This document shows, one piece after another, positions 1 to 64,000 of a stretch of 64,000 bases of DNA (positions within the stretch are counted from its first letter, which is position 1; every line of letters begins with the position of its first letter). The DNA comes from Sphingomonas sp. HMP6. GTDB lineage: Bacteria > Pseudomonadota > Alphaproteobacteria > Sphingomonadales > Sphingomonadaceae. Made by a program: the position numbers and the translations under genes. The notes beneath the pieces are model-generated. The model was not told where the DNA came from. It ran no database searches and saw nothing but the letters and a program-made list of their open reading frames with translations. The stretch is from the NCBI RefSeq assembly GCF_013374095.1, contig NZ_AP022672.1, forward strand, positions 3,551,501 through 3,615,500, read 5' to 3'.

Positions 1-452
1 GCGACGCGATCTTTGCGCGCTGGGCGGTTTTGGTCGGGGCGCCCGAGCTGGTCGGCGATCCGCGCTACGCCAACGATATGGCGCGCGGCGACAATGGCAA
101 GCCATTGAGCGCGCGCATGGCGCAGTGGTGCGAAGCGCGCACCACCGAGGAAGCGATGGCGGCGCTGGGCGAGGCCCGGATACCGGCCGGTCCGGTGCTC
201 GCCCCATCGCAAGTCCTGTCACATCCGCAGACCGTGGCAGCGGGCTTGGCGGAGCCGATGGCCTATCCCGGCATCCCCACGCCGGCCCCCGTTGTCGGCG
301 CGCCAATCCGGTTGAGCGGCACGCCGCGCGACCCCATGCTGCGCGCGCCGCAAGCGGGCGAGCATAGTGCGGAAATCCTGACCGAGGCCGGATTCAGCGC
401 CGATGAGATTGCAGTGATGGCGTCAGCGGGCGTTGTTCAGCTTGGCGGATAG
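1..452 (+). CDS. CaiB/BaiF-type (family III) CoA-transferase, C-terminal part
   Basis: The frame is open from the left edge (codon phase begins at base 3) and stops at TAG 450-452, so only about the last 149 residues are present. The stretch EARIPAGPVLAPSQVL followed by HPQTVAAGL matches the C-terminal part of family III CoA-transferases, where a P-x-GPV segment precedes a downstream HPQ/DPQ motif. Such enzymes move CoA between an acyl-CoA and a free acid; the substrate cannot be told from this fragment. The thiolase-like gene downstream overlaps its end by about 20 bases, which suggests co-transcription and a shared acyl-CoA pathway. The catalytic Asp lies outside the window. Confidence 0.75.
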   Translation, partial: DAIFARWAVLVGAPELVGDPRYANDMARGDNGKPLSARMAQWCEARTTEEAMAALGEARIPAGPVLAPSQVLSHPQTVAAGLAEPMAYPGIPTPAPVVGAPIRLSGTPRDPMLRAPQAGEHSAEILTEAGFSADEIAVMASAGVVQLGG

Positions 453-1965
453 TCCCATCGAACCGGCACGGATTCCGGTGATCGTGGGGGTCGGTCAGAT
501 CAATGACCGCACCCCCGATCCGTTCGCGGCGCTCGATCCGGTCGCCTTGATGGCAGAGGCGCTGCGCAGCGCCGATGCAGATGGCGGCGGCGGGTGGTTG
601 GCGGCGCTCGATTCGCTGGCGGTGGTCGATCAGATCTCGTTTCGCGCGCTCAATCCCGTCGTCGACGCCCTTGCCGTGCAGCTCGGCATTGCACCGGCGC
701 ATCGTTTCCAGACCGCCATGCCGATGGGGGACAGCCCGATCCGGCTGCTCAACGAAGCGGCCAATCGGATCGGCAGCGGTGAAGCGACCGTGGCCGCGGT
801 GGTCGGTGCCGAGGCGCTTCGTACCGCGGCCCGTCGCGCAGCGGCTGCGGCAGGCGGTAACGAGGGCGACCATAATGCGATGCGGGTGCGGCATCGCGGG
901 CGCGCGCCCGACTATCGGCAACGCTATGGCCTCACCGCACCGGTGGACGTCTATCCCCTGTATGAGAATGCGGCGCGGGCCGCATGGGGCCAAACTTTGG
1001 CCGAGGGGCAGGCGGAAACGGGCGAGATGTGGGCGGCGATGTCGCGGGTCGCGGCGGACAATCCCCACGCCTGGCTACGCGCCGAGCGCGCCGCAGCGGA
1101 CATTATCCAGCCGACTGCCGACAACCGCCCGATCGCCTTTCCCTACACCAAGCTGATGGTCGCCAACAGTTCGGTCAACCAGGGGGCGGGCTTCATCGTC
1201 ACCAGCCTGGCCGAGGCGCGCGCGCGCGGTGTGCCCGAGAACCGGCTGGTCTATGTCGGCCACGGTGCCGCGGCGCATGAATCCGATGACGTGCTGGCGC
1301 GCGAAAATTACGAAGCGTCGCAGGGTATGCGGATTTCGCTGGAAGGGGCGCTGAGCGCTAACGGGCTTGCCATCGAAGACATCGACTTGGTCGAACTCTA
1401 TTCCTGCTTTCCGTGCGTTCCGAAGATGGCACGCCGGATCATCGGATGGCCGCAAGACCGGCCCGTCAGCGTGGTCGGCGGGCTGACCTTTGGCGGTGGG
1501 CCGATCGGCAATTACATGAGCCATGCCGTTGCGGCGATGGTCTTGCGGCTGCGCAGTGGTGACGGCCGCAACGCTCTGTTGTTCGGCAATGGTGGCTTTG
1601 CGACGCACAACCACAGCATCGTCTTGGCGAGCACGCCGCTGTCGGCGGTGCGTTTCCCCCATGATTTTGACTGTCAAAGCCGCGCAGACGCGGCGCGTGG
1701 GCCGGTGCCGACCGTGAACGAGAGCTATGCCGGTCCGGGCACGATCGAGAGTTACACCGTCATGTATGCGCGGACCGGTGCCGCGAGCGCAGGCGTCGTC
1801 GTTGCGCGTAACCCGGCAGGCGACCGGTTTCTTGCAGCAGTTTCCGCAGAAGATATGGCGACGATCCAGTTCCTGAGCGATGGGCGGGTGGAACCCGTCG
1901 GCACCTCAGGGATCGCCCGCCGCGGCGACGACGGATTGCTGATTTGGATGCCGACGGTCGCTTAA
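433..1965 (+). CDS. Thiolase-like acetyl-CoA acetyltransferase family protein with extra C-terminal domain
   Basis: The product is 510 residues. The opening PVIVGVGQINDR, GHGAAAHES near residue 275, ELYSCFPCVPKMAR near 321 and GGLTFGGGPIGNYMSH near 350 are landmarks of the SCP2-like/TLP1 branch of the thiolase superfamily. About 100 residues beyond the thiolase fold match the extra C-terminal domain of thiolase-like protein type 1 by position and length. The N-terminal nucleophilic Cys of classical thiolases is not evident, so activity on acetoacetyl-CoA is uncertain. The TTG at 433 gives the longest frame and overlaps the CoA-transferase end; a GTG at 478 is an alternative. The context suggests acyl-CoA metabolism. 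Confidence 0.78.
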   Translation: MFSLADSPIEPARIPVIVGVGQINDRTPDPFAALDPVALMAEALRSADADGGGGWLAALDSLAVVDQISFRALNPVVDALAVQLGIAPAHRFQTAMPMGDSPIRLLNEAANRIGSGEATVAAVVGAEALRTAARRAAAAAGGNEGDHNAMRVRHRGRAPDYRQRYGLTAPVDVYPLYENAARAAWGQTLAEGQAETGEMWAAMSRVAADNPHAWLRAERAAADIIQPTADNRPIAFPYTKLMVANSSVNQGAGFIVTSLAEARARGVPENRLVYVGHGAAAHESDDVLARENYEASQGMRISLEGALSANGLAIEDIDLVELYSCFPCVPKMARRIIGWPQDRPVSVVGGLTFGGGPIGNYMSHAVAAMVLRLRSGDGRNALLFGNGGFATHNHSIVLASTPLSAVRFPHDFDCQSRADAARGPVPTVNESYAGPGTIESYTVMYARTGAASAGVVVARNPAGDRFLAAVSAEDMATIQFLSDGRVEPVGTSGIARRGDDGLLIWMPTVA

Positions 1966-2023
1966 ATTCCGGGCGCACCGCGTCTAATTCTCGTGCGCCC
2001 GGCGCTACACTCCCCGCGCGCCG

Positions 2024-2338
2024 TCAGACTTCGCGCACGTCGTCCGCCTCGAATTCGCCGAACGCCTCGCGAACTTTGGCGACCTTGGCCGCATCGTCGA
2101 TTTCGACCGACACGGTCACCGCGCCGTTTAGAGGCGCGTCATCCCGCTTCTCTGGGCTCGGTTCGCCGGCCTCGGTATCGGACCCCGCTTGCTCCTCGCC
2201 GGCGGTATTTTCGCTGCCGGCGGTGGCAATGAAGATGTCGGTGCGTTCGATCTTATGTTCCTGGACCAGTCGTTCGACGGTCATCTCGGCCTCGCGGCGC
2301 GTCGCGAAATTTGCGTTGAGCGTCGTTCCCATCATCAT
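2024..2338 (-). CDS. Small acidic hypothetical protein
   Basis: The product is about 104 residues. It opens with a TTLNANFATRREAEMTVERL segment, continues through a Glu/Asp-rich linker, and ends in a second short alpha/beta-looking segment (VTVSVEIDDAAKVAKVREAF). It has no signal peptide or membrane segment. The two end segments look like halves of a ferredoxin-like fold joined by a disordered acidic linker, but that is inference. Three ATG codons stand in a row; the Shine-Dalgarno GGGAG at 2340-2344 is best spaced for the third (2330-2332), so the true start may be six bases in. It stands alone between two forward genes. Function is unknown. Confidence 0.6.
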   Translation of the reverse strand: MMMGTTLNANFATRREAEMTVERLVQEHKIERTDIFIATAGSENTAGEEQAGSDTEAGEPSPEKRDDAPLNGAVTVSVEIDDAAKVAKVREAFGEFEADDVREV

Positions 2339-2423
2339 ACTCCCGTGCCGCCGACGGTGGTCGGGGTCGTGAACGAGAACGCACGGAAACGCATCGGGTT
2401 CGCCGGTTGTGCGTTAGACGTTG

Positions 2424-3254
2424 ATGAAGATGATCCGCTTTCCCGACGGCATCGAGGTGCCCGCGCTTGGCCAGGGCACTTGGATGATGGCCGAGCGCGC
2501 CGACCGCCGCGCGGAAGAGATTGCGGCGCTCCGTGCCGGGATCGCGCTCGGCATGACCCTCGTCGACACCGCAGAAATGTACGCCAACGGCGCATGCGAG
2601 CGGCTGGTCGGCGAGGCGATTGCCGAGGTCCGCGACCAAGTGTTTCTCGTCAGCAAAGCGTATCCGCACAATGCGTCTCGTGAGCGTTTACCCCGCGCCT
2701 GCGATGCGAGCCTAGCGCGTCTTCGCACCGACCGGGTCGATCTTTACCTCCTCCACTGGCGCGGCAGCGTCCCTTTTGCCGAGACGGTCGAGGCGATGGA
2801 GCGGCTGGTTGACGCTGGCAAGATCCTGCGTTGGGGCGTCAGCAACCTCGGCATCGACGCCATGGCCGAGCTGTTCGCCGCAGGCGGCGGTGCCTGCGCA
2901 ACCGATCAGATTCTCTACAATCTGACCCGGCGCGGACCGGAGTACGACCTATTGCCTTGGCTCGCTGACCACGGCCTGCCGACCATGGCGTACAGCCCTG
3001 TCGAGCAGGGTCGGCTCCCCCACGAACGCGCGCTCGCCGACGTCGCTTTTGATCTTGGAGCGACGCCCGCGCAACTCGCTCTTGCGTGGCTGCTGGCGCG
3101 GGATGGCGTGATGGTCATCCCAAAGGCAGGTAGCAGCGCTCACGTGCAAGAAAACCGCGCCGCGGCGGATCTGATCCTTGCGCCCGAGACGATGGCCCGT
3201 CTTGACCTGGCGTTCCCGCGACCGACCGAGCCGGTCCCGTTGGAGATGCTGTAG
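2424..3254 (+). CDS. Aldo/keto reductase
   Basis: The product is 276 residues and should be a cytosolic NAD(P)H-dependent carbonyl reductase of the AKR superfamily. The catalytic tetrad is complete: Asp48 and Tyr53 (VDTAEMY), Lys78 (SKAY) and His111 (LLHW), numbering from the ATG at 2424. Late motifs WLLARDGVMVIPKAGS and HVQEN form the cofactor phosphate pocket. The length is usual for the family. A TTG directly upstream could extend it by one codon. It is a single gene with no partner that would reveal the substrate; the Tyr-Ser-Pro-Val-Glu-Gln stretch near residue 190 resembles the YafB/DkgB-like branch. Confidence 0.88.
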   Translation: MKMIRFPDGIEVPALGQGTWMMAERADRRAEEIAALRAGIALGMTLVDTAEMYANGACERLVGEAIAEVRDQVFLVSKAYPHNASRERLPRACDASLARLRTDRVDLYLLHWRGSVPFAETVEAMERLVDAGKILRWGVSNLGIDAMAELFAAGGGACATDQILYNLTRRGPEYDLLPWLADHGLPTMAYSPVEQGRLPHERALADVAFDLGATPAQLALAWLLARDGVMVIPKAGSSAHVQENRAAADLILAPETMARLDLAFPRPTEPVPLEML

Positions 3255-3634
3255 CAACTCGCAATCCGCCCTGGCGCTTGGGCCGCTCGCTTATCGCCGA
3301 CCTATCAACGAGTGTCTGGGCAAGAGCGATCCCGAACTCCGGGCCTGGAGCAGTTCGCAACGGACGCGGGGGGGGGGGGGGGCAAATCTAGAAGATGCGT
3401 TCCTAGTCTGTTGCGAGAAACCAATCGGATTGATGCGCCGGCCACACGGATAATGCGATGAATGCGGCGCTGTGCTTCGTGGCGGACGAAATTCATCGGC
3501 GGTTTCATGGGCCGGTGCTCGAAAAGCTCTCGCGCGACGCGCGGATCGCGCTGTTCGGCCATGAAATGGCGCAATACCGGCTCTGATCGATTAAACGCAG
3601 CGCATATTCATCTTCGCCATTTTCCGCTTGGTGA
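3255..3634. other. Intergenic stretch with a 15-G run and a small ORF
   Basis: These 380 bases lie between the aldo/keto reductase and the left end of the integrative element. A homopolymer of 15 G occupies 3368-3382. The only coding-like frame is the 42-codon ORF at 3458-3586, listed separately. No terminator or RNA gene was recognised. Confidence 0.5.
3458..3586 (+). CDS. Possible small protein or gene remnant (42 aa)
   Basis: An ATG-initiated frame encodes 42 residues reading NAALCFVADEIHRRFHGP and ending HEMAQYRL. The composition looks like a folded helical segment rather than random translation of GC-rich DNA, but no ribosome site is convincing. It ends about 50 bases before the left att repeat, so it could be the stump of a core gene. 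No family was recognised. Confidence 0.25.
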   Translation: MNAALCFVADEIHRRFHGPVLEKLSRDARIALFGHEMAQYRL

Positions 3635-3648
3635 TGGTGACCCCTACG
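3635..3648. repeat. Left attachment-site repeat (distal att)
   Basis: This 14-bp copy of the tRNA-Glu(CTC) 3' end, tggtgacccctacg, is not part of a tRNA here. It marks the left edge of the element whose other copy is at 24830-24843. It lies 158 bp upstream of the integrase start. Confidence 0.75.
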
Positions 3649-3734
3649 GATACCGTTCTGAAATTCTAGGAACGATCATTACGTCCCAGCTACTTGATCT
3701 TGTTGCGAATACCTGAAAACAGTCGGGCCAGTGC

Positions 3735-3787
3735 GTCCCACAGTTTTCCGCTAAATCCGGATCAAAGTGTGGGACTTGATGTGGGAC
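3735..3787. promoter_or_regulatory. Candidate integrase arm-type sites (GTGGGAC repeats)
   Basis: The heptamer GTGGGAC occurs inverted at 3735-3741 and direct at 3769-3775 and 3781-3787, between the left att repeat and the integrase start. The same heptamer recurs at 24756-24762, with a partial copy at 24767-24772, just inside the right att site. Repeats of this kind at both ends are what arm-binding sites of a tyrosine integrase look like; binding is inferred. Confidence 0.45.
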
Positions 3788-3805
3788 TTCATTGTGGAGT
3801 TTCAG

Positions 3806-4963
3806 ATGGCGTTGACGACTCTCAAGGTCAAACATGCAGGCCCCGGCAGACATGCCGATATGCACGGTCTCTACCTCCTCGTTCGCGATAGCGGAGCGCG
3901 GTCCTGGGTGCTGCGGATGCAACACGCCGGGCGACGTCGCGATTTCGGCCTTGGACCTGCGCAAGACGTTCCTCTTGCGGATGCACGCATCCTCGCCGCG
4001 AACTTGCGCAAGGCCGTTCGCGCGGGCGAGGAGCCTGAATCGCGGCGTAGGGCAGGGCAAAGGTCTGCACCGACCTTCGAGAAAGTCACGCGCGATTGCT
4101 ACGACACTATGAAAGGTGGTTGGAAGGACCAGCGTCACGTTTCCTGGATATCGAGCTTCGAGCGGCACGTCTTTCCGCTCATCGGTGGCAGAGCCGTGAC
4201 CGCGATCGACAGCGCAGCGGTCCTCACCGTGTTGGAGCCGATCTGGCTTACGGTCCCGGACACCGCAAAGCGAGTGCTGCAAAGGATCGGTACGGTGCTG
4301 GACTACGCGCACATCAAAGGGTTCGTGCCGGAGGAGGTTTCGCTTAGATCCGTTACACGCGGCCTCCCGCGGCAGACGCATCAGGTGACCCATCGCGCGG
4401 CGATGCCGCATGAAGATGCGCCCGCGTTCATGAAGGCCCTGCTGGCGCTGCCTTCGACCTTGGGTCGCGATGCGCTGCAGCTCACGATCCTGACCGCGGT
4501 GCGATCCAACGAGACCCGCAAGGCAGTTTGGGGCGAGTTCGACCTCGACAAGGCGACATGGTCGATCCCGGCATCCCGCATGAAGATGAAGGAAGCGCAT
4601 GTCGTGCCACTGGCACCTGCGGCTGTTAAGCTTCTAAGAGCCTTGCGCCAACGCCACCTTGAACTGCACGGAGCGGTGAAGCCGGAGCGCCTGTTGTTCA
4701 GTTCGCGTCGCGACAAGCCGATCAGCGACATGACGATGCTCAAAGTTCTGCGCGACATGAAGATCACGGACGCGACGGTGCACGGCTTCCGTAGCACCTT
4801 CACCGACTGGGTAGCCGAATGCACCGACGTTTCGAAGGAGGTCGCCGACAAGGCGCTGGCGCACCAGATCGCAAATGCGGTCGAAGCGGCTTATCGGCGC
4901 ACCGATTTCTTCGACCGGCGACGCGTGCTTATGAGCGAGTGGGCACACTTTCTGGGAGCTTGA
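3806..4963 (+). CDS. P4-type tyrosine recombinase/integrase
   Basis: The product is 385 residues and catalyses integration and excision of the element at tRNA-Glu. An N-terminal DUF4102-like arm-binding region (about 1-85) and a SAM-like core-binding domain (about 90-190) precede the catalytic domain. The catalytic residues are visible: Arg233 (TAVRSNE), His326 and Arg329 (HGFR), His353 (ALAHQ) and nucleophile Tyr363 (EAAYRR). The ATG at 3806 is chosen because GGAG lies 6 bases upstream; an open GTG at 3767 would add 13 unlikely residues over the candidate arm sites. It reads inward from the left att repeat, the usual place for an island integrase. No in-frame defect is seen. Confidence 0.92.
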   Translation: MALTTLKVKHAGPGRHADMHGLYLLVRDSGARSWVLRMQHAGRRRDFGLGPAQDVPLADARILAANLRKAVRAGEEPESRRRAGQRSAPTFEKVTRDCYDTMKGGWKDQRHVSWISSFERHVFPLIGGRAVTAIDSAAVLTVLEPIWLTVPDTAKRVLQRIGTVLDYAHIKGFVPEEVSLRSVTRGLPRQTHQVTHRAAMPHEDAPAFMKALLALPSTLGRDALQLTILTAVRSNETRKAVWGEFDLDKATWSIPASRMKMKEAHVVPLAPAAVKLLRALRQRHLELHGAVKPERLLFSSRRDKPISDMTMLKVLRDMKITDATVHGFRSTFTDWVAECTDVSKEVADKALAHQIANAVEAAYRRTDFFDRRRVLMSEWAHFLGA

Positions 4964-5189
4964 GGCTGTCGCGGCTTGTGGGCCGATCCCGTCTGACCGG
5001 TTCTGGCCATGACCAAGCAGAAAGCCAACCTCTGGTTCAGCCAGTGCAATTCGACCGCTTCCGACCCAGACATTGCCATTCCGGGAGCTCAGCGGTGATC
5101 CCGAAAGCCGACCGGCGGCTTTTCTTCGCCGCTAAGGATCGCACCGCCGCTGTCGCACGGCTTGGCCTGGTGGAAAGCGGACGTAGCCG

Positions 5190-5714
5190 TCAGCCGCCAG
5201 TCCAGACGCTGAACTTACTCGGCTCCGGCGTGGCAACGGTCGAAAGATGGATGACAGATCGCGGATTTAGACCTGACATCTTGATCAGAAAAAGATGAAG
5301 GTTCGGCGTTCCTGAGCAATCCGCGCCGATATTTACTTCGTAATCCGCTTCGGAGCAAGCAGCGAAGATTCCTGCATCTGTGTTCACCAGCAGGGCGACC
5401 TTTCGGTTTTTACGCTCGTCAAGGAACATTACGTCGAAAATTTCGAATGTGCTCACTGGTAGTGGGTCAAGACGCGCCAGCTCGTTCGCAAGATCGCGTT
5501 CCATAGGAGAACCATCGGCCATCAGGCGCATGTTAAATAACTCACGAAACCTTTCTTTGTCACGCTGCCACCATGCTTCAAATAACCTCTGCACCTGCTG
5601 GTTTTCTAGGCCCGCAGCACGTGGCGACTTGAGCGCATACGAACAGGCATTAGCGGGCGTCGAGAATAAAGCTGGCAAAGTTGCTGCCAAAGCGAGAAGG
5701 CTTCTGCGATCCAT
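5190..5714 (-). CDS. Secreted hypothetical protein (174 aa)
   Basis: The start chosen at 5714 gives a clear signal peptide (Arg-Arg, then LLALAATLPALF, cleavage after A-N-A before Cys-Ser-Tyr). The mature part has a helical FEAWWQRDKERFRELF segment followed by beta-rich sequence with FDVMFLDERKNRKVALLV, and three Cys. The layout resembles an NTF2/SnoaL-like fold, but this is a weak structural guess. The frame stays open upstream to 5978 only because it reads through an antisense tRNA fragment; that extension is rejected. It stands alone on the island next to the integrase. Function is unknown. Confidence 0.6.
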   Translation of the reverse strand: MDRRSLLALAATLPALFSTPANACSYALKSPRAAGLENQQVQRLFEAWWQRDKERFRELFNMRLMADGSPMERDLANELARLDPLPVSTFEIFDVMFLDERKNRKVALLVNTDAGIFAACSEADYEVNIGADCSGTPNLHLFLIKMSGLNPRSVIHLSTVATPEPSKFSVWTGG

Positions 5715-6093
5715 CGAGGTAGGATGGATGACGGTTTGAATGTCCGCAAGTGGGCGGCAACGGTCGGGCCGCTTTCCTGCCCGAAACCTTCCGGTTGGCT
5801 TTCGGGCGGACCGACGCGGCGGAAATGATCCGAACGGCGTCAGGTGGTGGAAAGCAGACCGGCAACTTTCGGGCTCCGAATGCCTGAAGTCCCCTTCCGC
5901 TGCCGGATTTCCTTTTTTATCCGCGCTGCACACTGGGGGTGTGAGGGTCGCAGGTTCGAATCCTGTCGCTCTGACCAACTTTCTAAATAGTTACAGTTAC
6001 TTAGGTGACATTCGGAAAGTGCTTGCGGTTTCGCATTTGTCGCCCATATCCGCTGGCTTCTAGCCCCTGATTGCCGAGGGCAATGTTGGCGCG
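5715..6093. other. Non-coding stretch with tRNA-Pro fragment and degenerate repeats
   Basis: These 379 bases hold no supported gene. 5752-5900 contain a run of GC-rich short phrases (gggccgctttcctgcccgaa and relatives) of the kind that recurs between sphingomonad genes. 5928-5977 is the 3' half of a tRNA-Pro, listed separately. Confidence 0.5.
5928..5977 (+). tRNA. tRNA-Pro(GGG) 3'-half fragment (probable att scar)
   Basis: An anticodon arm with GGG in the loop (5928-5944), a T arm with loop TTCGAAT (5950-5966), an acceptor 3' strand CGCTCTG, discriminator A and CCA are present and in the right spacing. G72 and A73 fit tRNA-Pro. No 5' half precedes it, so it is not a functional gene. A fragment beginning at the anticodon arm and running to CCA is what a tyrosine integrase leaves as a displaced att copy, so this is probably the scar of another insertion. 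Confidence 0.6.
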
Positions 6094-7650
6094 TTAGGAT
6101 CTACGCAGGCTCACGCGATAATGGTAGAGCCCGAGCTGCTCTACCACGGCAAAGTCACCGACCCGCGCGTCATGGCGTGCGAAAAACGCGCGGGCCAAAG
6201 ACCGGTCCCGGAAAAACTTTTTCGAACCATCGAGGTCCGTCATCGTCGGAGCACCGCCGCCATAGTCGACCGCCACCTGTCGTGGCGCGATAGCGCCCTT
6301 ATTGGACCCGCCGATGGCATCGGCAGGGAAGCGATCGAAAAATCCGCGCAGGTAAATATGCGAATTGTCGATATTGCCTTGTGTGAGCTCCACCTCGCCG
6401 AGGACAAGTGCTCCGGCCCTCGCTTGCGCCACCGCTGGCGCCGCTGCTATTGTTGGTGCGGAAATCACGGCTGCGCGAACCGGGGCAGGCACTGCCATCT
6501 TGGGTGGCGCGCTTACGGGTATCACCTGACCAACCTGCTCGGCCAGCAGCACAACCTGTGCCGCAGCCCGCGCGTCCTCGCCAGCATCGTGGTGGTCAAA
6601 GCTCAGCGACAGGACCGTTTTCAGATTGGCAAGGCCATGGCCGCCGTTGCCTTCCAGTTCCGGCCAAGCCTTGCGCGCGACCTGCACGCTGTCGCGCCAA
6701 GCCCAATCCGGCGACGACAGCCTGGCCTTCTGGCAAGCTGCGGTGATCGCGCTGCAATCGAAGCCGGAATGCTGATACACTGTCAGCCCTGCCAGCGCCC
6801 CGCGCAACACCTTCATCACCTCGGCAAACAGCGGGGCGCCCGCGACCGTTTTCGCGCTGATCCCATGCAGATAAGTGAAGCGCCATTCCTGCACCTGCGG
6901 GTCGACATGGGCCTTCCAGGTGACAATCGTATTGTCGGGACGCACGCAGGCGACACCGATCTGGCAGATGCTTCCCCGGTCGTTGTTGGCGGTTTCGACA
7001 TCGAGCGCGACAAACCGGAACGGGCCTTGGGGGAAGCGCAGCACATTGGGGCCTTGGCCGCTTACAGCAGCCAGCGCAGTTTGCGCGACCGGCATTCGGC
7101 CGCTGGCGGCATTCAAGCACTGTCGCTGGCGTTCCAGCGCAGCCTTTTCCCGATCCCCCCAACCCAGATGGCGGATGGTCTCGTCGACCAGATCGACCGG
7201 CTCGTCATATACGGCGGTCTTGCGCGCGTTCCACGCGGTGGCCTCTGCCGGCGCAATGCGGATCACCTCGGCTTCGAGGCCAACAATGTCGGCGCTGTCG
7301 GGCAAGACAACCCAGACCGCGCGGCAATGCCGGGCGATGAAGGTGTTGCGCAACTTCTTGGCGATGCCCCCATCGGCCTGGGTGGCCGGGTCAAGCCGCT
7401 GGCGCCACATTCTGCCCGTGTTGTACATGGTGGAGAAGTAGTGGCTGAGGTGTTCCGAGCCGGTCCGGTGCTTGGCGTGGATGCGGCTGTATAAGGATTG
7501 CCCAAGGGATTTGGTCGAGCCGATGTAGCGCAGATGGCCGAGATGGTCGACGAGGCCATAGAGCCCGCGCCCATCTCGAGGGGCGTCCTTGGTGTGGCGG
7601 TGCGGGGCGGCAAGCAGTTGATCCAGCAGGTCTTGGGCTGAGAATTCCAT
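6094..7650 (-). CDS. GIY-YIG-like / DnaQ-like 3'-5' exonuclease fusion with unknown C-terminal domain
   Basis: The product is 518 residues with three parts. Residues about 25-110 look like a GIY-YIG nuclease core (GLYGLVDHLGHLRYIGS, then Arg-Ile-His). Residues about 205-375 are a DEDDh exonuclease: FVALDVETAN gives Asp and Glu, YQHSGFDCSAI the second Asp, and HHDAGEDARAA the His and final Asp. The last ~95 residues (SHIYLRGFFDRFP, AIGGSNKG, then a Tyr-rich end) form a separate domain I do not recognise. DnaQ/UvrC-like fusions occur in DNA repair; here the island context makes a defence or element-maintenance role equally possible. The start at 7650 has AAGGA well placed. It is last in a three-gene reverse cluster. 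Confidence 0.72.
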   Translation of the reverse strand: MEFSAQDLLDQLLAAPHRHTKDAPRDGRGLYGLVDHLGHLRYIGSTKSLGQSLYSRIHAKHRTGSEHLSHYFSTMYNTGRMWRQRLDPATQADGGIAKKLRNTFIARHCRAVWVVLPDSADIVGLEAEVIRIAPAEATAWNARKTAVYDEPVDLVDETIRHLGWGDREKAALERQRQCLNAASGRMPVAQTALAAVSGQGPNVLRFPQGPFRFVALDVETANNDRGSICQIGVACVRPDNTIVTWKAHVDPQVQEWRFTYLHGISAKTVAGAPLFAEVMKVLRGALAGLTVYQHSGFDCSAITAACQKARLSSPDWAWRDSVQVARKAWPELEGNGGHGLANLKTVLSLSFDHHDAGEDARAAAQVVLLAEQVGQVIPVSAPPKMAVPAPVRAAVISAPTIAAAPAVAQARAGALVLGEVELTQGNIDNSHIYLRGFFDRFPADAIGGSNKGAIAPRQVAVDYGGGAPTMTDLDGSKKFFRDRSLARAFFARHDARVGDFAVVEQLGLYHYRVSLRRS

Positions 7651-7751
7651 GATCGTCCTTGAATGCGGCGTGGCGCATGGCGTGTGTCACGCCAAGATGC
7701 GTGTGAGGGTGCCAGGACCGGCGCCGATGGTGTGTGGCGCCGGCGGGTGGA

Positions 7752-8921
7752 TCAGTCCGGGCTCCAGATGTCGGTGAGATTGAGGATGAGACGGTCGGGG
7801 GCGGCGCGGAGCGCGGCGGCATAGCGACGCAGTTCGGCCCAACTCGGCAATTGCCGGGCAGCCCGCCGAGCAATGATCACTTGTTCGGCAGCGTCGAGAT
7901 CCGGCGAGGGTTTGGTCGCTCGCGAGCGGATGTTCGCCAACGCCTCGTCCAAGGGGTGAGATTTGAACTCGTGGATCATCACCCAAGCCCATATTTCGGA
8001 AGAAGTCTCGCTCTGGCGCAAGGGGGCGAAATTCCGGCGGCTGGTGATCCAATCGAGCAGCGCATCATTGTCGATCTTTGACTTGACCAAACTCAGCCCG
8101 TCCCGGCTCATTGCATTGCGCACCGCAGTGACTGGCATGCCGGTCAGGGCACCAATTGCCTCGGTGGTCCCGAGCTCGACATTGTCATCTACGTAAAAGC
8201 ACCCATCGGCGATGCGCCAGCGGTTGTAGGCGGCCAGAACTGTCCGGTTGAGCGAGCTTCCCTCCCGGTCGAGCGGTGAGCCATAGCGGCGGGAAAAACG
8301 CACCATAGAGCCACGCAGGATCTGCTCAAGTTCGTCTGCTTCATCGAGGTCGAGCGCTTCGCAAGGCCAAGGGCGAAACGCGCTTTCATAGGCGCGTCGG
8401 GCGATACGGGTGATGTTGAAAGCGTCAAGATTAAGCTTCTCGCCAATCTTTTTGTGATTGTAATCCGAAAAGTCTTCGACCTCAAAGCCGAGAAAAGCCG
8501 TCGCCGCTGCGATGCCGGCGATCCGTTCAAGGTCTGCCGCTTGTGAGACGAGGTGTTCGCGTAGATCTTCCATCATTGCCTGGAGCGTGAAGGGGGGGGC
8601 GGGCATGGTGTAGGTCCATAGGTCGTCAAAGTGGTCGACCGGGGCATCGACGAACTGCAGCGAAGCGGGAGACACCAGACTGGCTGGTGAGCGGCCATCC
8701 GACATGCGGATGGGGTAGCCTCTGTGTACAAGCTCGAGCGCTTCGCTGTAGCTGGAAACGAGGACGGCATTGTCCTTGTGGTGACGCTGGGCGCCATGAG
8801 CCGCGTCGGCCAGCACAAACATGCCGTTCTGGCTCGGGTCGCGGTCGCGCTGACGCCAGGGGCGTTCGATCGCTCCGGTGATCGGGTTGGTGCGCAGGAT
8901 CTGAGTGAAAAAGCTGGGAAT
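7752..8921 (-). CDS. Hypothetical protein with an HTH-like segment (389 aa, probable ATT start)
   Basis: The product is mostly helical and acidic and has no recognised family. Residues about 248-295 (TTEAIGALTGMPVTAVRNAM, then LLDWITSRR) resemble an AlpA/excisionase-like helix-turn-helix. A longer open frame to 9296 runs antisense-in-frame across the upstream gene and is not credible. Coding-quality sequence begins just after the upstream stop; the first plausible start there is an ATT at 8919-8921 with GGGAG about 7 bases before it. The next in-frame ATG is at 8822 and would remove a conserved-looking N-terminus. It lies 20 bases after the DUF4258 gene and 101 before the nuclease gene, so the three are probably one operon. 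Confidence 0.6.
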   Translation of the reverse strand: MPSFFTQILRTNPITGAIERPWRQRDRDPSQNGMFVLADAAHGAQRHHKDNAVLVSSYSEALELVHRGYPIRMSDGRSPASLVSPASLQFVDAPVDHFDDLWTYTMPAPPFTLQAMMEDLREHLVSQAADLERIAGIAAATAFLGFEVEDFSDYNHKKIGEKLNLDAFNITRIARRAYESAFRPWPCEALDLDEADELEQILRGSMVRFSRRYGSPLDREGSSLNRTVLAAYNRWRIADGCFYVDDNVELGTTEAIGALTGMPVTAVRNAMSRDGLSLVKSKIDNDALLDWITSRRNFAPLRQSETSSEIWAWVMIHEFKSHPLDEALANIRSRATKPSPDLDAAEQVIIARRAARQLPSWAELRRYAAALRAAPDRLILNLTDIWSPD

Positions 8922-8941
8922 GGCGGGTCTCCCTGGAAAGA

Positions 8942-9226
8942 TTAGTGCTGGCGTGCAGCGGTAACGATGGTGCCGTTGTCGGCGACGATGACATAGGCGT
9001 TGCGGTAGCGACCGAGTTGCGCGGCCCCCGGCCCCAAGATGCGGGTGGCCTCGGCCCAGCTGTCGGCATCGAAGCTGTGCTTGTAGCAGTCGCCGCCAGC
9101 CCACATGCACTCGGTCAGCGAGAGCAGCAGATCCACGACATAGCCAGGGATCGAGCGCTGTTGCATGCGGATGATGGCGTGGGAGCTGAAATGGTAGCAC
9201 TTGGGGATCGCTGAAAATGTCTGCAT
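8942..9226 (-). CDS. DUF4258-like small protein
   Basis: The product is 94 residues. FSSHAIIRMQQRSIP near residue 13 and the late YVIVADNGTIVTA strand are the two hallmarks of DUF4258, a small fold related to RelE/BrnT-type toxins. The start at 9226 is firm: GGAGG lies 5 bases upstream and a near-consensus promoter lies 27 bases further. It is the first gene of a reverse-strand cluster with the 389-residue unknown protein and the DnaQ-like nuclease. A toxin role, with the neighbour as antitoxin, is possible but unproved; the catalytic residues of RelE-type RNases are not clearly present. Confidence 0.7.
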   Translation of the reverse strand: MQTFSAIPKCYHFSSHAIIRMQQRSIPGYVVDLLLSLTECMWAGGDCYKHSFDADSWAEATRILGPGAAQLGRYRNAYVIVADNGTIVTAARQH

Positions 9227-9252
9227 GATGGCCTCCTGGCTTGATGGTTGTG

Positions 9253-9281
9253 ATATAAAGCCAATTAATAAGGCGTGTCAA
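9253..9281 (-). promoter_or_regulatory. Near-consensus sigma-70 promoter
   Basis: Read on the reverse strand: -35 TTGACA (9276-9281), a 17-base spacer, and -10 TTATAT (9253-9258), followed by GGAGG and the start at 9226. A perfect -35 is unusual in this GC-rich genome and points to a strong, acquired promoter for the DUF4258 cluster. Confidence 0.7.
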
Positions 9282-9296
9282 TATGAAAATAAACAA

Positions 9297-9311
9297 ACAT
9301 ACGAGGTATGT
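9297..9311. promoter_or_regulatory. Inverted repeat upstream of the promoter (possible operator)
   Basis: ACATAC-GAG-GTATGT is a perfect 6-bp inverted repeat with a 3-bp spacer, placed 15 bp upstream of the -35 box of the DUF4258 cluster. The position suits an activator or autoregulator site; the protein that binds it is unknown. Confidence 0.4.
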
Positions 9312-9462
9312 GGATCGTTTCAGAATTCAGGGTAAGCCACTGGGGATCTGGCAGGCGGGGCTGACCCGAGAGCAAACCTGCGGGCGCCGGCATTGGCCTC
9401 AGATGCCATCATTCCGGCGCTGATGAAGGGCCTCGGGTTTGCCGGAGGGATCCGCTGTTGAG

Positions 9463-9783
9463 TCACTGAGGAGCTAGGGTTCCCTTTCCACGATCACGAA
9501 AGAGTGTCTGAAAGTCGCCTTTGAGGTCGGGCTGCGCCCACGTTGATAAGAAAGCTTCGAACGTCTGCTCCTTCCAAGTGCCAACGTTCAGCAGGTGTTT
9601 CGGAAACGGCGGGAAAGTCCCAAACGTCACTATTCGTCGAAGTAAGACAAGCGACGAACGAACGGCAAATTTCAGGAGCCCAATATTCTGGCCCGAACGA
9701 CTGGGATTGGGCGCAAGCAGTCTGTCCGCTTTGAGAACGAGGCGGGAGTCGAACCACTTATTGCGACGCCGGTTGCGGGCCAT
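9463..9783 (-). CDS. Hypothetical protein (106 aa)
   Basis: The product starts with a very basic segment (ARNRRRNKWFDSR) and then reads as hydrophobic-aromatic sequence (VTFGTFPPFPKHLLNVGTW). GAAGAG lies 3 bases before the ATG. Another reverse frame over the same bases is also open, so the choice of frame is uncertain. No family was recognised. Confidence 0.3.
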   Translation of the reverse strand: MARNRRRNKWFDSRLVLKADRLLAPNPSRSGQNIGLLKFAVRSSLVLLRRIVTFGTFPPFPKHLLNVGTWKEQTFEAFLSTWAQPDLKGDFQTLFRDRGKGTLAPQ

Positions 9784-10155
9784 AACTCTTCACGAAGGTC
9801 ACAAGGTCGATTTCTCCCCACTTGCGATGCCGCTCCGTGTCGAAGCTGATTGACGTTGCTACCGGTTGAAAGGGCTGTATTTTTACGGTGCCGGTGGGGT
9901 GGCAACACCCGGCTCGTGAGAAGGCTCTTGGGACACCGGCACCGTTCGCCCATGCAAGCCGCTTTGGGAATACTTTTTCGGTTCGATGGCCAATCCGACG
10001 TTCAACCTTTCCGCATTTGCTGAGAAGCTCATCGCTGAGAAGCGGAAGCTCAACCTTGCGTGGAAAATTAAGAATGCGGTTGGGCTTCAGTCGATAGCCG
10101 TCGATCTCAAAATGGCCGTTGAGGCGTGTGACGGGCTGCTTTTTTCGCTCGATAA

Positions 10156-10159
10156 CAAG
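10156..10159. repeat. Target-site duplication CAAG, left copy
   Basis: CAAG directly precedes the left inverted repeat of the IS and recurs at 11410-11413 directly after the right one. Four bases is the size typical of the IS407 group of IS3. Confidence 0.75.
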
Positions 10160-10177
10160 TGACGTGACCCCCGTCTT

Positions 10178-11083
10178 TCATCCAGCGGCAGCCAGAGACC
10201 GACCGTTGTTGTCGCGCAGGAGCGCGGGCGAAGCAACGGGCGGGTTTAAACCCGCCCGTTGCTTTTCGAGGTCGGCGGCAAAGGCCGCCGGTGTGGCGTA
10301 GCCGAGCGAGGAATGTGGCCGCTCGGTGTTGTAGTCATCGACCCAGCGCGCGAGGATCGAGCGCGCCTGGCGGACCGTGAAGAACAGCGTCTCGTTGAGC
10401 AGCTCGTCGCGCATGCGACCGTTGAAGCTCTCGACGAACCCGTTCTGCGTCGGCTTTCCCGGGGCGATATAGTGCCACTCGACGCAAGCATCGCCCGACC
10501 ACGCGAGAACCGCGTTCGAGGTCAGTTCGGTCCCGTTGTCGCTGACGATCATCCTGGGCGCACCGCGCTCGGCGATCAGATCACCCAGCTCGCGCACCAC
10601 CCGCTTGCCCGAGATCGACGTGTCGAGCACCGCTCGCAAACACTCGCGCGTCACGTCGTCGACGATGTTGAGGATGCGGAACCGCCGCCCCGTGGCCATC
10701 TGGTCGTGGACGAAGTCCAGGCTCCAGCGCTGGTTGGGCAGCGCCAACACGGGTGCCGGTGCCCGCGCACCGACGGCGCGCTTGCGGCCCTTTCGGCGTC
10801 GCACCGTCAGACCTTCCTCGCGGTAGAGCCGCTGGGTCTTCTTGCGGTTGATCGTCATGCCGTCGCGCCGCAGCAGGATATGCAGCCGCCGATAGCCGAA
10901 CCGCCGGCGCTGCTGCGCCAACTCGCGCAGACGCGACCGCAGGTCGCCATCATCCGCCCGGCACGAGCGATACCGCATGCTTTTGCGATCCGCCCCGACG
11001 ACAGCACACGCCCGCCGCTCGCTCATCCCCAGCGCCGTCTGGAGATGCGCGACCGCTTCCCGCTTCGCGGCAGGCGTTACCAT
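10178..11083 (-). CDS. IS3-family transposase OrfB (DDE domain)
   Basis: The product is 301 residues from the ATG at 11083. An N-terminal HTH_21 region ([15 protein letters not shown]) precedes the rve integrase core. The DDE residues are visible in [19 protein letters not shown] and [16 protein letters not shown], followed by the usual [12 protein letters not shown]. It is normally made as an OrfAB fusion by a -1 shift at the A7 run (11083-11089). It ends 18 bp from the left end of the IS. Intact. Confidence 0.93.
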
Positions 11084-11343
11084 TTTTTTGATAGCAGGTC
11101 CTTCAGACCCGCGTTGTCGAGCATCGTGTCCGCCAGCAACCGCTTGAGACGGGCGTTCTCCTCCTCGAGCGCCCGCAACCGCTTCGCATCGGACACCTCC
11201 AGACCGCCGAACTTGGCCTTCCACGCATAATAGGTCGCGCTGGACATCCCGTAGCGCCGGCACAGATCCGTCACCACCGCGCCAGCCTCGGCCTCTTTCA
11301 GGATGCCGATGATCTGCTCTTCCGAAAACTGCTTCCGCTTCAT
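11077..11343 (-). CDS. IS3-family transposase OrfA (HTH)
   Basis: The product is 88 residues: [20 protein letters not shown] begins a Tnp_8-type helix-turn-helix with [16 protein letters not shown] as recognition part, then a leucine-zipper-like tail ([17 protein letters not shown]). It binds the IS ends. It overlaps OrfB by 7 bases in the -1 frame. The start at 11343 is preferred over an open ATG at 11382. Confidence 0.9.
11083..11089 (-). other. A7 slippery site for OrfA-OrfB frameshift
   Basis: Seven consecutive A (reverse strand) lie where OrfA ends in Ser-Lys-Lys-Trp-stop and the OrfB frame reads Lys-Lys-Met-Val. A -1 shift here yields the OrfAB transposase typical of IS3 elements. Confidence 0.7.
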
Positions 11344-11409
11344 CTGTCCGTCCCTTCTTCCGGGGTCGGACTCTAGCTCCAACTGGAGGAAAAAACGGGG
11401 GTCACGTCA

Positions 11410-11413
11410 CAAG
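11410..11413. repeat. Target-site duplication CAAG, right copy
   Basis: This is the second copy of the 4-bp duplication made on insertion of the IS3-family element; it directly follows the right inverted repeat ending at 11409. Confidence 0.75.
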
Positions 11414-11638
11414 ATGGATCAACCCGCCGATTTTCGCGAGTCAAGCGAGGCGGCGCTTATGAACTTCATCATCCTGCTTTACGCCCGTGCTGCAAAAACA
11501 TCATCCGACGAGCGCCAGCAATACGACCCGCGCGCCAGCCTCACCCCGGAAGAGTTGGTAGTTCACCAAGAGCTTTGCGACCTTCGAGATGCGGCGGTCG
11601 CTCACTACGGGACGGGAGGTTCATACGTCGGCAATTAG

Positions 11639-11968
11639 GTGCGTGAGCTTGCGATAATGGAGATCGGCGCGGGAGTAAGGGTTGGCGTAGTTTCGCGGCG
11701 GCAAATCATTGACCGACCGCTGATCGCGCGGGCGAAAGCCCAAATCCTTCGCGTCATCGAAATTGTCGATCCTATCGCGTCGGAAAGGATCAACGGCATT
11801 AGCGAAGCGCTCGATGCCGAATGCGAACTCGATTCAGAGTTCTATCGGGAGGTTCACGCCCATCCCCTAAATGTTGAACTGTTTCTCGGTGGCGCTGAGC
11901 AAGTGGTGCAGATGCAAAACACACCCAATGGTGGATCGGCGCGGGGCGCGTTCGGGCAAAACCGCTAG
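11639..11968 (+). CDS. Hypothetical protein or C-terminal half of the split gene
   Basis: The frame begins directly after the TAG at 11636-11638 and in the same phase as the split gene: TAG-GTG-CGT. It encodes 109 residues (RELAIMEIGAGVRVGVVSRR, then a helical AQILRVIEIVDPIASERI region). No ribosome site precedes the GTG at 11639; an ATG at 11657 is an alternative. It may therefore be the rest of the upstream gene cut off by an amber mutation rather than a separate gene. No family was recognised. Confidence 0.4.
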   Translation: MRELAIMEIGAGVRVGVVSRRQIIDRPLIARAKAQILRVIEIVDPIASERINGISEALDAECELDSEFYREVHAHPLNVELFLGGAEQVVQMQNTPNGGSARGAFGQNR

Positions 11969-11987
11969 GGCATTGGGAGATCGAAAA

Positions 11988-12452
11988 GTGAAGATATTGA
12001 ATGCCTTGCTCGCGGCAACCGTGCCGTCGATTGCCCTATCTCAGTCGGCTCTTGAACATTACGCGTGGCAAGACCCGTATCCACTGGTTCCGCTCGGCCG
12101 CACGGCACAGGCCATCACTGGACCGGTTCGCGTCCGTCCAAAAACGATCACTTTTGATAATAAAGTCGTGGCGGCGCGCCTTGTCGGCAAGGTTTGGCGC
12201 ATGTGGGATGAGTCTGGTGAAAAGAGCACTGCGAGCATCTATGAGCTATCGAGCGATCCGGGCGTGCTCAGACATCGCAACACTCTTTGCGGGGCCGGGG
12301 TGAAGGCACGGTTTGTAGTGCTCTGGCAGAGCTATCAGAATGGCGTTGGCGGTGCGGTCAACATGGCGGTGTGGTCTTCCGCGACAAAGCCAGAAGACAA
12401 AGACAGTCCCGGCTTGTGCGGCACGTATTCTTACGAGTGGAAGGTCCGTTAG
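11988..12452 (+). CDS. Exported hypothetical protein (154 aa)
   Basis: A GTG at 11988 with GGGAG eight bases upstream starts a signal peptide (KILNALLAATVPSIALSQS). The mature protein has two Cys near the end (LCGAGVKARF and LCGTYSYEW) that could form a disulfide, and a Trp-rich beta-like body. It follows the interrupted gene by about 20 bases, so it may have shared its operon. Function is unknown. Confidence 0.55.
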   Translation: MKILNALLAATVPSIALSQSALEHYAWQDPYPLVPLGRTAQAITGPVRVRPKTITFDNKVVAARLVGKVWRMWDESGEKSTASIYELSSDPGVLRHRNTLCGAGVKARFVVLWQSYQNGVGGAVNMAVWSSATKPEDKDSPGLCGTYSYEWKVR

Positions 12453-12805
12453 CCGCTTTCATTGCGCAGTCTTGCTCGCTCGAAATTGAGGAAGGTCTAA
12501 CCGTTGCGCAGGTGCTTTACCAATTCCCCCAGGCGCGTTCGAGCGCCGTCCATTCGGGAAAGGTCAGGGGTCGTAAGGGGGTGTACCGCGCGGATCCGCT
12601 CCGGCCGTCCGTGGCCGACGTTGCAGCGGAAGTGTCGGCTCATGACATCGACGTGATCGTTCCGGCCGTGGCAGCAAAACCAGCGCTGCGCGCGTTGCGC
12701 TAACACCACGCCCCGGTGGTCGCACGCGCGGCAGTCAGCTGCACATTGGCATTCTGGTGAATGAAATTCCCTAGCTTGAGCAGCCGTATGGTCGCGCCCA
12801 TGCCA
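12453..12805. other. No supported gene
   Basis: A forward frame is open to 12703 (reading VAQVLYQFPQARSSAVHSGK) but has no start with a ribosome site after the preceding gene's stop. A reverse frame at 12497-12709 is equally open. Either could be a remnant; neither is called. Confidence 0.4.
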
Positions 12806-13018
12806 TTACAGCGCAAGCGGCAACTGGTCGGGATCGGCTTCGACGGGTGGGTTGGCGATGCGCTTCGCGATGCTCGCCGCAAGTTCGTTCAACGCCTGTT
12901 CGCGCAAGCGTTCGTCGCCAAAGGTGAGGCCGACACGCGCCCATCCCGGACTGAGCATCAGGCCCTCGCGCGCCAGGTTTTCGAGATCGTTGGGCGAATC
13001 GGAGAGATGCTGTGCCAT
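12806..13018 (-). CDS. Small hypothetical protein (70 aa)
   Basis: The sequence AQHLSDSPNDLENLAREGL starts at the ATG at 13018 and ends in an Asp/Pro-rich tail. The open frame continues upstream to 13204 but loses coding character. It lies on the same strand as and 116 bases downstream of the AlpA regulator, an arrangement common on small integrative elements, where such partners are unknown accessory proteins. No motif was recognised. Confidence 0.5.
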   Translation of the reverse strand: MAQHLSDSPNDLENLAREGLMLSPGWARVGLTFGDERLREQALNELAASIAKRIANPPVEADPDQLPLAL

Positions 13019-13134
13019 ATCGGCGTGTGGAACATATGCGGAACGAATGGCAAGATATGTTCGGCGCCGCGTCGCATATGGCGTCGGAGCTCGGCCCTTG
13101 AGAACGGCATGTGATCGGCGGGCCGTTAGCGAAA

Positions 13135-13341
13135 TCAGGTTTCGTCCGGGCAGGTGTAGTGAATCGGGTTTCGAAGCCACGCTGTTACAGCCGACTCGCG
13201 CCATCCCGCACAGCGCGTGCTGATCGCGATCTGCTTGGGAAAGCTTCCATCCTTGATTTTCCGGTACAATGTCGATCGGCTGAGGCCCGTACGATCGAGT
13301 ACGGTCGGTAGTCGGAGAATTCTGTCAACAAAGTCCGACAT
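13135..13341 (-). CDS. AlpA-family helix-turn-helix regulator
   Basis: The product is 68 residues from the ATG at 13341, which has GGAG 7 bases upstream. RILRLPTVLDRTGLSRSTLY followed by KIKDGSFPKQIAIS and a Trp-containing WRESAVTAWL is the full AlpA/MerR-like excisionase signature. AlpA proteins of P4-like elements activate integrase genes or act as excisionase, so this is probably the element's own regulator, although it now lies 8 kb from the integrase. Frames open upstream of 13341 are rejected. Confidence 0.85.
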   Translation of the reverse strand: MSDFVDRILRLPTVLDRTGLSRSTLYRKIKDGSFPKQIAISTRCAGWRESAVTAWLRNPIHYTCPDET

Positions 13342-13691
13342 GGCTCGCTCCTGCATTCGCTGGCAGATGAGGCTCGGGCAAGCCATCAAAGGGAGCAAGG
13401 CCAAAGGCCTTCGATCCAACTAAAGGATAAAGAAACAAGCTGTGGAGTAGTCGGAATGTTACCTGTATTGCGCCAGACCACGTCCGGCGAGGTTCAAACG
13501 GCTCGCCGGGTGTTGAGAACGTCTTGGGAAAACGCGTCGGAACCTTTGGGGCTAACCCTTGGACATTCGAACCGACCACCCGGCGGACTGACGACATAGT
13601 ACCAATTTTTCGGGCTTCGCTCCAGTAAGGGGACGTAGTCTGGCTACGATTTCTTGTTCGGAGTCGAAGCCCACCGCCGCTTGGCGGAACG
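13342..13691. other. No supported gene
   Basis: 350 bases between the AlpA gene and the IS110 remnant. A reverse frame is open across it but reads as proline/serine-rich noise without a ribosome site. No RNA or repeat was recognised. Confidence 0.4.
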
Positions 13692-14745
13692 CTAACGTCT
13701 GACGGGATATGGCTCGAACTCACTATTAGTCTGCCACATCGTCAGCATGACTATCGCTAATTTTCGGCCTACCGCCATCCGGGCTCGCCCGTAGCCTGCC
13801 CGCTTCGCCAACTCGCTGCCCCAGTCACTCAGCGCACAGCGTTGAGCGGCCCGCGACAACATTACGCCAGCGGAAATCACCAGATGCGTCCTCGTAAGCC
13901 GATCACCCGCCCGGCTAATACTGGATGCGAAGAACCTTCCCGGACTGTTTCAATGTTGGCACCATGCCCAGATAGGGGCCAACGTCCGCAGGCCGGTGGA
14001 AGCGCGAGGGTTCGTCGATCGCCGAATAGAATGACAGCGCACAGATCGGGCCAACACCGGGAATTTTGAGGAAGCGGCTAGTGATGGGGTTACCCTCGGC
14101 CCGTCTTTTCAGATCCTTGTCCGCCTGTCGGATGCTCAGGTGCAACTGTGCGCACAGCTCAATCAGGGGACGTAGCGTGCGCGCCGCCTCAGACATGCCG
14201 GTTTGCCCCAAGGCCTTAATCTCAGCCTCAACTTTGGTACCCATAGCGAGGCCAACGCCTAGCTGCTTGATGGTGCTGCCATAGTTGCGCAACATCGCAC
14301 GAAGGCAGTTCCGGTTTGCGGCGAGCAGCCAGACTAGGCGGTGTCGAAGGGCAAGCTCGGTTCTAATTTGCTGAGCCTCCTGTCCGCGAACGTGTACGGC
14401 CAAACGGGGTACACCCCCTAACCGTGCGATCTCCGCTATGCCGCGCGCGTCGTTGATGTCCGTCTTATGACATCGAACCGCGAGCACTTTGCTCGTTTTA
14501 CGCGAGTCAAAAACGGAGACGGGAAAGCCCAACTTGGCGAGGCGAGGGGGCAGCGTCGGCGAGGCGCCTGTCTCCAACGCGACCGCCGCAATGTTGGTGA
14601 GTGGAAACATGGCGAGGGATTTAGCGATGTCGTCAGCTGTCGATCCCGACGGACATTCAAGTACGGGCAGCCCGGTATGATCTAGCACGCACACTGCTGT
14701 GCTAACTTCGCCGACATCGAGTCCAACCCAAAACTTCGAGGTCAT
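13692..14745 (-). pseudogene. IS110-family transposase, frameshifted
   Basis: From the ATG at 14745 the frame reads the RuvC-like DEDD domain (WVGLDVGEVSTAVCVLD, then LETGAS and KTDINDARGIAEIARLG) and the C-terminal Tnp_20 region (FLKIPGVGPICALSFYSAID, then PYLGMVPTLKQSGKV). It stops at 13915 after Leu-Arg-Ile-Gln-Tyr. The normal continuation (SISRAGDRLTRTHL, then MLSRAAQR) is found in another reverse frame from about 13925 down to 13692. A small indel near 13921-13930 therefore broke the gene. IS boundaries could not be located; IS110 elements lack clear terminal repeats. Confidence 0.82.
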
Positions 14746-15320
14746 CGCGCACCTCATTTATGTTTGCGTCGGCGGCCCTAATTTGGGTGCCAGGTCGCGG
14801 AGCGCCTGCAACGAGGTTTCGGGGTCCGCCGACGAATGGATAATGTCTAATTTGCACCGAGTCTGAATTCGCAAAGCGGTGAGCCGCCCCATAGATGCGG
14901 TGCCGTGCAATCACTTGAGCCTCTCGATTTTCACGAAGCAATCCACTCGGGATGCGCCCCAAATATTCGTTCCGATGGCGACCCGTGCTTCGCACGGCCA
15001 CGCTCTACGCCGCTGTGCGGCGCCGAGCCGCTTCGCGTCTCGTCCCTGCGGGTGACGATCGTTGACGCAGTCCGGATCTCCGATCCGGTTAGCTGACATC
15101 GCGCTTCGCGCGCTGGCGCTGGTTGCGGCCGCGGCCAAGGGGGTGGGCGTCGCTACCCTCTAGTCCCGCCGCGGCGTGCCGCAACCCGGCTGCGCCGGGC
15201 CCTCCGCTTCGCTGCGGCCCTGCGGGTGCGGCCCGCCTCCGTCGGCGGGACTGCCGGTTCGCTCCTTGCCGCCCACCCCCTTTTCCGGGGCCGTGTGCGT
15301 TTTAGGAAGGAGGAAGAAAG
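14746..15320. other. Long GC-rich intergenic region with nested palindromes
   Basis: 575 bases without a supported gene. From about 15030 to 15300 it is packed with short inverted repeats such as GGATCTCCGATCC, CGCTTCGCG and CCGCTTCGCTGCGG. Such blocks occur upstream of accessory genes on sphingomonad mobile elements. The start of the sigma-like gene follows with a strong AAGGAGG site at about 15306-15312. Confidence 0.45.
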
Positions 15321-15551
15321 ATGAGGTGGAGGTTCTGGCGTCGGCTCCCTCGTGTGAGGCCCGAAGTGGCCCGGCTGGAGCGAAAGCTGTGGCGGATGGA
15401 TTCCGTCACGCGGGAGGTCTTCTTGCTGCATCGGCTGGATAGCCTTGGCTATCGCGAGATCGCCGAGCGCTTGGAGATCGACGTGGCGGAGGTGGAGCGT
15501 CGCATGGCCAGCGCCTTGGTCCATCTCGTTGAAGCGAGCGAGGCCGACTGA
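15321..15551 (+). CDS. Sigma-70 region 4-like HTH protein (76 aa)
   Basis: The product is short. VTREVFLLHRLDSLGYREIA followed by ERLEIDVAEVERRM is the helix-turn-helix of sigma region 4.2, with its usual ERLxIDVxEVERR recognition helix. There is no region 2, so it cannot act alone as a sigma factor. The ribosome site GGAGGAAG directly upstream is the strongest in the island. It is followed within 61 bases by the MNT-HEPN gene. It may be a regulator of that gene or of the element. Confidence 0.75.
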   Translation: MRWRFWRRLPRVRPEVARLERKLWRMDSVTREVFLLHRLDSLGYREIAERLEIDVAEVERRMASALVHLVEASEAD

Positions 15552-15612
15552 TCCATTCGCGGACGCGATAGGCCTTGCCTTCGCATCCGCGAATGCCGCA
15601 GGTTCCGCAGCA

Positions 15613-16515
15613 ATGTTGCGCACGTCCCTCGATCATCTTCCCGCCTCTCGGCAGCGCGAGCTTGCCCATGTCGCGCGCGTATTGTGCGAGGAGTTCGAGG
15701 CCGCGCACGCGATCGGCACCAAGGACTGGAAGAAGGCGCGGCGCATCTTCAAAATCGTGCTCTACGGCTCGTTCGCGCGCGGCGACTGGGTCGATGATCC
15801 GGTTGGCGGCTATCAGTCCGATTATGACATCCTGATCGTCGTCAATGACGAGCGCCTGACCGAATTCGAATATTGGTCGGCCGCCGAGGACCGGCTGATG
15901 CGCGATACGACCATCACCAAAGCGCTTAGTGCGCCGGTCAACTTCATCGTCCATTCGCTGACCGACGTGAACGCCCAGCTTGAGAAGGGTCGACCGTTCT
16001 TCGTCGATATCGTAAGCCAGGGGATCGCGTTGTGCGAGGCCGAGGGGTTCCCGTTCGCGCAGTCCCGCGACTTGCCGTCGGAAGAGGCGAGGGCGGAGGC
16101 GGAGAAGCACTTTGAGAAGTGGTTTCCGAGCGCCGAGGCATTTCTGCGGATGGGGGAGGGGGCGCGCGCAGCGGGCGACCGAAACGAGGCCGCATTCGTG
16201 CTCCATCAGAGCGCCGAGCGCTTCTATCATTGCGCGCTGCTCGTGCTGACCCTCTACAGTCCAAAATCGCACAAGCTAAATTTCCTTCGTTCGCATGCCG
16301 AGGAAATCGCGCCTGAGTTGATCGAGGCGTGGCCCCGCAGCGATAAGTTCAGCCGACGCTGCTTCGAGCTTTTGCGGCAGGCCTACGTGAACGCCCGCTA
16401 CTCGAAACATTATGAAATCAGCGACGGCGAACTGCGCTGGCTCGGCGAGCGGGTCGCGGCGCTGCAGCAGCTGGTCAAAGCTGTTTGTGACCGTCGCCTT
16501 GCGCCGCGCCACTGA
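15613..16515 (+). CDS. MNT-HEPN fusion protein (nucleotidyltransferase + HEPN)
   Basis: The product is 300 residues. The N-terminal half holds a minimal nucleotidyltransferase (LYGSFARGDW with Gly52-Ser53, then DYDIL with Asp70 and Asp72). The C-terminal half is a HEPN domain (FVLHQSAERFYHCALLVL, then ARYSKHYEI with Arg262 and His266). As separate proteins, MntA AMPylates and silences the HEPN RNase toxin HepT (type VII toxin-antitoxin). Here both are one chain. The R-x3-H spacing is one residue shorter than canonical Rx4-6H, so RNase activity is uncertain. The start is the first ATG after the upstream stop; its ribosome site is weak. Confidence 0.82.
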   Translation: MLRTSLDHLPASRQRELAHVARVLCEEFEAAHAIGTKDWKKARRIFKIVLYGSFARGDWVDDPVGGYQSDYDILIVVNDERLTEFEYWSAAEDRLMRDTTITKALSAPVNFIVHSLTDVNAQLEKGRPFFVDIVSQGIALCEAEGFPFAQSRDLPSEEARAEAEKHFEKWFPSAEAFLRMGEGARAAGDRNEAAFVLHQSAERFYHCALLVLTLYSPKSHKLNFLRSHAEEIAPELIEAWPRSDKFSRRCFELLRQAYVNARYSKHYEISDGELRWLGERVAALQQLVKAVCDRRLAPRH

Positions 16516-16536
16516 AGCCACGCGGCGCCAGCACCC

Positions 16537-17037
16537 TTAGCCAGACTTTGCAGTGCGTGGGCCGCGCTTCGGCTTTTCCGCTAGCGCGCTTGCCGCAGCT
16601 TTCGCCGCGCGCCCCTTGCTGCCGAGGCCGATTTTGAGCGCCATTGCGCGCCGCTGCTCGGAATAGCTTTCGGCCACCATTGGGTAGTCGGGTCGCAGAT
16701 TGTAGCGCTCGCGATACTGTTCAGGCGTCAGCCCGTGGCCAGACAGGTGACGGCGCAAGGTCCGGTACGGTCTTCCATCGATCATCGAAATGATGTGGTC
16801 TTTCGAGGCTAGCGATTTGCGCGCCGAGACTGCGGGTGTGTAGCCTTCCGAACCTGATGCATCTGGAGTTTCAATGAGCGCCGAGGCTTGCCCAGAGAGT
16901 TCGATCACGGTGGCGTGCATCGCGCGAAGAAACGCCGGCACGTCCTCCGCTGAGACGCGATTGTTCTGATTGCCGAGCCAGGCGATCGTAAGTTCAGTCG
17001 CGAGTTCGACGGCGTTCAAAGTGGGTTCGTCAGACAT
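16537..17037 (-). CDS. MucR/Ros-family regulator lacking the zinc cysteine
   Basis: The product is 166 residues. PYRTLRRHLSGHGLTPEQYR and the downstream DYPMVAESYSEQR and KIGLGSKGRAA are unmistakable Ros/MucR landmarks. In most members a Cys in an ICLEDGK-like turn binds zinc; here that turn reads HIISMIDGR, so the Cys is replaced. Some family members are known to fold without zinc. The start at 17037 has GGAG seven bases upstream. MucR proteins commonly repress exopolysaccharide and horizontally acquired genes, so it could act on the element or on the eps locus of this window. Confidence 0.85.
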   Translation of the reverse strand: MSDEPTLNAVELATELTIAWLGNQNNRVSAEDVPAFLRAMHATVIELSGQASALIETPDASGSEGYTPAVSARKSLASKDHIISMIDGRPYRTLRRHLSGHGLTPEQYRERYNLRPDYPMVAESYSEQRRAMALKIGLGSKGRAAKAAASALAEKPKRGPRTAKSG

Positions 17038-17868
17038 TAAAATCTCCGCTCATTGCCGGGCGATCATCTTATCGTGGTATACCTCGACGCCACATGATCC
17101 ATAATGGATGTTTTGAGCGTGTCGAGTTCTGGGATTACTCAGGCAAACATGTCGTACCGATTAAAAGCGACGGCCCGTACCGTTTCACCTGCCAACGTCA
17201 GCTTTTGGTCCACCCTCAACATCCAACGACCGCCAGGTCGATACACCAGAGCCATGGAATTAATCTTGTTCCTAGGGCAGACGCGGTGACGATGATTGCA
17301 TTGTCGGGCCGGTTGGCGAACGCGAAAATTCCTGGAAATCGGGGGGCAATTAAGAGGGCGAGATAAAAGCACCGCCAGCAGGCTGGGTGCATGTGGATGT
17401 TTTTAGTAGGAAAATACGGCTGGCCCCCCGCGTCCTCTGCCAGCCAATAAGCGAAATTAGTGAGGTTTTTCAATGCGCGAGGCGCTGGCACCGTTGCCGA
17501 ATACGCGCTGGACTACTTCGCCGCCAGTGACTGCTCAGCGCTTCGATCTCGACCATCCACCGGCTGGAGCAAATATCCCGGAAGCCGCCATTCGTTCCGT
17601 TTGTCTCGATGAGTACGACGGGTGGCGAGCGGACCGTCTGCGTACGAGGTCATTTTGGGGGGAGAACGGACTGGCGGCTTTTGGGCGAGCGAAGGCGGTA
17701 AGCGGCCGTTCGTTCAGGGCGAGGCGGCTGGCAGTTATGCGCCCGAATCCTGCTATTGATTCCCCAACCCGCAGACCCCGAAAGCAGCCCTTCGGAAGCT
17801 GACCTGCTACCCGGCGTTCAAGCGATCCAGATTTGGCTCGGCGAAGCTCGCCTGATACCACCTAAACT
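17038..17868. other. 830-base region without a supported gene
   Basis: Several frames are open (for example 17094-17366 forward, 17535-17861 reverse) but none has a ribosome site and recognisable protein sequence. 17640-17760 contains the phrase ggcggcttttgggcgagcga and relatives similar to GC-rich spacers elsewhere in the island (near 5752-5880 and 24580-24660). It may be gene debris. Confidence 0.4.
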
Positions 17869-18426
17869 TTAGCCAAGCGTATCCTCGCCCGCGGTGCACG
17901 CCCCAACCCGCGCGTTGCGCGTGTGAATCGTGGTCCTGAGGCTGCCCGTTCCCCCGCCTGGACGGTTGCTGGTCGTCACCAGGGTGAGATCGGTGAGCGT
18001 CGGGCTGATCGTGCCGACGATGGTCATTTCGCCATCCCCTTGGTCGACGCTGCGCATCGTCGCCTTGAAATCGACCTTGCCATCCTCGAACGAGGAACGC
18101 TGCACCTTCCATTCGGGCCCGAACTGGATCGCTTCCTGCAATCGCTTTTTGAAACTGTCATCGGAGACGGTTTTTGCTTCGAGGCACGCCGGCCCGCTGC
18201 CATTCTTCGTGCCGACCGCGGCCTTTCCGGCTTTGGCCATTTCGGCGATGTCGCCGGACATCCCGGTCGCGTCGAAAGCCAGAATTTCGCTCTCGAACGT
18301 CCAGCTTCCCGGTTGACGCTTGAGCAAGATCTCGGGTGCGGCGGACAGGCTCTTTTGCGCAGGGCCGCACCCATGCAGCACCGCTATGCAGACGGTGAGC
18401 GCCGCCAATCGGAAAGGCGTGATCAT
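17869..18426 (-). CDS. DUF3617-family lipoprotein
   Basis: The product is 185 residues. ITPFRLAALTVCIAVLHGC is a lipoprotein signal with the lipobox Leu-His-Gly-Cys. The mature part follows DUF3617: LKRQPGSWTFESEI, a central Cys (GPACLEAKTV), and a C-terminal CTAGEDTLG. DUF3617 proteins are common periplasmic proteins of sphingomonads with no known function. The start at 18426 is fixed by the signal peptide; the frame is open further upstream. It is downstream of, and on the same strand as, two other exported proteins. Confidence 0.78.
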   Translation of the reverse strand: MITPFRLAALTVCIAVLHGCGPAQKSLSAAPEILLKRQPGSWTFESEILAFDATGMSGDIAEMAKAGKAAVGTKNGSGPACLEAKTVSDDSFKKRLQEAIQFGPEWKVQRSSFEDGKVDFKATMRSVDQGDGEMTIVGTISPTLTDLTLVTTSNRPGGGTGSLRTTIHTRNARVGACTAGEDTLG

Positions 18427-18472
18427 AGCTGCGTCTTTCTTTTGCAAGATAACGGGAAACCGAATTTTGGCA

Positions 18473-19375
18473 TCAGCGCAGCAAGGTGACGTGGCCGACA
18501 TAATTGTGCTTGCGGCCATAAAGCTCCAGCGTCGGCACTTCCCCAGCGCGCGGCGGAGCGCATTTGAAGCCGTTTGTCTTTGGGTCGCCCGATTTTGCGA
18601 TAATCTGCGCGGGGCCAATGCGCGTAGGGGTAAGATCGAAATCAACGCTGACCTTCGGGCACACCCTATGGGCAAAATCGATCGGGTCCTTGAACGCGCC
18701 GCCCTTCGTCCGCTCCGCGACGATGAGCTGCGCCGCATCGGGCGTGGTGGTGGGGGCAAGACGGGCGATGTCGGCGGAGCTGCTAGCGTTCACGTCGATA
18801 AACCGCATCTTTGGCGCGACCGGATCGGCACGAACCGGCCCGCGGCCCGGCACGGCAACTAGCAGGCCGTCGCTGCCAAACAGCGCCTTCACGTCGAACG
18901 ACACCGTCTGCTTCAGGGCGACGAAAAGATAGGGACACATTTCGGTCAGCGGTCGGCACAAATCCTTGGGCTTGCCGCCGCCCCCCAGGATCGTTTCTGC
19001 CCAGCGGTCCTTACCGTCGTCCGACGCCTGTGCCCGCGCAGTCAATATGCCGTCGGCCCCGACCTTGACGGCGACGGGACGCGATCCGTCGATCAGGCTG
19101 ACCTCATACTCGCCCGGCTCCAGCCCGGCGAAGCGGACAATGCCGTTGTTGTCAGAGGGGGCGACAATCGGTGCATTGCCGGGCTTCTTTTTGACGACAA
19201 GACCAACCCCCGGAATGTTCGCAGCCGCCAGAGCCGGTGTGGCCATCACGCCAAAGCCGAGCACAGCGCCGGTCGCCGCGATCTGCACGGGGGAAAGGTT
19301 GGAAAGCCCCAGCGCGGCCAATGCAGCGGCGGCGATGATTGGCGAAGGTCTGCTTTTGAATCGTGTGCGATTCAC
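18473..19375 (-). CDS. Exported protein with a regulatory-like beta domain and a ComEA-like HhH segment
   Basis: The product is 300 residues. A long hydrophobic N-terminus ends in TPALAAANIPG, a likely signal cleavage. Residues about 55-110 (GIVRFAGLEPGEYEVSLIDG) look like a carboxypeptidase-regulatory/prealbumin-like beta domain. Residues about 192-240 (FIDVNASSSADIARLAPTTT, then AAQLIVAERTKGGAF) match the DVN-ASxxELxxLP pattern of ComEA/T2SS-type helix-hairpin-helix motifs, which usually bind DNA or protein. The end is Cys-rich. It is 46 bases upstream of the DUF3617 gene. No family is known with this architecture. Confidence 0.55.
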   Translation of the reverse strand: MNRTRFKSRPSPIIAAAALAALGLSNLSPVQIAATGAVLGFGVMATPALAAANIPGVGLVVKKKPGNAPIVAPSDNNGIVRFAGLEPGEYEVSLIDGSRPVAVKVGADGILTARAQASDDGKDRWAETILGGGGKPKDLCRPLTEMCPYLFVALKQTVSFDVKALFGSDGLLVAVPGRGPVRADPVAPKMRFIDVNASSSADIARLAPTTTPDAAQLIVAERTKGGAFKDPIDFAHRVCPKVSVDFDLTPTRIGPAQIIAKSGDPKTNGFKCAPPRAGEVPTLELYGRKHNYVGHVTLLR

Positions 19376-19481
19376 GGGATGCTCCTCGTTGGAACGCTTG
19401 CTGCGCTACAGCCGGATGGGTGTGGCCCATAGGCCAGGCTGGGTTGTGTCCGCCTCGCCTGCGATTGTATAAAACAGGCGG

Positions 19482-20444
19482 TCAGTTCAGCTGAATGTAC
19501 CCGTTCAGGCCGGTCGTATCGTTGTAGAAGCTGCCATTAGCGCCGACGCGGAAATCGATCGTGTTGCCCGCCTGAAGCTGCCGCACCACGTCGAACGGAT
19601 TGCTTTGTGCCGGTCCGCTGGGCGCTGTCACGCTAAGCGCGTTTACCGGCGGTCCGCCGTTGAACGACAAGCTCGTCAGCGTGTTCGTACCGCCTGCGGT
19701 GATGTTCTCGGCCCAGAACCGTCCGACGATGTGATACTTGCCTGCCGCCGGGGCGGTAAAGCGCACCACGGCACATTGGTTGGCCGGTCCGGGGTGCATG
19801 GCCAAGCCCTGGGGGGAATACCGCAGCGGGCTTAGCTGGGTCGCGCCTTCGCTCTGGCTGACCATCGGCAGATCGCCCGTATTGCTGTCTGGGTTCGGCC
19901 CCATCGACCAGAGCGCGGCAGCGCGACCGGCGATATCGCCTGCATACTTCTTGAACCGGAAAGGAACGACGGGCCCACTACAATCCGGGTTCGCCGTATA
20001 GCCATAGGTCCAGACCTCGAACGGATTGGTCGCTGCGTTGATGTTGTTCGTTGGGTTGAATTGTCCGGCGATTTCCCACGAAGGAAGATAGGGGCCCAGC
20101 GGAACCGGCGGGCGCGGCGGCCTGCCTGGGGCGGTCAATTCCTCTCCTTCGCCGCCACTGTTTTCGGTAGCCATCATTCCCGGCGCCCGGGGATCGATCT
20201 GCACATTGCTGGAGGCATCCGGCCTGACCAATACCGGCTTGTTGTCCGGCCCCCCATGGCCTGCATTGCATTTCGAAATTGCCTGAACGCCGCTGGCAGC
20301 ATTTCCCGTATTGTAGCCAAAGGACGTGCCATCTTTGCACTTGAGCTGCGCATTGAAGGCGCCGACATTTTGATCTGCCTTTGCAGATGTTGCGCAAATC
20401 GCCAGGGTTGTGGCGGCCGATGCGCATAATATCGATTTCAACAT
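19482..20444 (-). CDS. Exported beta-sandwich protein (320 aa)
   Basis: The start at 20444 has GAGGGA at good spacing and gives a signal peptide ending Thr-Ser-Ala-Lys-Ala. After a low-complexity Pro/Gly region, residues about 125-320 follow the pattern of secreted domains seen with PEP-CTERM proteins: WEIAGQFNPTNN, VWTYGY, AMHPGPANQCAVVRFTAPAA, GKYHIVGRFW, and a final VDF-like IDFRVGANGSFYNDTTGLNG. There is no PEP-CTERM tail. Such domains are beta-sandwiches that may bind carbohydrate. It is first of three reverse-strand exported-protein genes. Confidence 0.65.
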   Translation of the reverse strand: MLKSILCASAATTLAICATSAKADQNVGAFNAQLKCKDGTSFGYNTGNAASGVQAISKCNAGHGGPDNKPVLVRPDASSNVQIDPRAPGMMATENSGGEGEELTAPGRPPRPPVPLGPYLPSWEIAGQFNPTNNINAATNPFEVWTYGYTANPDCSGPVVPFRFKKYAGDIAGRAAALWSMGPNPDSNTGDLPMVSQSEGATQLSPLRYSPQGLAMHPGPANQCAVVRFTAPAAGKYHIVGRFWAENITAGGTNTLTSLSFNGGPPVNALSVTAPSGPAQSNPFDVVRQLQAGNTIDFRVGANGSFYNDTTGLNGYIQLN

Positions 20445-20827
20445 CACGATTTCCCTCTTCAAAAAGCAACGCAGAAAATCTGCCGTGCTGCCTGTCTCAA
20501 GCCTTCGGCTGAGTGGCGGATCAACTAGAGCCGCCCCGCTTCTTGCTGGGCATGATGGCTACCGTGTCGAGCAATCGCCGCGCTATCCCACGATCATGGG
20601 GGGGCGGTCGGGTGGCCTGTGCTATCGTGGCGCGCTACGCTGCAGCGGGAGCGAACGCAGCAGCGGCGACCGATCGAACGAGGACAGCGAATACCTAAAA
20701 TGATCGGCCATTTGCAGCCTCGTTTCCTGAACTGCGTGCGATGCGGCCGATCCATCACGGCGCTGGAACACGAAACCAATCCAGCGCTGCTGCTGTCAGC
20801 AGCGCGCTCGTATTTTTTAGCAGCGCG
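20445..20827. other. Divergent intergenic region
   Basis: 383 bases between the reverse exported-protein genes and the forward histidine kinase gene. It must hold promoters for both directions, but no box pair was clear enough to call. Short forward frames here are not supported. Confidence 0.4.
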
Positions 20828-22495
20828 GTGACGCCGGAGATGATCCGTCGATTGGCAGTGTGCGCCTGTGTCGCCGTTGCAACCCTCATTGCGGCGCTGT
20901 TGTTCAAACCGCCGCTGCCGACCTCGCCCCAGTCCGATACTTACGGGATAGTGCTAGTCGAGCCGGGAGATCTGGGCCTGCCCCGGCTGCCGGTCACGGC
21001 GACCCGGGTGCTGCCCTTCGCACAGCAATTCGATTGGCCAGTCAGCATGGCCAGACAGTATGACTATTCGGCTCCCGTGAACCTGCCGTCCGGCCAAAAT
21101 CTCGGCGTCTACGTTCCGTTCCTCGGGGCCGACGCCCGACTTTACGTCAATAACGTTCCAGCAGGCGACGCTGACCTGCTGAACTTTGCTGGACCTGGCA
21201 CAGGGGATCGTCGCGTGTTGGTCCGCATTCCTTCCCACTACCTGAAGGGCGCATTCAATCGCGTCGATATCGTGGTTTCGAGCGATGATCGCCATGTCGG
21301 CATGCGCTACTTTTACCTAGGGGATTTCGACACACTCCAACTCGACGCAAATCGCATGGATATGTGGCGGACGGTCGTCCAGCGGACGGGCCTGGCGTGC
21401 GCGGTACTGGGCTTGCTGAGTTCCGTGCTGGCGATCGTGTTGCGGCGAAGGATTAGGCTGCACCTGGCGCTAGCGCCCGTTTCGCTGCTGACGCTGGCAT
21501 ATGGCGCAATCAGTGTCCCGCCGCTCTGGATTATTGTCGGGATTTTGAGCTCGATCGTTGGCTTGCTGATCGCCCTCGGGCTGCGGCATCGTTTTGAAAG
21601 CAAGTCTGGAGGCGTCTTCGACGGTCTGCTGATGGCTGCGCTGCTTTCGACAATTGCGGCTGCAATGTTGGCGTTCGGGTCGATCTTGCCGTCTGGCGCG
21701 AAGTGGCTGATCGGCGTTGCGAACCTGGGCCAACTCCCGTTGCTCGCGATCGGCCTGCCGCTGCTGCTCGGATCGGACGTGATGGCGCTTCGCCGCGACC
21801 TTGCGGCCGCTCGTTCGACTGCGGCCGAACAGACGAAGATCGCGAAGAGCGCGGAGGAAGCGTTACGCGAGGAAATCCGGTCACGAGCGGTTGCCGAAGA
21901 ACGGCAACGGTTCGTGCGCGACATGCACGACGGCATCGGAGGGCAGATGCAAGCGCTGCTGATGCGTCTTCGAATGCGCAAGATCGCAATCGCCGACGTC
22001 GAAAGCGAGGTCGCGGCGGGGCTGGTTGATTTGCGACTGGTGGCCGATTCACTGGACCATGTCGGCACCGACCTGGCCCAGGCCCTTGCGACGTTTCACA
22101 CCAGGGCTCGGCAGCAGTTCGATGCGGTGGGGATTGGGCTGATATGGAATCAGAGCGGAGACTGCTCACGGATCATATTGGACCCGCGGGCCATCTTGAA
22201 CGTGTACCGTATCCTGCAGGAGGCGCTCACCAACTGTGTCCGCCATGCGCACGCCAATCACGTTACCGTCACAATCGAGCTTCCGCCCAATGCGGGGCTT
22301 CTGGCGATCCTTTTCGAGGACGATGGTCGCGGATTTGAGGCGACCGCTGTGTCACATGGTAGAGGTCTAGGGAATATGGCTCAGCGCGCGGCCAGGCTTG
22401 GGGCGAAGTTCGATGTGATCAGCGTTCCGGGAATGGGCGGCAGCCGGATCGAACTGATCGTGCCAGTTCAATCGCAAGAATCGTCACAGGTCTAG
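20828..22495 (+). CDS. NarL-type sensor histidine kinase
   Basis: The product is about 555 residues. An N-terminal membrane helix is followed by a periplasmic 7TMR-DISM-like region (about 40-170), then about six membrane helices (190-330), a coiled coil, and a HisKA_3 dimerisation domain. The phospho-accepting His lies in RFVRDMHDGIGGQMQ (about residue 367). The HATPase_c domain has its N box in ILQEALTNCVRHA and its G box in EDDGRGFEA. The start is uncertain: GTG 20828 is used here; ATG 20840 is an alternative but overlaps its own GGAG. The 3' end overlaps the convergent response regulator gene by 12 bases. Confidence 0.87.
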   Translation: MTPEMIRRLAVCACVAVATLIAALLFKPPLPTSPQSDTYGIVLVEPGDLGLPRLPVTATRVLPFAQQFDWPVSMARQYDYSAPVNLPSGQNLGVYVPFLGADARLYVNNVPAGDADLLNFAGPGTGDRRVLVRIPSHYLKGAFNRVDIVVSSDDRHVGMRYFYLGDFDTLQLDANRMDMWRTVVQRTGLACAVLGLLSSVLAIVLRRRIRLHLALAPVSLLTLAYGAISVPPLWIIVGILSSIVGLLIALGLRHRFESKSGGVFDGLLMAALLSTIAAAMLAFGSILPSGAKWLIGVANLGQLPLLAIGLPLLLGSDVMALRRDLAAARSTAAEQTKIAKSAEEALREEIRSRAVAEERQRFVRDMHDGIGGQMQALLMRLRMRKIAIADVESEVAAGLVDLRLVADSLDHVGTDLAQALATFHTRARQQFDAVGIGLIWNQSGDCSRIILDPRAILNVYRILQEALTNCVRHAHANHVTVTIELPPNAGLLAILFEDDGRGFEATAVSHGRGLGNMAQRAARLGAKFDVISVPGMGGSRIELIVPVQSQESSQV

Positions 22496-23140
22496 CCAGC
22501 CGTTTTGGACCGCCTCGAACACCGCTTCGTTGCGCGAATGCACGCTCATCTTGGAATAGATCGCCTTCACATGGTCGGCGATAGTATGCTGCGATATATC
22601 GAGGGCTGACCCGGTTTCACGATACGATAGGCCGCGCGAAAACATCAGAAGGACGTCGCGCTCGCGGGGCGTGAGGATGTTGGCGACTTCAGTCGCTTTA
22701 GCATCCGGTCGACTGAGCATCCCGAGCAAATGGGTCGCAATCTGCGGACTGATTGGATTGCCGCCTGCATGCAGGGCATGGATGTCGCGGATGATCTGGT
22801 CAGGCGGGGTGTCTTTCAGCAAATAGCCGCTGGCGCCAAACTCGAAGGCGAGCAAGACGCTGGCCTTGTCACCCAATACGGTGAGGATCAGCGACCGCCC
22901 CCCGGTCGCGTCCGCGAAATGTCGGATAAAGTCCAACCCGTTGCCATCGGGCAGTTTGATATCGACCAGACAGATGTCTGCGAGCGTCGTTTCTATCGCT
23001 CGCCGCGCGTCGACGATACGCTCGCAGGCGAACGCGACGTGAAAGCCATCGGTCTCTTCGATCAACAGCGTCAAATATTCGCGCGTCGCTGGGTCGTCTT
23101 CCAAAACGCCGACGGCGATTGACGTCGGGACGACAGTCAT
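22484..23140 (-). CDS. LuxR/NarL-type response regulator
   Basis: The product is 218 residues. The receiver domain has the acidic pocket LEDDP (Asp15, Asp16), phosphoacceptor Asp60 (CLVDIKLPDGNG) and Lys109 (YLLKDTPPD). The C-terminal LuxR HTH begins LTPRERDVLLMFSRGLSYRE and includes ISQHTIADHVKAIYSKM. It is the natural partner of the kinase encoded convergently with overlapping ends. Its ATG overlaps the stop of the upstream exported-protein gene (ATGA), implying translational coupling to it rather than to the kinase. Confidence 0.9.
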   Translation of the reverse strand: MTVVPTSIAVGVLEDDPATREYLTLLIEETDGFHVAFACERIVDARRAIETTLADICLVDIKLPDGNGLDFIRHFADATGGRSLILTVLGDKASVLLAFEFGASGYLLKDTPPDQIIRDIHALHAGGNPISPQIATHLLGMLSRPDAKATEVANILTPRERDVLLMFSRGLSYRETGSALDISQHTIADHVKAIYSKMSVHSRNEAVFEAVQNGWLDL

Positions 23141-24333
23141 CGCTTGCGCACTCTGTTTCGATCCCAGCAATTTGCGTGCGGTTGGTCGACGATATCGATC
23201 CACATCCGGGATTTGGACGGGATGCGGCTGTAAGATATCACGCCACCTCCGCCGCCTTCATGATAGCTCAAGACGCGCCACCCTGCGCCGAATTCCGCAC
23301 TGCAACGGGCGTTGGCCGTTGCTAGCGTTGGAAAGTCGGTCCCCGCCAGCGGCGTGGTCATTCGAACCTCGCCGCCGTTGAACGAATCCAACTGCAGCCC
23401 TAATTTTTTCAATCGAGCAATGTCAGGGGCTTTAGAGCCAGGCTTGAAGCATCCCAGCGGCAACGCCGCAGCGCAACTCATATCGCCACTATAAGGGTCG
23501 CAACCCGGCTGACTGAAATCTCCGTTGCAGCGAAGCCAGGACAGGTCCTCGCCGATGCTTTTATTGTGAAATTCGCGAAAGGTGACCCCACGTATGTCGT
23601 CGGGTGCCATGCAAAGAACCAGCGCCATGAAATCGATGCTGGTGTCGTCGCCGATGGCTACTTCTACGTGGTCGGGCCGGGCGGGAGAGTTCGCCCAATC
23701 CACAAACCGTTCGCTCGATCCGGGCGGCATGCTCATGGGTAATTGCGCCAAATTCATCGTCAGCAAAATGCTGCCGTCCGGCAGCGTTTTACGATTTTCG
23801 ATGTCTTTCAGCCGTCGGCCAAATTCGATCGTACCGAAGCGAGCTTGGTTATCAGGATTGTCGACTAAATCCCCTAATCGGACATTATCGTTGCCCGCTC
23901 CCGGCTCGCCGCGCGTTCGTAGCACCAACTGCGCAGTCTCGATGCCGCTTGGCATCTGGAACCAGTCTGTGAAGTATTTGTCGGCCCCGGGTTCGTCATA
24001 ATTCCTGAGCCCCATTACGCGATTTTTGCCCGCTGCAAGGTCTTTGAACAGACCAGTGCCGAGCAATCGCGGATCGATGCGCGCCGGCTCATTTCCTCCT
24101 CTGGCGAATCCGTCCTCGACGCCATTTACGAGAACTATTCGACGCTGCCATCGTTGGCACGTCGTGCGATCAACTATATCGAGCCCTGGTGTTATAGAGC
24201 GTGTAACTCGATCGAAATCTGCCGAAGCGTTCGGCCTATACCCGCTGATGTGGACAAGCGCGAACCATGCACAAAGCGCACCTAGCGTGCCGACAAATGC
24301 CACAGCCGCCGGCGACCTCAACTTGCTGCTCAT
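23137..24333 (-). CDS. Membrane-anchored or exported protein of unknown function (398 aa)
   Basis: An N-terminal hydrophobic helix (AVAFVGTLGALCAWFALVHI) is followed by a periplasmic region rich in Cys and Gly. Notable stretches are LGCFKPGSKAPDIARLKKLG near residue 295 and the C-terminal WRVLSYHEGGGGGVISYSR, which resembles tails of other uncharacterised secreted proteins. It is the first gene of a two-gene reverse unit with the response regulator (4-base overlap). That coupling suggests its product acts in, or is sensed by, the same system. The start is uncertain between 24333 and 24360. No family was recognised. Confidence 0.6.
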   Translation of the reverse strand: MSSKLRSPAAVAFVGTLGALCAWFALVHISGYRPNASADFDRVTRSITPGLDIVDRTTCQRWQRRIVLVNGVEDGFARGGNEPARIDPRLLGTGLFKDLAAGKNRVMGLRNYDEPGADKYFTDWFQMPSGIETAQLVLRTRGEPGAGNDNVRLGDLVDNPDNQARFGTIEFGRRLKDIENRKTLPDGSILLTMNLAQLPMSMPPGSSERFVDWANSPARPDHVEVAIGDDTSIDFMALVLCMAPDDIRGVTFREFHNKSIGEDLSWLRCNGDFSQPGCDPYSGDMSCAAALPLGCFKPGSKAPDIARLKKLGLQLDSFNGGEVRMTTPLAGTDFPTLATANARCSAEFGAGWRVLSYHEGGGGGVISYSRIPSKSRMWIDIVDQPHANCWDRNRVRKR

Positions 24334-24829
24334 AGCTAAACGCAACTCGAGCCCCCTCATTGCGCGACACGACGACCTTCCAAGGCGGCCCGCTATTTCA
24401 GCCGCTCGTACGGCTTCCGTTATTTCGCTACCGTTACAGCCGTCGGGTCCAGTCGCCAAGGGGACAGGGGACACCGCAATTGCAAAGCCAATCGGAGGGG
24501 CCGCTTATCCTAGAGAGCCGCCTGAAAGTAGTCGGCCCGCTTGCGGCCCACATTCGGCCATCTAGCGGCACTTGAACGAGCGACCGCATTCGGGATGGGC
24601 TTAAACGGCCATAAACGCGGCTTCTTGGGTCATTCTGCCGCAAAGCTGCCGGGCGGCAGGAGCAACATCTCAAACCATCGCCGTAGTCGTTGATTGCGCA
24701 ACCCGTTTAATTTCTCACAATGCATCAAAGCGGCCCATAAAAGCCCGCAAATCGTGTGGGACCAAATGTGGGCGCCGTTTCAACCACCGCGTGAAAAAGC
24801 GGAGAATACTGACGATTCTGGCTTGACGC
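24334..24829. other. Right end of the island, no supported gene
   Basis: 496 bases hold the promoter region of the preceding reverse unit, spacer-like GC-rich phrases near 24580-24660, and GTGGGAC arm-like repeats at 24756-24762 and (partial) 24767-24772 close to the right att site. Confidence 0.5.
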
Positions 24830-24843
24830 TGGTGACCCCTACG
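24830..24843. repeat. Right attachment-site repeat within tRNA-Glu 3' end
   Basis: This is the 14-bp sequence tggtgacccctacg shared with 3635-3648. It covers CCA, the discriminator, the 3' acceptor strand and the first T-stem bases, so insertion restored an intact tRNA. Confidence 0.75.
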
Positions 24844-24904
24844 AGAATCGAACTCGTGCTTACGCCGTGAGAGGGCGTCGTCCTAACCGCTAGACGAAGG
24901 GGCC
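24830..24904 (-). tRNA. tRNA-Glu(CTC)
   Basis: The cloverleaf is complete on the reverse strand: acceptor GGCCCCT/AGGGGTC with a G-U at position 2, D arm, anticodon stem ACGCC/GGCGT around a CTCTCAC loop (anticodon CTC), T arm with TTCGATT, discriminator A and encoded CCA. Its 3' end (24830-24843) is the attachment site of the integrative element. Confidence 0.95.
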
Positions 24905-25036
24905 ATGCGTTGAAGCGGCGGCAATACGCATCGGCAGGGGGGGCGTCAAGGCGCAGCGGAACTCGCGCCGCATACCGGCGTTTTTATCCCAGTCACGGTC
25001 CGAACGGGCGGATCGCCGAAATCTTGGGAATTTTAG

Positions 25037-25183
25037 ATGCTTTGGACCATTGTCGTTGTTTTGCTCGTGCTGTGGGCATTGGGTTTTGCGGTTAATATCG
25101 GCGGTGGGTTGATCCACTTGCTGTTGGTCATTGCGCTGATCGTCGTGGTGGTGCGGCTGCTGCAGGGGCGCCGTGTGGTCTAG
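25037..25183 (+). CDS. Lmo0937-family (DUF5670) small membrane protein
   Basis: The product is 48 residues: LWTIVVVLLVLWALGFAVNI, then a second helix (LIHLLLVIALIVVVVRLL) and a GRR end. This matches the tiny two-helix Lmo0937 family found widely in bacteria, often in stress-related settings; the function is unknown. It directly follows the tRNA on the core side of the island. Confidence 0.75.
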   Translation: MLWTIVVVLLVLWALGFAVNIGGGLIHLLLVIALIVVVVRLLQGRRVV

Positions 25184-25203
25184 CGTCAACGGTGCGCGGC
25201 GGT

Positions 25204-26574
25204 TCAGGCCGCCGCGCGCCGCCGTTCGGCCATTTCGACGTTGAGCATCTCCGCCAACAGGAATGCAAGCTCCAGCGATTGCCCCGCGTTCAGACGCGGA
25301 TCGCAATGGGTGTGGTAGCGGTCGGCCAGCGATTGCTCGGTGACATCCACCGCGCCGCCGGTGCATTCGGTCACGTTCTGGCCCGTCATTTCGGCGTGGA
25401 TGCCGCCTGCGATCGACCCCTCGGCGCGATGCACCGCGAAGAAGCCGCGTACTTCCGCCAGGATTCGGTCGAACGGGCGCGTCTTGTAGCCGTTCGCCGC
25501 CTTGACGACATTGCCGTGCATTGGGTCGCAACTCCAGACGACGGGATGCCCCTCGCGCAGCACGGCGCGGACCAGCTTGGGTAGGCCCGCCTCGATCTTG
25601 TCGTGACCGTAGCGGGTGATGAGCGTCATGCGGCCAGGCACGCGGTTGGGATTGAGCGTGTCGAGCAAGCGCAGCAGCGCGTCCGGCTCCAGGCTTGGCC
25701 CGCATTTCATGCCGATCGGGTTGCCGATACCACGCAAATATTCGACATGCGCGCTGCCCTCGAAGCGTGTGCGGTCGCCAATCCACAGGAAATGCGCCGA
25801 CGTGTCGTACCAGTCGCCGGTCAGCGAATCCTGCCGCGTGAGTGCCTGTTCGTAGCGGAGCAGCAGTGCTTCATGGCTGGTATAGAAGCTCGTTTGGGCC
25901 AATTGCGGTACGGTTTCCGGGCTGATCCCGCAGGCGGCCATGAATTCGAGCGCCTCACCGATTCGGTCGGCAGTTTCAGCATATTTCTTCGCCCACGGGC
26001 TGCGGCCCATGTAATCGTGCGTCCAACGATGGACTTGCGCGAGATTTGCGTAACCGCCGCCCGCGAAGGCGCGCAGCAGGTTCAGCGTCGCCGCGGACTG
26101 GCTATAGGCGCGGATCATCCGCTGTGGATCGGGCTGGCGCCCGTCCGCCGTGAAGTCGATATCGTTGACGATGTCGCCGCGGTACGCGGGCAGCGTAACG
26201 TCACCTTGAGTCTCGGTATCGGCCGACCGCGGCTTGGCGAATTGCCCCGCCATGCGACCGAGCTTCACCGTCGGCAGTTTCGACGCGAACGTCAGCACGA
26301 CCGCCATTTGCAGGATGACGCGAAAGGTATCGCGAATGTTGTTGGCGCTATGCTCGGCGAAGCTCTCGGCGCAATCGCCGCCTTGCAGCAGGAACGCCTT
26401 GCCCTCCGCCACACGGGCGAGGTCGGCGGTCAGATTGCGTGCTTCGCCGGCGAAGACGAGCGGGGGGAAGCTGGCGAGCGTATCGGTCGCCGCGTCGAGC
26501 GCAGCGGCGTCCGGATAGGTCGGCATCTGCCGCGCGTCGGCACGCGTCCAGCTATCGGGGGCCCAAGCACTCAT
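25204..26574 (-). CDS. 3-deoxy-7-phosphoheptulonate (DAHP) synthase, class II
   Basis: This enzyme condenses phosphoenolpyruvate and erythrose-4-phosphate, the first step of aromatic amino-acid synthesis. From the ATG at 26574 it has 456 residues, the usual class II length, beginning [20 protein letters not shown]. Metal and substrate motifs are intact: [11 protein letters not shown] (metal Cys), [25 protein letters not shown] (metal His), [14 protein letters not shown] (metal Glu) and THCDPRLN (metal Asp). GGAG sits 7 bases before this ATG, favouring it as a start. The frame is nevertheless open upstream into an HTH-like segment with no stop. Upstream neighbours are the dehydrogenase and cysS. 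Confidence 0.93.
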
Positions 26575-26790
26575 GTCATTCTCCGTGCGAATCGAAATAT
26601 ACCAATCGGCGTGGGTGGCGATGCCGTTGGCCGCGATTTGATTGACGGCCGGGCCGCTTGCGCGTTTGCCGTCCTCCTCCCAACCCTGAACGGTCGAGCC
26701 GGGCGCGCCATACCAGGCACCGAACGCGGCGCGGGTGAGCGCACGGTCCTCGCGGAAGCGCCGGATCTTGATGCCTGCCATCGTCGTCAT
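26575..26790 (-). CDS. HTH-like segment in frame with DAHP synthase (fusion or nested ORF)
   Basis: From the ATG at 26790 (or 26781) the frame reads [20 protein letters not shown], then [20 protein letters not shown] and [18 protein letters not shown], an XRE/YdaS-like helix-turn-helix where [12 protein letters not shown] is the recognition part. There is no stop before the DAHP synthase ATG, so ribosomes starting here would make a 528-531-residue HTH-DAHP synthase. An internal start with a good Shine-Dalgarno would make the enzyme alone. Three palindromes lie directly upstream. Autoregulation of aromatic synthesis is a reasonable inference. Confidence 0.6.
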
Positions 26791-26800
26791 GCCCAGCGCA

Positions 26801-26817
26801 TTACCCAGCGTGGGTAA
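26801..26817. promoter_or_regulatory. Perfect palindrome upstream of the HTH-DAHP synthase frame
   Basis: TTACCCA-GCG-TGGGTAA is a 7-bp perfect inverted repeat with a 3-bp spacer, 10 bp before the HTH ATG at 26790. Nearby are GGAAATTTCC (26829-26838) and GGGTA-ATTCAG-TACCC (26845-26860), the latter sharing the GGGTA half-site. The arrangement suits an operator for a dimeric HTH protein. Confidence 0.5.
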
Positions 26818-26851
26818 GTCGGGCAAGCGGAAATTTCCCAGACGGGGTAAT

Positions 26852-27787
26852 TCAGTACCCGGCGGTCAGATCCACGACATTTTCCATTGGCCGTCCATCG
26901 CGGAAGGCGTCGAGGTTGCGCAGGAACAACGCGGCGGCGCGCTGGAACATCTTGGTCTGGCTGCGACCCGACAGGTGCATCGTGTGGATGAGGTTGGGCG
27001 CGGCCCACAGCGGGTCTTCCGGTGGCAGCGGCTCGGGCGTGACGGTGTCGAGGCAGGCGCCGCCGATGCGTTGCGCCGTGAGCGCGGCGATCAGCGCGTC
27101 CTGATCGACCATGTCGCCGCGGCCAAGGTTGAACAGCCACGCGCCGGGCTTCATCGCCGCGAGTTCGCGCTCGCCGATCATCGCCTGCGTCGCATCGGTC
27201 GAGGGGGCGGCAAGGATCACCCAGTCGAATGCGCCGAGTTTGGCCTTCCACGCATCCGGGGTCAGCGTGCCGTCGCGGCCCGATCGCGTCACACCGGTGA
27301 CCGCGACGCCGAATGCGGCCAGCCGCTCGCCGATCAAACGTCCGATCGCACCATAGCCGACGATCAGCGCGCTGGTTTCGAACAGTTCGATCCGGCCGGG
27401 GGCGTAGTCGGGCCAGGCACGTCGATCAGCGATCCGCACCACCTCGTCATAGCGCTTCGCCGCCACCAGCACGCTCATCACGGCATATTCGGCAACCGCG
27501 ACGGCGTTGATCCCGCTACCGTTGGTGACGATCGTCCCGTCGCGCGTGAGTTTCGCCATGTCGAGCGAATCGATTCCGGCGATAGCGGTGAACAGCCATT
27601 TCAGCGATGTCGCCGCCGCCACGGCTTCCGGGGTTAGACCGTGCGGGAAGAGATCGACCCAGCCGATATCGGCATCGACCATCGCTGCCGTTGCCTCTTC
27701 ACGGGTCGTGACCCAGGCGATCTCTAGATCGTCGGGCAAATGCGCCTCGATCAGGCCTCGGACGAACGCGGGGAGGACGGCTTTCAT
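26852..27787 (-). CDS. D-isomer-specific 2-hydroxyacid dehydrogenase
   Basis: The product is 311 residues, NAD(P)-dependent. The Rossmann motif is [11 protein letters not shown]. Catalytic residues fit the family: Arg in [10 protein letters not shown], Glu in [15 protein letters not shown], and His in [10 protein letters not shown]. The N-terminal catalytic lobe ([18 protein letters not shown]) is divergent. The substrate is unknown; glyoxylate/hydroxypyruvate-type reduction is common. Its ATG overlaps the cysS stop by 4 bases (ATGA), so it is translated with cysS; the DAHP synthase follows 61-70 bases downstream. Confidence 0.85.
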
Positions 27788-29211
27788 ACGGTCAGTTTCC
27801 AATCCCAACTAAGCGAATCGCCGTCCATCACTTCGACCCCGGCCGCGGCGAGCGTATCGCGTATCGCGTCGGAGGCCGCGAAATCCTTCGCCACGCGTGC
27901 GTCGCGGCGGGCGGCGAGGTGGGCCTCGATTTCATCTTCGTCGAGCGTCGCCGTGGCGGGCCGCAGCCGAAGACCGGCGCGGTTCAGCGTCTCGAGCTTA
28001 AGGCCCAGCACGGCGTCGAAATCGCCAAGGGCGCGCAGCCGCGTTGCGGGCGACAGGCGTTTGTCGGCGAGCAGGTCGTCGAGCACGGTCAGCGCGCGCG
28101 GCGTAGCGAGATCGTCGCCAACCGCCGCCTCTAATTGCGCGAGATACGGTTCGGCATCGCCCTTAAGCAGGTAATCGTCGCGCGACCGCAACGCGTCGCG
28201 CGCGATCACCAGGCGCTTGAGCCGTGTGAACGCCGCCGCCAGATTCTCCCAGGTGAATTCCAGCTCGCTGCGGTAATGCGCCTGCAGGCACATCATCCGA
28301 TATGCCAGCGGATGAAAGCCGGCATCGACCAGCGTCTGGAGCCGCAGGAACTCACCGGTCGATTTCGACATTTTCGATCCGCGATCGACCAGGAAGTTGT
28401 TGTGCATCCAGATCCGTGCGCCCGTATCGTCGCAACCGCAAAACGCCTGGTTCTGCGCAATCTCGTTGGGATGGTGGATTTCGCGGTGGTCGATCCCGCC
28501 GGTGTGGATGTCGAAGGGATGGCCGAGATGCTGGCGACTCATCACCGAGCATTCGAGGTGCCAGCCGGGGGCGCCCTTGCCCCAGGGTGAATCCCATTCC
28601 ATCTGGCGCTGCTCCCCGGGAGGTGAGCGCCGCCAGATCGCGAAATCCTGCGGATGGCGTTTGCCCGAGACGGGATCGATCCGGCTTTCGCCCGCATCCG
28701 AAACGGCGCGCGCGAGGCTGCCGTAATCGGGCACACGGGTCGTATCGAAATACAGCCCGCCTTCGATCAGATAGCAGTCCTTTTCGATCGCCTGCGCGAA
28801 CGCAATCATCTGCGGAATGTGGTCGGTAGCCACCGTCCATTCAGCCGGCGGATCGATGTTGAGCCGCGCGACATCGTCCTTGAACGCCGCCGTATAATGC
28901 GCGGCGATCTCCCAGATCGATTTTGCCTGCGCCGCGGCGGCCTTTTCCATCTTGTCGTCGCCCGCATCGGCGTCGCTGGTCAAATGCCCGACATCGGTGA
29001 TGTTGATGATGTGCTTGGTCGGATACCCCTTCCAGCGCAGCACGCGGCCGAGTGTATCGGCGAACAGGAAGGCGCGCATGTTGCCGATGTGCTGATAGTT
29101 ATAAACCGTCGGCCCGCAGGTGTAGATTCGCACGAGTGCCAGATCGATCGGCACGAACGGCTCGGTCGCGCGCGTGAGGCTGTTATAGAAGGTGAGGGGG
29201 GTGCCAGTCAT
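27784..29211 (-). CDS. cysS: Cysteinyl-tRNA synthetase
   Basis: The product is 475 residues, class I, cytosolic; it charges tRNA-Cys. TCGPTVYNYQHIGNMRAFLF contains the zinc Cys and the HIGH-type motif; further zinc ligands lie in WHLECSVMS and GGIDHREIHHPNE; the KMSKS loop is GSKMSKSTGEFL. The C-terminal DALR-type anticodon domain is present and the length is normal. It is followed by the dehydrogenase gene with an ATGA overlap. The upstream 154 bases to rpsU carry divergent promoters. Confidence 0.96.
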   Translation of the reverse strand: MTGTPLTFYNSLTRATEPFVPIDLALVRIYTCGPTVYNYQHIGNMRAFLFADTLGRVLRWKGYPTKHIINITDVGHLTSDADAGDDKMEKAAAAQAKSIWEIAAHYTAAFKDDVARLNIDPPAEWTVATDHIPQMIAFAQAIEKDCYLIEGGLYFDTTRVPDYGSLARAVSDAGESRIDPVSGKRHPQDFAIWRRSPPGEQRQMEWDSPWGKGAPGWHLECSVMSRQHLGHPFDIHTGGIDHREIHHPNEIAQNQAFCGCDDTGARIWMHNNFLVDRGSKMSKSTGEFLRLQTLVDAGFHPLAYRMMCLQAHYRSELEFTWENLAAAFTRLKRLVIARDALRSRDDYLLKGDAEPYLAQLEAAVGDDLATPRALTVLDDLLADKRLSPATRLRALGDFDAVLGLKLETLNRAGLRLRPATATLDEDEIEAHLAARRDARVAKDFAASDAIRDTLAAAGVEVMDGDSLSWDWKLTV

Positions 29212-29365
29212 GACGCTCGCTTACAGAGGCGGTTGGGCCAAAGTCACGTAATAAGGTGATCCATGCCTTGAAACTTGTGAGTGCCGCGTGTAGGGCGCAC
29301 GCCTTGCGACGCAGACTCAATGTTTGCGGCGGCGCTTATCTATCGATTCGGAGCACTTCGGGTTT

Positions 29366-29572
29366 ATGCAAATCATCGTACGCGACAACAATGTCGACCA
29401 GGCGCTGCGCGCGCTTAAGAAGAAGCTGCAGCGCGAAGGCGTCTATCGTGAGATGAAGCTGCGCCGGCATTATGAAAAGCCGAGCGAGAAGCGCGCGCGT
29501 GAGCGCGCCGCCGCTGTCCGCCGCGCCCGCAAGCTGGAGCGCAAGCGCATGGAGCGCGACGGGGTTCGGTAA
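29366..29572 (+). CDS. rpsU: 30S ribosomal protein bS21
   Basis: The product is 68 residues. [20 protein letters not shown] starts the conserved fold, followed by [19 protein letters not shown] and a highly basic C-terminus. bS21 helps the 30S subunit bind mRNA leaders. The ATG at 29366 is the family start; upstream in-frame codons are not conserved. A hairpin terminator follows. Confidence 0.96.
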
Positions 29573-29582
29573 GAATCCCCTT

Positions 29583-29614
29583 CGGCCGGCCAGTGCGCGC
29601 CGGCCGTTCGTTCT
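29583..29614 (+). terminator. Probable rho-independent terminator of rpsU
   Basis: CGGCCGGC (29583-29590) pairs perfectly with GCCGGCCG (29599-29606) around an 8-base loop and is followed by TTCGTTCT. It lies 11 bases after the rpsU stop. Confidence 0.65.
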
Positions 29615-29651
29615 GACGTAAATAGACTTCGACCCCCGCCCGGGAGCCACC

Positions 29652-30287
29652 ATGTCGATCACCGCTGTCCCGCTGAAGCCCGTCAAGCGGAGCATTTTGG
29701 TGTATCTGTGGCTCTTCATCGCCTTGGCGGTGGCGGGGGCCGCGGCGCTTGCGATGCAAACGCCGATCGATCCGACGACGGCGTTCCTAGCGAAGAATGC
29801 CCGCGCCAAGGGCGTGGTAACCACGCCGTCGGGACTGCAATATCTTGTGCTTACGCCCGGTAAGGGTCCGCACCCGACCGATGAGGACATCGGCCTGATC
29901 AATTATGAAGGTCGGCTGGTCGACGGCACGGTGTTCGACAAATCGCCGCAGCCTACCCCGATCCCGGTCGTCGCCAGCAACCCGGAGACGGGTCGACAGG
30001 GCGTGATCGCGGGCTTTTCCGAAGCATTGAAACTGATGTCGAAGGGCGCGAAATATCGCGTCTGGATCAAGCCGAGCCTCGCGTATGGTGAGAAGGACCA
30101 GGGCGTAATCCCGCCGCATTCGACGCTGGTGTTCGATCTCGAACTGCTCGAATTCATCCCCGAGTCGACCTATCGCCAGATCCAGCAACAGCAGCAGTTG
30201 ATGCAGCAGCAACGCGGTGGTGGTGCGGGTGGTTTGCCGCCTGGTGCGCTGCCGCCCGGCGCAGAGGGACAACCCGGCGCGCGCTGA
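29652..30287 (+). CDS. FKBP-type peptidyl-prolyl cis-trans isomerase, membrane-anchored
   Basis: The product is 211 residues. An N-terminal helix (ILVYLWLFIALAVAGAAALA) anchors it, probably facing the periplasm. The FKBP domain spans about 55-170: SGLQYLVLTPGKG, INYEGRLVDGTVFDKS, VIAGFSEALKLMSKGAKYRV, and YGEKDQGVIPPHSTLVFDLE, all landmark positions of the active site. The tail is Gln-rich (QQQQQLMQQQ) then Gly/Pro-rich, likely disordered. GGGAG lies 6 bases before the ATG. Isomerisation of prolyl bonds in exported proteins is the expected role. Confidence 0.9.
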   Translation: MSITAVPLKPVKRSILVYLWLFIALAVAGAAALAMQTPIDPTTAFLAKNARAKGVVTTPSGLQYLVLTPGKGPHPTDEDIGLINYEGRLVDGTVFDKSPQPTPIPVVASNPETGRQGVIAGFSEALKLMSKGAKYRVWIKPSLAYGEKDQGVIPPHSTLVFDLELLEFIPESTYRQIQQQQQLMQQQRGGGAGGLPPGALPPGAEGQPGAR

Positions 30288-30444
30288 GCCAAGTCGCTTC
30301 GGTGATTGCGTCGGCGAACCAGACCGCGCATCCTATATAAGGTTCGTACGTTCCTGCATGTGGAGACCACAGTGTCGCATGCGCGTTGCGCACTTGCCGC
30401 TCGCGTAAGGCGAGAGCAAGGGGTGCGCGAGAGGTAGCTACGAC

Positions 30445-31854
30445 ATGTTCGACGGCATTGACCCGATTATTCTCGCCCGTGCGCAATTCGCCTTCACGGT
30501 CAGTTTTCACTTCATCTTTCCGTCCTTCTCGATCGGCCTCGCGAGCTATCTTGCGGTGCTTGAAGGGTTGTGGCTGCGCACGGGCAAGCAGCTCTATCTC
30601 GACATCTTCCGCTTCTGGGTAAAGATCTTCGCCGTCGCCTTTGCGATGGGCGTCGTGTCTGGCATCGTGATGTCATATCAGTTCGGCACCAACTGGGCGG
30701 TGTTCTCGGACAAGACCGGGCCGATCCTGGGGCCGCTTATGGCCTATGAAGTGCTGACCGCCTTTTTCCTTGAGGCCGGCTTCCTCGGCGTGATGCTGTT
30801 CGGGATGAAGAAGGTCGGCAAGCGGCTGCATTTTACCGCCACCTGCATGGTTGCGGTGGGTACCGCGATCTCGGCCTTCTGGATCCTGTCGGCGAACAGC
30901 TGGATGCACACGCCGCAAGGTTATGCGATCAACGCGCAAGGCCAGTTCGTAATGGCCGGATCATGGCTCAAGGTGATCTTCAACCCAAGCTTCCCGTATC
31001 GCTTCCTCCACACCGTGATTGCCGCCTACCTGACCACCTCACTGGTGGTTGGCGCGACCGGGGCTTGGCATTTGCTGAAGAATCCGAGCGAGCCGCATGC
31101 GCGGAAGATTTTCAGCATGGCGATGTGGATGGCGGCGATCGTCGCGCCGATCCAGATCATGGCCGGCGATGCGCACGGACTCAACACGCTCGAATATCAA
31201 CCGGCCAAGGTGATGGCGATGGAGGGTCATTATGACAGCCATCCCAAGGGCGCGCCGCTGATCCTGTTCGGCATTCCCAATTCGGAAAAGAAGCGGATCG
31301 ATTATGCGATCGAGATTCCAAAGGCATCCTCGCTGATCCTTAAGCACGATCTCAACGCGCCGCTCGCCGGGCTCGACACGATCCCGCAGGACAAGCAGCC
31401 GCCCGTCGCGATCCTGTTCTGGTCGTTCCGCGTGATGGTGGGCCTTGGCTTCGCGATCTTCGGACTTGGCCTGTGGAGCCTGTTCGCGCGGTGGCGCGGC
31501 AAATTGTACGACTGGAAGTGGCTGCACCGCGCGGGCGTGCTGATGGGCCCGGCCGGGTTCATCGCGGTCATCGCCGGGTGGATCACGACCGAGACCGGGC
31601 GTCAGCCTTACACGGTTTACGGTTTGCTCCGCACGGTCGACAGTGCCTCGCCACTCGCCGCACCTGCAGTCGGCGCCTCGCTGGTCGCCTTCGTGCTGGT
31701 CTATTTCGCGGTGTTCGGCGTCGGCACTTGGTACATCTTGCGCTTGATCGGGAAGGGTGTCGAGACGGGCGAGAGCGAGATCAGCGACGCACCGATCCGC
31801 ACGGCGGGAACGACGCCGTCGCCTGCGCACCAGCCGGAAGGACATGCGGCATGA
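30445..31854 (+). CDS. cydA: Cytochrome bd-type (cyanide-insensitive-like) quinol oxidase subunit I
   Basis: The product is 469 residues, an inner-membrane quinol oxidase subunit with about nine helices. RAQFAFTVSFHFIFPSFSIG carries the heme b595 His (near residue 22). The Q-loop is short and ends in TETGRQPYTVYGLLRT, the pattern of CIO-type oxidases rather than E. coli CydA. The helix with NSWMHTPQGY is typical. The length fits the short-Q-loop class. It overlaps cydB by 4 bases (ATGA). A 157-base leader separates it from the FKBP gene; no binding site was recognised. Confidence 0.95.
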   Translation: MFDGIDPIILARAQFAFTVSFHFIFPSFSIGLASYLAVLEGLWLRTGKQLYLDIFRFWVKIFAVAFAMGVVSGIVMSYQFGTNWAVFSDKTGPILGPLMAYEVLTAFFLEAGFLGVMLFGMKKVGKRLHFTATCMVAVGTAISAFWILSANSWMHTPQGYAINAQGQFVMAGSWLKVIFNPSFPYRFLHTVIAAYLTTSLVVGATGAWHLLKNPSEPHARKIFSMAMWMAAIVAPIQIMAGDAHGLNTLEYQPAKVMAMEGHYDSHPKGAPLILFGIPNSEKKRIDYAIEIPKASSLILKHDLNAPLAGLDTIPQDKQPPVAILFWSFRVMVGLGFAIFGLGLWSLFARWRGKLYDWKWLHRAGVLMGPAGFIAVIAGWITTETGRQPYTVYGLLRTVDSASPLAAPAVGASLVAFVLVYFAVFGVGTWYILRLIGKGVETGESEISDAPIRTAGTTPSPAHQPEGHAA

Positions 31855-32852
31855 TCAATGCGGATCTCGCCACGGTATGGGCCTTCATCATTGCTTTCGC
31901 GGTGTTCGGTTATGTCGTGCTGGACGGCTTCGATCTCGGGATCGGCATCCTGTTCCCAGCGTTCAAGGTCGGCGCCGATCGCGACGCGGCGATGAACGCG
32001 ATCGCGCCGGTGTGGGACGGAAACGAGACATGGCTGGTACTGGGCGGCGGCGGGCTGTTCGCGGCGTTCCCGCTGGCCTACGCGATCCTGATGCCGGCGA
32101 TGTATCCGCCGATCATCGCGATGCTGCTGGGCTTAGTCTTCCGCGGCGTGGCGTTCGAATATCGCTGGCGCGACCCCAGCCATCGTCGCTGGTGGGATAT
32201 CGCCTTTACCGTTGGATCGTTCACTGCCGCCTTCGCCCAAGGCGTGATCCTGGGCGCGTTACTACAGGGTGTGAAGGTCTCCGGGCGTGCTTACGGGGGC
32301 GCATGGCTCGACTGGCTGACACCGTTCAGCGTGCTGACCGGGGTCAGCGTGGTGGTAGGTTATGCGTTGCTCGGCGCGACCTGGCTGATTGCCAAGACCG
32401 AAGGACGGACCGCCGAACAGGCGCTCGGCTTCGCACGCTGGCTGGGTGTGGCGACTTTGGTGGCCGTGGCGGCGGTGAGCCTCGCCACGCCGTTCCTCAA
32501 CCATGATTATTACAGCCGATGGTTCCGGATGCCGGGCATCTTGCTCACCGCGCCGGTGCCGATCCTGGTTGCTGCGATCGCCTTGCTGTTCTGGCGGTCG
32601 CTCGGCCGCGGTGCGCAGATTCTGCCGTTCGTGCTCACGATCGCCGTGTTCGGCCTGTGTTTCATCGGGCTGGGGATCAGCATGTATCCCTATATCGTGC
32701 CCGCCAGCGTAACGATCTGGCAGGCCGCTGCGCCCGAATCCTCTCAAGTCTTCATGCTGATCGGCGTCGGCATCATGCTGCCGCTGATCATCGGCTACAC
32801 CGCGTGGGGTTATTGGGTGTTCCGCGGCAAGGTTGGCGAGGGGTATCATTGA
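31851..32852 (+). CDS. cydB: Cytochrome bd-type quinol oxidase subunit II
   Basis: The product is 333 residues with about eight membrane helices. The opening TVWAFIIAFAVFGYVVLDGF and the WDGNETWLVLGGGGLFAAFP loop are diagnostic of CydB/CioB, and the length is normal. It overlaps cydA upstream (ATGA) and the DUF2474 gene downstream by one base (TGATG), so the three are translated together. Confidence 0.95.
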   Translation: MINADLATVWAFIIAFAVFGYVVLDGFDLGIGILFPAFKVGADRDAAMNAIAPVWDGNETWLVLGGGGLFAAFPLAYAILMPAMYPPIIAMLLGLVFRGVAFEYRWRDPSHRRWWDIAFTVGSFTAAFAQGVILGALLQGVKVSGRAYGGAWLDWLTPFSVLTGVSVVVGYALLGATWLIAKTEGRTAEQALGFARWLGVATLVAVAAVSLATPFLNHDYYSRWFRMPGILLTAPVPILVAAIALLFWRSLGRGAQILPFVLTIAVFGLCFIGLGISMYPYIVPASVTIWQAAAPESSQVFMLIGVGIMLPLIIGYTAWGYWVFRGKVGEGYH

Positions 32853-32974
32853 TGATCGAGAGCCGCGTCGCACCGCTATGGAAGCGGCTCGCCTGGATGG
32901 CGGGCATTTGGGTGATCAGTGTCCTTGCGCTCAGCGTGGTGGCATATGCCATTAAACTGTGGTTACGCGCCTGA
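32852..32974 (+). CDS. DUF2474 small membrane protein (CydX-like subunit)
   Basis: The product is 40 residues: IESRVAPLWKRLAWMAGIW, then VISVLALSVVAYAIKLWLRA. A single helix with a basic Trp-containing N-terminus fits DUF2474, found next to CIO-type cydAB and thought to play the CydX role of stabilising the oxidase. Its ATG shares one base with the cydB stop. Confidence 0.85.
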   Translation: MIESRVAPLWKRLAWMAGIWVISVLALSVVAYAIKLWLRA

Positions 32975-32999
32975 TCTTTCCGACGTAAAGGTGGACGCC

Positions 33000-33320
33000 G
33001 TGGATTGGGGCATTTTCAAGCGGCAGATGGGCGAGCAGTTGCACATCAGCGACGATGCGCTGCATGTCCACGCTGGCATGGCGATTCTTATTCTCGTCGC
33101 ATTGCTGTTGCGGCGGCCACCGTGGAACTGGCGCCCGCTGCTCACGGTGGCGGTGATCGAGGCGATCAACGAAATCTACGACATGCGCTCGCTTGGTATA
33201 CGGCCGAATAATGAAACTGCATTTCCCGACAGCATCCATGATTTCGTGCTGACGATGCTGTGGCCGGTCGTCATCGCCGCGACGTGGCCGCTGTTCCGGC
33301 GGTTCTTGGATAAACGCTAA
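33000..33320 (+). CDS. Small membrane protein of unknown function (106 aa)
   Basis: DWGIFKRQMGEQLHISDDAL precedes a hydrophobic helix (AGMAILILVALLL), a second helix with VAVIEAINEIYDMRS, and a third (FVLTMLWPVVIAATWPLF). Acidic residues within membrane segments (EAINEIYD) suggest a VanZ-like or transport-like fold but no family is assigned. GTG 33000 is chosen because the sequence before it does not look coding; GTG 32991 is possible. It follows the cyd genes by 25 bases and may share their transcript. Confidence 0.6.
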   Translation: MDWGIFKRQMGEQLHISDDALHVHAGMAILILVALLLRRPPWNWRPLLTVAVIEAINEIYDMRSLGIRPNNETAFPDSIHDFVLTMLWPVVIAATWPLFRRFLDKR

Positions 33321-33399
33321 GAATAGCCGCGCCTTTCCATGCGCGCGTGTGCGCGGTAACGCGGGTCGTCACGCGAATCATCAGGGTCTAAGGGTTCCC

Positions 33400-34269
33400 A
33401 TGCATATCAAGCCGCTGCGCAAGGCCGTTTTTCCCGTTGGTGGCTTGGGAACCCGTTTTCTCCCCGCGACGAAGGCGATGCCCAAGGAAATGTTGCCCGT
33501 GGTGGATCGCCCCTTGATCCAATACGCGGTCGACGAAGCGATCGAAGCGGGGATCGAACAGATGATCTTCGTTACCGGACGCGGTAAATCGGCGATCGAG
33601 GATCATTTCGACATTGCCTATGAACTCGAGGCGACGATGGCAGCACGCGGCAAGTCGCTTGAAGTGCTCGACCAGACCCGGCTCGCGCCCGGCGCGGTCG
33701 CCTATGTGCGGCAGCAGGAGCCGATGGGCCTGGGTCACGCGGTCTGGTGCGCCCGCGACATCGTCGGCGATGAGCCGTTCGCGGTACTGCTCGCCGACGA
33801 CTTCATGGTCGGAAAACCGGGCTGCCTGCGCCAAATGGTCGATGCCTATATGAAGGTCGGCGGCAATATGATCTGCGCGCAGGAAGTGCCTGAGGATCAG
33901 ACGCATATGTACGGGGTTATCACGCCTGGCACGCGCGACGGCGCTCTCACGCAAGTGAAGGGGCTGGTCGAAAAGCCGGCAAAGGGTTCTGCACCGTCGA
34001 ACCTTTCGGTGATCGGTCGCTATATTTTGCAGCCCGAAGTTATGCGCGTGCTCGAGAATCAAGGCAAGGGCGCGGGCGGCGAGATTCAGTTGACGGACGC
34101 AATGGCGCGGATGATCGGTGATCAGCCGTTCCACGGGCTGACTTTCGACGGCAAGCGCTACGATTGCGGCGATAAAGCGGGCTACGTCACCGCCAACCTC
34201 GCCGTCGCGGTGGGACGCGACGATATCGGCGAAACCGTACGCGCGTTTGCGGTCAATCTGCTGAAATAG
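33400..34269 (+). CDS. galU: UTP-glucose-1-phosphate uridylyltransferase
   Basis: The product is 289 residues, cytosolic; it makes UDP-glucose. AVFPVGGLGTRFLPATKAMP, KEMLPVVDRPLIQYAVDEA and the VTGRGKSAIEDHFD region are the bacterial GalU signature; the sugar-binding EKP lies in GLVEKPAKGSAPSN. The ATG at 33400 is the family start. It heads a block of nucleotide-sugar genes with rfbA and rfbB and feeds the polysaccharide genes downstream. Confidence 0.95.
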   Translation: MHIKPLRKAVFPVGGLGTRFLPATKAMPKEMLPVVDRPLIQYAVDEAIEAGIEQMIFVTGRGKSAIEDHFDIAYELEATMAARGKSLEVLDQTRLAPGAVAYVRQQEPMGLGHAVWCARDIVGDEPFAVLLADDFMVGKPGCLRQMVDAYMKVGGNMICAQEVPEDQTHMYGVITPGTRDGALTQVKGLVEKPAKGSAPSNLSVIGRYILQPEVMRVLENQGKGAGGEIQLTDAMARMIGDQPFHGLTFDGKRYDCGDKAGYVTANLAVAVGRDDIGETVRAFAVNLLK

Positions 34270-34316
34270 TCGAGATTCGGCGTACCAGAGAGCCTTAACC
34301 AATTCGCGTTAGAGTG

Positions 34317-34336
34317 ACCCGTTCACGAAAACGGGT
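34317..34336 (+). other. Hairpin in the rfbA leader
   Basis: ACCCGTT and AACGGGT form a 7-bp stem with a 6-base loop, ending 10 bases before the rfbA ATG. It lacks a U tract, so it is more likely to affect translation or mRNA stability than to terminate. Confidence 0.35.
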
Positions 34337-34346
34337 GCGAAAACGC

Positions 34347-35228
34347 ATGAAGGGTATTATTCTGGCCGGTGGCGCGGGAACGCGGCTGTATCCGGCGACG
34401 CTGGCGCTGTCGAAGCAATTGCTGCCGGTGTTCGACAAGCCGATGATCTATTATCCGTTGTCGGTCCTGATGCTGGCCGGGATCCGCGAGATCCTGATCA
34501 TTTCCACGCCGCGTGATTTGCCGATGTTCCGCTTGCTGCTTGGTGACGGTTCTGCGTTCGGTATAGCCTTGTCCTATTGCGAACAGCCAGAACCCGGCGG
34601 CCTGCCGCAAGCTTTCTTGCTGGGCGCGGATTTCCTCGACGGGGAGGCGTGCGCGCTGATCCTGGGAGACAATATCTATCATGGAGATGGACTGGGCGCG
34701 AAGTGCCGCGCGGCCGCGCTCGCGGCGGAGCAGGGCGGGGCAACCGTCTTTGCCTATCAGGTCGACGACCCCGAACGCTATGGGGTGGTATCGTTTGATC
34801 CGGTCAGCGGGCGCGCCACGGGAATTGAGGAAAAGCCGGCCGAACCGCAGTCGAACTGGGCGGTGACCGGCCTGTATTTTTGCGATGCCGGCGTGGTCGA
34901 GATCGCGCGGGGCCTCACGCCCTCTGCACGCGGCGAAGTCGAGATCGTCGACGTGCTCAAGGCCTATATGGCGCGCGATGCCCTGTCGGTCGGGCGGTTG
35001 GGTCGCGGTTACGCATGGCTCGACACGGGCACGCACGATTCGCTTCACGACGCCTCGTCGTTCGTACGGACGATCGAGCGGCGACAGGGCATCAAGATCG
35101 CATGCCCTGAGGAAATCGCGCTCGATCTCGGCTGGCTCGATGCGGGGCAAGTGACCGCGCGGGCTGATTCGATGGGCAAGACCGACTATGCGCGGTATCT
35201 GCGCTCCTGCGCCAAGGCGGCGGCATGA
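34347..35228 (+). CDS. rfbA: Glucose-1-phosphate thymidylyltransferase
   Basis: The product is 293 residues, cytosolic; it makes dTDP-glucose. [53 protein letters not shown] and [20 protein letters not shown] are full RmlA motifs, with [13 protein letters not shown] near the C-terminus. The ATG at 34347 is the family start. It overlaps rfbB by 4 bases (ATGA). rmlC and rmlD are not adjacent. Confidence 0.95.
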
Positions 35229-36295
35229 GCGCCGTCGTATCACTCGCCGCGGCAACGCCCGAACGCTGTGTGCTGGTCACCGGGGGGGCGGGCTTCATAG
35301 GTTCGGCGGTGTGCCGGCATCTCGTTCGGGGGGGGCGCACGCGTGTCATCAACCTCGACAAGCTGACCTATGCCGGCTCGCTTTCAGCACTCGCCGATGT
35401 TGCCGCATCGCCACACTATCGCTTCGTCCAGGGGGATATTGCCGATCGCGTGCTGGTGACCCGCTTATTGGCGGAGGAGCGCGTCGATGCGGTAATGCAC
35501 CTCGCTGCGGAGAGCCATGTTGATCGCTCGATCGATGGCCCGGCGGTGTTCGTCGAGACCAACATAACCGGCACCTTCCACCTGCTCGAAGTTGCACTCA
35601 ATCACTGGCGCGGGCTTGAGGGCGCTGCAAAGGACCGCTTCCGCTTTCATCATATCTCTACTGACGAGGTGTTTGGCGACTTGCCGTTCGATTGCTCCAA
35701 ATTCGACGAGGACTCGCCATATCGCCCGTCATCGCCCTATTCGGCGTCGAAGGCTGCGTCAGACCATCTCGTGCGCGCGTGGCACCACACCTTCGGTCTG
35801 CCGGTTGTGCTGTCGAATTGCAGCAATAATTACGGGCCGCATCAATTTCCCGAAAAGTTGATTCCGCTGACGATCACGCGGGCGTCGGCAGGGCTCAGTT
35901 TGCCGGTGTATGGGACGGGGGAGAATGTTCGGGACTGGCTGCATGTAGAGGATCATGCACGTGCGCTCGATGCCGTGATGATGCGTGGGGCCGTGGGCGA
36001 GACCTATGTTATTGGCGGCCGCGCCGAGCATAGCAACATCGCGGTGGTTGCGATGATCTGCGATCTGCTCGATGCGAAGGCTCCCCTTGCGAACGGGAAG
36101 CGCCGCCGCTCGCTGATCCAGTTGGTGACCGACCGGCCGGGCCATGATCGCCGTTACGCGATCGACCCTAGCCGAATCGAGCGCGATCTGGGCTGGCGCG
36201 CGGAGATCGCGTTTGCCGAGGGGCTGACCAGGACGATCGATTGGTATTTGGCGGAAAGCGCGTCGTTCGCACAGAGCGTACCGCTGGTCGGCTAA
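35225..36295 (+). CDS. rfbB: dTDP-glucose 4,6-dehydratase
   Basis: The product is 356 residues, an SDR enzyme that makes dTDP-4-keto-6-deoxyglucose. [15 protein letters not shown] binds [14 protein letters not shown] carries the catalytic Thr-Asp-Glu and [14 protein letters not shown] the Tyr-x3-Lys; [14 protein letters not shown] follows. It is translated with rfbA. It is the last forward gene before a 229-base gap. Confidence 0.95.
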
Positions 36296-36464
36296 CCCAC
36301 CGACGATCGCCGCTACATTCGGGCGAGATCAAAAAATGATGGGCGGCGGAAGCTGCGCTTAAGCTCAAGAGCGCTAGTGCGTCTGCAATTTACAGATGGA
36401 CGCTATGGTCCATGCAATGGCGTCTTCGCCTCCATAACCACCGCAGCGGAGGAGACCACCCACG

Positions 36465-36497
36465 AAAAGAAAAGGGGCCGAGCTTTCACTCGACCCC
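36465..36497 (-). terminator. Rho-independent terminator of the FecR-like gene
   Basis: Read on the reverse strand, GGGGTCGAG pairs with CTCGGCCCC (one G-U) around a 6-base loop and is followed by TTTTCTTTT. It lies 28 bases after the stop at 36525. Confidence 0.8.
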
Positions 36498-36524
36498 CAA
36501 ATTCTCTTGGCAAAGACCCTAAGA

Positions 36525-36965
36525 CTAGGGGCTAACTGCCTTCGTGCTGGTGTTGCTCGTTGCGGCGACAATGCCACCGGCAACAGCAACAAGCGCCAAA
36601 CCACCGATGATGTAGCCCGTCGAGCTACCACCGGTGCCTTCGCCGGCACCGGACGTATCGTCCTGCGTTGCCGCGAACGACTGCGGTGCAGCGCAACCAG
36701 CGGTACCGACCGACAGGATTGACGTTGGCTTCAGGGCTACGTTGCAGCCCTGCATTGCGACCTTCGCCGAAGAACCACGGGTGATAACCCGATCGCCAAC
36801 GAACAGCGACTGGCCAGCGCGTGCTGGAAGAAGCTTGCCGTCACGTGCAACAACAGTGCCCTGCGACACTGCGGTCAGCGTGCCGACGGATTGCTCGGAA
36901 GCCGCAAACAGCGGTGCCGAAAGGCTCGCCATCACAATGGCGGCGGTTACCCGCGAAAATTTCAT
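36525..36965 (-). CDS. Exported FecR-like domain protein with C-terminal membrane helix
   Basis: The product is 146 residues. A signal peptide (KFSRVTAAIVMASLSAPLFA) precedes a small beta domain: GTLTAVSQGTVVARDGK, SLFVGDRVITRGSSAKVAMQ, then CNVALKPTSILSV with a Cys pair. This resembles FecR/LysM-adjacent envelope domains. A Gly/Ser linker leads to a C-terminal helix (YIIGGLALVAVAGGIVAA). The ATG at 36965 has GGGAG 6 bases upstream. The transcript is monocistronic, with its own strong terminator, which suggests high expression. It sits between nucleotide-sugar and polysaccharide genes. The role is unknown. Confidence 0.65.
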   Translation of the reverse strand: MKFSRVTAAIVMASLSAPLFAASEQSVGTLTAVSQGTVVARDGKLLPARAGQSLFVGDRVITRGSSAKVAMQGCNVALKPTSILSVGTAGCAAPQSFAATQDDTSGAGEGTGGSSTGYIIGGLALVAVAGGIVAATSNTSTKAVSP

Positions 36966-37135
36966 CTCAGTCTCCCTTGAACCCGTTTGGCGGTGCTCGG
37001 TGATCGGAATACCCACGAGCAGTCATTTTGTCTACCCTCAAATCGTTCGCGCTCGCACAAAAAACATGAGTGAGATGCCGAAACGCCACAGGACGATTTG
37101 GGTTGCACCCAAGGCGTAGGACAAGCGAAAATCCT

Positions 37136-37915
37136 CTAGCCAACGGCGGTGAGATATTTGCGATCGGTCCCCTCCAGGCATAACGCTGTGAGCACGCCGC
37201 TGGCATAGGCCCCGGTATCGATTCCAATGCGATTAGGGCGCTCATCCGGGCCATCGCTAATCGTGTGGCCGTGCACCACGACGAAGGGATGGCAGGCCGA
37301 ACTGTCGAGGAAATCTTCGCGAATCCAGCGCAAATCCGAGATTTTCTGCTGTTCCAGCGGCGTGCCTGGGCGGATGCCGGCGTGCACGAAAAGATAGTCG
37401 CCGAAGCGAAAGCTATCGACGAAGGACTCGACGAAGGCGAGATCGGTCGGAGGCATCGCCGCCCGAATTTCGGCTGCCGCCGCTGCCGCCGGAAGCGTGG
37501 CCAGGCGGCCCACTTCGACGCCGTAACTTTGCGCGAATTCGTATCCGCCAAAACTCATCCAGTCCCAAACGCGCTCAGGATCGTCGCCTAGCACGCGCAG
37601 CAACATCTCCTCATGATTGCCCATCACGAACACGGGATTGGGCAGATTCAGGCGAATCGTTTGTAATAGTTGAAGTACGCCACGCGAATCGGGTCCGCGG
37701 TCGATCAGGTCGCCGAGAAACACGATGAATTCGCGTTGACAGGGGCGGGCCTGACTGTCGGCGTCGATCTGGTCTAGCAAATCGCGGAGAAGATCGAGCC
37801 GGCCATGCACGTCGCCGATCGCGTAGGCGCGGGTACCAGGCGGGCCGCTGGGGGGCGGGGCGGGTTTCGGGGTTTTTCTGAACAGTCCCACGGTCGTTTC
37901 CAAATGATCCGACAT
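37136..37915 (-). CDS. Metallophosphatase (serine/threonine phosphatase-like)
   Basis: The product is 259 residues. The PPP-type motifs are complete: AIGDVHGRLDLL (GDxHG), FLGDLIDRGPDSRGV (GDxxDRG), FVMGNHEEMLL (GNHE), and later His in FVHAGIRPG and VVHGHTISD. It should bind two metal ions and hydrolyse phosphate esters; it resembles the bacterial protein phosphatases near exopolysaccharide loci and ApaH/PrpE-like enzymes. The substrate is not known. It lies directly before, and on the same strand as, the GT4 gene whose stop is at 37936. Confidence 0.85.
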   Translation of the reverse strand: MSDHLETTVGLFRKTPKPAPPPSGPPGTRAYAIGDVHGRLDLLRDLLDQIDADSQARPCQREFIVFLGDLIDRGPDSRGVLQLLQTIRLNLPNPVFVMGNHEEMLLRVLGDDPERVWDWMSFGGYEFAQSYGVEVGRLATLPAAAAAAEIRAAMPPTDLAFVESFVDSFRFGDYLFVHAGIRPGTPLEQQKISDLRWIREDFLDSSACHPFVVVHGHTISDGPDERPNRIGIDTGAYASGVLTALCLEGTDRKYLTAVG

Positions 37916-37935
37916 TCCGCCGGGCGCATCTGCGC

Positions 37936-39171
37936 CTATCGCTGTGCGATATCGCCGCTAACGGCTTCGAGCAAGAATAGCCAGCGGGTGAGCGCGTGCG
38001 TGCGCGTGTAGCCGCCATCGAGTAGCGCGCGCGCGGCGCGTCCCATCGCCGCAGTCCGGGTCCGGTCGTCGGCCAGAGCCACGATCGCGTCCGCAAGCGC
38101 CGCAGCATCGCCGGGCGCGACAGCGACACCCGCGCCTGCGGGAACGATCAGCCGCGGGAGCTCGCCGTCCGGCATGCACACCGCGACGACGGCGCGCCCG
38201 GCGGCGCAGACCCCGAAAACCTTGCTGGGCACGATCAGGCCTTCGAACTCGGGACGAAGCGAAATCCAATGCGCATTTCCCGTCGCGAGTGACTCGGACA
38301 GTTTTTCGCGCGGCTGATACGGTGCGAATCGAAAGTTCGTCAGCCCAAGCGCGTCGACCCGCGCGGCGAGTTGGTCCGACATGTGCCCGCCGCCAACGAA
38401 CAGAAACACGATGTCGGCCCGTTCGCGCAGCGCCGTCGCCGCGCCAAGCAGCGTATCGTATTCATGCGCGCGACCGAGATTGCCAGAGTAAGCGAGCACG
38501 AACGCGCCGCGCGCAATATTCCAGCCCGCCCGCAGCTCCGGCGAATGGCCGGTGAGGGGGACGATGTCTGCGTCGTTCGACCAGTTCGGAATGACGGCAA
38601 TGCGATCCCGGGCGATGCCGGCGCGCACGATCCGATCAGCCATCAGATCGCCGATCGCGACGATCCGCGTCGCCCGACGGAGCGACATGTCGCGCAAGCC
38701 CGTCAGCAAGCGCCCGATCGGACCTTTTGCGATGCCGATGCCGTAGGCGACAGCCACTTCGGGGTAGAGATCCTGCAACCATGGGATCAGCATAGCCCCG
38801 CGGACTCGTGCCACGAGCGCGAGCGGTACCGACAGCAAGGGCGGATCGGTTTTTACGACCAGAACGGTGCCGCGCCTGGCGATCCGCGCGGCGACGATGG
38901 GCGCGAACAGCAGATAGAACAGATATGCCGCGATTCGCCCCGCCATGCCGCGGCGGCTCGCTGGCGTTGTAACGCGGTATATCTTCACGCCGGCGATCGT
39001 TTCCTGTCGCGGCAACAGGCCGTGGTCCTGCCCGTACAGGGCGCGGCTCGTGATCACGGTGACGTCATGCCCCTGCGCCGCCAGATCGACCGCGAGATCG
39101 GTCAGGATTTGCGCCGTCGCCGAATGATCGGGGGCGTAGAAGCGGTTGAGGAAGATGATCGGGGCGGGCAT
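37936..39171 (-). CDS. GT4-family glycosyltransferase (WcaI-like)
   Basis: The product is 411 residues with a GT-B fold. IFLNRFYAPDHSATAQIL at the N-terminus is the WcaI/colanic-acid type start; LLIPWLQDLYPEVAVA-like sequence follows (LIPWLQDLYPEVAVAY), then VIPNWSND and YSGNLGRAHEYDTLL. The sugar-nucleotide part is EFEGLIVPSKVFGVCAAGR. The ATG at 39171 is taken from the family start; 60 upstream residues are noise. It is divergent from the sugar transferase at 39446, with a 274-base shared promoter region. Confidence 0.88.
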   Translation of the reverse strand: MPAPIIFLNRFYAPDHSATAQILTDLAVDLAAQGHDVTVITSRALYGQDHGLLPRQETIAGVKIYRVTTPASRRGMAGRIAAYLFYLLFAPIVAARIARRGTVLVVKTDPPLLSVPLALVARVRGAMLIPWLQDLYPEVAVAYGIGIAKGPIGRLLTGLRDMSLRRATRIVAIGDLMADRIVRAGIARDRIAVIPNWSNDADIVPLTGHSPELRAGWNIARGAFVLAYSGNLGRAHEYDTLLGAATALRERADIVFLFVGGGHMSDQLAARVDALGLTNFRFAPYQPREKLSESLATGNAHWISLRPEFEGLIVPSKVFGVCAAGRAVVAVCMPDGELPRLIVPAGAGVAVAPGDAAALADAIVALADDRTRTAAMGRAARALLDGGYTRTHALTRWLFLLEAVSGDIAQR

Positions 39172-39445
39172 CGCGGCGGGCGTTCTCGTCAAAGCGGCAC
39201 TGGCGCGGCCAAAGCACGATGCGATCAATCCGATCAACTCCTTACTTACCTGGTCGGAGCCGCGGTTTGGCGTCACGACCCTCGCGGCGTCCCTACGATC
39301 TTCTTGTTTTGCTTGAACTCGGTTCGAGCGCGTGCAATCTGCCGCGTGCATTTTGCAGTGCAGCGTCGCCCCAAGGCGGCTGGACCGCGTTGGTCCTGCG
39401 CGGTATTGATGAATCGCGATTGCGGACGATTTAGGGGATTTCGCA

Positions 39446-40762
39446 ATGCTGCAAGCGCGTTTGCGAAGCAGGGATGGGCAGCGGCGTGCGGCCGTGCAAC
39501 GCTATCGCTATCAGATCTTGGTCGGTTTGCTGATTGCGGTCGTGCTTCCATCGGTAGTGCGCGGCATTTTCGATTCGCGCGATTTGTCGTATTTCGGCCG
39601 CACGATCCTGGAATATGGTAATAGCCGCAATTCGCTGATCGCGTCGATCGTCGGGCTGTTTCTGGGCGTCGCACTGTTCCGGCGCTTGTGTAATTTCCCC
39701 GGCGTGCGTTCCTACGAATATGTCCTGCCATCGTTCTTCACGTCCTATGGCATCGTGACTGCCGTTCTGCTTGTTTTTAGGCTCGAATATATTGTTTCGG
39801 TGGTCGTCACGAGTCTCGCGCTCGCCGTGATGACCTTCTTCGTGATCTGCTATTTGAGCCAGCGGCACACGGCGTATCTGTTCCACGTCGTGCCGTGCGG
39901 CGACATGTCGCGGCTGCACGGTATCCAGCATGTCGACTGGGCCTATCTCCAGGAACCCATTTTGCCCGAGGTGCCGGGGTCGGGGATCGTGGTCGATCTA
40001 CGGGCAGAGATTGGCGACGAGTGGGAACGGCTGCTGGCGCAGGCAGCCCTTGCGGGCGTGCCGGTCTACCATTCCAAGCAACTGCTGGAATCGATTACCG
40101 GGCAAGTGGAAATCGAGCATATCTCGGAAAACAGCCTGGGATCGCTCAATCCCAATGACGGGTACGGCAAGGTCAAACAGGGGATCGATCTTCTCGTCGC
40201 ACTGATCGCCTTACCATTATTTTCGCCTTTCCTGCTGTTGATTGCCCTGGCGATCCGGCTCGATTCGCCCGGACCGGTGCTGTTTCGGCAAGTCCGGATG
40301 GGATTTCGCGGAAAGCCCTTTCAGGTCTACAAATTCCGCACGATGCGCCCGGTTACAGCGCCCGGGACGCATGACGACGCGCGCCGCGCGGCGATCACGC
40401 AAAGCGACGACAATCGCATCACGCGCGTCGGGCGCATCCTTCGGCGCACGCGAATCGACGAAATTCCGCAAATTCTCAATATCCTGCGCGGGGAGATGAG
40501 CTGGATCGGGCCGCGTCCGGAGGCGATGGCTCTATCGGGATGGTATCAAAGTGAAATTTCGTTCTACAGCTATCGCCATGTCGTAAAACCTGGAATAACG
40601 GGATGGGCGCAAGTAAATCAGGGACACGTCGCTGAAATACATGACGTGCATTACAAGCTTTGTTACGATTTCTATTACATAAAATATCATTCGGCGTGGC
40701 TTGATGCTCTTATATTATTTAGAACTGTTCGAACCGTTATTACAGGATCGGGCGCGAAGTAG
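39446..40762 (+). CDS. Polyprenyl-phosphate sugar-1-phosphate transferase (PssY/GelB-like initiator)
   Basis: The product is 438 residues. Four N-terminal membrane helices (about 22-135) and a CoA-binding-like region precede the catalytic bacterial sugar-transferase domain (about 240-438): DSPGPVLFRQVRMGFRGKPF, QVYKFRTMR, RRTRIDEIPQILNIL, GEMSWIGPRPEA and KPGITGWAQVN. It loads the first sugar, glucose or galactose, onto undecaprenyl phosphate at the inner membrane. It heads the forward export/polymerisation operon. The last 200 bases (from about 40555) are clearly richer in A+T than the rest, while the protein motifs stay intact. Confidence 0.9.
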   Translation: MLQARLRSRDGQRRAAVQRYRYQILVGLLIAVVLPSVVRGIFDSRDLSYFGRTILEYGNSRNSLIASIVGLFLGVALFRRLCNFPGVRSYEYVLPSFFTSYGIVTAVLLVFRLEYIVSVVVTSLALAVMTFFVICYLSQRHTAYLFHVVPCGDMSRLHGIQHVDWAYLQEPILPEVPGSGIVVDLRAEIGDEWERLLAQAALAGVPVYHSKQLLESITGQVEIEHISENSLGSLNPNDGYGKVKQGIDLLVALIALPLFSPFLLLIALAIRLDSPGPVLFRQVRMGFRGKPFQVYKFRTMRPVTAPGTHDDARRAAITQSDDNRITRVGRILRRTRIDEIPQILNILRGEMSWIGPRPEAMALSGWYQSEISFYSYRHVVKPGITGWAQVNQGHVAEIHDVHYKLCYDFYYIKYHSAWLDALILFRTVRTVITGSGAK

Positions 40763-40894
40763 ATTATACTAGCTAAGCGATTGCCAGCGCACGCCCATAT
40801 CCTTTGCGTGGCGTTTGATAGGGTGTCGGGTTGATTTCGACGCTTCGAATGCTAAAGCCCGCGCTGGGCAAAGGGCCATGCTGCCACTTGATTT

Positions 40895-41659
40895 ATGGAG
40901 ACCACTTTGACCGCTCATGCCGAAGCTGCGAACCGATCGCCGTCCGTGCCGATCGCCTCGGCATCTCGCACCGTCTTGGCGGTTGCGACGCTGTGCCTTG
41001 CAGCGATGCTAATGCTCGGCGGCTGTGCCGATAAGCGTGGCGGCACCATCCCTTACGGTGTCGCGAAATTCGACGCCCCCGATCCGATCGCGGCGATCTC
41101 GGTGGAAAATGCGTATCGCACCGGCCCCGGGGATACCCTGGCGATTGCCGTGATGCGTGTGCCCGATCTGTCCGGTGATGCGGTGATCGATCCGACGGGT
41201 GACATCACGATGCCGTTGATCGGCAAGGTTCCGGCAATCGGCAAGACCACTGATCAGTTGGCAAGGGAGATCGCGGGCCGTCTAAGCGCCAAATACCTTC
41301 AAAATCCGGAAGTTCGCGTGGCACTGAAGGCTTCCTCAAGCCAGCGTATTACCGTTGATGGGTCGGTGAATGGACCCGGCATCTACGCGATCCCCGGATC
41401 GACGACCCTGCTTCAGGCGATCGCACTTGCAAAGGGCACATCGGCGGATGCGAATTCGCGCAAAGTCGCGGTGTTCCGCACGATCAACGGACAGCGTCAG
41501 GCGGCGGCATTTGACCTAACCGATATTCGTCGCGGCAAAGCCGCTGATCCAGAGATTTTCGGCAACGATATCATCGTGGTCGATGGTTCCACGTCGAAAG
41601 CGGCGTTGAAGAACGTTTTGCAGACGATTCCGCTGATCTCGCTTTTCCGTCCGTTCTGA
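40895..41659 (+). CDS. Wza-like polysaccharide export lipoprotein
   Basis: The product is 254 residues. A lipoprotein signal with lipobox Leu-Gly-Gly-Cys (residues about 40-44) leads to the Poly_export domain (AYRTGPGDTLAIAVMRVPDL, then IDPTGDITMPLIGKVPAIGK) and a SLBB domain (ITVDGSVNGPGIYAIPGSTT). It would form the outer-membrane channel for the polymer, as GelD/SpsD do. The ATG at 40895 has no obvious site; a TTG at 40907 has GGAG six bases upstream. It is second in the operon, upstream of the Wzc-like kinase. Confidence 0.9.
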   Translation: METTLTAHAEAANRSPSVPIASASRTVLAVATLCLAAMLMLGGCADKRGGTIPYGVAKFDAPDPIAAISVENAYRTGPGDTLAIAVMRVPDLSGDAVIDPTGDITMPLIGKVPAIGKTTDQLAREIAGRLSAKYLQNPEVRVALKASSSQRITVDGSVNGPGIYAIPGSTTLLQAIALAKGTSADANSRKVAVFRTINGQRQAAAFDLTDIRRGKAADPEIFGNDIIVVDGSTSKAALKNVLQTIPLISLFRPF

Positions 41660-41710
41660 CGATCGCACACAGTGCTGCCCCGATATGATTTTGTTAGGCG
41701 ACCATAGCTG

Positions 41711-43963
41711 ATGAATAAGGAAACCAACGAGATCGTGGCTGCAGGGGCGGGCGGTCAGTCGCGCGGCCTGCAGCATGCTGCCGCCAGCAACCTGTTCGGT
41801 GCGGCCGAGGCAGGCGCAGAAAGTACGAACCAGATCACGACGCGCGAAGCGCTGCGCGTTCTCGGTAAATGGCGTTGGTTGATCGCGGCGATCGTCGGTG
41901 CCGCGCTTATCATCGGGATCGTGTCGACGATGCTAACCAGCAAGCGCTATCGCGCGACCGCGCAGGTCGAGTTGGCGCTGCAGGAAATCAATCTTGGGCC
42001 GGGCAAAGACGGCACTGGTGCGGAATCGCAGGTGATGCGCGACCCGCAGTTCATGGGCACCCAGATCGGGTTGTTGCGCAGCCGCGATCTCGCTGAGCGC
42101 GTCGCACGCAGCCTGGACGGTGCGTCGCGCGCCAAGTTCGCCCCCAACGCGACGAACCCGACCGCACAGATCGCAGCAGCGACTGGGGCCATCGCCGGTG
42201 GCTTACGGATCGATGTCGTGACGGGCAGTCGGCTCATTAATATTACCTATGAGAACCGCGATGCAGCGCTGGCGGCGACTGTAGCCAATGCTGTGGCGGA
42301 CAATTACATCGCGTCGAATCTCGAACGCAAATATGAATCCTCTGCCTTTGCCCGCAAGTTTCTCGAGCAGCGCTTGACCCAGACCAAGGCCGCGCTCGAA
42401 AAGTCGGAACGGGATCTGGTCGAATATGCCGGTCGTGAGAAAATCGTCATGGTAGGCGGCGGCGCCGATCAAGGCGGTGGCAAGGACGGCGGGGAATCGC
42501 TCGAAGGCAGTACGTTGACCTCCCTAAACGGGGCACTGGCGACGGCGCAGGCCGAACGAATCGCGGCCGAGCAGAAGTATCGCAGCGAGGGTCCGTCGGC
42601 CGGGCAATCCGCCGCGATCAACAGTTCAGCAGTCGGCAATCTTAAGGCAGATCGCGCTAAGCTCCAGGTCGATTTCCAAGAGAAGCTCGGCACTTTTAAG
42701 CCCGATTATCCCGAGATGGTCGCATTGAAGACCCGTATGCGCGAACTCGATCAGCAGATCGCACGCGCCCAAGGGGAGATCTCCGGATCGGTCAGCAACA
42801 ATTACGCTGGCGAGTACCGCGCCGCCCTCGGTCGCGAGCAGCAACTGCGTGCGCGAGTCTCGCAATTGACTTCGGGCGTGCTTAATCTGCGTAACCGTCA
42901 GATTCAGTATAATATCCTGTCGCGCGAGGTCGATACCAACCGCTCGCTCTATGACGGTCTGTTGCAGCGCTTTAAACAGGTGAGTGTCGCCGGCGGCGTC
43001 GGAGCAAGCCAGGTTTCGATTGTCGATCGCGCATTGGTACCAGGTGGCCCGTTTGCGCCGAACCTGCGCAACAACCTTCTGATCTCCTTGCTGATCGGCT
43101 TGATGATCGGTGCCGGTGTCGCGTTTGCGATCGAGTTCATCGACGACACGATCAAAAACCCGGATGACGTCCGCAATCGTCTGCACCTGACGTTGCTTGG
43201 TGTCGTCCCATCGGTCGCCAAGGGCGTGACCATGCTGGAGGCGCTCGACGATCCGAGTTCGGCCCAGTCGGAAGCGTATCTCTCGACGCGTACTGCCATC
43301 AAGTTCACGACGGCGGGTGGTGCGCCCAAATCGCTGTTGGTGACCAGTTCGCAAGCGGCCGAGGGTAAATCAAGCAGCTGCTTCGCGATCGCGCGGGGCT
43401 TCGCCCGACTTGGCGAGTCCGTTCTTCTGATCGACGCGGATATGCGCAAGCCGTCCTTCTCGGTGCCGAGCGGTTCGGAAGGGGTCGGTTTGTCGTCGCT
43501 GCTCGCCTCGACCGACGATCTGCGGAATCACATTACCCAGACCTCGATCCCCAACCTTTTCCTGGTGCCAAGCGGCCCGATTCCGCCCAACCCGGTCGAA
43601 TTGCTCGGCGGCATGCGGCTGCGGGAGGTGCTTGCGGAGGCTGAGGGGATGTTCGACATCGTCATCTTCGATTCGCCGCCGGTGATGGGGCTGGCCGATG
43701 CGCCGATCCTGGCGTCGGTCGTCGATGCATCGATCTTTGTGGTGCAGGCCGGCCGGATCCGCCGCCCAGCCGCACTGCGCGCGCTCGCGCGGCTCGAACA
43801 GGCGGGGGCCCGCATCGTTGGCGGCGTTATCACCAAGTTCGATCTGAAGGGCGCGAGCTACGGGTACGGCTATGGCTATGGCTATGGCTATAGCTACGGC
43901 CAGAAGCAGATCAAAAGTGCGGAAGCCGGTGCGCGGCGCCAGATTTCGATCGAGAAAGAATGA
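41711..43963 (+). CDS. Wzc-like chain-length regulator with BY-kinase domain
   Basis: The product is 750 residues. An N-terminal helix (about 55-75) and a long periplasmic coiled-coil region with Wzz fold end at a second helix (about 455-480). The cytoplasmic BY-kinase follows: Walker A SSQAAEGKSSSCFAIARGF (about 545), Walker A' LLIDADMRKPS and Walker B FDIVIFDSPPV. The tail has seven Tyr alternating with Gly, encoded partly by four tandem GGCTAT (43868-43891). Autophosphorylation of this cluster controls assembly and export. It is a single-chain form of what sphingans split into two proteins (GelC/GelE). It overlaps the next gene by ATGA. Confidence 0.92.
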   Translation: MNKETNEIVAAGAGGQSRGLQHAAASNLFGAAEAGAESTNQITTREALRVLGKWRWLIAAIVGAALIIGIVSTMLTSKRYRATAQVELALQEINLGPGKDGTGAESQVMRDPQFMGTQIGLLRSRDLAERVARSLDGASRAKFAPNATNPTAQIAAATGAIAGGLRIDVVTGSRLINITYENRDAALAATVANAVADNYIASNLERKYESSAFARKFLEQRLTQTKAALEKSERDLVEYAGREKIVMVGGGADQGGGKDGGESLEGSTLTSLNGALATAQAERIAAEQKYRSEGPSAGQSAAINSSAVGNLKADRAKLQVDFQEKLGTFKPDYPEMVALKTRMRELDQQIARAQGEISGSVSNNYAGEYRAALGREQQLRARVSQLTSGVLNLRNRQIQYNILSREVDTNRSLYDGLLQRFKQVSVAGGVGASQVSIVDRALVPGGPFAPNLRNNLLISLLIGLMIGAGVAFAIEFIDDTIKNPDDVRNRLHLTLLGVVPSVAKGVTMLEALDDPSSAQSEAYLSTRTAIKFTTAGGAPKSLLVTSSQAAEGKSSSCFAIARGFARLGESVLLIDADMRKPSFSVPSGSEGVGLSSLLASTDDLRNHITQTSIPNLFLVPSGPIPPNPVELLGGMRLREVLAEAEGMFDIVIFDSPPVMGLADAPILASVVDASIFVVQAGRIRRPAALRALARLEQAGARIVGGVITKFDLKGASYGYGYGYGYGYSYGQKQIKSAEAGARRQISIEKE

Positions 43964-45183
43964 CGGCCACGACCAGCTCTTGGGTGCGACGGTCTGCCGC
44001 GCTCGCCGGTGCAATCGTGTTCGTAGGAATCATAACGATTTCGACCGAGCAGGCGCGTCCCGCAGCATCGTCGCTGGGCCGCACGATCGGCGTGGGACCG
44101 GCCGAACCCCGGCTTGCCACCATCGCCGACACGATCGCGGTGGCGCATCGCCGTCCCTCGGCAGCGGATATCGACTTCGCCAACCACGCGGCAACGCGGC
44201 AGCCACTGGCCGCCTTGCCCTACTACATCGCCGCCGCGACGCGACCGGCGGATGCCGTGATGAGCGCACGCGCGCTGAATGCGATGGCGCTGCAGCGCGA
44301 CCCGCGGCTCCGGCCCGCCTGGGCATGGCGCGTTACCGACCGCGCGAAAGCCAATGATGTGGGCGCGGCGACGCGCGCGCTGATCCGGCTCGCGGTGCTG
44401 ACCACGGATTCGACCCCGATCTGGACGGCCATCGCGCAAATCAGTGCGGACCCGGCGGCGCGCAAGGAAATCAAGGCTGAGATCGCGCGCGGCGCGCCGT
44501 GGCGCGATCTGTATCTTACGACCTTGAGCGCCTCCGCCGTCGATCGCACGATCGTGTTCGAAATGCTCGAATCGGTTGGAAAGCGTGCGCCGGTGACGAA
44601 CGTTGCGCCGCCACCCGGGACCCCCGACGATCGCCGCGCCTTCATAGCGCAGATGGTGACCCAGCGCGCTTATGAGCGCGCCTATCTTGCCTGGGTGCAA
44701 TGGCTGCCCGCCGCATCGCAAAATGCGGTGGGTTATATTTTCGACGGCGGTTTCACCGGGGCGGCCGCCTTGCCGCCGTTTACGTGGGAATTTGTAGACG
44801 GTGCCGGGGGTACAACGGCGGTTGTTCCCGCAACCGGCCTGACGGTCGATTATTCGGGCAGCGATGGATCGGTTCTGGCGAAGCAGATGATTCTCTTGCC
44901 GCCGGGGCGGTATCGCTTGGTGACACAAGGCAAGTTCGAGCCGGTTTCGAATGAGAACGGTACAGCAGCGCTGTCCTGGACCCTGGCTTGCGTGGGCGGT
45001 AATCCGACCTTGAATGCGCTTGCCGTGCCGCTCGATGGCGTATCGAAGCGTGTCGCGGGGGCACCCTTCCAGATCGCAGCGGGGTGTGACGCGCAGACCC
45101 TTTCGCTCAAGGTCAATTCCGCTGATTTTGCCAAGCATTTGTCCGGTGCGATCCGGTCGGTTGCAATCGAGGCGGTGAAATAA
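43960..45183 (+). CDS. Exported or anchored protein of unknown function in the eps operon (407 aa)
   Basis: An N-terminal helix (AALAGAIVFVGIITIS) is followed by an alpha-helical region resembling TPR-type repeats (AALPYYIAAATRPADAVMSA, then AAWAWRVTDRAKAN-like sequence) and a C-terminal beta region with two Cys (LACVGGNPT and AAGCDAQTL). It overlaps the kinase gene by 4 bases and the polymerase gene by 1 (TAATG), so all three are translated together. It probably works with chain elongation or export. No family was recognised. Confidence 0.65.
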   Translation: MTATTSSWVRRSAALAGAIVFVGIITISTEQARPAASSLGRTIGVGPAEPRLATIADTIAVAHRRPSAADIDFANHAATRQPLAALPYYIAAATRPADAVMSARALNAMALQRDPRLRPAWAWRVTDRAKANDVGAATRALIRLAVLTTDSTPIWTAIAQISADPAARKEIKAEIARGAPWRDLYLTTLSASAVDRTIVFEMLESVGKRAPVTNVAPPPGTPDDRRAFIAQMVTQRAYERAYLAWVQWLPAASQNAVGYIFDGGFTGAAALPPFTWEFVDGAGGTTAVVPATGLTVDYSGSDGSVLAKQMILLPPGRYRLVTQGKFEPVSNENGTAALSWTLACVGGNPTLNALAVPLDGVSKRVAGAPFQIAAGCDAQTLSLKVNSADFAKHLSGAIRSVAIEAVK

Positions 45184-46601
45184 TGCGCGATCACGCCCCC
45201 TCGATGCTTCCTTCGCTCGACTTGCGCGGCACTGCCGTGTGGCAGGCGCTTGCGGTCGCTGGTTTCTTGCTGATCGCAGTAACGCTCGGCGGATCGAGCG
45301 TTGGCGGCGTCCCATCGAATGCGGTGTTGCAAATTGCTGCCGTGATCGCGATCGCGGCGACCTTCGCCCGGGCCAACCCGACCCCACGCGCCACGGGCGA
45401 ACGCCATTTGCTCATCCTGGCGGGGTTGTTTGGCGCGCTGATCGTTGTCCAGCTTATACCCCTGCCACCGGCGGTGTGGAGCGCCTTGCCGGGGCGGCGC
45501 ATTGTCGTTGAGGGGTTCACGGCACTCGGCTTGCCGTTGCCGTGGATGCCGCTGTCGCTCGCGCCCGAGAAGACCGTGCAATCCGGCTTGTCGCTGCTTG
45601 CGCCGGTGGCGATCATCGTCATGCTCGGCGCCTTCAAACGTCCGGTTGCGCGCGCCGCGGTGCTGGCGTTGATCGTGCTGATGGTGCTGTCGGTCCTGCT
45701 CGGCGTCGCACAAGTGGCGGGCAATGAGCATTTGTACTTCTACGAATTTACCAATGGCGGCAGCGCGGTCGGATTCTTCGCTAACTCGAATCATTTCGCC
45801 ACTCTGATGTGTCTCACTTTGCCGCTTGCGGCGGGTCTGGTGGCGCGCTGGCGTAGTGCGTCGGACGGGGCAGGAGGCGCGTCTCGCGTGTTCGCGGCGG
45901 CGGTGCTGCTCGCCGTGGTACTGCTGGGTCTGCTTGGTGTGACCATGACCAAATCAGTTGCTGGCGTCGCGCTGGCGCTGCTTGCACTGTCAGGCAGCGC
46001 AGCGATCGTGCTGTCTGGGCTGCCGCGTGGCTTGCGCCTTGGCTTTCTGGGCGGCGTCGTGGTGGTGGTGATCGTGGCGGCAGTGGTCGCCTTCAACAGC
46101 GGCATCGGCGATCTGACGACAACCGACATCAGCTCAAGCGACCTGAGCCGCACCGCGATGTGGCGGTCGACCGCGCAGGCGATCGGCGATTTCGGAACGG
46201 CGGGCGCGGGTTTCGGCAGCTTCCCGCAAGTGTTTCACCTGTTCGAAAATCCCGAACGCGTGAGCGCGGTGTTCGCCAATCATGCGCATAACGATCTGCT
46301 CGAGTTTGTGCTCGAAGCCGGCATTCCCGGCTTGCTCGTGCTTGGCGCTTTCCTGATCTGGTTTGCGGTTCGCGTCGGGGCAGTTTGGTTGATCGATCGC
46401 CAGCGCGACCCGCTCGCGCAGGGTGCCTCGATCGCCGCGCTGATCATATTGCTGCACAGCCTGGCCGATTACCCGCTGCGGACCGGCACTATCGCGGCGC
46501 TGTTCGGGCTATGCTTGGCGTTGCTCGCGCGCGATCCGGCAGGCCGGGCGGCAGACGAAGCACCGGCGGCGGCGCAACCGGGCCGCCACCTCTCGGCCTA
46601 A
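45183..46601 (+). CDS. O-antigen ligase/polymerase-family (Wzy-like) membrane protein
   Basis: The product is 472 residues with about 11-12 membrane helices and the Wzy_C landmark in the large periplasmic loop: GAGFGSFPQVFHLFENPERV, then FANHAHNDLLEFVLEAGIPG. H-N-D-x-L-E is the typical signature of O-antigen ligases and polymerases. It probably joins repeat units or transfers the chain. It is last in the forward operon and ends at a perfect hairpin. Confidence 0.85.
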   Translation: MRDHAPSMLPSLDLRGTAVWQALAVAGFLLIAVTLGGSSVGGVPSNAVLQIAAVIAIAATFARANPTPRATGERHLLILAGLFGALIVVQLIPLPPAVWSALPGRRIVVEGFTALGLPLPWMPLSLAPEKTVQSGLSLLAPVAIIVMLGAFKRPVARAAVLALIVLMVLSVLLGVAQVAGNEHLYFYEFTNGGSAVGFFANSNHFATLMCLTLPLAAGLVARWRSASDGAGGASRVFAAAVLLAVVLLGLLGVTMTKSVAGVALALLALSGSAAIVLSGLPRGLRLGFLGGVVVVVIVAAVVAFNSGIGDLTTTDISSSDLSRTAMWRSTAQAIGDFGTAGAGFGSFPQVFHLFENPERVSAVFANHAHNDLLEFVLEAGIPGLLVLGAFLIWFAVRVGAVWLIDRQRDPLAQGASIAALIILLHSLADYPLRTGTIAALFGLCLALLARDPAGRAADEAPAAAQPGRHLSA

Positions 46602-46622
46602 GTCGGATCGCAATGTCGTGCC

Positions 46623-46646
46623 CCCGCGCCGGACGACCGGCGCGGG
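46623..46646. terminator. Perfect hairpin between convergent operons
   Basis: CCCGCGCCGG and CCGGCGCGGG form a perfect 10-bp stem with a 4-base ACGA loop, placed between the forward stop at 46601 and the reverse stop at 46647. There is no clear U tract on either strand, so termination efficiency is uncertain; it probably serves both directions. Confidence 0.5.
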
Positions 46647-47474
46647 CTATTGTGCAGCGCGCTCGTCGATCTTGAGCTTGATGTCGTGGAAGTAGGCGAA
46701 CTTCATCAGCGCATAGTGCAGCCCGGCTGCGCCATCCATAAACCCGCGTTTGGCGATATAGGTGCCGAGGAAATAGGCGGGTGCGAACCACCATTTGTCG
46801 AGCGCGCGGTACTTCGTCTTCTGCCGCTTGGTCAGCCTTGCCCAGGCGCCGCCCGTGTCCGCCATCAGTTGCGCGCGGCGATGCACCTCCCAGGTCGAGT
46901 AGCTATTGTGGCGCGCGATGAAATGCTCGATCCCGCGAAAATCGAGATGATCGATTCGTGCGATGATTTCGCCTACGGGTCCGTCGAGCTGCGGATGCTC
47001 GTGCACCTCCATGTCGAGCTTGCTCCAGCCCGGATCCTCGATCCGCTCATACAGGCCGGCGTCGACGCGGAACAGCGCGAGCTTGCGCTGCGGCAGGCCG
47101 TGTTTCAGCACCTTGCCCATGAAATGCGTGGTGTAATTGAGCCAGAACCCGACGTTCTCGGTATCTGGTAGCGCGCTTGTGAGTTCGTGCAGGAATTCGG
47201 CCGACACCTGTTCGTCACCGTCGAGGAACAGCACCCATGGCGTATCGAACACCTCGTTCAGCAAAACCCAGTTGCGCTTCTTGGGGTAGCCGCCAGGCCA
47301 GTCGAAATCGATCACGCGGGCGCCGTGTTGGCGCGCAATATCCTGCGTCCCGTCTGTGCTACCCGAATCCACGACCCAGATGTGCGCGAAATCGCCGAGC
47401 CGCGACAGGCATTGCGGCAGGTTCTTTGCTTCGTTCCTGGTGGGGACGACGACGGTAACGGGCAGGGCGCTCAT
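46647..47474 (-). CDS. GT2-family glycosyltransferase
   Basis: The product is 275 residues with a GT-A fold. VTVVVPTRNEAKNLPQCLSR, then VVDSGSTDGTQDIA and WVLFLDGDEQVSAEF are the nucleotide and metal-binding motifs (LDGDE); the C-terminal region (YFLGTYIAKRGFMDGAAGLH) matches the LPS-core WaaE/KdtX-like group. The ATG at 47474 overlaps the upstream stop (ATGA). It is the last gene of the long reverse operon. The acceptor sugar is unknown. Confidence 0.88.
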   Translation of the reverse strand: MSALPVTVVVPTRNEAKNLPQCLSRLGDFAHIWVVDSGSTDGTQDIARQHGARVIDFDWPGGYPKKRNWVLLNEVFDTPWVLFLDGDEQVSAEFLHELTSALPDTENVGFWLNYTTHFMGKVLKHGLPQRKLALFRVDAGLYERIEDPGWSKLDMEVHEHPQLDGPVGEIIARIDHLDFRGIEHFIARHNSYSTWEVHRRAQLMADTGGAWARLTKRQKTKYRALDKWWFAPAYFLGTYIAKRGFMDGAAGLHYALMKFAYFHDIKLKIDERAAQ

Positions 47475-48382
47475 GCGGATGCTCCGGCGAAGATCGGGGA
47501 CGCGGCTGGCCCGAAGGACGGCAGCAGCGGCGCGGTCGCGAGGAACCGCTGCGGCGGAGACCAATCGAGCGATTCCAGCAGTTTGTCGACATCTGCCTCC
47601 AGACGTTCTTCGTCCACCAAAGAACGCGGCATCGCACCGAAATGCAATCGCGCCGGAGCAATTCCGGCTTCCTGCGCGATCCGTTCCACCGCCATGCGCA
47701 CGCTCACGGCCTGGCCCGTACCGACATTGTACAGCGGTTTGAGCGGCGTAGGCAGCGACATCAACCGCACGATCGTTTCGCATACATCATCGACATGGAC
47801 GAAGTCGCGCAACTGACGGCCGTCGCTGAGTGCGATCGGACGGTCGTGATGCCGCGCGTCGAGAATTTGCGGGAACAAGCGCTTGGGGTTTTCCCCCGGT
47901 CCATACGCGCCAAAGATGCGCAGGACTGTCGCGTCGACATTCCTAGCGGCACGCGCCTTCACGACGGCCATGCTCGCGGCCAGCTTTGCGCGACCATAGA
48001 CACTGACCGGGTGGCAGGGCGCCGTCTCGGCATGGCGCCCGCTGTAACCGTATTCGGCCATGCTGCCGGCCTGGATAAAGCGAGTCGCGGGGCGCACGGC
48101 GGCGCAGAGTGACGCGGCAACGTTGATTTCGCGCCGCGCCGCGTCGGCAGCGGCGTCTGGCGTCTGTGCCCGGACATAGGCCATCGCGGGCGAGGCAAGA
48201 TTGACGACAATATTGGGCTGGAGGGCCTGAACGAAGCGTGCGACCGCCGTTTCGTCCTCCAGATCGAGCATCGCGCGCGAAGGCGCTTCTACCCGAAATC
48301 CTGCGGTGCGCAGGTGCGGGATCAGTCGTCCGCCGATAAAGCCGGTCCCGCCGGTCAGGAGCACGACCGGGGCGTCGGTCAC
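47471..48382 (-). CDS. NAD-dependent epimerase/dehydratase (SDR), possible CDP-sugar reductase
   Basis: The product is 303 residues. TGGTGFIGGRLIPHLR binds the cofactor; the catalytic set is Ser in FIQAGSMAEYGYSG and Tyr-x3-Lys in VSVYGRAKLAASMA; RDFVHVDDVCETIVRL follows. It resembles the reductases that finish deoxysugar synthesis (Rmd-, RfbJ- or RmlD-like). With rfbF/rfbG close by it may reduce CDP-4-keto-6-deoxyglucose; alternatively it could use the GDP-4-keto product of Gmd. Both ends overlap neighbours by ATGA. Confidence 0.8.
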   Translation of the reverse strand: MTDAPVVLLTGGTGFIGGRLIPHLRTAGFRVEAPSRAMLDLEDETAVARFVQALQPNIVVNLASPAMAYVRAQTPDAAADAARREINVAASLCAAVRPATRFIQAGSMAEYGYSGRHAETAPCHPVSVYGRAKLAASMAVVKARAARNVDATVLRIFGAYGPGENPKRLFPQILDARHHDRPIALSDGRQLRDFVHVDDVCETIVRLMSLPTPLKPLYNVGTGQAVSVRMAVERIAQEAGIAPARLHFGAMPRSLVDEERLEADVDKLLESLDWSPPQRFLATAPLLPSFGPAASPIFAGASA

Positions 48383-49539
48383 GGGCGTGGTGTCCCTTGC
48401 GCGTAAAGCGTCTCGAGCTGCCCGGCGATGACCGGCCAGCCATAGTGCCGTTCCACCACGGCGCGCGCATTATGGCCAGCGGCGGCCAGTGCGTCCGCCG
48501 ACAGCAACAGCAGCCGTTCGAGGCCCGCCTTCACCCCGGCGATCGTGTCGGGGACGACGGCTCCAGCCTGCCATTCCTCGACTTCAGGCAAATGGCATTT
48601 GTCGGTGATGAGGACTGGTAATCCGGCCGCCATCGCCTCCAGAATGGCGACCGAAAAGCCTTCCTGATGCGAGGGCAGAACGAACAACTGCGCCGCTCCC
48701 AACGCGCCCATCGCGACGGGCCCGACCAAGTCCGTCGTCAGCGTGATACGATCCGAAAACGACGATCCCGCGATCCTGCTGCGCAGCGTCTGCAGCAGCG
48801 CATCGTCCTGCGGAATCCCGGCGATCAGCAGCCCGACGTCATCGAAGCGCGAGTCCAGGGCGAGGCGCGCCTCGACGAGCTGATCCACGCCCTTCTTGGG
48901 ATGCAGGCGGCTGAGATAGACGATCGTGCGCGGCCAGACCGAAAGGCCAGGCACCGTGCGGCGCACCGCTTCGCGCCCAGCCGTGATGGCCGCGCAGGTC
49001 GCCGCGATGTCGATCCCGTTCGCTATGATCGCACGTGGTGTCTTTGGGTAAAGATCGCTGGCCTCCGCCGCTTCCTCCCCCGTCGCAAACACGATGGCGG
49101 CGGCCTGGGATAACAGGCGTCCCGTCCACAGCCGCAAGGCGACCAGCTTCTTGAGACGGGATTGCGCCATCGACCAGTGATCGAGCATGCCGTGTGCCGA
49201 GACGATCACGGGCTTTCCCGCGGCGCGGAAAACTGCGGCGAGATCGGCGGCGCCTGCTTCCCAGACCGCGTGGACATGGAGCGCGTCAAACTCGGCAATG
49301 CGTTGCCGCGCCGCGCGCTGCATCGCGCGGCTACGGCCGAACTGGGCGGGGCGGTCGACCGGGAAGCGGCAAATCTCCACGCCCGGCGTGTCGACCGCCC
49401 CCGCCGCCAAGGTAAAGATCGTGACCGCGTGGCCGCGCGCCACCAGCGCTTGCGCGCTCCCCAGGACAACGCGCGGTGGGCCGCCTGCCAATGGGCGCAG
49501 GTCGGGCGTGAACAGCGCGATACGCAGCGGGCGAATCAT
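48379..49539 (-). CDS. GT4-family glycosyltransferase
   Basis: The product is 386 residues with a GT-B fold. PDLRPLAGGPPRVVLGSAQA is the N-terminal glycine-rich loop; VYLSRLHPKKGVDQLVEA begins the C-terminal domain and EGFSVAILEAMAAGLPVL is the EX7E-type donor site. It is retaining by family; donor and acceptor are unknown. It overlaps both neighbours by four bases. Confidence 0.9.
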   Translation of the reverse strand: MIRPLRIALFTPDLRPLAGGPPRVVLGSAQALVARGHAVTIFTLAAGAVDTPGVEICRFPVDRPAQFGRSRAMQRAARQRIAEFDALHVHAVWEAGAADLAAVFRAAGKPVIVSAHGMLDHWSMAQSRLKKLVALRLWTGRLLSQAAAIVFATGEEAAEASDLYPKTPRAIIANGIDIAATCAAITAGREAVRRTVPGLSVWPRTIVYLSRLHPKKGVDQLVEARLALDSRFDDVGLLIAGIPQDDALLQTLRSRIAGSSFSDRITLTTDLVGPVAMGALGAAQLFVLPSHQEGFSVAILEAMAAGLPVLITDKCHLPEVEEWQAGAVVPDTIAGVKAGLERLLLLSADALAAAGHNARAVVERHYGWPVIAGQLETLYAQGTPRP

Positions 49540-50636
49540 GCCGTCGCCCAGGCGATGTCCTGTGCTGTTCCGGCGCTCTCATACGCCGCAATGGTATCGC
49601 GTGTCAGCTTGGTAAGATCGACGTCGCCATCGGCCCACTTGCGATACCAGGATACGGTCTGCGCGATCGACTGGTCGAAATCCCACGCCGGGCGCCATTT
49701 CAGCACATGGTGCGCCTTGTCGCAATTGAGCGCGAGCGCGAAGGCTTCGTGCGGCGCGTCGTGCGCGTCGGCCAAGTCCCAGGTGCCGCTGCCCCACGCG
49801 GATAGCGCGCGCGCGACGACGTTTTCGACCGGCTGCACGCTTGCCACCGTCGGTCCGAAGTTCCAGCCGCTTGCGAACGCGCTCGCATCCTCTGCGGTTG
49901 CCAGACGCGCGCCGAGCCAGAGATAGCCGCTCAGCGGTTCCAGCACATGTTGCCACGGCCGGGTTGCCAGCGGATTGCGGATTTCCACCGGATGCCCCGC
50001 GACGAGTGCGGCGATGCAATCGGTCATCAGCCGGTCGGCGGCCCAGTCGCCCCCGCCGATCACGTTTCCGGCGCGTCCGCTCGCCAAGCGGACGTGCGAT
50101 TCCGGCCCGGAGAAGAAGCTGCTGCGCCAGCTATCGACCACCAGTTCGGCGGCGCCTTTGCTCATGCTGTAGGGATCGTGCCCGCCCATCGGATCGATCT
50201 CGCGATAGCCCCAGATCGACCCGGTATTGGCGTAGCATTTGTCCGAGGTGACGACGATCACCGTGGTCGCACGGCCGGTCGCGCGCACCGCCTCCAGCAC
50301 GTTGGCGGTCCCGACGACGTTCGTCGCGAGCGTTTCGACCGGGCGTTCGTACGACAGCCGCACCAAGGGTTGTGCGGCGAGATGGAAGACGATCTCGGCC
50401 TCGCTCTCCGCGACCACGCGGTTGAGGTGGGCCACGTCGAGAATGTCGCCGATATGGTGATCGACCACATCCTCGACACGCGCGATCTCAAACAGCGACG
50501 GCACGGTCGGGATATCGATCGAATAGCCGGTGACCTCCGCGCCCAGCCGGTCCAGCCAGAGCGACAGCCAGCTTCCCTTGAATCCGGTATGGCCGGTGAT
50601 CAGGACCTTGCGTCCGCGATAATAGCCCTGAAACAC
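49536..50636 (-). CDS. rfbG: CDP-glucose 4,6-dehydratase
   Basis: The product is 366 residues, an SDR that makes CDP-4-keto-6-deoxyglucose. GRKVLITGHTGFKGSWLSLW with LDRLGAEVTGYS is specific to RfbG; VVTSDKCYANTGSIWGYREI and GHDPYSMSKGAAELVV hold the catalytic Asp-Lys and Tyr-x3-Lys; WNFGPT and WQHVLEPLSGYLWL follow. GTG 50634-50636 is used because it lies directly after the rfbF stop with only 2 bases between. The frame is open further upstream within rfbF. RfbH, needed for 3,6-dideoxysugars, is absent. Confidence 0.92.
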   Translation of the reverse strand: MFQGYYRGRKVLITGHTGFKGSWLSLWLDRLGAEVTGYSIDIPTVPSLFEIARVEDVVDHHIGDILDVAHLNRVVAESEAEIVFHLAAQPLVRLSYERPVETLATNVVGTANVLEAVRATGRATTVIVVTSDKCYANTGSIWGYREIDPMGGHDPYSMSKGAAELVVDSWRSSFFSGPESHVRLASGRAGNVIGGGDWAADRLMTDCIAALVAGHPVEIRNPLATRPWQHVLEPLSGYLWLGARLATAEDASAFASGWNFGPTVASVQPVENVVARALSAWGSGTWDLADAHDAPHEAFALALNCDKAHHVLKWRPAWDFDQSIAQTVSWYRKWADGDVDLTKLTRDTIAAYESAGTAQDIAWATA

Positions 50637-50638
50637 GC

Positions 50639-51430
50639 TCAGCCGACCGCCCAGGGCGCCTTGCCGGCGGACCACAGATCGTTGAGGTAGGTCCAATCGC
50701 GTGCGGTATCCATGCACTGCCAGAAGCCGTCATGGCGATAGAGCATCAGCTCGCCGGCCGCCGTCGCCTCGATCAGCGGTTCGCGCTCCAGCATCACGTC
50801 ATCATCCTTGTCGGCGATGAAGCGGTCGAGAAATTCGGGGTTCATCACCATAAAGCCGCCATTGATGAAGCGATCGGTGACATTCGGCTTCTCGGCCCAA
50901 TCGACGACCTGATTGCCTTCCAGCTGCAGCTCACCGAAGCGCCCCGGGGGGATGACGCCGGTCATCGTGACCAGCTTGCCATGCGCCCGATGGAAGGCCG
51001 CCAGCGCGGTCAGATCGACATCCGACACGCCGTCGCCATAAGTCAGCATGAACGGCTCGCCCGGCGTGAGGTGCCGCGCGATGCGGCGCAAGCGGCCTGC
51101 GGTCGCGGTTTCCGCCCCCGTTTCGGCAATGGTGACGGTCCAATCGTCACCGTCCAGTTGATGCGGGTGATAGTGCGTGACCGGTTGTTCGCCGAGCCGC
51201 ACCGTTACGTCGCACCGTTGCGCGTGATAATTGAGGAAGTAGCTCTTGATCGACCAGCTAAGATGGCCGGCGCACAGCACGAATTCCTTGAAACCATGCC
51301 GGGCATAGCTGCGCATGATGTGGAGCAGGATCGGATCCCCGCCGACCAGCGCCATCGGTTTCGGAACGGCGTTGCCGGTGACCTCGCCCAGACGCGTTCC
51401 CTTGCCACCGCACAGAATGACGACTTTCAA
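50639..51430 (-). CDS. rfbF: Glucose-1-phosphate cytidylyltransferase
   Basis: The product is 263 residues; it makes CDP-glucose. KVVILCGGKGTRLGEVTGNA, VPKPMALVGGDPILLHIMRS, then FMLTYGDGVSDVDL (metal Asp) and WAEKPNVTDRFINGGFMVMN are the RfbF signature. The length is typical. It is immediately upstream of rfbG, which uses its product. The gap to the next upstream gene (51431-51544) is the widest inside this part of the operon. Confidence 0.95.
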   Translation of the reverse strand: MKVVILCGGKGTRLGEVTGNAVPKPMALVGGDPILLHIMRSYARHGFKEFVLCAGHLSWSIKSYFLNYHAQRCDVTVRLGEQPVTHYHPHQLDGDDWTVTIAETGAETATAGRLRRIARHLTPGEPFMLTYGDGVSDVDLTALAAFHRAHGKLVTMTGVIPPGRFGELQLEGNQVVDWAEKPNVTDRFINGGFMVMNPEFLDRFIADKDDDVMLEREPLIEATAAGELMLYRHDGFWQCMDTARDWTYLNDLWSAGKAPWAVG

Positions 51431-51544
51431 CAGGCTTCCCCCAAAGGCGGTACGGCCCCCGCGCGATAGCCTGGGCGATTAACGTCTGCGCGGTCGAGTT
51501 ACAACTCTATCGTGACATTTCCCGTTGCGATTCTGCGGCGTGAT

Positions 51545-52714
51545 TCAACGCCGTGCCATGCCGGCAAGCACGATCCGGTCGATCGGCGTCGGACGTCGCA
51601 AATGCGCCATACCGAAGTGTACCGCCTCCGCCATCCCGGTGCCAAAACGTTCCGGGCCCCAAGCGTTTACGCGCGCGCAGCCCGCGACCGCCAGCGCCGT
51701 GGCGCGCGCTCGATCGGTCAAGCGATCGAGCGCGCGCGTGATCGCAGCGGTGTCGAGCGGATCGAACAGCAGGCCGGTCACGCCGTCCTCGACCAGCACC
51801 TCGGCGCATCCGCAACGCTTGGATATCGCGACCGGCAGACCGCTCGCCATCGCCTCGTTGACAACCAACCCCCATTGCTCGGTGGTTGAGGCGTGCACGA
51901 AGGCGCCGGCGGTGCCGTAAAACTGTGGCAGTTCGTCGATCTGGCGGAAGCCTGGCATCAACACATGCGCGGTGAGACCCAGTGCCGTGCGCTGCGCCTC
52001 CAACGCCCCGCGAAGCTCGCCATCGCCCAGCAGCACCAGCGGCCAATCCGCCGGATCGTCGCTGCGTCCGCGCCGGAAGGCGGCATAAGCATCGAGCAGC
52101 CGCGCGAGGTTCTTTTTTTCGATGAAGCGGTTGGAGGTGAGAAAGTAGCGGCCGCGGATGGCCTCGGGCAAGCCACCGGGCATGGTCGTGGCGGCGGCGG
52201 CCTGCGCGAAATAGGCATTGTCGACCGCGTTATAGCCGCGGAAGATCGCCGCTTTGTCGAGCCCCAGATCGACGAGATAGCGCGCTTGCGAATCGCTCGT
52301 CACCAATCCCGCGCTATAATGCGCGACGATTCGACGCTTGACCCATTCCGCGACCGGTTTACGCGCGAAATCCCACGCGTTCGTCTCCGACATCAGGATC
52401 GCCGGAATGGACCTTTCCCGTGCCCAGATCAGGCTTGCAAAGGCCGCGCGCGACGACCAGCCGGGCAGCGCGATTGCATCGACCTCGAGCGGCGCAAGCT
52501 TGGCGTCCAGTTCCGCGATGACGTCGCGCAACCCGCCCGATCCGGCAAGCGGCAGATAGTGTAGCGGGGCAGGCACGGCGGGCTTGTCCCAGGCATATTC
52601 GGTCCCGCCCGGCGTCGCCTCGACCGCCACGATATCGAGCCGCGCGCTCGCGCCGAGCATACGCGCGATATGGTACGGCCCGAAATTGTCGAACAGGATT
52701 GCGACGCGGGTCAT
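51545..52714 (-). CDS. GT4-family glycosyltransferase
   Basis: The product is 389 residues with a GT-B fold. VAILFDNFGPYHIARMLGA starts the protein; TSNRFIEKKNLARLLDAY begins the second domain, and EQWGLVVNEAMASGLPVA is the donor site, followed by a Cys-Gly-Cys pair. LMPGFRQIDELPQFYGTAG is typical. It overlaps the next gene's stop by 4 bases. Specificity is unknown. Confidence 0.9.
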   Translation of the reverse strand: MTRVAILFDNFGPYHIARMLGASARLDIVAVEATPGGTEYAWDKPAVPAPLHYLPLAGSGGLRDVIAELDAKLAPLEVDAIALPGWSSRAAFASLIWARERSIPAILMSETNAWDFARKPVAEWVKRRIVAHYSAGLVTSDSQARYLVDLGLDKAAIFRGYNAVDNAYFAQAAAATTMPGGLPEAIRGRYFLTSNRFIEKKNLARLLDAYAAFRRGRSDDPADWPLVLLGDGELRGALEAQRTALGLTAHVLMPGFRQIDELPQFYGTAGAFVHASTTEQWGLVVNEAMASGLPVAISKRCGCAEVLVEDGVTGLLFDPLDTAAITRALDRLTDRARATALAVAGCARVNAWGPERFGTGMAEAVHFGMAHLRRPTPIDRIVLAGMARR

Positions 52715-53817
52715 CGCGGCAGCGTCGTTTCGGGGGCTGTGGTCCCCTCAACCCGACGATAGACCGCCTCCACGCCGCGCGCCATCGTCGCGATGTCAAA
52801 GCGCGCGGCAATGGTCGCACGGTCCTGCGCCAGGGCCTCGGTTGGCGCGGTGCGGCTGGTCGCCAAGTCTCGAATGATCGCGGCCGCTGCCGTCATGTCG
52901 CCCGGCGTCACTCGGTACGCACTGCGCAAGGTCGCCGCCACCTCGCTGCCGCCCGAATCGTTGGCGTAGCTGATCGACGGTACGCCGCGCTGCACCGCCT
53001 CAAGAAACACCAGGCCGAACGGCTCGCGATGCGAGAAGATGGCGACGATATCGAGTGTATCCCACGCCGCAGCAATATCCACGACATAGCCGTGGAACAC
53101 GATGCGGTGATCGATGCCGCGCGCAGCGGCGCGGGTGCGCGCTTCGGCCAGATCGACCCCGTCGCCATAAACCGCAAAAACGAGCCGCTCGTCCGCCGCG
53201 AGCAATTCGACCAGATCGAGAAAGTCGAAAATACCCTTCTCCGCGACGACGCGGCCCGCGAAGCCGACCGTGAAACGCGCTGCAGAGCGCAGATTGGTCG
53301 GTGGCGCTTCCGGGCCAATCACCACGCCGTTGTGAACCACGTCGAGCGTCTCGGCACGGACCGTGCCGGTCGCGATCAGGGCGCGGCCGATCGAATGCGA
53401 AATCGCGATGTGTCGCTTGGCAAACCAGCCCTGCAGCCGACGCGACAAGCGCTTTTTCCACGTGAGTTCATCGTCGCAATAGACATGGGCATGCGCGATC
53501 CAGCGCTGCGAGCCGCTGAGCGCGATCAGGCTCGCCGCCCAGATCGGCTCGCAATGGGTGTGGACGATCGCGCCGCGCGCGCCGAACAGAGTGATCAACA
53601 GACGGAGTGGTGCGATCGGCCCGGCGATGCTCCGCGTGACGGCGCCCAACCCATAGTCTCTGGCTATCGCACGAACGCGCTCACCGCGCCCCAGGCACAG
53701 CATCGTAACCCGTCTGCCCTGCGCAACCTGCTCCCGCGCGAGCATCGGGACGAGCGCCTGAATCCCGCCCCACGGCTCCGACGGCACGATGTGCAGGATC
53801 GGGCGATCAGAAGACAT
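52711..53817 (-). CDS. GT4-family glycosyltransferase
   Basis: The product is 368 residues. ILHIVPSEPWGGIQALVPML is the N-terminal donor/acceptor loop; VGFAGRVVAEKGIFDFLDLV starts the C-terminal domain and EPFGLVFLEAVQRGVPS is the EX7E site. The ATG at 53817 lies inside the 3' end of the upstream gene (11-base overlap). The longer frame to 53982 is rejected because it reads noise over that gene. Specificity is unknown. Confidence 0.88.
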   Translation of the reverse strand: MSSDRPILHIVPSEPWGGIQALVPMLAREQVAQGRRVTMLCLGRGERVRAIARDYGLGAVTRSIAGPIAPLRLLITLFGARGAIVHTHCEPIWAASLIALSGSQRWIAHAHVYCDDELTWKKRLSRRLQGWFAKRHIAISHSIGRALIATGTVRAETLDVVHNGVVIGPEAPPTNLRSAARFTVGFAGRVVAEKGIFDFLDLVELLAADERLVFAVYGDGVDLAEARTRAAARGIDHRIVFHGYVVDIAAAWDTLDIVAIFSHREPFGLVFLEAVQRGVPSISYANDSGGSEVAATLRSAYRVTPGDMTAAAAIIRDLATSRTAPTEALAQDRATIAARFDIATMARGVEAVYRRVEGTTAPETTLPR

Positions 53818-54940
53818 CGGACACCGCAGCGATGAAACGCGTCTCCCATGCTGCCATCGAATAGACCTCAGCGTCGCGCGTCGAACCGGCCGAGAGCGCA
53901 GCGCGCAACACCCGGTCCTCGACGATCCGCACGACCGCGTCCGCGATTGCCTGGGGATCGCGCGGCGGCAGCACGATCCCACTTTCCCCGTCGGTGAAAT
54001 CGACCCCGCCCTCGCGCGTTGCGACGATCGGCAGGCCGCTCGCCATTGCCTCCAGCACGGTGCCGGCCGCGCCTTCCGCCAGCGAGGGGAAGAGGAAGAG
54101 ATCGGCGCGCGCGAACTCGCGCATCAGATCGGTCTTGCCGAGATGGCCGAGGAGTTCGATGTTCGGCGCGGCCAGCTTCGCACGCATCACTGGGCTGCCG
54201 CTGCCGGCAAAGACGAAGCGGATGTGCGGATGGCTCGCGCGCAACATGTCCGCGGCGGCGCGGATATAGTGCACCCCCTTGCGCAAGTGAAGCGATCCGC
54301 AAAACAGCACGCGCCCCGGCTCCGGCGTGCCGACGCTCGCATGCAAACTGGCACCATATGGCACCAGTCGGCATTTGCGGGCGAACTGTGCGCCATAACT
54401 CGTGACGTCATCGATCACCGCCTGCGACGGGCAGAACAGTACGTCGGATTGTTCGAACATCGCCAGCGAATGCGTTTCGTAGCGGCGGGCCAAATCGGGT
54501 GCGGTCGCAGCTTCGCCCCAATCGGGAAACGCAGCGACCTCGCGGTCGACCGCGCGATAGGCACCGGGCACGATGAACACGTCGGAAATGATCGGCTTGC
54601 GCGGCGCGCGCGCGCGAAGCTCTGCGCCTTCGGCAAAATATTGCAGATAGAAGCCGTCGCTTTCCGCGACATCGCGCGCGCTGGGTTGGCGGAGCGTGCG
54701 CCGTCCGGAGCCGGGCAGGGCGACATTCACGCCGGACCGGATCAGCCGCGCCGGCAGCGCATCGGTCGCGCGGCGGTTCAGCTTGGCCTTGACGCCTGCC
54801 GGAAGCGGTATGTGCGAAAGTCCGCGGAAAGGATGGCCCATGCCGAGCGCGAAATCGGTGTAGAGCCGCTGCAACATGTCGTGCTGGTTCAGGAATCGCG
54901 CGAGCGCATAATTATGCCGGGCACCGGGCTGAACGAGCAT
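53807..54940 (-). CDS. GT4-family glycosyltransferase
   Basis: The product is about 377 residues. LVQPGARHNYALARFLNQHD opens it, unlike the Gly-rich loop of its neighbours; CGSLHLRKGVHYIRAAADML begins the second domain and EGAAGTVLEAMASGLPIVA is the donor site. A GTG at 54949 would add three residues. It is preceded by a 97-base gap. Sequences of this start resemble enzymes acting on unusual deoxysugars, but specificity cannot be assigned. Confidence 0.85.
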   Translation of the reverse strand: MLVQPGARHNYALARFLNQHDMLQRLYTDFALGMGHPFRGLSHIPLPAGVKAKLNRRATDALPARLIRSGVNVALPGSGRRTLRQPSARDVAESDGFYLQYFAEGAELRARAPRKPIISDVFIVPGAYRAVDREVAAFPDWGEAATAPDLARRYETHSLAMFEQSDVLFCPSQAVIDDVTSYGAQFARKCRLVPYGASLHASVGTPEPGRVLFCGSLHLRKGVHYIRAAADMLRASHPHIRFVFAGSGSPVMRAKLAAPNIELLGHLGKTDLMREFARADLFLFPSLAEGAAGTVLEAMASGLPIVATREGGVDFTDGESGIVLPPRDPQAIADAVVRIVEDRVLRAALSAGSTRDAEVYSMAAWETRFIAAVSDVF

Positions 54941-55037
54941 GACGCGTGGCACGGAGCTAGGTTTCCTTCGTCGAATGCCTGAAACGACAGAATGGAGACA
55001 TCGCGCGCCCGTCGGGCGTACCTGCCTTTTGGCGCTT

Positions 55038-56090
55038 CTATTGGGGAAAGAGGAAGGCGGCAACCGGACTTTTCTGCAGCGCATCAATACGGTCGTCCCA
55101 TGTTTCGATCCGCGGGGTGCGGCCCTTTGCGTGGGTGTCCAGCGCGGCCGCGATCAGTCCAGGTACGGCCACGATATCGCCGGTGAGCACATCGCCGCGT
55201 TTTGCGACCTGATCGCAATAGGGCGTCGCGATGATCGGCTGGCCGATCGCGAGATGATCATAGAGCCGCATCGGCGAGCAGAAGTGATTGAACGGCGTGG
55301 CGGCATAGGGGATCACGGCGACGTCGAAGGCCGCCATCCACTGCGGCATCTCGGCATGCGGCTTCGCGCCCAGAAAATGAATCTTGGGGTCGGCGCGAAG
55401 GCGCGCGAGCGTGGGATCCCCCTCCAATGCCGCTTCGACCGGACCGACGAGCGCCAGCGATCCAACGCGCGGATCGGCGGCCACCGCCGCAAGAAATTCG
55501 AGATCGATCCGCGTGTTGAGCACGCCTGCCGCGCCGAAAACTGGCCCTGCAAGTGCTGCAAGCTCGGCAATCGCGTCAGGCCGGGGCTGCGGCTCCGCGA
55601 AGCGCGGTTCGGTGGCATTGGCCGAGACCTGCGTTTTCGCCGCATCTAGGCTATATTCAGCAACGGCGCGGGCCCGCAGCGCTTCGCTCACGAAGATCGA
55701 CAGCGTCGCGATCCGGCACAGCGCCGCCTCGTCACGCGCCATCCGTGCCGCGTTCCACCCGGCATAGGAGCGGTAATCGTCGGAGCAGTAGTAGACCACC
55801 GTACTGCGGCGGGCGGCCCGGCGCGCGAGCGGCAGGTAATGGGGCGTCGTCACCACGACCGTCGCCACTCCGCCGCGCGACCGTTCGATCAGTTGAATCA
55901 ACCATGGCATGGCAAGCCATGCCATCGGCCCGGCCCACCCCCGGATCAGGCGGATCGAAAGAGTATCGCTCTCGATCAAATCGCTAACACCGGACGATGG
56001 AGCGACCAGAAGAACCTCGCCCGCCGTTCGACGAAGCGCGTCGGCGAATTTGCGGCGCCAAATCGTATTGACGTCAAAAAAAGCGATCAT
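55038..56090 (-). CDS. Glycosyltransferase (GT-B, TuaH/GumK-like)
   Basis: The product is 350 residues. IAFFDVNTIWRRKFADALRR and VVTTPHYLPLARRAARRSTV with VYYCSDDYRSYAGW are typical of GumK/TuaH-type transferases; SPMRLYDHLAIGQPIIAT is the donor-site part in place of the GT4 EX7E. GumK uses UDP-glucuronate; whether this one does is unknown. It starts 19 bases after the Wzy-like gene's stop. Confidence 0.82.
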   Translation of the reverse strand: MIAFFDVNTIWRRKFADALRRTAGEVLLVAPSSGVSDLIESDTLSIRLIRGWAGPMAWLAMPWLIQLIERSRGGVATVVVTTPHYLPLARRAARRSTVVYYCSDDYRSYAGWNAARMARDEAALCRIATLSIFVSEALRARAVAEYSLDAAKTQVSANATEPRFAEPQPRPDAIAELAALAGPVFGAAGVLNTRIDLEFLAAVAADPRVGSLALVGPVEAALEGDPTLARLRADPKIHFLGAKPHAEMPQWMAAFDVAVIPYAATPFNHFCSPMRLYDHLAIGQPIIATPYCDQVAKRGDVLTGDIVAVPGLIAAALDTHAKGRTPRIETWDDRIDALQKSPVAAFLFPQ

Positions 56091-56109
56091 CCCGCCAACG
56101 CGCCTATGG

Positions 56110-57408
56110 TCAGGAAACGCGACGTCGTGGCGTATGCGGTGTCACATTGCCGGCCGTCGCTATCTTCGGCCGCCGGGCGTAACGAAATATGACGTAAGTA
56201 GACCCAAAAAGAAGTGGTAACACACCCACAAAAATACTTGTTGACTCGGTGAATACTTTTAAACCCGATGCCAGCAATATCATATAGTAAAGCTGGGACA
56301 AGATATCTCCGGAGTTTGCCCGTTTCCAAAGGCGGCCCATAAAATACGAAATACCGAAAAAAACCAAACATCCGAAATAGTGAAATGCCTGAAAAGAATC
56401 GGAAAATCCTGTTCGGGTCGCTCCATTTGCAAAATATTTGTTATAGTATTCTTCGTCGTTATTATCTTCTTTAATTTTGAGACCGTCTTTTATGTCATGA
56501 CCAAGAATAAAAGCGGGGACATAAAGTTGTATCAAGGTGTTATAGTATGGGGAAAAAAAAGTATATTCATCGGACCAAGATGTAATAGCAATATCTGAAA
56601 TACCACTCGCCATTTCATCATAATTATTCTTGCTGCGCGACGTGTCATTAAGCTCGTCCGCCGACAGGGCGCCAACCAGTGTCGAATTCTCTCGCGCGAT
56701 GTATCCGCGAATAGCGCCGGCCTCGTTAATCAGCACCGCGCCCAAAAACACCAGGGGGATCAAAAGAAATCGACTGATCGATTTCTTTTTTACAAGCCAG
56801 ATGCCAAGAAATATGATAGAGACGACGGTGAAACTAAGCTCCCGTCGGGCAGCAAACAGGATCGTCGGCACTGTCACCGCTAATCCGATTAGCGCGAGGG
56901 CAAGAGCCCTCTTGTCGCGAGTGTAGAGATACAAAAGCCAGCCCAGACTGGCTCCATAAATCAGCAGCGCCGAAATCATGACATAAAATGCGACCGCGCC
57001 GGTGAACGCTTCGCCTACCTGCATAGTCGCTACTTCGCGAGACAGCAAAATCTGCGCGATACCGCCGACGATGACGAGTACAACCGCACCAACTAGCAGT
57101 TTGTTGAGATCATATTTGTTGCGAAGCTCGGCAAGATCATTGCGACCGGTAACGGTCGCCCGGATGCCCCCCGCCCAAAATCCGACAGCCGTCATCACCA
57201 TGCACAGGATCATATATCCCCAGGTCAGCGACGGCTCGAAATCGTTCAGCTCACCCACGGATTCGATGCGCCACGCCTGGGGCAGCAGGAAGAACCACAT
57301 CAGCATAGATCCGGCGACGGGATATTCGAATAACATCGCGGGACGAATGACGCCGACCAGCGCCAGAAGCGCAATGAGTCCTGTGAGGATGGTCAATTCG
57401 ACGGACAT
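56110..57408 (-). CDS. Wzy-like oligosaccharide-unit polymerase, AT-rich
   Basis: The product is 432 residues with about 10-12 membrane helices and a large polar loop (residues about 245-330, with SRSKNNYDEMASGISDIA and IKEDNNDEEYYNKYF). This layout, with little sequence conservation, is usual for O-antigen/exopolysaccharide polymerases; no motif is decisive. Roughly 56190-56830 is much richer in A+T than the flanks, with Lys, Asn and Ile codons that the neighbours avoid. This suggests recent acquisition. It is the second polymerase-like gene in the window. Confidence 0.7.
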   Translation of the reverse strand: MSVELTILTGLIALLALVGVIRPAMLFEYPVAGSMLMWFFLLPQAWRIESVGELNDFEPSLTWGYMILCMVMTAVGFWAGGIRATVTGRNDLAELRNKYDLNKLLVGAVVLVIVGGIAQILLSREVATMQVGEAFTGAVAFYVMISALLIYGASLGWLLYLYTRDKRALALALIGLAVTVPTILFAARRELSFTVVSIIFLGIWLVKKKSISRFLLIPLVFLGAVLINEAGAIRGYIARENSTLVGALSADELNDTSRSKNNYDEMASGISDIAITSWSDEYTFFSPYYNTLIQLYVPAFILGHDIKDGLKIKEDNNDEEYYNKYFANGATRTGFSDSFQAFHYFGCLVFFGISYFMGRLWKRANSGDILSQLYYMILLASGLKVFTESTSIFVGVLPLLFGSTYVIFRYARRPKIATAGNVTPHTPRRRVS

Positions 57409-57466
57409 GCAGCACCGATCTTCAGGAGCGTCATCGCTTAGCGAACAATCGCAACCGCGGCGAGCG

Positions 57467-58450
57467 CTAGTTTATACGCAACGCTGCCAGATCGGCATCG
57501 ACCATCAGCCGGGCAAGCGCAGCCACGTCGGTTTGCGCACGCCATCCGATCGCTGTCGCGGCGCGGCTTGCATTGCCGACCAGCGCCGCCGCATCGGCGG
57601 GGCGCAGGAACCGCTCATCCACTTCGACATGGTCCTGCCAATCGAGCCCGACATGCGCAAAGGCATGCGCCAGGAAACCCCCGACCGAGGTGGAAACCCC
57701 GGTAGCAAGCACCAAATCCTGTGGCGTGTCGGCGTTCATCATCCGCCACATCGCTTCGACATATTCGGGTGCATACCCCCAGTCGCGCGTCGCCGATATC
57801 GCGCCGAGCTGGAGTTTCGGCCCGCCCTCGCGCGCGATCCGCGCGGCGGCCTTGGTGATCTTGCGCGTGACGAAGCTTTCGCCACGCCGCGGCGATTCGT
57901 GATTGTAGCAAATCGCGTTGACGCAAAAGAGCCCGAAGGCTTGGCGATAGACGCGCACCATGTCGACCGCGAAGGCCTTGGCGACTCCGTACGGTGTGAT
58001 CGGGCGGAACGGCGTATCCTCATCCTGCGGGCTGTGCGCCGCATTGCCGAACAACTCGCTCGACCCGACATTCAGGAAGCGCGGCGGCGTCGGCAGATCG
58101 CGCACGATTTCCAGGATTTGCAACGTGCCCATCGCGGTGAACTGGCAGGTCGATTCGGGGATTTCGAAACTGAGGCCGACATGGCTTTGTCCGGCGAGGT
58201 GGTAGAGTTCGGTCGGCTGGATCGACAGCAACAGCCGGCGCAGCGTCGTCACGTCGTCTAGATCGCAATAATGCAGGAACAGCCGTTGGTTATAGACCGC
58301 GACATCGCCAGTCAGATGGTCGAGCCGCGGCCGCTGGATCAGGCTTGCGCGGCGCACGATGCCGTGGACCTCATAGCCCTTCTGCAGCAACAGTTCGGCC
58401 AGATACGAACCATCCTGGCCGGTAATGCCGGTAATGACGGCCTTGGTCAT
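57467..58450 (-). CDS. gmd: GDP-mannose 4,6-dehydratase
   Basis: The product is 327 residues, an SDR that makes GDP-4-keto-6-deoxymannose. AVITGITGQDGSYLAELLLQ is the GMD-specific start; HGIVRRASLIQRPRLDHL, NVGSSELFGNAAHSPQDEDT, and ITPYGVAKAFAVDMVRVYR (Tyr-x3-Lys) follow; NHESPRRGESFVTRKI is diagnostic. The ATG at 58450 overlaps the upstream stop by 4 bases. Partner reductases could be the truncated gene at the right edge (GDP-fucose) or the SDR at 47471. Confidence 0.94.
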   Translation of the reverse strand: MTKAVITGITGQDGSYLAELLLQKGYEVHGIVRRASLIQRPRLDHLTGDVAVYNQRLFLHYCDLDDVTTLRRLLLSIQPTELYHLAGQSHVGLSFEIPESTCQFTAMGTLQILEIVRDLPTPPRFLNVGSSELFGNAAHSPQDEDTPFRPITPYGVAKAFAVDMVRVYRQAFGLFCVNAICYNHESPRRGESFVTRKITKAAARIAREGGPKLQLGAISATRDWGYAPEYVEAMWRMMNADTPQDLVLATGVSTSVGGFLAHAFAHVGLDWQDHVEVDERFLRPADAAALVGNASRAATAIGWRAQTDVAALARLMVDADLAALRIN

Positions 58451-59523
58451 GCGCTTTTCTCCCCGGCCAGATCCAGCAGGAATGCCTCCCACCGGTCGCA
58501 CAGCGCCTTGTATGAGAAATGTTCGAGATAGTGGCGCTGCAATCGCGCATGGTCGATTTCGCCGGCGTAGAGCGCGTTCGCCAACGATTGCAGCGCGGGC
58601 AGGAACTCAGCGAGATTGCCGCTGGTGATCCGGCAATCCAGATTGCCGTAATCCGGTATCCCGCCCACTCCATTGGCGACAAACGGCACGCCGCATGCCA
58701 TCGCCTCGAGCAAGACCAGCGGTGCTCCCTCGGCACCATAGGTCGGCAGGACTTCAATGTCGTATTTCTGCAGCAGTTCAGCATAGTCCGCCCCGCCGGG
58801 GAAGCGCCCGCACAAGCGGATCCGCGCATGCAGTCCGCGCGCCGCGATCATCGCGCGCAGTTCCGGTTCCTGCGGCCCGCTGCCCCAGATATCGAGCATT
58901 GCGATGTCCTGCCCGGCCGTGTCCCATCGCTCGATTAGCCAGCCGACCCCCTTGTGCGGGGCGAGCCGCCCGAAATAGCACGCCTTCAGCGTGCCACGCG
59001 CGGGCGCAGGCTTTGACGGCAGCGTCAGATCTGCGACGAGTTCGAGCGGATCGGACAGCGCCGGGATCGTGACGCTCGGCCCGCTCCAGCCGAAGCTTTG
59101 CCGGAACAACGCCTCGACCGGCCGCCCCTGGCCGACGAGTGCATCATAGCCGTGATGCACCAACATCCGCGGGTCGATCCGGCCATTGCGCGCGCCGCTC
59201 ATCACCTCGAAAAACACGCGCTTTTTGATACGGCGGTTGAGCAGCGGTCCGAGCATCGATTTCCAACCCGTGCCCACCACCACCGCGCAGTCGAACGCTT
59301 CAGGCGTTCCGGTCGGATAACCGCGCAGAATCTGGCCGATCGTTTCGACATTGACGATCCGCACCGTGTCTTCCTCTGGCAGATCGTACGGCTCGGTCCC
59401 GATCGGCCCAGGCGTCGCCACGGTCACGGCATGTCCGCGCGCGGCCAGCCCGCGTGCGAGCCACAGCGTGTGGTTCTTCACCCCGCCTTCGCTGTGCAGA
59501 TACCCGACCAGCAAAAGCTTCAT
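58447..59523 (-). CDS. GT4-family glycosyltransferase
   Basis: The product is 358 residues. LLLVGYLHSEGGVKNHTLWL is the N-terminal loop; ACYFGRLAPHKGVGWLIERW begins the C-terminal domain and GAPLVLLEAMACGVPFVA is the donor site. It is between gmd and another GT4, overlapping both by four bases. Specificity is unknown. Confidence 0.9.
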   Translation of the reverse strand: MKLLLVGYLHSEGGVKNHTLWLARGLAARGHAVTVATPGPIGTEPYDLPEEDTVRIVNVETIGQILRGYPTGTPEAFDCAVVVGTGWKSMLGPLLNRRIKKRVFFEVMSGARNGRIDPRMLVHHGYDALVGQGRPVEALFRQSFGWSGPSVTIPALSDPLELVADLTLPSKPAPARGTLKACYFGRLAPHKGVGWLIERWDTAGQDIAMLDIWGSGPQEPELRAMIAARGLHARIRLCGRFPGGADYAELLQKYDIEVLPTYGAEGAPLVLLEAMACGVPFVANGVGGIPDYGNLDCRITSGNLAEFLPALQSLANALYAGEIDHARLQRHYLEHFSYKALCDRWEAFLLDLAGEKSA

Positions 59524-60650
59524 GATGCGCTTGCCGCTCCGTCGGCACGGCCTACGCCGGTAAAGAGGTCAAAATAGGTTTTAAGGATGTCGTCGGTGCG
59601 ATAGGCGCGGCGATAATCGTCGGCAACCGCCGCAGGAGCCCACGCGCCTGCGCGCCATTCGGCGATTGTTTGGCGGATGACGCCAGCAGCGGCAGCCGAA
59701 TTATCAAGTGGCAGCACGGCGCCAAACCGGCCACGCGCCAGGATCTGCGGGATCGCGCCGACGGCGGAGGCAAGAAACGGGCGGCCGCGGCTCAGGACTT
59801 CGAGTGCGACGAGGCATTGCCCCTCGCTGACCGACGGATTGAGGAAGATGTCGCACGAATCGATCGCGCCGGGAACGTCTTCGCGCGGCACCGCCCCGTG
59901 AAAGATCACCGGCAAGCCGCGCGCCGCGGCATCCGAGCGCAGCAGCGCATCATGCTCGCCTTCACCGAACAGGTGCAGTTCAATCTGCGAGTCCGACAGC
60001 GCCGCAATGATGTCGAGCAGATAGAACAGGTTCTTTTGCGGCACGAAACGCCCGAGGAAACCGAGCCGACAAACGCGGTCCGCAGCGGGCTCATGCGCCG
60101 GGGTCATTGGCGCCATCGGTGGCAGGTACGGCACTTCGACGATCCGCCCGGCAAAGCCCATCGCGCGCAAATCGGCGGTGAAATCGGGACTCTGTACGAT
60201 CATCGTGTCGATGCATTCGGCAATGTAGCGGGGGAGGGTGGCACCCCACATTTCCGAAGGGCGATAGGCGGTTATGTACTGCATTTCGGCCCGCCGCGCC
60301 CGGTTTTGCCCGCCGATCGCGTGCATGCGCCGTAGTGTCGCGGGCGGCGGAAACTTGCCGAGCACGATCGTGTCCATGTCCTTCAGTGCCGCGCCATGCC
60401 GCCAGAATAACGCACGATCGGGCAAGCGCCACTGTGACCCGCGGCGCAGGCCGCTACGACATACGGATATCCCGCTGCGCGCGATCGTCCGCAATTGCGG
60501 CAGATCGGTCGCCCAGGCGAACAGCGCGAGATCGACCGGTTGCTTCGCCAAGCCGAGCGCAAGATCCTGAAAACACGCCTCGATCCCGCCGATCGCTTCG
60601 AAGCCGCCGACGTAGAGCGCGACGGCTGGTCTGGTAACAGCTGCGCTCAC
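59520..60650 (-). CDS. GT4-family glycosyltransferase
   Basis: The product is 376 residues. ALYVGGFEAIGGIEACFQDL opens the protein; LGFLGRFVPQKNLFYLLDII starts the second domain and EGQCLVALEVLSRGRPFLA is the donor site. It overlaps the Wzx-like gene upstream and the next GT downstream by four bases each. Specificity is unknown. Confidence 0.9.
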   Translation of the reverse strand: MSAAVTRPAVALYVGGFEAIGGIEACFQDLALGLAKQPVDLALFAWATDLPQLRTIARSGISVCRSGLRRGSQWRLPDRALFWRHGAALKDMDTIVLGKFPPPATLRRMHAIGGQNRARRAEMQYITAYRPSEMWGATLPRYIAECIDTMIVQSPDFTADLRAMGFAGRIVEVPYLPPMAPMTPAHEPAADRVCRLGFLGRFVPQKNLFYLLDIIAALSDSQIELHLFGEGEHDALLRSDAAARGLPVIFHGAVPREDVPGAIDSCDIFLNPSVSEGQCLVALEVLSRGRPFLASAVGAIPQILARGRFGAVLPLDNSAAAAGVIRQTIAEWRAGAWAPAAVADDYRRAYRTDDILKTYFDLFTGVGRADGAASAS

Positions 60651-62116
60651 AGGCTGGCGTCCGGGCTGCGCTGGAAACGACCCGGGATCATTCCCAGCGC
60701 CATGTCCTTCAAATCATGCGGACGTGTCCACAGGCAGGCGATCAGCGACAGCAGCACCGAGATGGCTGCGGCCGCGGTCGAGAACATCGTCATCCCGCCC
60801 CAATGATGTGGCGCCACCAGAACGCCCAGTAGCAAGGGCGCGACGTTGATGGCGATCACACGCGAATCGTCGCGGCGGATACTGGCAAAAGCGCTGCGCC
60901 CTACCAACAGGAGAATGTTTCTGACGAGATAGGCGAACGCAACACCCGCCGCCCCGAACCACCATGCGCCGGCCAGCAGCATCGCGACATAGGGCGCGCT
61001 GACCACCAGCACGATCAGGAAATTCGTGCGGGCATTACCGCGGGCGTTGAGTTGGAAGAAGTAGATCGCCGAAATCGCTTCGATCCACAGCGCCAGCGTC
61101 AGGATCTGCAGACTCCACGTCGCGGTGTCCGCGAACGCCGGCGAAATCCAGTAGCGCAGCAGCGGGGCGGAGACCGCCGCGACCAGGACGTAACCCGGCG
61201 TGAGCAACAGTATGAAGCGGATCGTCTTGGACAGCAACGCTTGCTCGCGTTCGCCGGCCGCCCCGACCAGCTTCGGGAAGATGACGGACAGCAAGCTGAG
61301 CGGAATCGTCATAGATCGCGACGTGACGGACAAGGGAATACTGTACAGCGCGATCTGCGATGCGCCGCCGATGGTGCCCAGGATCAGACGATCGGCCGAC
61401 GACACGATCGTTTCCATCAAAGTGCCGAGCGAAACCCAGCCGCCATAGCCGAGCATCATCCGCACGCGGAGCAGCGAGACGCGCGGCAAGCGGTGCTGAA
61501 ACATCCGCCAGGAGGATACCGTCATCGCAGACAGCAGGATGACGACACGGGCGGTCAGCGTGGCATAGAGCAAGGCGGAAATCTCGTTCGATACGAACAC
61601 TGCCGTCAGCACCGGCAACAAGATGGTGAGCACCGTGTCGATCGATGCAAAGATCGCCAGCGTCAGGAACGCGTGTCGTCCGTTCCACACGCCGCGCGCG
61701 TTCGAGGCCAACACGATACACAGGCCGATCCCGACCAGCGGCAACACCGCCCCGCGCATCTCGTGGCGGATTTCCGGGCTGAGGTGCATCAGTTCGGCGA
61801 GTCCGAGTGGCAGCAATCCAAAGATCAGGACGCTCGCGATCAGGCCGATCGGCATGCTCAGCGCCATTGCCGACCAATACGCTTCGGATTGCGCAGCGAT
61901 GTCGTCTTTCAATTCGCCCGACACGAAATAGGTGAGCGCCGGGCCCATCCCGAAATTGAACGTCGCGACATAGGTCGAGAGCGACAGGATCACCGCGACG
62001 ACGCCGTACCGTTCCGGCCCGATCGCGTGCAAATACACTGGGGTCAGCGCCGCGAACAGCACCAGTCCGAGCAGATTGCCGCCCAGATTCACCGCAAAAT
62101 TACGTCCGGTCGACAT
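60647..62116 (-). CDS. Wzx-type oligosaccharide flippase
   Basis: The product is 489 residues with about 12-14 membrane helices. The start FAVNLGGNLLGLVLFAALTP, followed by FNFGMGPALTYFVSGELKDD and later SADRLILGTIGGASQIALYS, matches the MATE-like polysaccharide flippase fold (MOP superfamily). It would turn the lipid-linked repeat unit to the periplasm. It is upstream of all the GTs in the reverse operon, 31 bases after the methyltransferase-like gene. Confidence 0.88.
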   Translation of the reverse strand: MSTGRNFAVNLGGNLLGLVLFAALTPVYLHAIGPERYGVVAVILSLSTYVATFNFGMGPALTYFVSGELKDDIAAQSEAYWSAMALSMPIGLIASVLIFGLLPLGLAELMHLSPEIRHEMRGAVLPLVGIGLCIVLASNARGVWNGRHAFLTLAIFASIDTVLTILLPVLTAVFVSNEISALLYATLTARVVILLSAMTVSSWRMFQHRLPRVSLLRVRMMLGYGGWVSLGTLMETIVSSADRLILGTIGGASQIALYSIPLSVTSRSMTIPLSLLSVIFPKLVGAAGEREQALLSKTIRFILLLTPGYVLVAAVSAPLLRYWISPAFADTATWSLQILTLALWIEAISAIYFFQLNARGNARTNFLIVLVVSAPYVAMLLAGAWWFGAAGVAFAYLVRNILLLVGRSAFASIRRDDSRVIAINVAPLLLGVLVAPHHWGGMTMFSTAAAAISVLLSLIACLWTRPHDLKDMALGMIPGRFQRSPDASL

Positions 62117-62147
62117 CAGCGCCGGGCGGTATGATAATCGCGTCGCA

Positions 62148-62930
62148 TCATGCGAAGGTGAAGGCGATGTCCGCCGCGTCCGGGTTGTTCGGAACGTCGA
62201 GCCCCGTCAGCGGATAGGATCGCACGACCGCTTCGTCCGTGGGCAACAGCTGATCGACGCGCCCGAAACTCATCTCGATCGCGGTCGGCAGCCCGTTGGG
62301 GGCCAGCGGTCCGTAATTGTTGATGTGCAGATGCTCGACATAGAACCACGGGGCTGCGTCGGCGATGAAGCGCGAGATGCGATCGACGTGTAAATCGACA
62401 TCGTGGAATTCGATCACGAAACCGGACACCGCCTCTTGCCGTGCGATGATGTCCGGCAACACACGATATTCGCTGACCTCGATATCGATCTTCAGGAATG
62501 TGCTGGCACCGGCATCGGTCCCGATTGCGGTATGCAAGTCGGTACCCCAAGTCCCATAGGTCAGAAAGGCGCGGTGGTGGCGATTGCGTCGACCGTCGAA
62601 GAAGCGCTTGAATTCCAAATACCGTGCAAAATCTCGCGGCTTCGTTCGGCCAGCCGGGATCGCCTTGGCATAGGCATAGTAACGCTTCGCCCAGAATTTT
62701 GCGGTGACGGACGCGTCATAGCAATCGATTTCGCTACCGGTTCGCGCCTGGAAATCGGCTTCGAAGCGCCAGTCGTCGAACAGCCCGCCCGACACCAGCC
62801 GCTTGGTTCGCGCCAACGCCGCCGCGCCGATCACATAACCGCCATCCTCGTCCGGCCCGACGCGCACGAGGCCCGCCGCTGACCGGGGCTGCCAACTGGC
62901 GGGGAAGATCGTGGGTGGGGTGGGCGACAT
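62148..62930 (-). CDS. FkbM-like methyltransferase-family protein
   Basis: The product is 260 residues. LVRVGPDEDGGYVIGA and VSGGLFDDWRFEADFQARTG form the start of a Rossmann-like domain; STFLKIDIEVSEYRVLPDII is the FkbM-type acidic strand, followed by FVIEFHDVDLHVD. The usual glycine-rich SAM loop is reduced, so cofactor use is uncertain. It may O-methylate a sugar of the repeat unit. It lies between the UDP-xylose synthase and Wzx on the same strand with short gaps. Confidence 0.65.
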   Translation of the reverse strand: MSPTPPTIFPASWQPRSAAGLVRVGPDEDGGYVIGAAALARTKRLVSGGLFDDWRFEADFQARTGSEIDCYDASVTAKFWAKRYYAYAKAIPAGRTKPRDFARYLEFKRFFDGRRNRHHRAFLTYGTWGTDLHTAIGTDAGASTFLKIDIEVSEYRVLPDIIARQEAVSGFVIEFHDVDLHVDRISRFIADAAPWFYVEHLHINNYGPLAPNGLPTAIEMSFGRVDQLLPTDEAVVRSYPLTGLDVPNNPDAADIAFTFA

Positions 62931-62944
62931 GGCGAAAGCCTCGT

Positions 62945-63901
62945 TCAACGCACGTTGCGGAAATAATCGATCGTGTGCTTCAGGCCTTCGCGCAGCGGCA
63001 CGTTCGGCTCCCAATTGTTCAGGAACTGCTTGGCCTTGGCGATGTCGGGCTTGCGCTGGGTCGGGTCGTCCTGAGGCAGCGGCAGATAGACCAGCTCGGA
63101 TTTCGAACCGGTCAGCGCCAGCACTTCCTGCGCCAGCTCGATCATCGTGAATTCGACCGGGTTGCCGATGTTGATCGGACCCGTCACGTCGGGGCCGGTG
63201 TCCATCAGGCGCAGGAAGCCTTCGACCAGATCATCGACGTAGCAGAAGCTACGCGTCTGCTTGCCTTCGCCGTAAATCGTGATCGGATCGCCCTTCAGCG
63301 CCTGGACGATGAAGTTCGAGACGACGCGCCCGTCCGCCGGGTGCATCCGCGGGCCGTAGGTGTTGAAGATGCGCGCGACCTTGATCTCGACCGCGTGCTG
63401 GCGGTGATAGTCGAAGAACAGCGTCTCGGCGCAGCGCTTGCCCTCGTCATAGCAGGAGCGGATGCCGATCGGGTTGACGTTGCCCCAATAGCTCTCGGGC
63501 TGCGGGTGGACCGAAGGGTCACCATAGACTTCGCTGGTCGAGGCTTGGAAGATCTTCGCCTTCACACGCTTGGCGAGGCCAAGCATATTGATCGCGCCGA
63601 TGACGCTCGTCTTGGTCGTCTGCACCGGATCGTGCTGGTAATGCACCGGCGAGGCGGGGCAGGCGAGATTGTAGATCTCGTCAACCTCGACATAGAGCGG
63701 GAAGCATACGTCGTGGCGCATGAATTCCAGGCGCGAATGGTTGTGCAGATGTTCGATGTTGCGTTTTGCACCGGTGAACAAATTGTCGACGCACAGCACT
63801 TCATGGCCCTGTTCGAGCAAGCGGTCGATCAGGTGCGAGCCGACGAAACCGGCGCCGCCGGTGACGAGGATGCGCTTCCTGCTTTCGTAAAGACGTGCCA
63901 C
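62945..63901 (-). CDS. UDP-glucuronate decarboxylase (UDP-xylose synthase)
   Basis: The product is 318 residues, an SDR that converts UDP-glucuronate to UDP-xylose. [20 protein letters not shown] binds [58 protein letters not shown] (Tyr-x3-Lys) and [20 protein letters not shown] are the UXS signature, with [13 protein letters not shown] late. It shares the operon with the flippase and GTs, so xylose is a probable polymer sugar. UDP-glucose dehydrogenase is not in the window. Confidence 0.93.
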
Positions 63902-63926
63902 GTGAACTTCCCCTTATGGTCGCGGA

Positions 63927-64000
63927 TCAGGCGGCGGCGCTGTGCGCCGCGCCTTGGATGTGATGTTCGAGAAACCAGCGATAGACCGCCGGAATGCCCT
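63927..64000 (-). CDS. C-terminal end of a sugar-nucleotide epimerase/reductase (partial)
   Basis: The frame enters from the right edge and stops at TGA 63929-63927. The last residues, GIPAVYRWFLEHHIQGAAHS, resemble the C-termini of GDP-L-fucose synthase and related SDR enzymes (GL-x-TY-x-WFLEN). If so it would complete GDP-fucose synthesis with gmd. Only about 23 residues are visible. Confidence 0.4.
   Translation of the reverse strand, partial: GIPAVYRWFLEHHIQGAAHSAAA

Follow-up and report, generated by a model that had tools for sequence, protein, structure and literature searches.

A probable integrative element at tRNA-Glu(CTC) of Sphingomonas sp. HMP6 whose integrase lies far from the tRNA gene

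Borders, arms and flanks of the island

The window analysed here is the whole 64-kb stretch of DNA from Sphingomonas sp. HMP6, and within it lies a region bounded by two exact copies of a 14-bp core, the right-hand one of which forms the 3' end of an intact tRNA-Glu, the sole tRNA called by ARAGORN in the window (Table 1). Core to core, the region measures 21,195 bp. No third site is present elsewhere in the window, even allowing two mismatches; at this tolerance shuffled windows gave a mean of 0.20 matches, and two were reached in 1 of 100 shuffles. A preliminary description had claimed this repeat and its place at the tRNA end, together with a wider similarity and a P4-type integrase just inside the left copy, and each of these points is borne out. 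The segments 3626-3648 and 24821-24843 agree at 20 of 23 bases, and an uninterrupted reading frame inside the borders, which opens at 3767 (with its likely start at 3806), encodes the domains Arm-DNA-bind_3, Phage_int_M and Phage_integrase, with the motif residues R233, H326, R329, H353 and Y363 (assigned by eye) all in place.

Table 1. Features of the island and its borders (window coordinates)
Feature	Position	Strand	Basis or remark
Integrase-side attachment core attR, TGGTGACCCCTACG	3635-3648	.	exact match; homologous junctions
Integrase-side arm repeats: GTCCCAC at 3735; GTGTGGGACTTGATGTGGGAC at 3767-3787	3735-3787	.	offsets in relatives
P4-type tyrosine integrase, 385 aa from ATG at 3806	3806-4963	+	domain matches
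tRNA-Pro(GGG) 3' fragment	5929-5978	+	49/50 bases identical to intact gene at G000:C1:1823671-1823747
RNase T/DEDDh exonuclease-domain protein, 518 aa, cargo	6094-7650	-	domain match
IS3-family insertion sequence, 20-bp terminal inverted repeats (95% complementary)	10159-11410	-	
AlpA-type regulator	13138-13419	-	in 6/8 bounded elements
IS110-family transposase, between alpA and hairpin block	13915-14757	-	
Conserved hairpin-rich noncoding block, ahead of shared genes	15139-15282	+	in 6/8 bounded elements
76-aa sigma-70 region-4-like protein, first gene past hairpin block	15321-15551	+	
Fused nucleotidyltransferase-HEPN protein	15613-16515	+	in 6/8 bounded elements
Ros/MucR-type regulator	16537-17037	-	
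Sensor histidine kinase, cargo	20741-22495	+	
LuxR-type response regulator, cargo	22484-23203	-	
tRNA-side arm repeats GTGTGGGACCAAATGTGGGCG	24754-24774	.	GTGGGAC starts 74 bp before core
tRNA-side attachment core attL, identical to attR	24830-24843	.	exact match
Intact tRNA-Glu(CTC)	24830-24904	-	ARAGORN

Repeats of the GTGGGAC type stand at fixed distances from the core on both ends of the element, and the integrase-side offsets of +100, +134 and +146 recur in relatives, if not all three in each. Among 38 core-bearing places in 11 genomes, of which the sequence around 30 was taken for an arm survey, integrase-side arms were found at 9 of the 30, none of these nine cores lying within a tRNA, and the tRNA-side arm at 13, comprising nine intact tRNA-Glu genes, one partial copy and three places (L166, L172, L174) that have no tRNA. 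GTGGGAC-type arms to either side of the core are probably what the integrase recognises. A 66% identical integrase and an exact core are also found on the circular mobilizable plasmid pHSL2, with no tRNA in the surrounding 41 kb read and no GTGGGAC arm left of the core.

The precision of the left border comes from homologous junctions. Twelve loci in a junction set of 20 contain the 5' portion of an integrase with an identity of 63% or more, and in 11 of these the exact core precedes the integrase start by ~170 bp; the twelfth has a one-base deletion within the core. Alignment with the window starts at 3635 in S. echinoides, S. populi and R647, at 3634 in L127, at 3633 in L126 and L128 and at 3626 in L129, and five other, more distant loci can be aligned only from 3728-3735 inward. 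These starts at or near the core, together with same-type arms on both ends, strongly support the claim of a precisely bordered element in tRNA-Glu. As is usual for a tRNA-integrated island, the far border repeats the tRNA 3' end, the tyrosine integrase is open and the relatives' junctions break at the same place. The interval 3635-24843 is thus very probably a single integrated element, placed in the 3' end of tRNA-Glu(CTC) by its own P4-type tyrosine integrase, the reading that best explains the whole. The conserved core and arms also offer a nearly base-exact way to delimit elements of this family.

It had further been proposed that core genes resume outside both borders. The comparison bears this out on the right alone, where tRNA-Glu is accompanied by the DAHP synthase gene in 18 of 29 aligned same-genus loci. 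On the left, the segment 1-3634 was not seen adjoining tRNA-Glu in any relative compared, a set that includes many draft genomes. It has DNA matches in 9 of the 11 genomes searched, mostly within its aldo/keto reductase gene, and none in S. echinoides or G010. As a candidate ancestral neighbour it was set aside: in 14 other genomes the aldo/keto reductase homologs (66-76%) lie elsewhere than at tRNA-Glu, so far as can be read from the contigs. The join 3634|24844, that is, the empty site, occurs in no genome examined (one genome per species), and the relatives compared have other DNA beside tRNA-Glu. The DNA downstream of tRNA-Glu was compared for 16 same-genus genomes, and the neighbourhoods by ORF-level blastp, tblastx being too noisy in GC-rich DNA. 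Beyond the DAHP synthase side, this comparison matched only two genes lying to the right of the tRNA in G021, a nucleotidyltransferase-HEPN protein (50% identical) in G033 and, weakly (27-31%) in four loci, a single ORF located 16-20 kb to the left of the window.

Position of the integrase in related elements

Genomic islands ordinarily carry the integrase beside the tRNA, and bounding them often relies on that adjacency. Here the integrase lies at the other end, an arrangement that the preliminary description ascribed to a possible inversion, nesting or tandem pair. That explanation finds no support in the relatives. With the ends of the other elements paired through the closest core found on one contig, all eight elements bounded at both ends, the present one included, have the integrase distal to the tRNA. 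Because one of these, in S. echinoides, contains 2,656 N, its size is estimated from the scaffold, and genes seemingly absent from it may sit in the gap. A layout common to 8/8 elements is therefore a family trait, and not the product of inversion or tandem insertion.

The arrangement would follow from the structure of the circular form that the element is presumed to adopt. In the circular attP of this integrase clade, the integrase would lie 5' to the core as read in tRNA sense, and hence distal to the tRNA once integrated; recombination within the 14-bp core would keep the tRNA intact and leave a second core beside the integrase. Two loci with integrases 49% identical (L124 and L125) sit after an intact tRNA-Ser in sense, which is the ordinary layout. 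An integrase-beside-tRNA rule would overlook or miscut elements related to the present one, in which the integrase lies at the far end.

The idea of a tandem or nested pair of elements, with the integrase-side core contributed by one and the tRNA-side core by another, does find some points in its favour, namely the 3' fragment of tRNA-Pro(GGG) inside the island and the existence of such arrays elsewhere: in R647 the element terminates at a partial tRNA-Glu copy of 44 bp, located 20.3 kb before an intact tRNA-Glu. It is nonetheless very unlikely, as the interior holds neither a further core nor a GTGTGGGAC arm, and the arms on the two ends are of the same type and spaced as in relatives of very different length. 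That an ordinary island had its integrase end turned round by an internal inversion is scarcely credible: the distance between integrase and tRNA in the window is all that speaks for it, against an orientation common to 8/8 two-ended elements and, at the one end read in each of 27 loci (L097-L123), a Glu core (7 exact and 1 shortened) or other TGG-starting sequence at roughly that position (the other 19, judged by eye) antisense to a tRNA 3' end.

That the interior of the island is composite follows from the presence of the tRNA-Pro(GGG) fragment. This relic of another attachment site suggests a second element, since lost. A source element was not found: a search with 5915-6095 matched 292 of 298 genomes, the matches listed covering the portion that resembles a tRNA (query positions from 9 to 89 at most). 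Separately, in L129, L131 and L168 a stretch of 20-30 bases directly to the left of the core resembles, by eye, the tRNA-side end of the present island without its arm, and could be a relic of earlier elements. Both the fragment and these flanks are signs of earlier events; neither accounts for the layout.

Shared genes and the hairpin block

The genes that the family shares comprise the integrase, the AlpA regulator, the hairpin block, the small sigma-like protein and the nucleotidyltransferase-HEPN protein, with roles for AlpA and the block that we infer. In three of the eight bounded elements a MobA/MobL-helicase relaxase follows the nucleotidyltransferase-HEPN gene by 0.7-1.0 kb, and the family therefore looks like integrative mobilizable elements, judging mobilization from gene content. 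In the window, tblastn with the PL-96 relaxase gave no match at E 1e-3. Across 29 ORF stretches of the island, some overlapping, a Pfam scan found no type IV secretion families and no structural or packaging genes of prophages or satellites; NCBIfam and PADLOC, on the proteins tried, returned general exonuclease and integrase-domain matches and otherwise weak ones. The present island is a reduced member of the family, with IS3- and IS110-type transposases, and is filed as a reduced relative rather than a working member because no PL-96-type relaxase was found. With no such relaxase and two insertion-sequence transposases, it could perhaps excise and would need help for transfer.

A conserved noncoding feature ahead of the shared genes is the 144-bp hairpin block, in which 16 of 26 pairs show compensatory changes. 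Similar blocks often stand ahead of ParB, ArdC or sigma-like genes in alphaproteobacterial islands and plasmids. The block has no Rfam match at E <= 1 in the window or in eight relatives, and a search of phage records gave no match to it.

Quite possibly the block is a structured RNA leader (an attenuator or switch) and not a single-stranded DNA element. Its upstream edge lies ~170-215 nt before the start codon in the loci inspected (by a simple start-codon rule), its helices are backed by the compensatory changes, and it folds strongly as RNA (z -5.2), if comparably as DNA (z -4.5). Fold probabilities under RNA and DNA parameters, on the other hand, do not discriminate, and G-U pairs are not in excess, with 12 G-T/T-G cells vs 11 A-C/C-A cells, or 8 vs 11 on dropping the weak helix 6, in counts that have no valid control. 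Fixed G-U pairs made the tRNA control invalid, as did the way ARAGORN selects paired sequences; recounted as departures, it gave one G-U and no A-C.

A more tentative proposal is that the block may act as an Frpo-like single-stranded DNA switch, which would fold on the strand entering by conjugation and activate ArdC, ParB or sigma-like establishment genes. If so, the block would mark the island as descended from DNA that travels single-stranded. Common to varied mobile elements across the class, and often found before antirestriction or partition genes, the block is a concrete candidate for the means by which protective genes are expressed soon after transfer. An origin of transfer seems improbable. 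In PL-96, RGIG596 and Stakelama the block does precede the relaxase by a few genes, and 7 of 11 block-bearing plasmids are typed conjugative or mobilizable, but what stays similar is its spacing to the next start codon and not to the relaxase gene, and it occurs also in elements where no PL-96-type relaxase was found and on plasmids of different MOB types.

Comparison with known systems

A literature survey covering titles and the starts of abstracts, with subscription papers mostly outside its scope, yielded nothing recognisable on this element family or on the hairpin block. For the block, the nearest parallels by description are EGeRS1 of the Bacillus conjugative plasmid pLS20, described as a structured sequence of 420-750 bp that precedes ardC and further establishment genes (PMC8708921), and the Frpo single-stranded promoters, described as lying upstream of leading-region genes such as SSB (PMC11541004). 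Both resemble the block as structured sequences before such genes on mobile elements; as described, they come from other host groups, and EGeRS1 is the larger.

Among sphingomonads, pPDL2 of Sphingobium fuliginis is described as an integrative mobilizable element with copG-int modules at a seryl tRNA (PMC3516476). By that description it shares with the present element an integrase and a site of attachment in the 3' end of a tRNA, and differs in its seryl tRNA and copG-int, the present element using tRNA-Glu and having no PL-96-type relaxase. The likeness to integrative mobilizable elements more widely lies in the relaxase of some family members; among the ORFs scanned, none was recognised as part of a transfer apparatus.

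In islands of the PAPI-1/pKLC102 type, the integrase occupies the end away from the tRNA gene, and it is in this position that they resemble the present family. A further correspondence is with the tRNA islands of P4-type integrases (Arm-DNA-bind_3), which, like the present island, insert into the 3' end of a tRNA and have a short direct-repeat core, an end-placed integrase and an AlpA-type regulator. Their ordinary layout places the integrase beside the tRNA, whereas in the present family it lies at the far end in 8/8 two-ended elements.

Borders and core sequences

The island is bounded by exact copies of a 14-bp core, TGGTGACCCCTACG, and with up to two mismatches allowed no further match is present in the 64-kb window; in a shuffle control, two matches were reached in 1 of 100 shuffles. 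Similarity around the two copies extends to 20 of 23 bases. Immediately inside the left copy lies an integrase with Arm-DNA-bind_3, Phage_int_M, and Phage_integrase domains, as in P4-type enzymes, and with the tyrosine-recombinase motif residues (assigned by eye); its closest counterparts among the named relatives are from Sphingomonas. These results confirm the repeat (with its right copy as a tRNA-Glu 3' end), the wider similarity, and the P4-type integrase that the preliminary description had reported for this single-contig genome of 3,637,071 bp. That the borders are precise is likewise borne out by relatives, in which similarity begins at or near 3635 and the tRNA-side arms (GTGGGAC-type repeats near the core, putative integrase recognition sites) recur.

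The integrase search in the named genomes returned 20 loci, 14 of them at least 63% identical over the available part; two of these (L132 and L139) start inside the integrase gene, leaving 12 informative for the core. The exact core lies ~170 bp ahead of the integrase start in 11 of the 12, the exception being R647, whose core has a one-base deletion, and it is absent from the six loci with an integrase at most 34% identical. In DNA alignments, S. echinoides (93% identity), S. populi, and R647 match the window from 3635 onward, locus L127 from 3634, L126 and L128 from 3633, and L129 from 3626; five more distant loci align locally only from 3728–3735 and so provide no border test by alignment. 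Nothing in the window's left flank aligned with the DNA left of the core in integrase-bearing relatives. By eye, the 20–30 bases left of the core at L129, L131, and L168 are like the island's tRNA-side end without its arm, and those at L134, L136, and L149 are alike among themselves; both sets may have been left by elements that occupied the site earlier.

At the right border, GCTTGAC adjoins the core on the tRNA side in this island, S. echinoides, and MGR_bin343, and the same three elements have the GTGTGGGAC arm, with GTGGGAC starting 74–75 bp from the core. The exact core occurs 38 times in 11 genomes, and 30 of these places were fetched and read. Nine have the integrase-side arm pattern, with no ARAGORN tRNA at any of them. 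The tRNA-side arm is found at 74–77 bp in 13 places: nine with an intact tRNA-Glu (ARAGORN), one with a partial copy (R647, L155), and three, L166, L172, and L174 (core at 1501), with no tRNA to the right, which may represent alternative targets or the junctions of circular forms. Eight cores are armless; six are tRNA-Glu genes by sequence (at most 8 mismatches to the window's tRNA-Glu), and L149 and L168 are not.

Features of the island and window, and sizes of the related elements bounded at both ends
Feature	Coordinates	Strand	Remarks
Run of ~15 G	about 3368-3382		just left of island border
Left core	3635-3648		integrase side
tRNA-Pro(GGG) 3' fragment	5929-5978		49/50 bases; inside island; intact gene elsewhere in genome
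IS3-family element	10159-11410		inside island
IS110-type transposase	13915-14757		inside island
Hairpin block	15139-15282	plus	conserved, noncoding
Island cargo			DEDDh exonuclease, MucR-type regulator, two-component pair
Right core	24830-24843		3' end of tRNA-Glu(CTC)
tRNA-Glu(CTC)	24830-24904	minus	single tRNA found in window
suhB/mmgR small RNA family match	36459-36536	minus	sub-threshold, 25.7 bits vs gathering 41
GC minimum	56001-57000		0.476; all other 1-kb steps 0.557-0.692
This island			21,195 bp core to core
S. soli element			15,827 bp core to core
RGIG596 element			36,801 bp core to core
PL-96 element			78,704 bp core to core
R647 element			26,512 bp core to core
S. echinoides element			4,437 bp core to core, 2,656 of these N
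MGR_bin343 element			8,285 bp core to core
Stakelama element			20,199 bp core to core

Integrase position and integrase clade

The placement of the integrase away from the tRNA had been taken in the preliminary description as an oddity, perhaps the outcome of inversion, nesting, or a tandem pair of elements. That view is not supported, as the integrase occupies the end opposite the tRNA in all eight elements bounded at both ends, this island included. The island interior contains neither a second core nor a second GTGTGGGAC arm, which argues against a tandem pair. An intact tRNA-Glu ends seven of the eight (CTC in three, TTC in four); the R647 element instead terminates at a partial tRNA-Glu copy of 44 bp, 20.3 kb ahead of an intact gene. 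Between partial copy and intact gene lies a second R647 segment (G459:C5:220735-241046; L155, L164, L215) with its own hairpin block and a ParB-like gene. The arms of S. soli and R647 are GTGGGAC without the GTG prefix.

A further 29 integrase loci (L097–L125, L097 being the same stretch as L135) extend the comparison. The exact tRNA-Glu core is present in seven (in L112 at 212 bp rather than ~170 bp), and L102 has it one base shorter. The remaining 19 with at least 53% integrase identity have, at about the same place, a different sequence starting with TGG that, by eye and at the integrase end only, looks like a tRNA 3' end in antisense, in one group perhaps that of a tRNA-Arg. In ARAGORN runs on all 29 loci, tRNAs appeared in only three: L108 has a tRNA-Thr ~100 bp to the left of its presumed core, and L124 and L125 (integrase 49% identical) have an intact tRNA-Ser in sense orientation immediately ahead of the integrase, which is the ordinary layout. 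Given the far-end position in the bounded elements and the ordinary layout at 49% identity, the layout follows the integrase clade within the loci sampled. The island itself is a reduced member of a family that integrates at tRNA-Glu and whose integrase clade takes the far end.

Gene content and site history

Besides the integrase, an AlpA-type regulator is common to six of the eight bounded elements. The hairpin block and a fused nucleotidyltransferase-HEPN protein are each found in six of the eight and in the R647 neighbour segment; S. echinoides (which has a sequence gap) and MGR_bin343 lack all three. PL-96, for which the Pfam scan covered 10 stretches from 15 large ORFs, has, ~1 kb after the nucleotidyltransferase-HEPN gene, a large gene for a MobA/MobL relaxase that includes a helicase domain. 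Homologs at 65% identity occur in RGIG596 and Stakelama (tblastn); at E 1e-3, tblastn gave no hit in the remaining five elements or in the rest of the window. The Pfam-scanned stretches of this island and PL-96 showed no recognisable secretion apparatus. With a relaxase in some members and no such apparatus in those stretches, the family looks like integrative mobilizable elements, of which this island is a reduced copy. The circular mobilizable plasmid pHSL2 carries an integrase 66% identical and the exact core, with no tRNA in the 41 kb around that integrase (ARAGORN) and no GTGGGAC arm left of the core; it is compatible with such elements having a free form, short of proof.

A direct join of 3634 to 24844 occurs in no genome examined. 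DNA downstream of tRNA-Glu differs from the window's in sixteen same-genus genomes, and S. echinoides has nothing that matches the window's left flank; the tRNA-Glu site therefore looks like a hotspot for insertion, and that flank may be acquired DNA too. The tRNA-Pro(GGG) fragment suggests a further attachment event, now lost. A segment of ~22 kb in genome G033 (C1:2301390-2323609; L079, L080) is flanked by two tRNA-Glu(CTC) 3' copies, in which the repeated stretch is longer. Within it are the hairpin block and a nucleotidyltransferase-HEPN gene, and no integrase related to the island's (tblastn, E 1e-8).

The hairpin block

The hairpin block, the part most worth experiments, ends 38 nt upstream of the start codon of a 76-aa sigma-like gene, and in its relatives the upstream edge lies ~170–215 nt ahead of a gene (start codons by a simple rule). 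The nine following genes scanned with Pfam gave ParB_N in four, ArdC in three, sigma-70 region 4 in one, and no family in one. In eight plasmid regions the next annotated gene is an ArdC-like or zincin-like metallopeptidase (four) or a hypothetical protein (three); at plasmid region L231 a cysteine synthase on the opposite strand comes next. Block matches occur in 113 of 397 genomes of the bacterial family (E <= 1e-3, weak matches counted), in 11 of 72,556 plasmid records (seven of the 11 Sphingobium), and in no phage record; there is no Rfam match. Under strict filters (E <= 1e-5), the block model has hits in 6 of 385 genomes of the class, namely the host and five from five other families. 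By eye, the gene following these five is ParB-like at L279 and ArdC-like at L281 and L283, with none recognised at L280 and L282.

Covariation in the block is strong. In alignment A2, comprising 41 of the 44 copies found (one duplicate and plasmid copies L233 and L234 were left out), 95.6% of cells pair against a shuffled mean of 84.5, both sides are changed in 16 of 26 pairs against 8.5 when shuffled, and the covariation score of 0.258 compares with 0.065 in the best of the slid controls. The signal is weaker for further pair types, with 28 against a shuffled 24.4, and 19 of 500 shuffles reached 28. An outer stem is predicted solely when a wider alignment of 21 sequences is used; there, both sides change in 17 of 35 pairs.

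A structure acting as RNA should favour G-U. The block has 12 G-T/T-G and 11 A-C/C-A cells, or 8 against 11 with weak helix 6 removed; G-U being not favoured, the count leans to the DNA reading. A tRNA control (15 G-U against 0) was dropped as invalid, 14 of the 15 cells being two fixed G-U pairs, so that as departures the counts are 1 and 0; its invalidity lowers the odds of the DNA reading. Fold probabilities do not discriminate DNA from RNA. Among known systems, the EGeRS1 sequences of the Bacillus plasmid pLS20 are structured and lie in front of ardC and further genes for establishment (PMC8708921), and single-stranded promoters are known in plasmid leading regions (PMC11541004).
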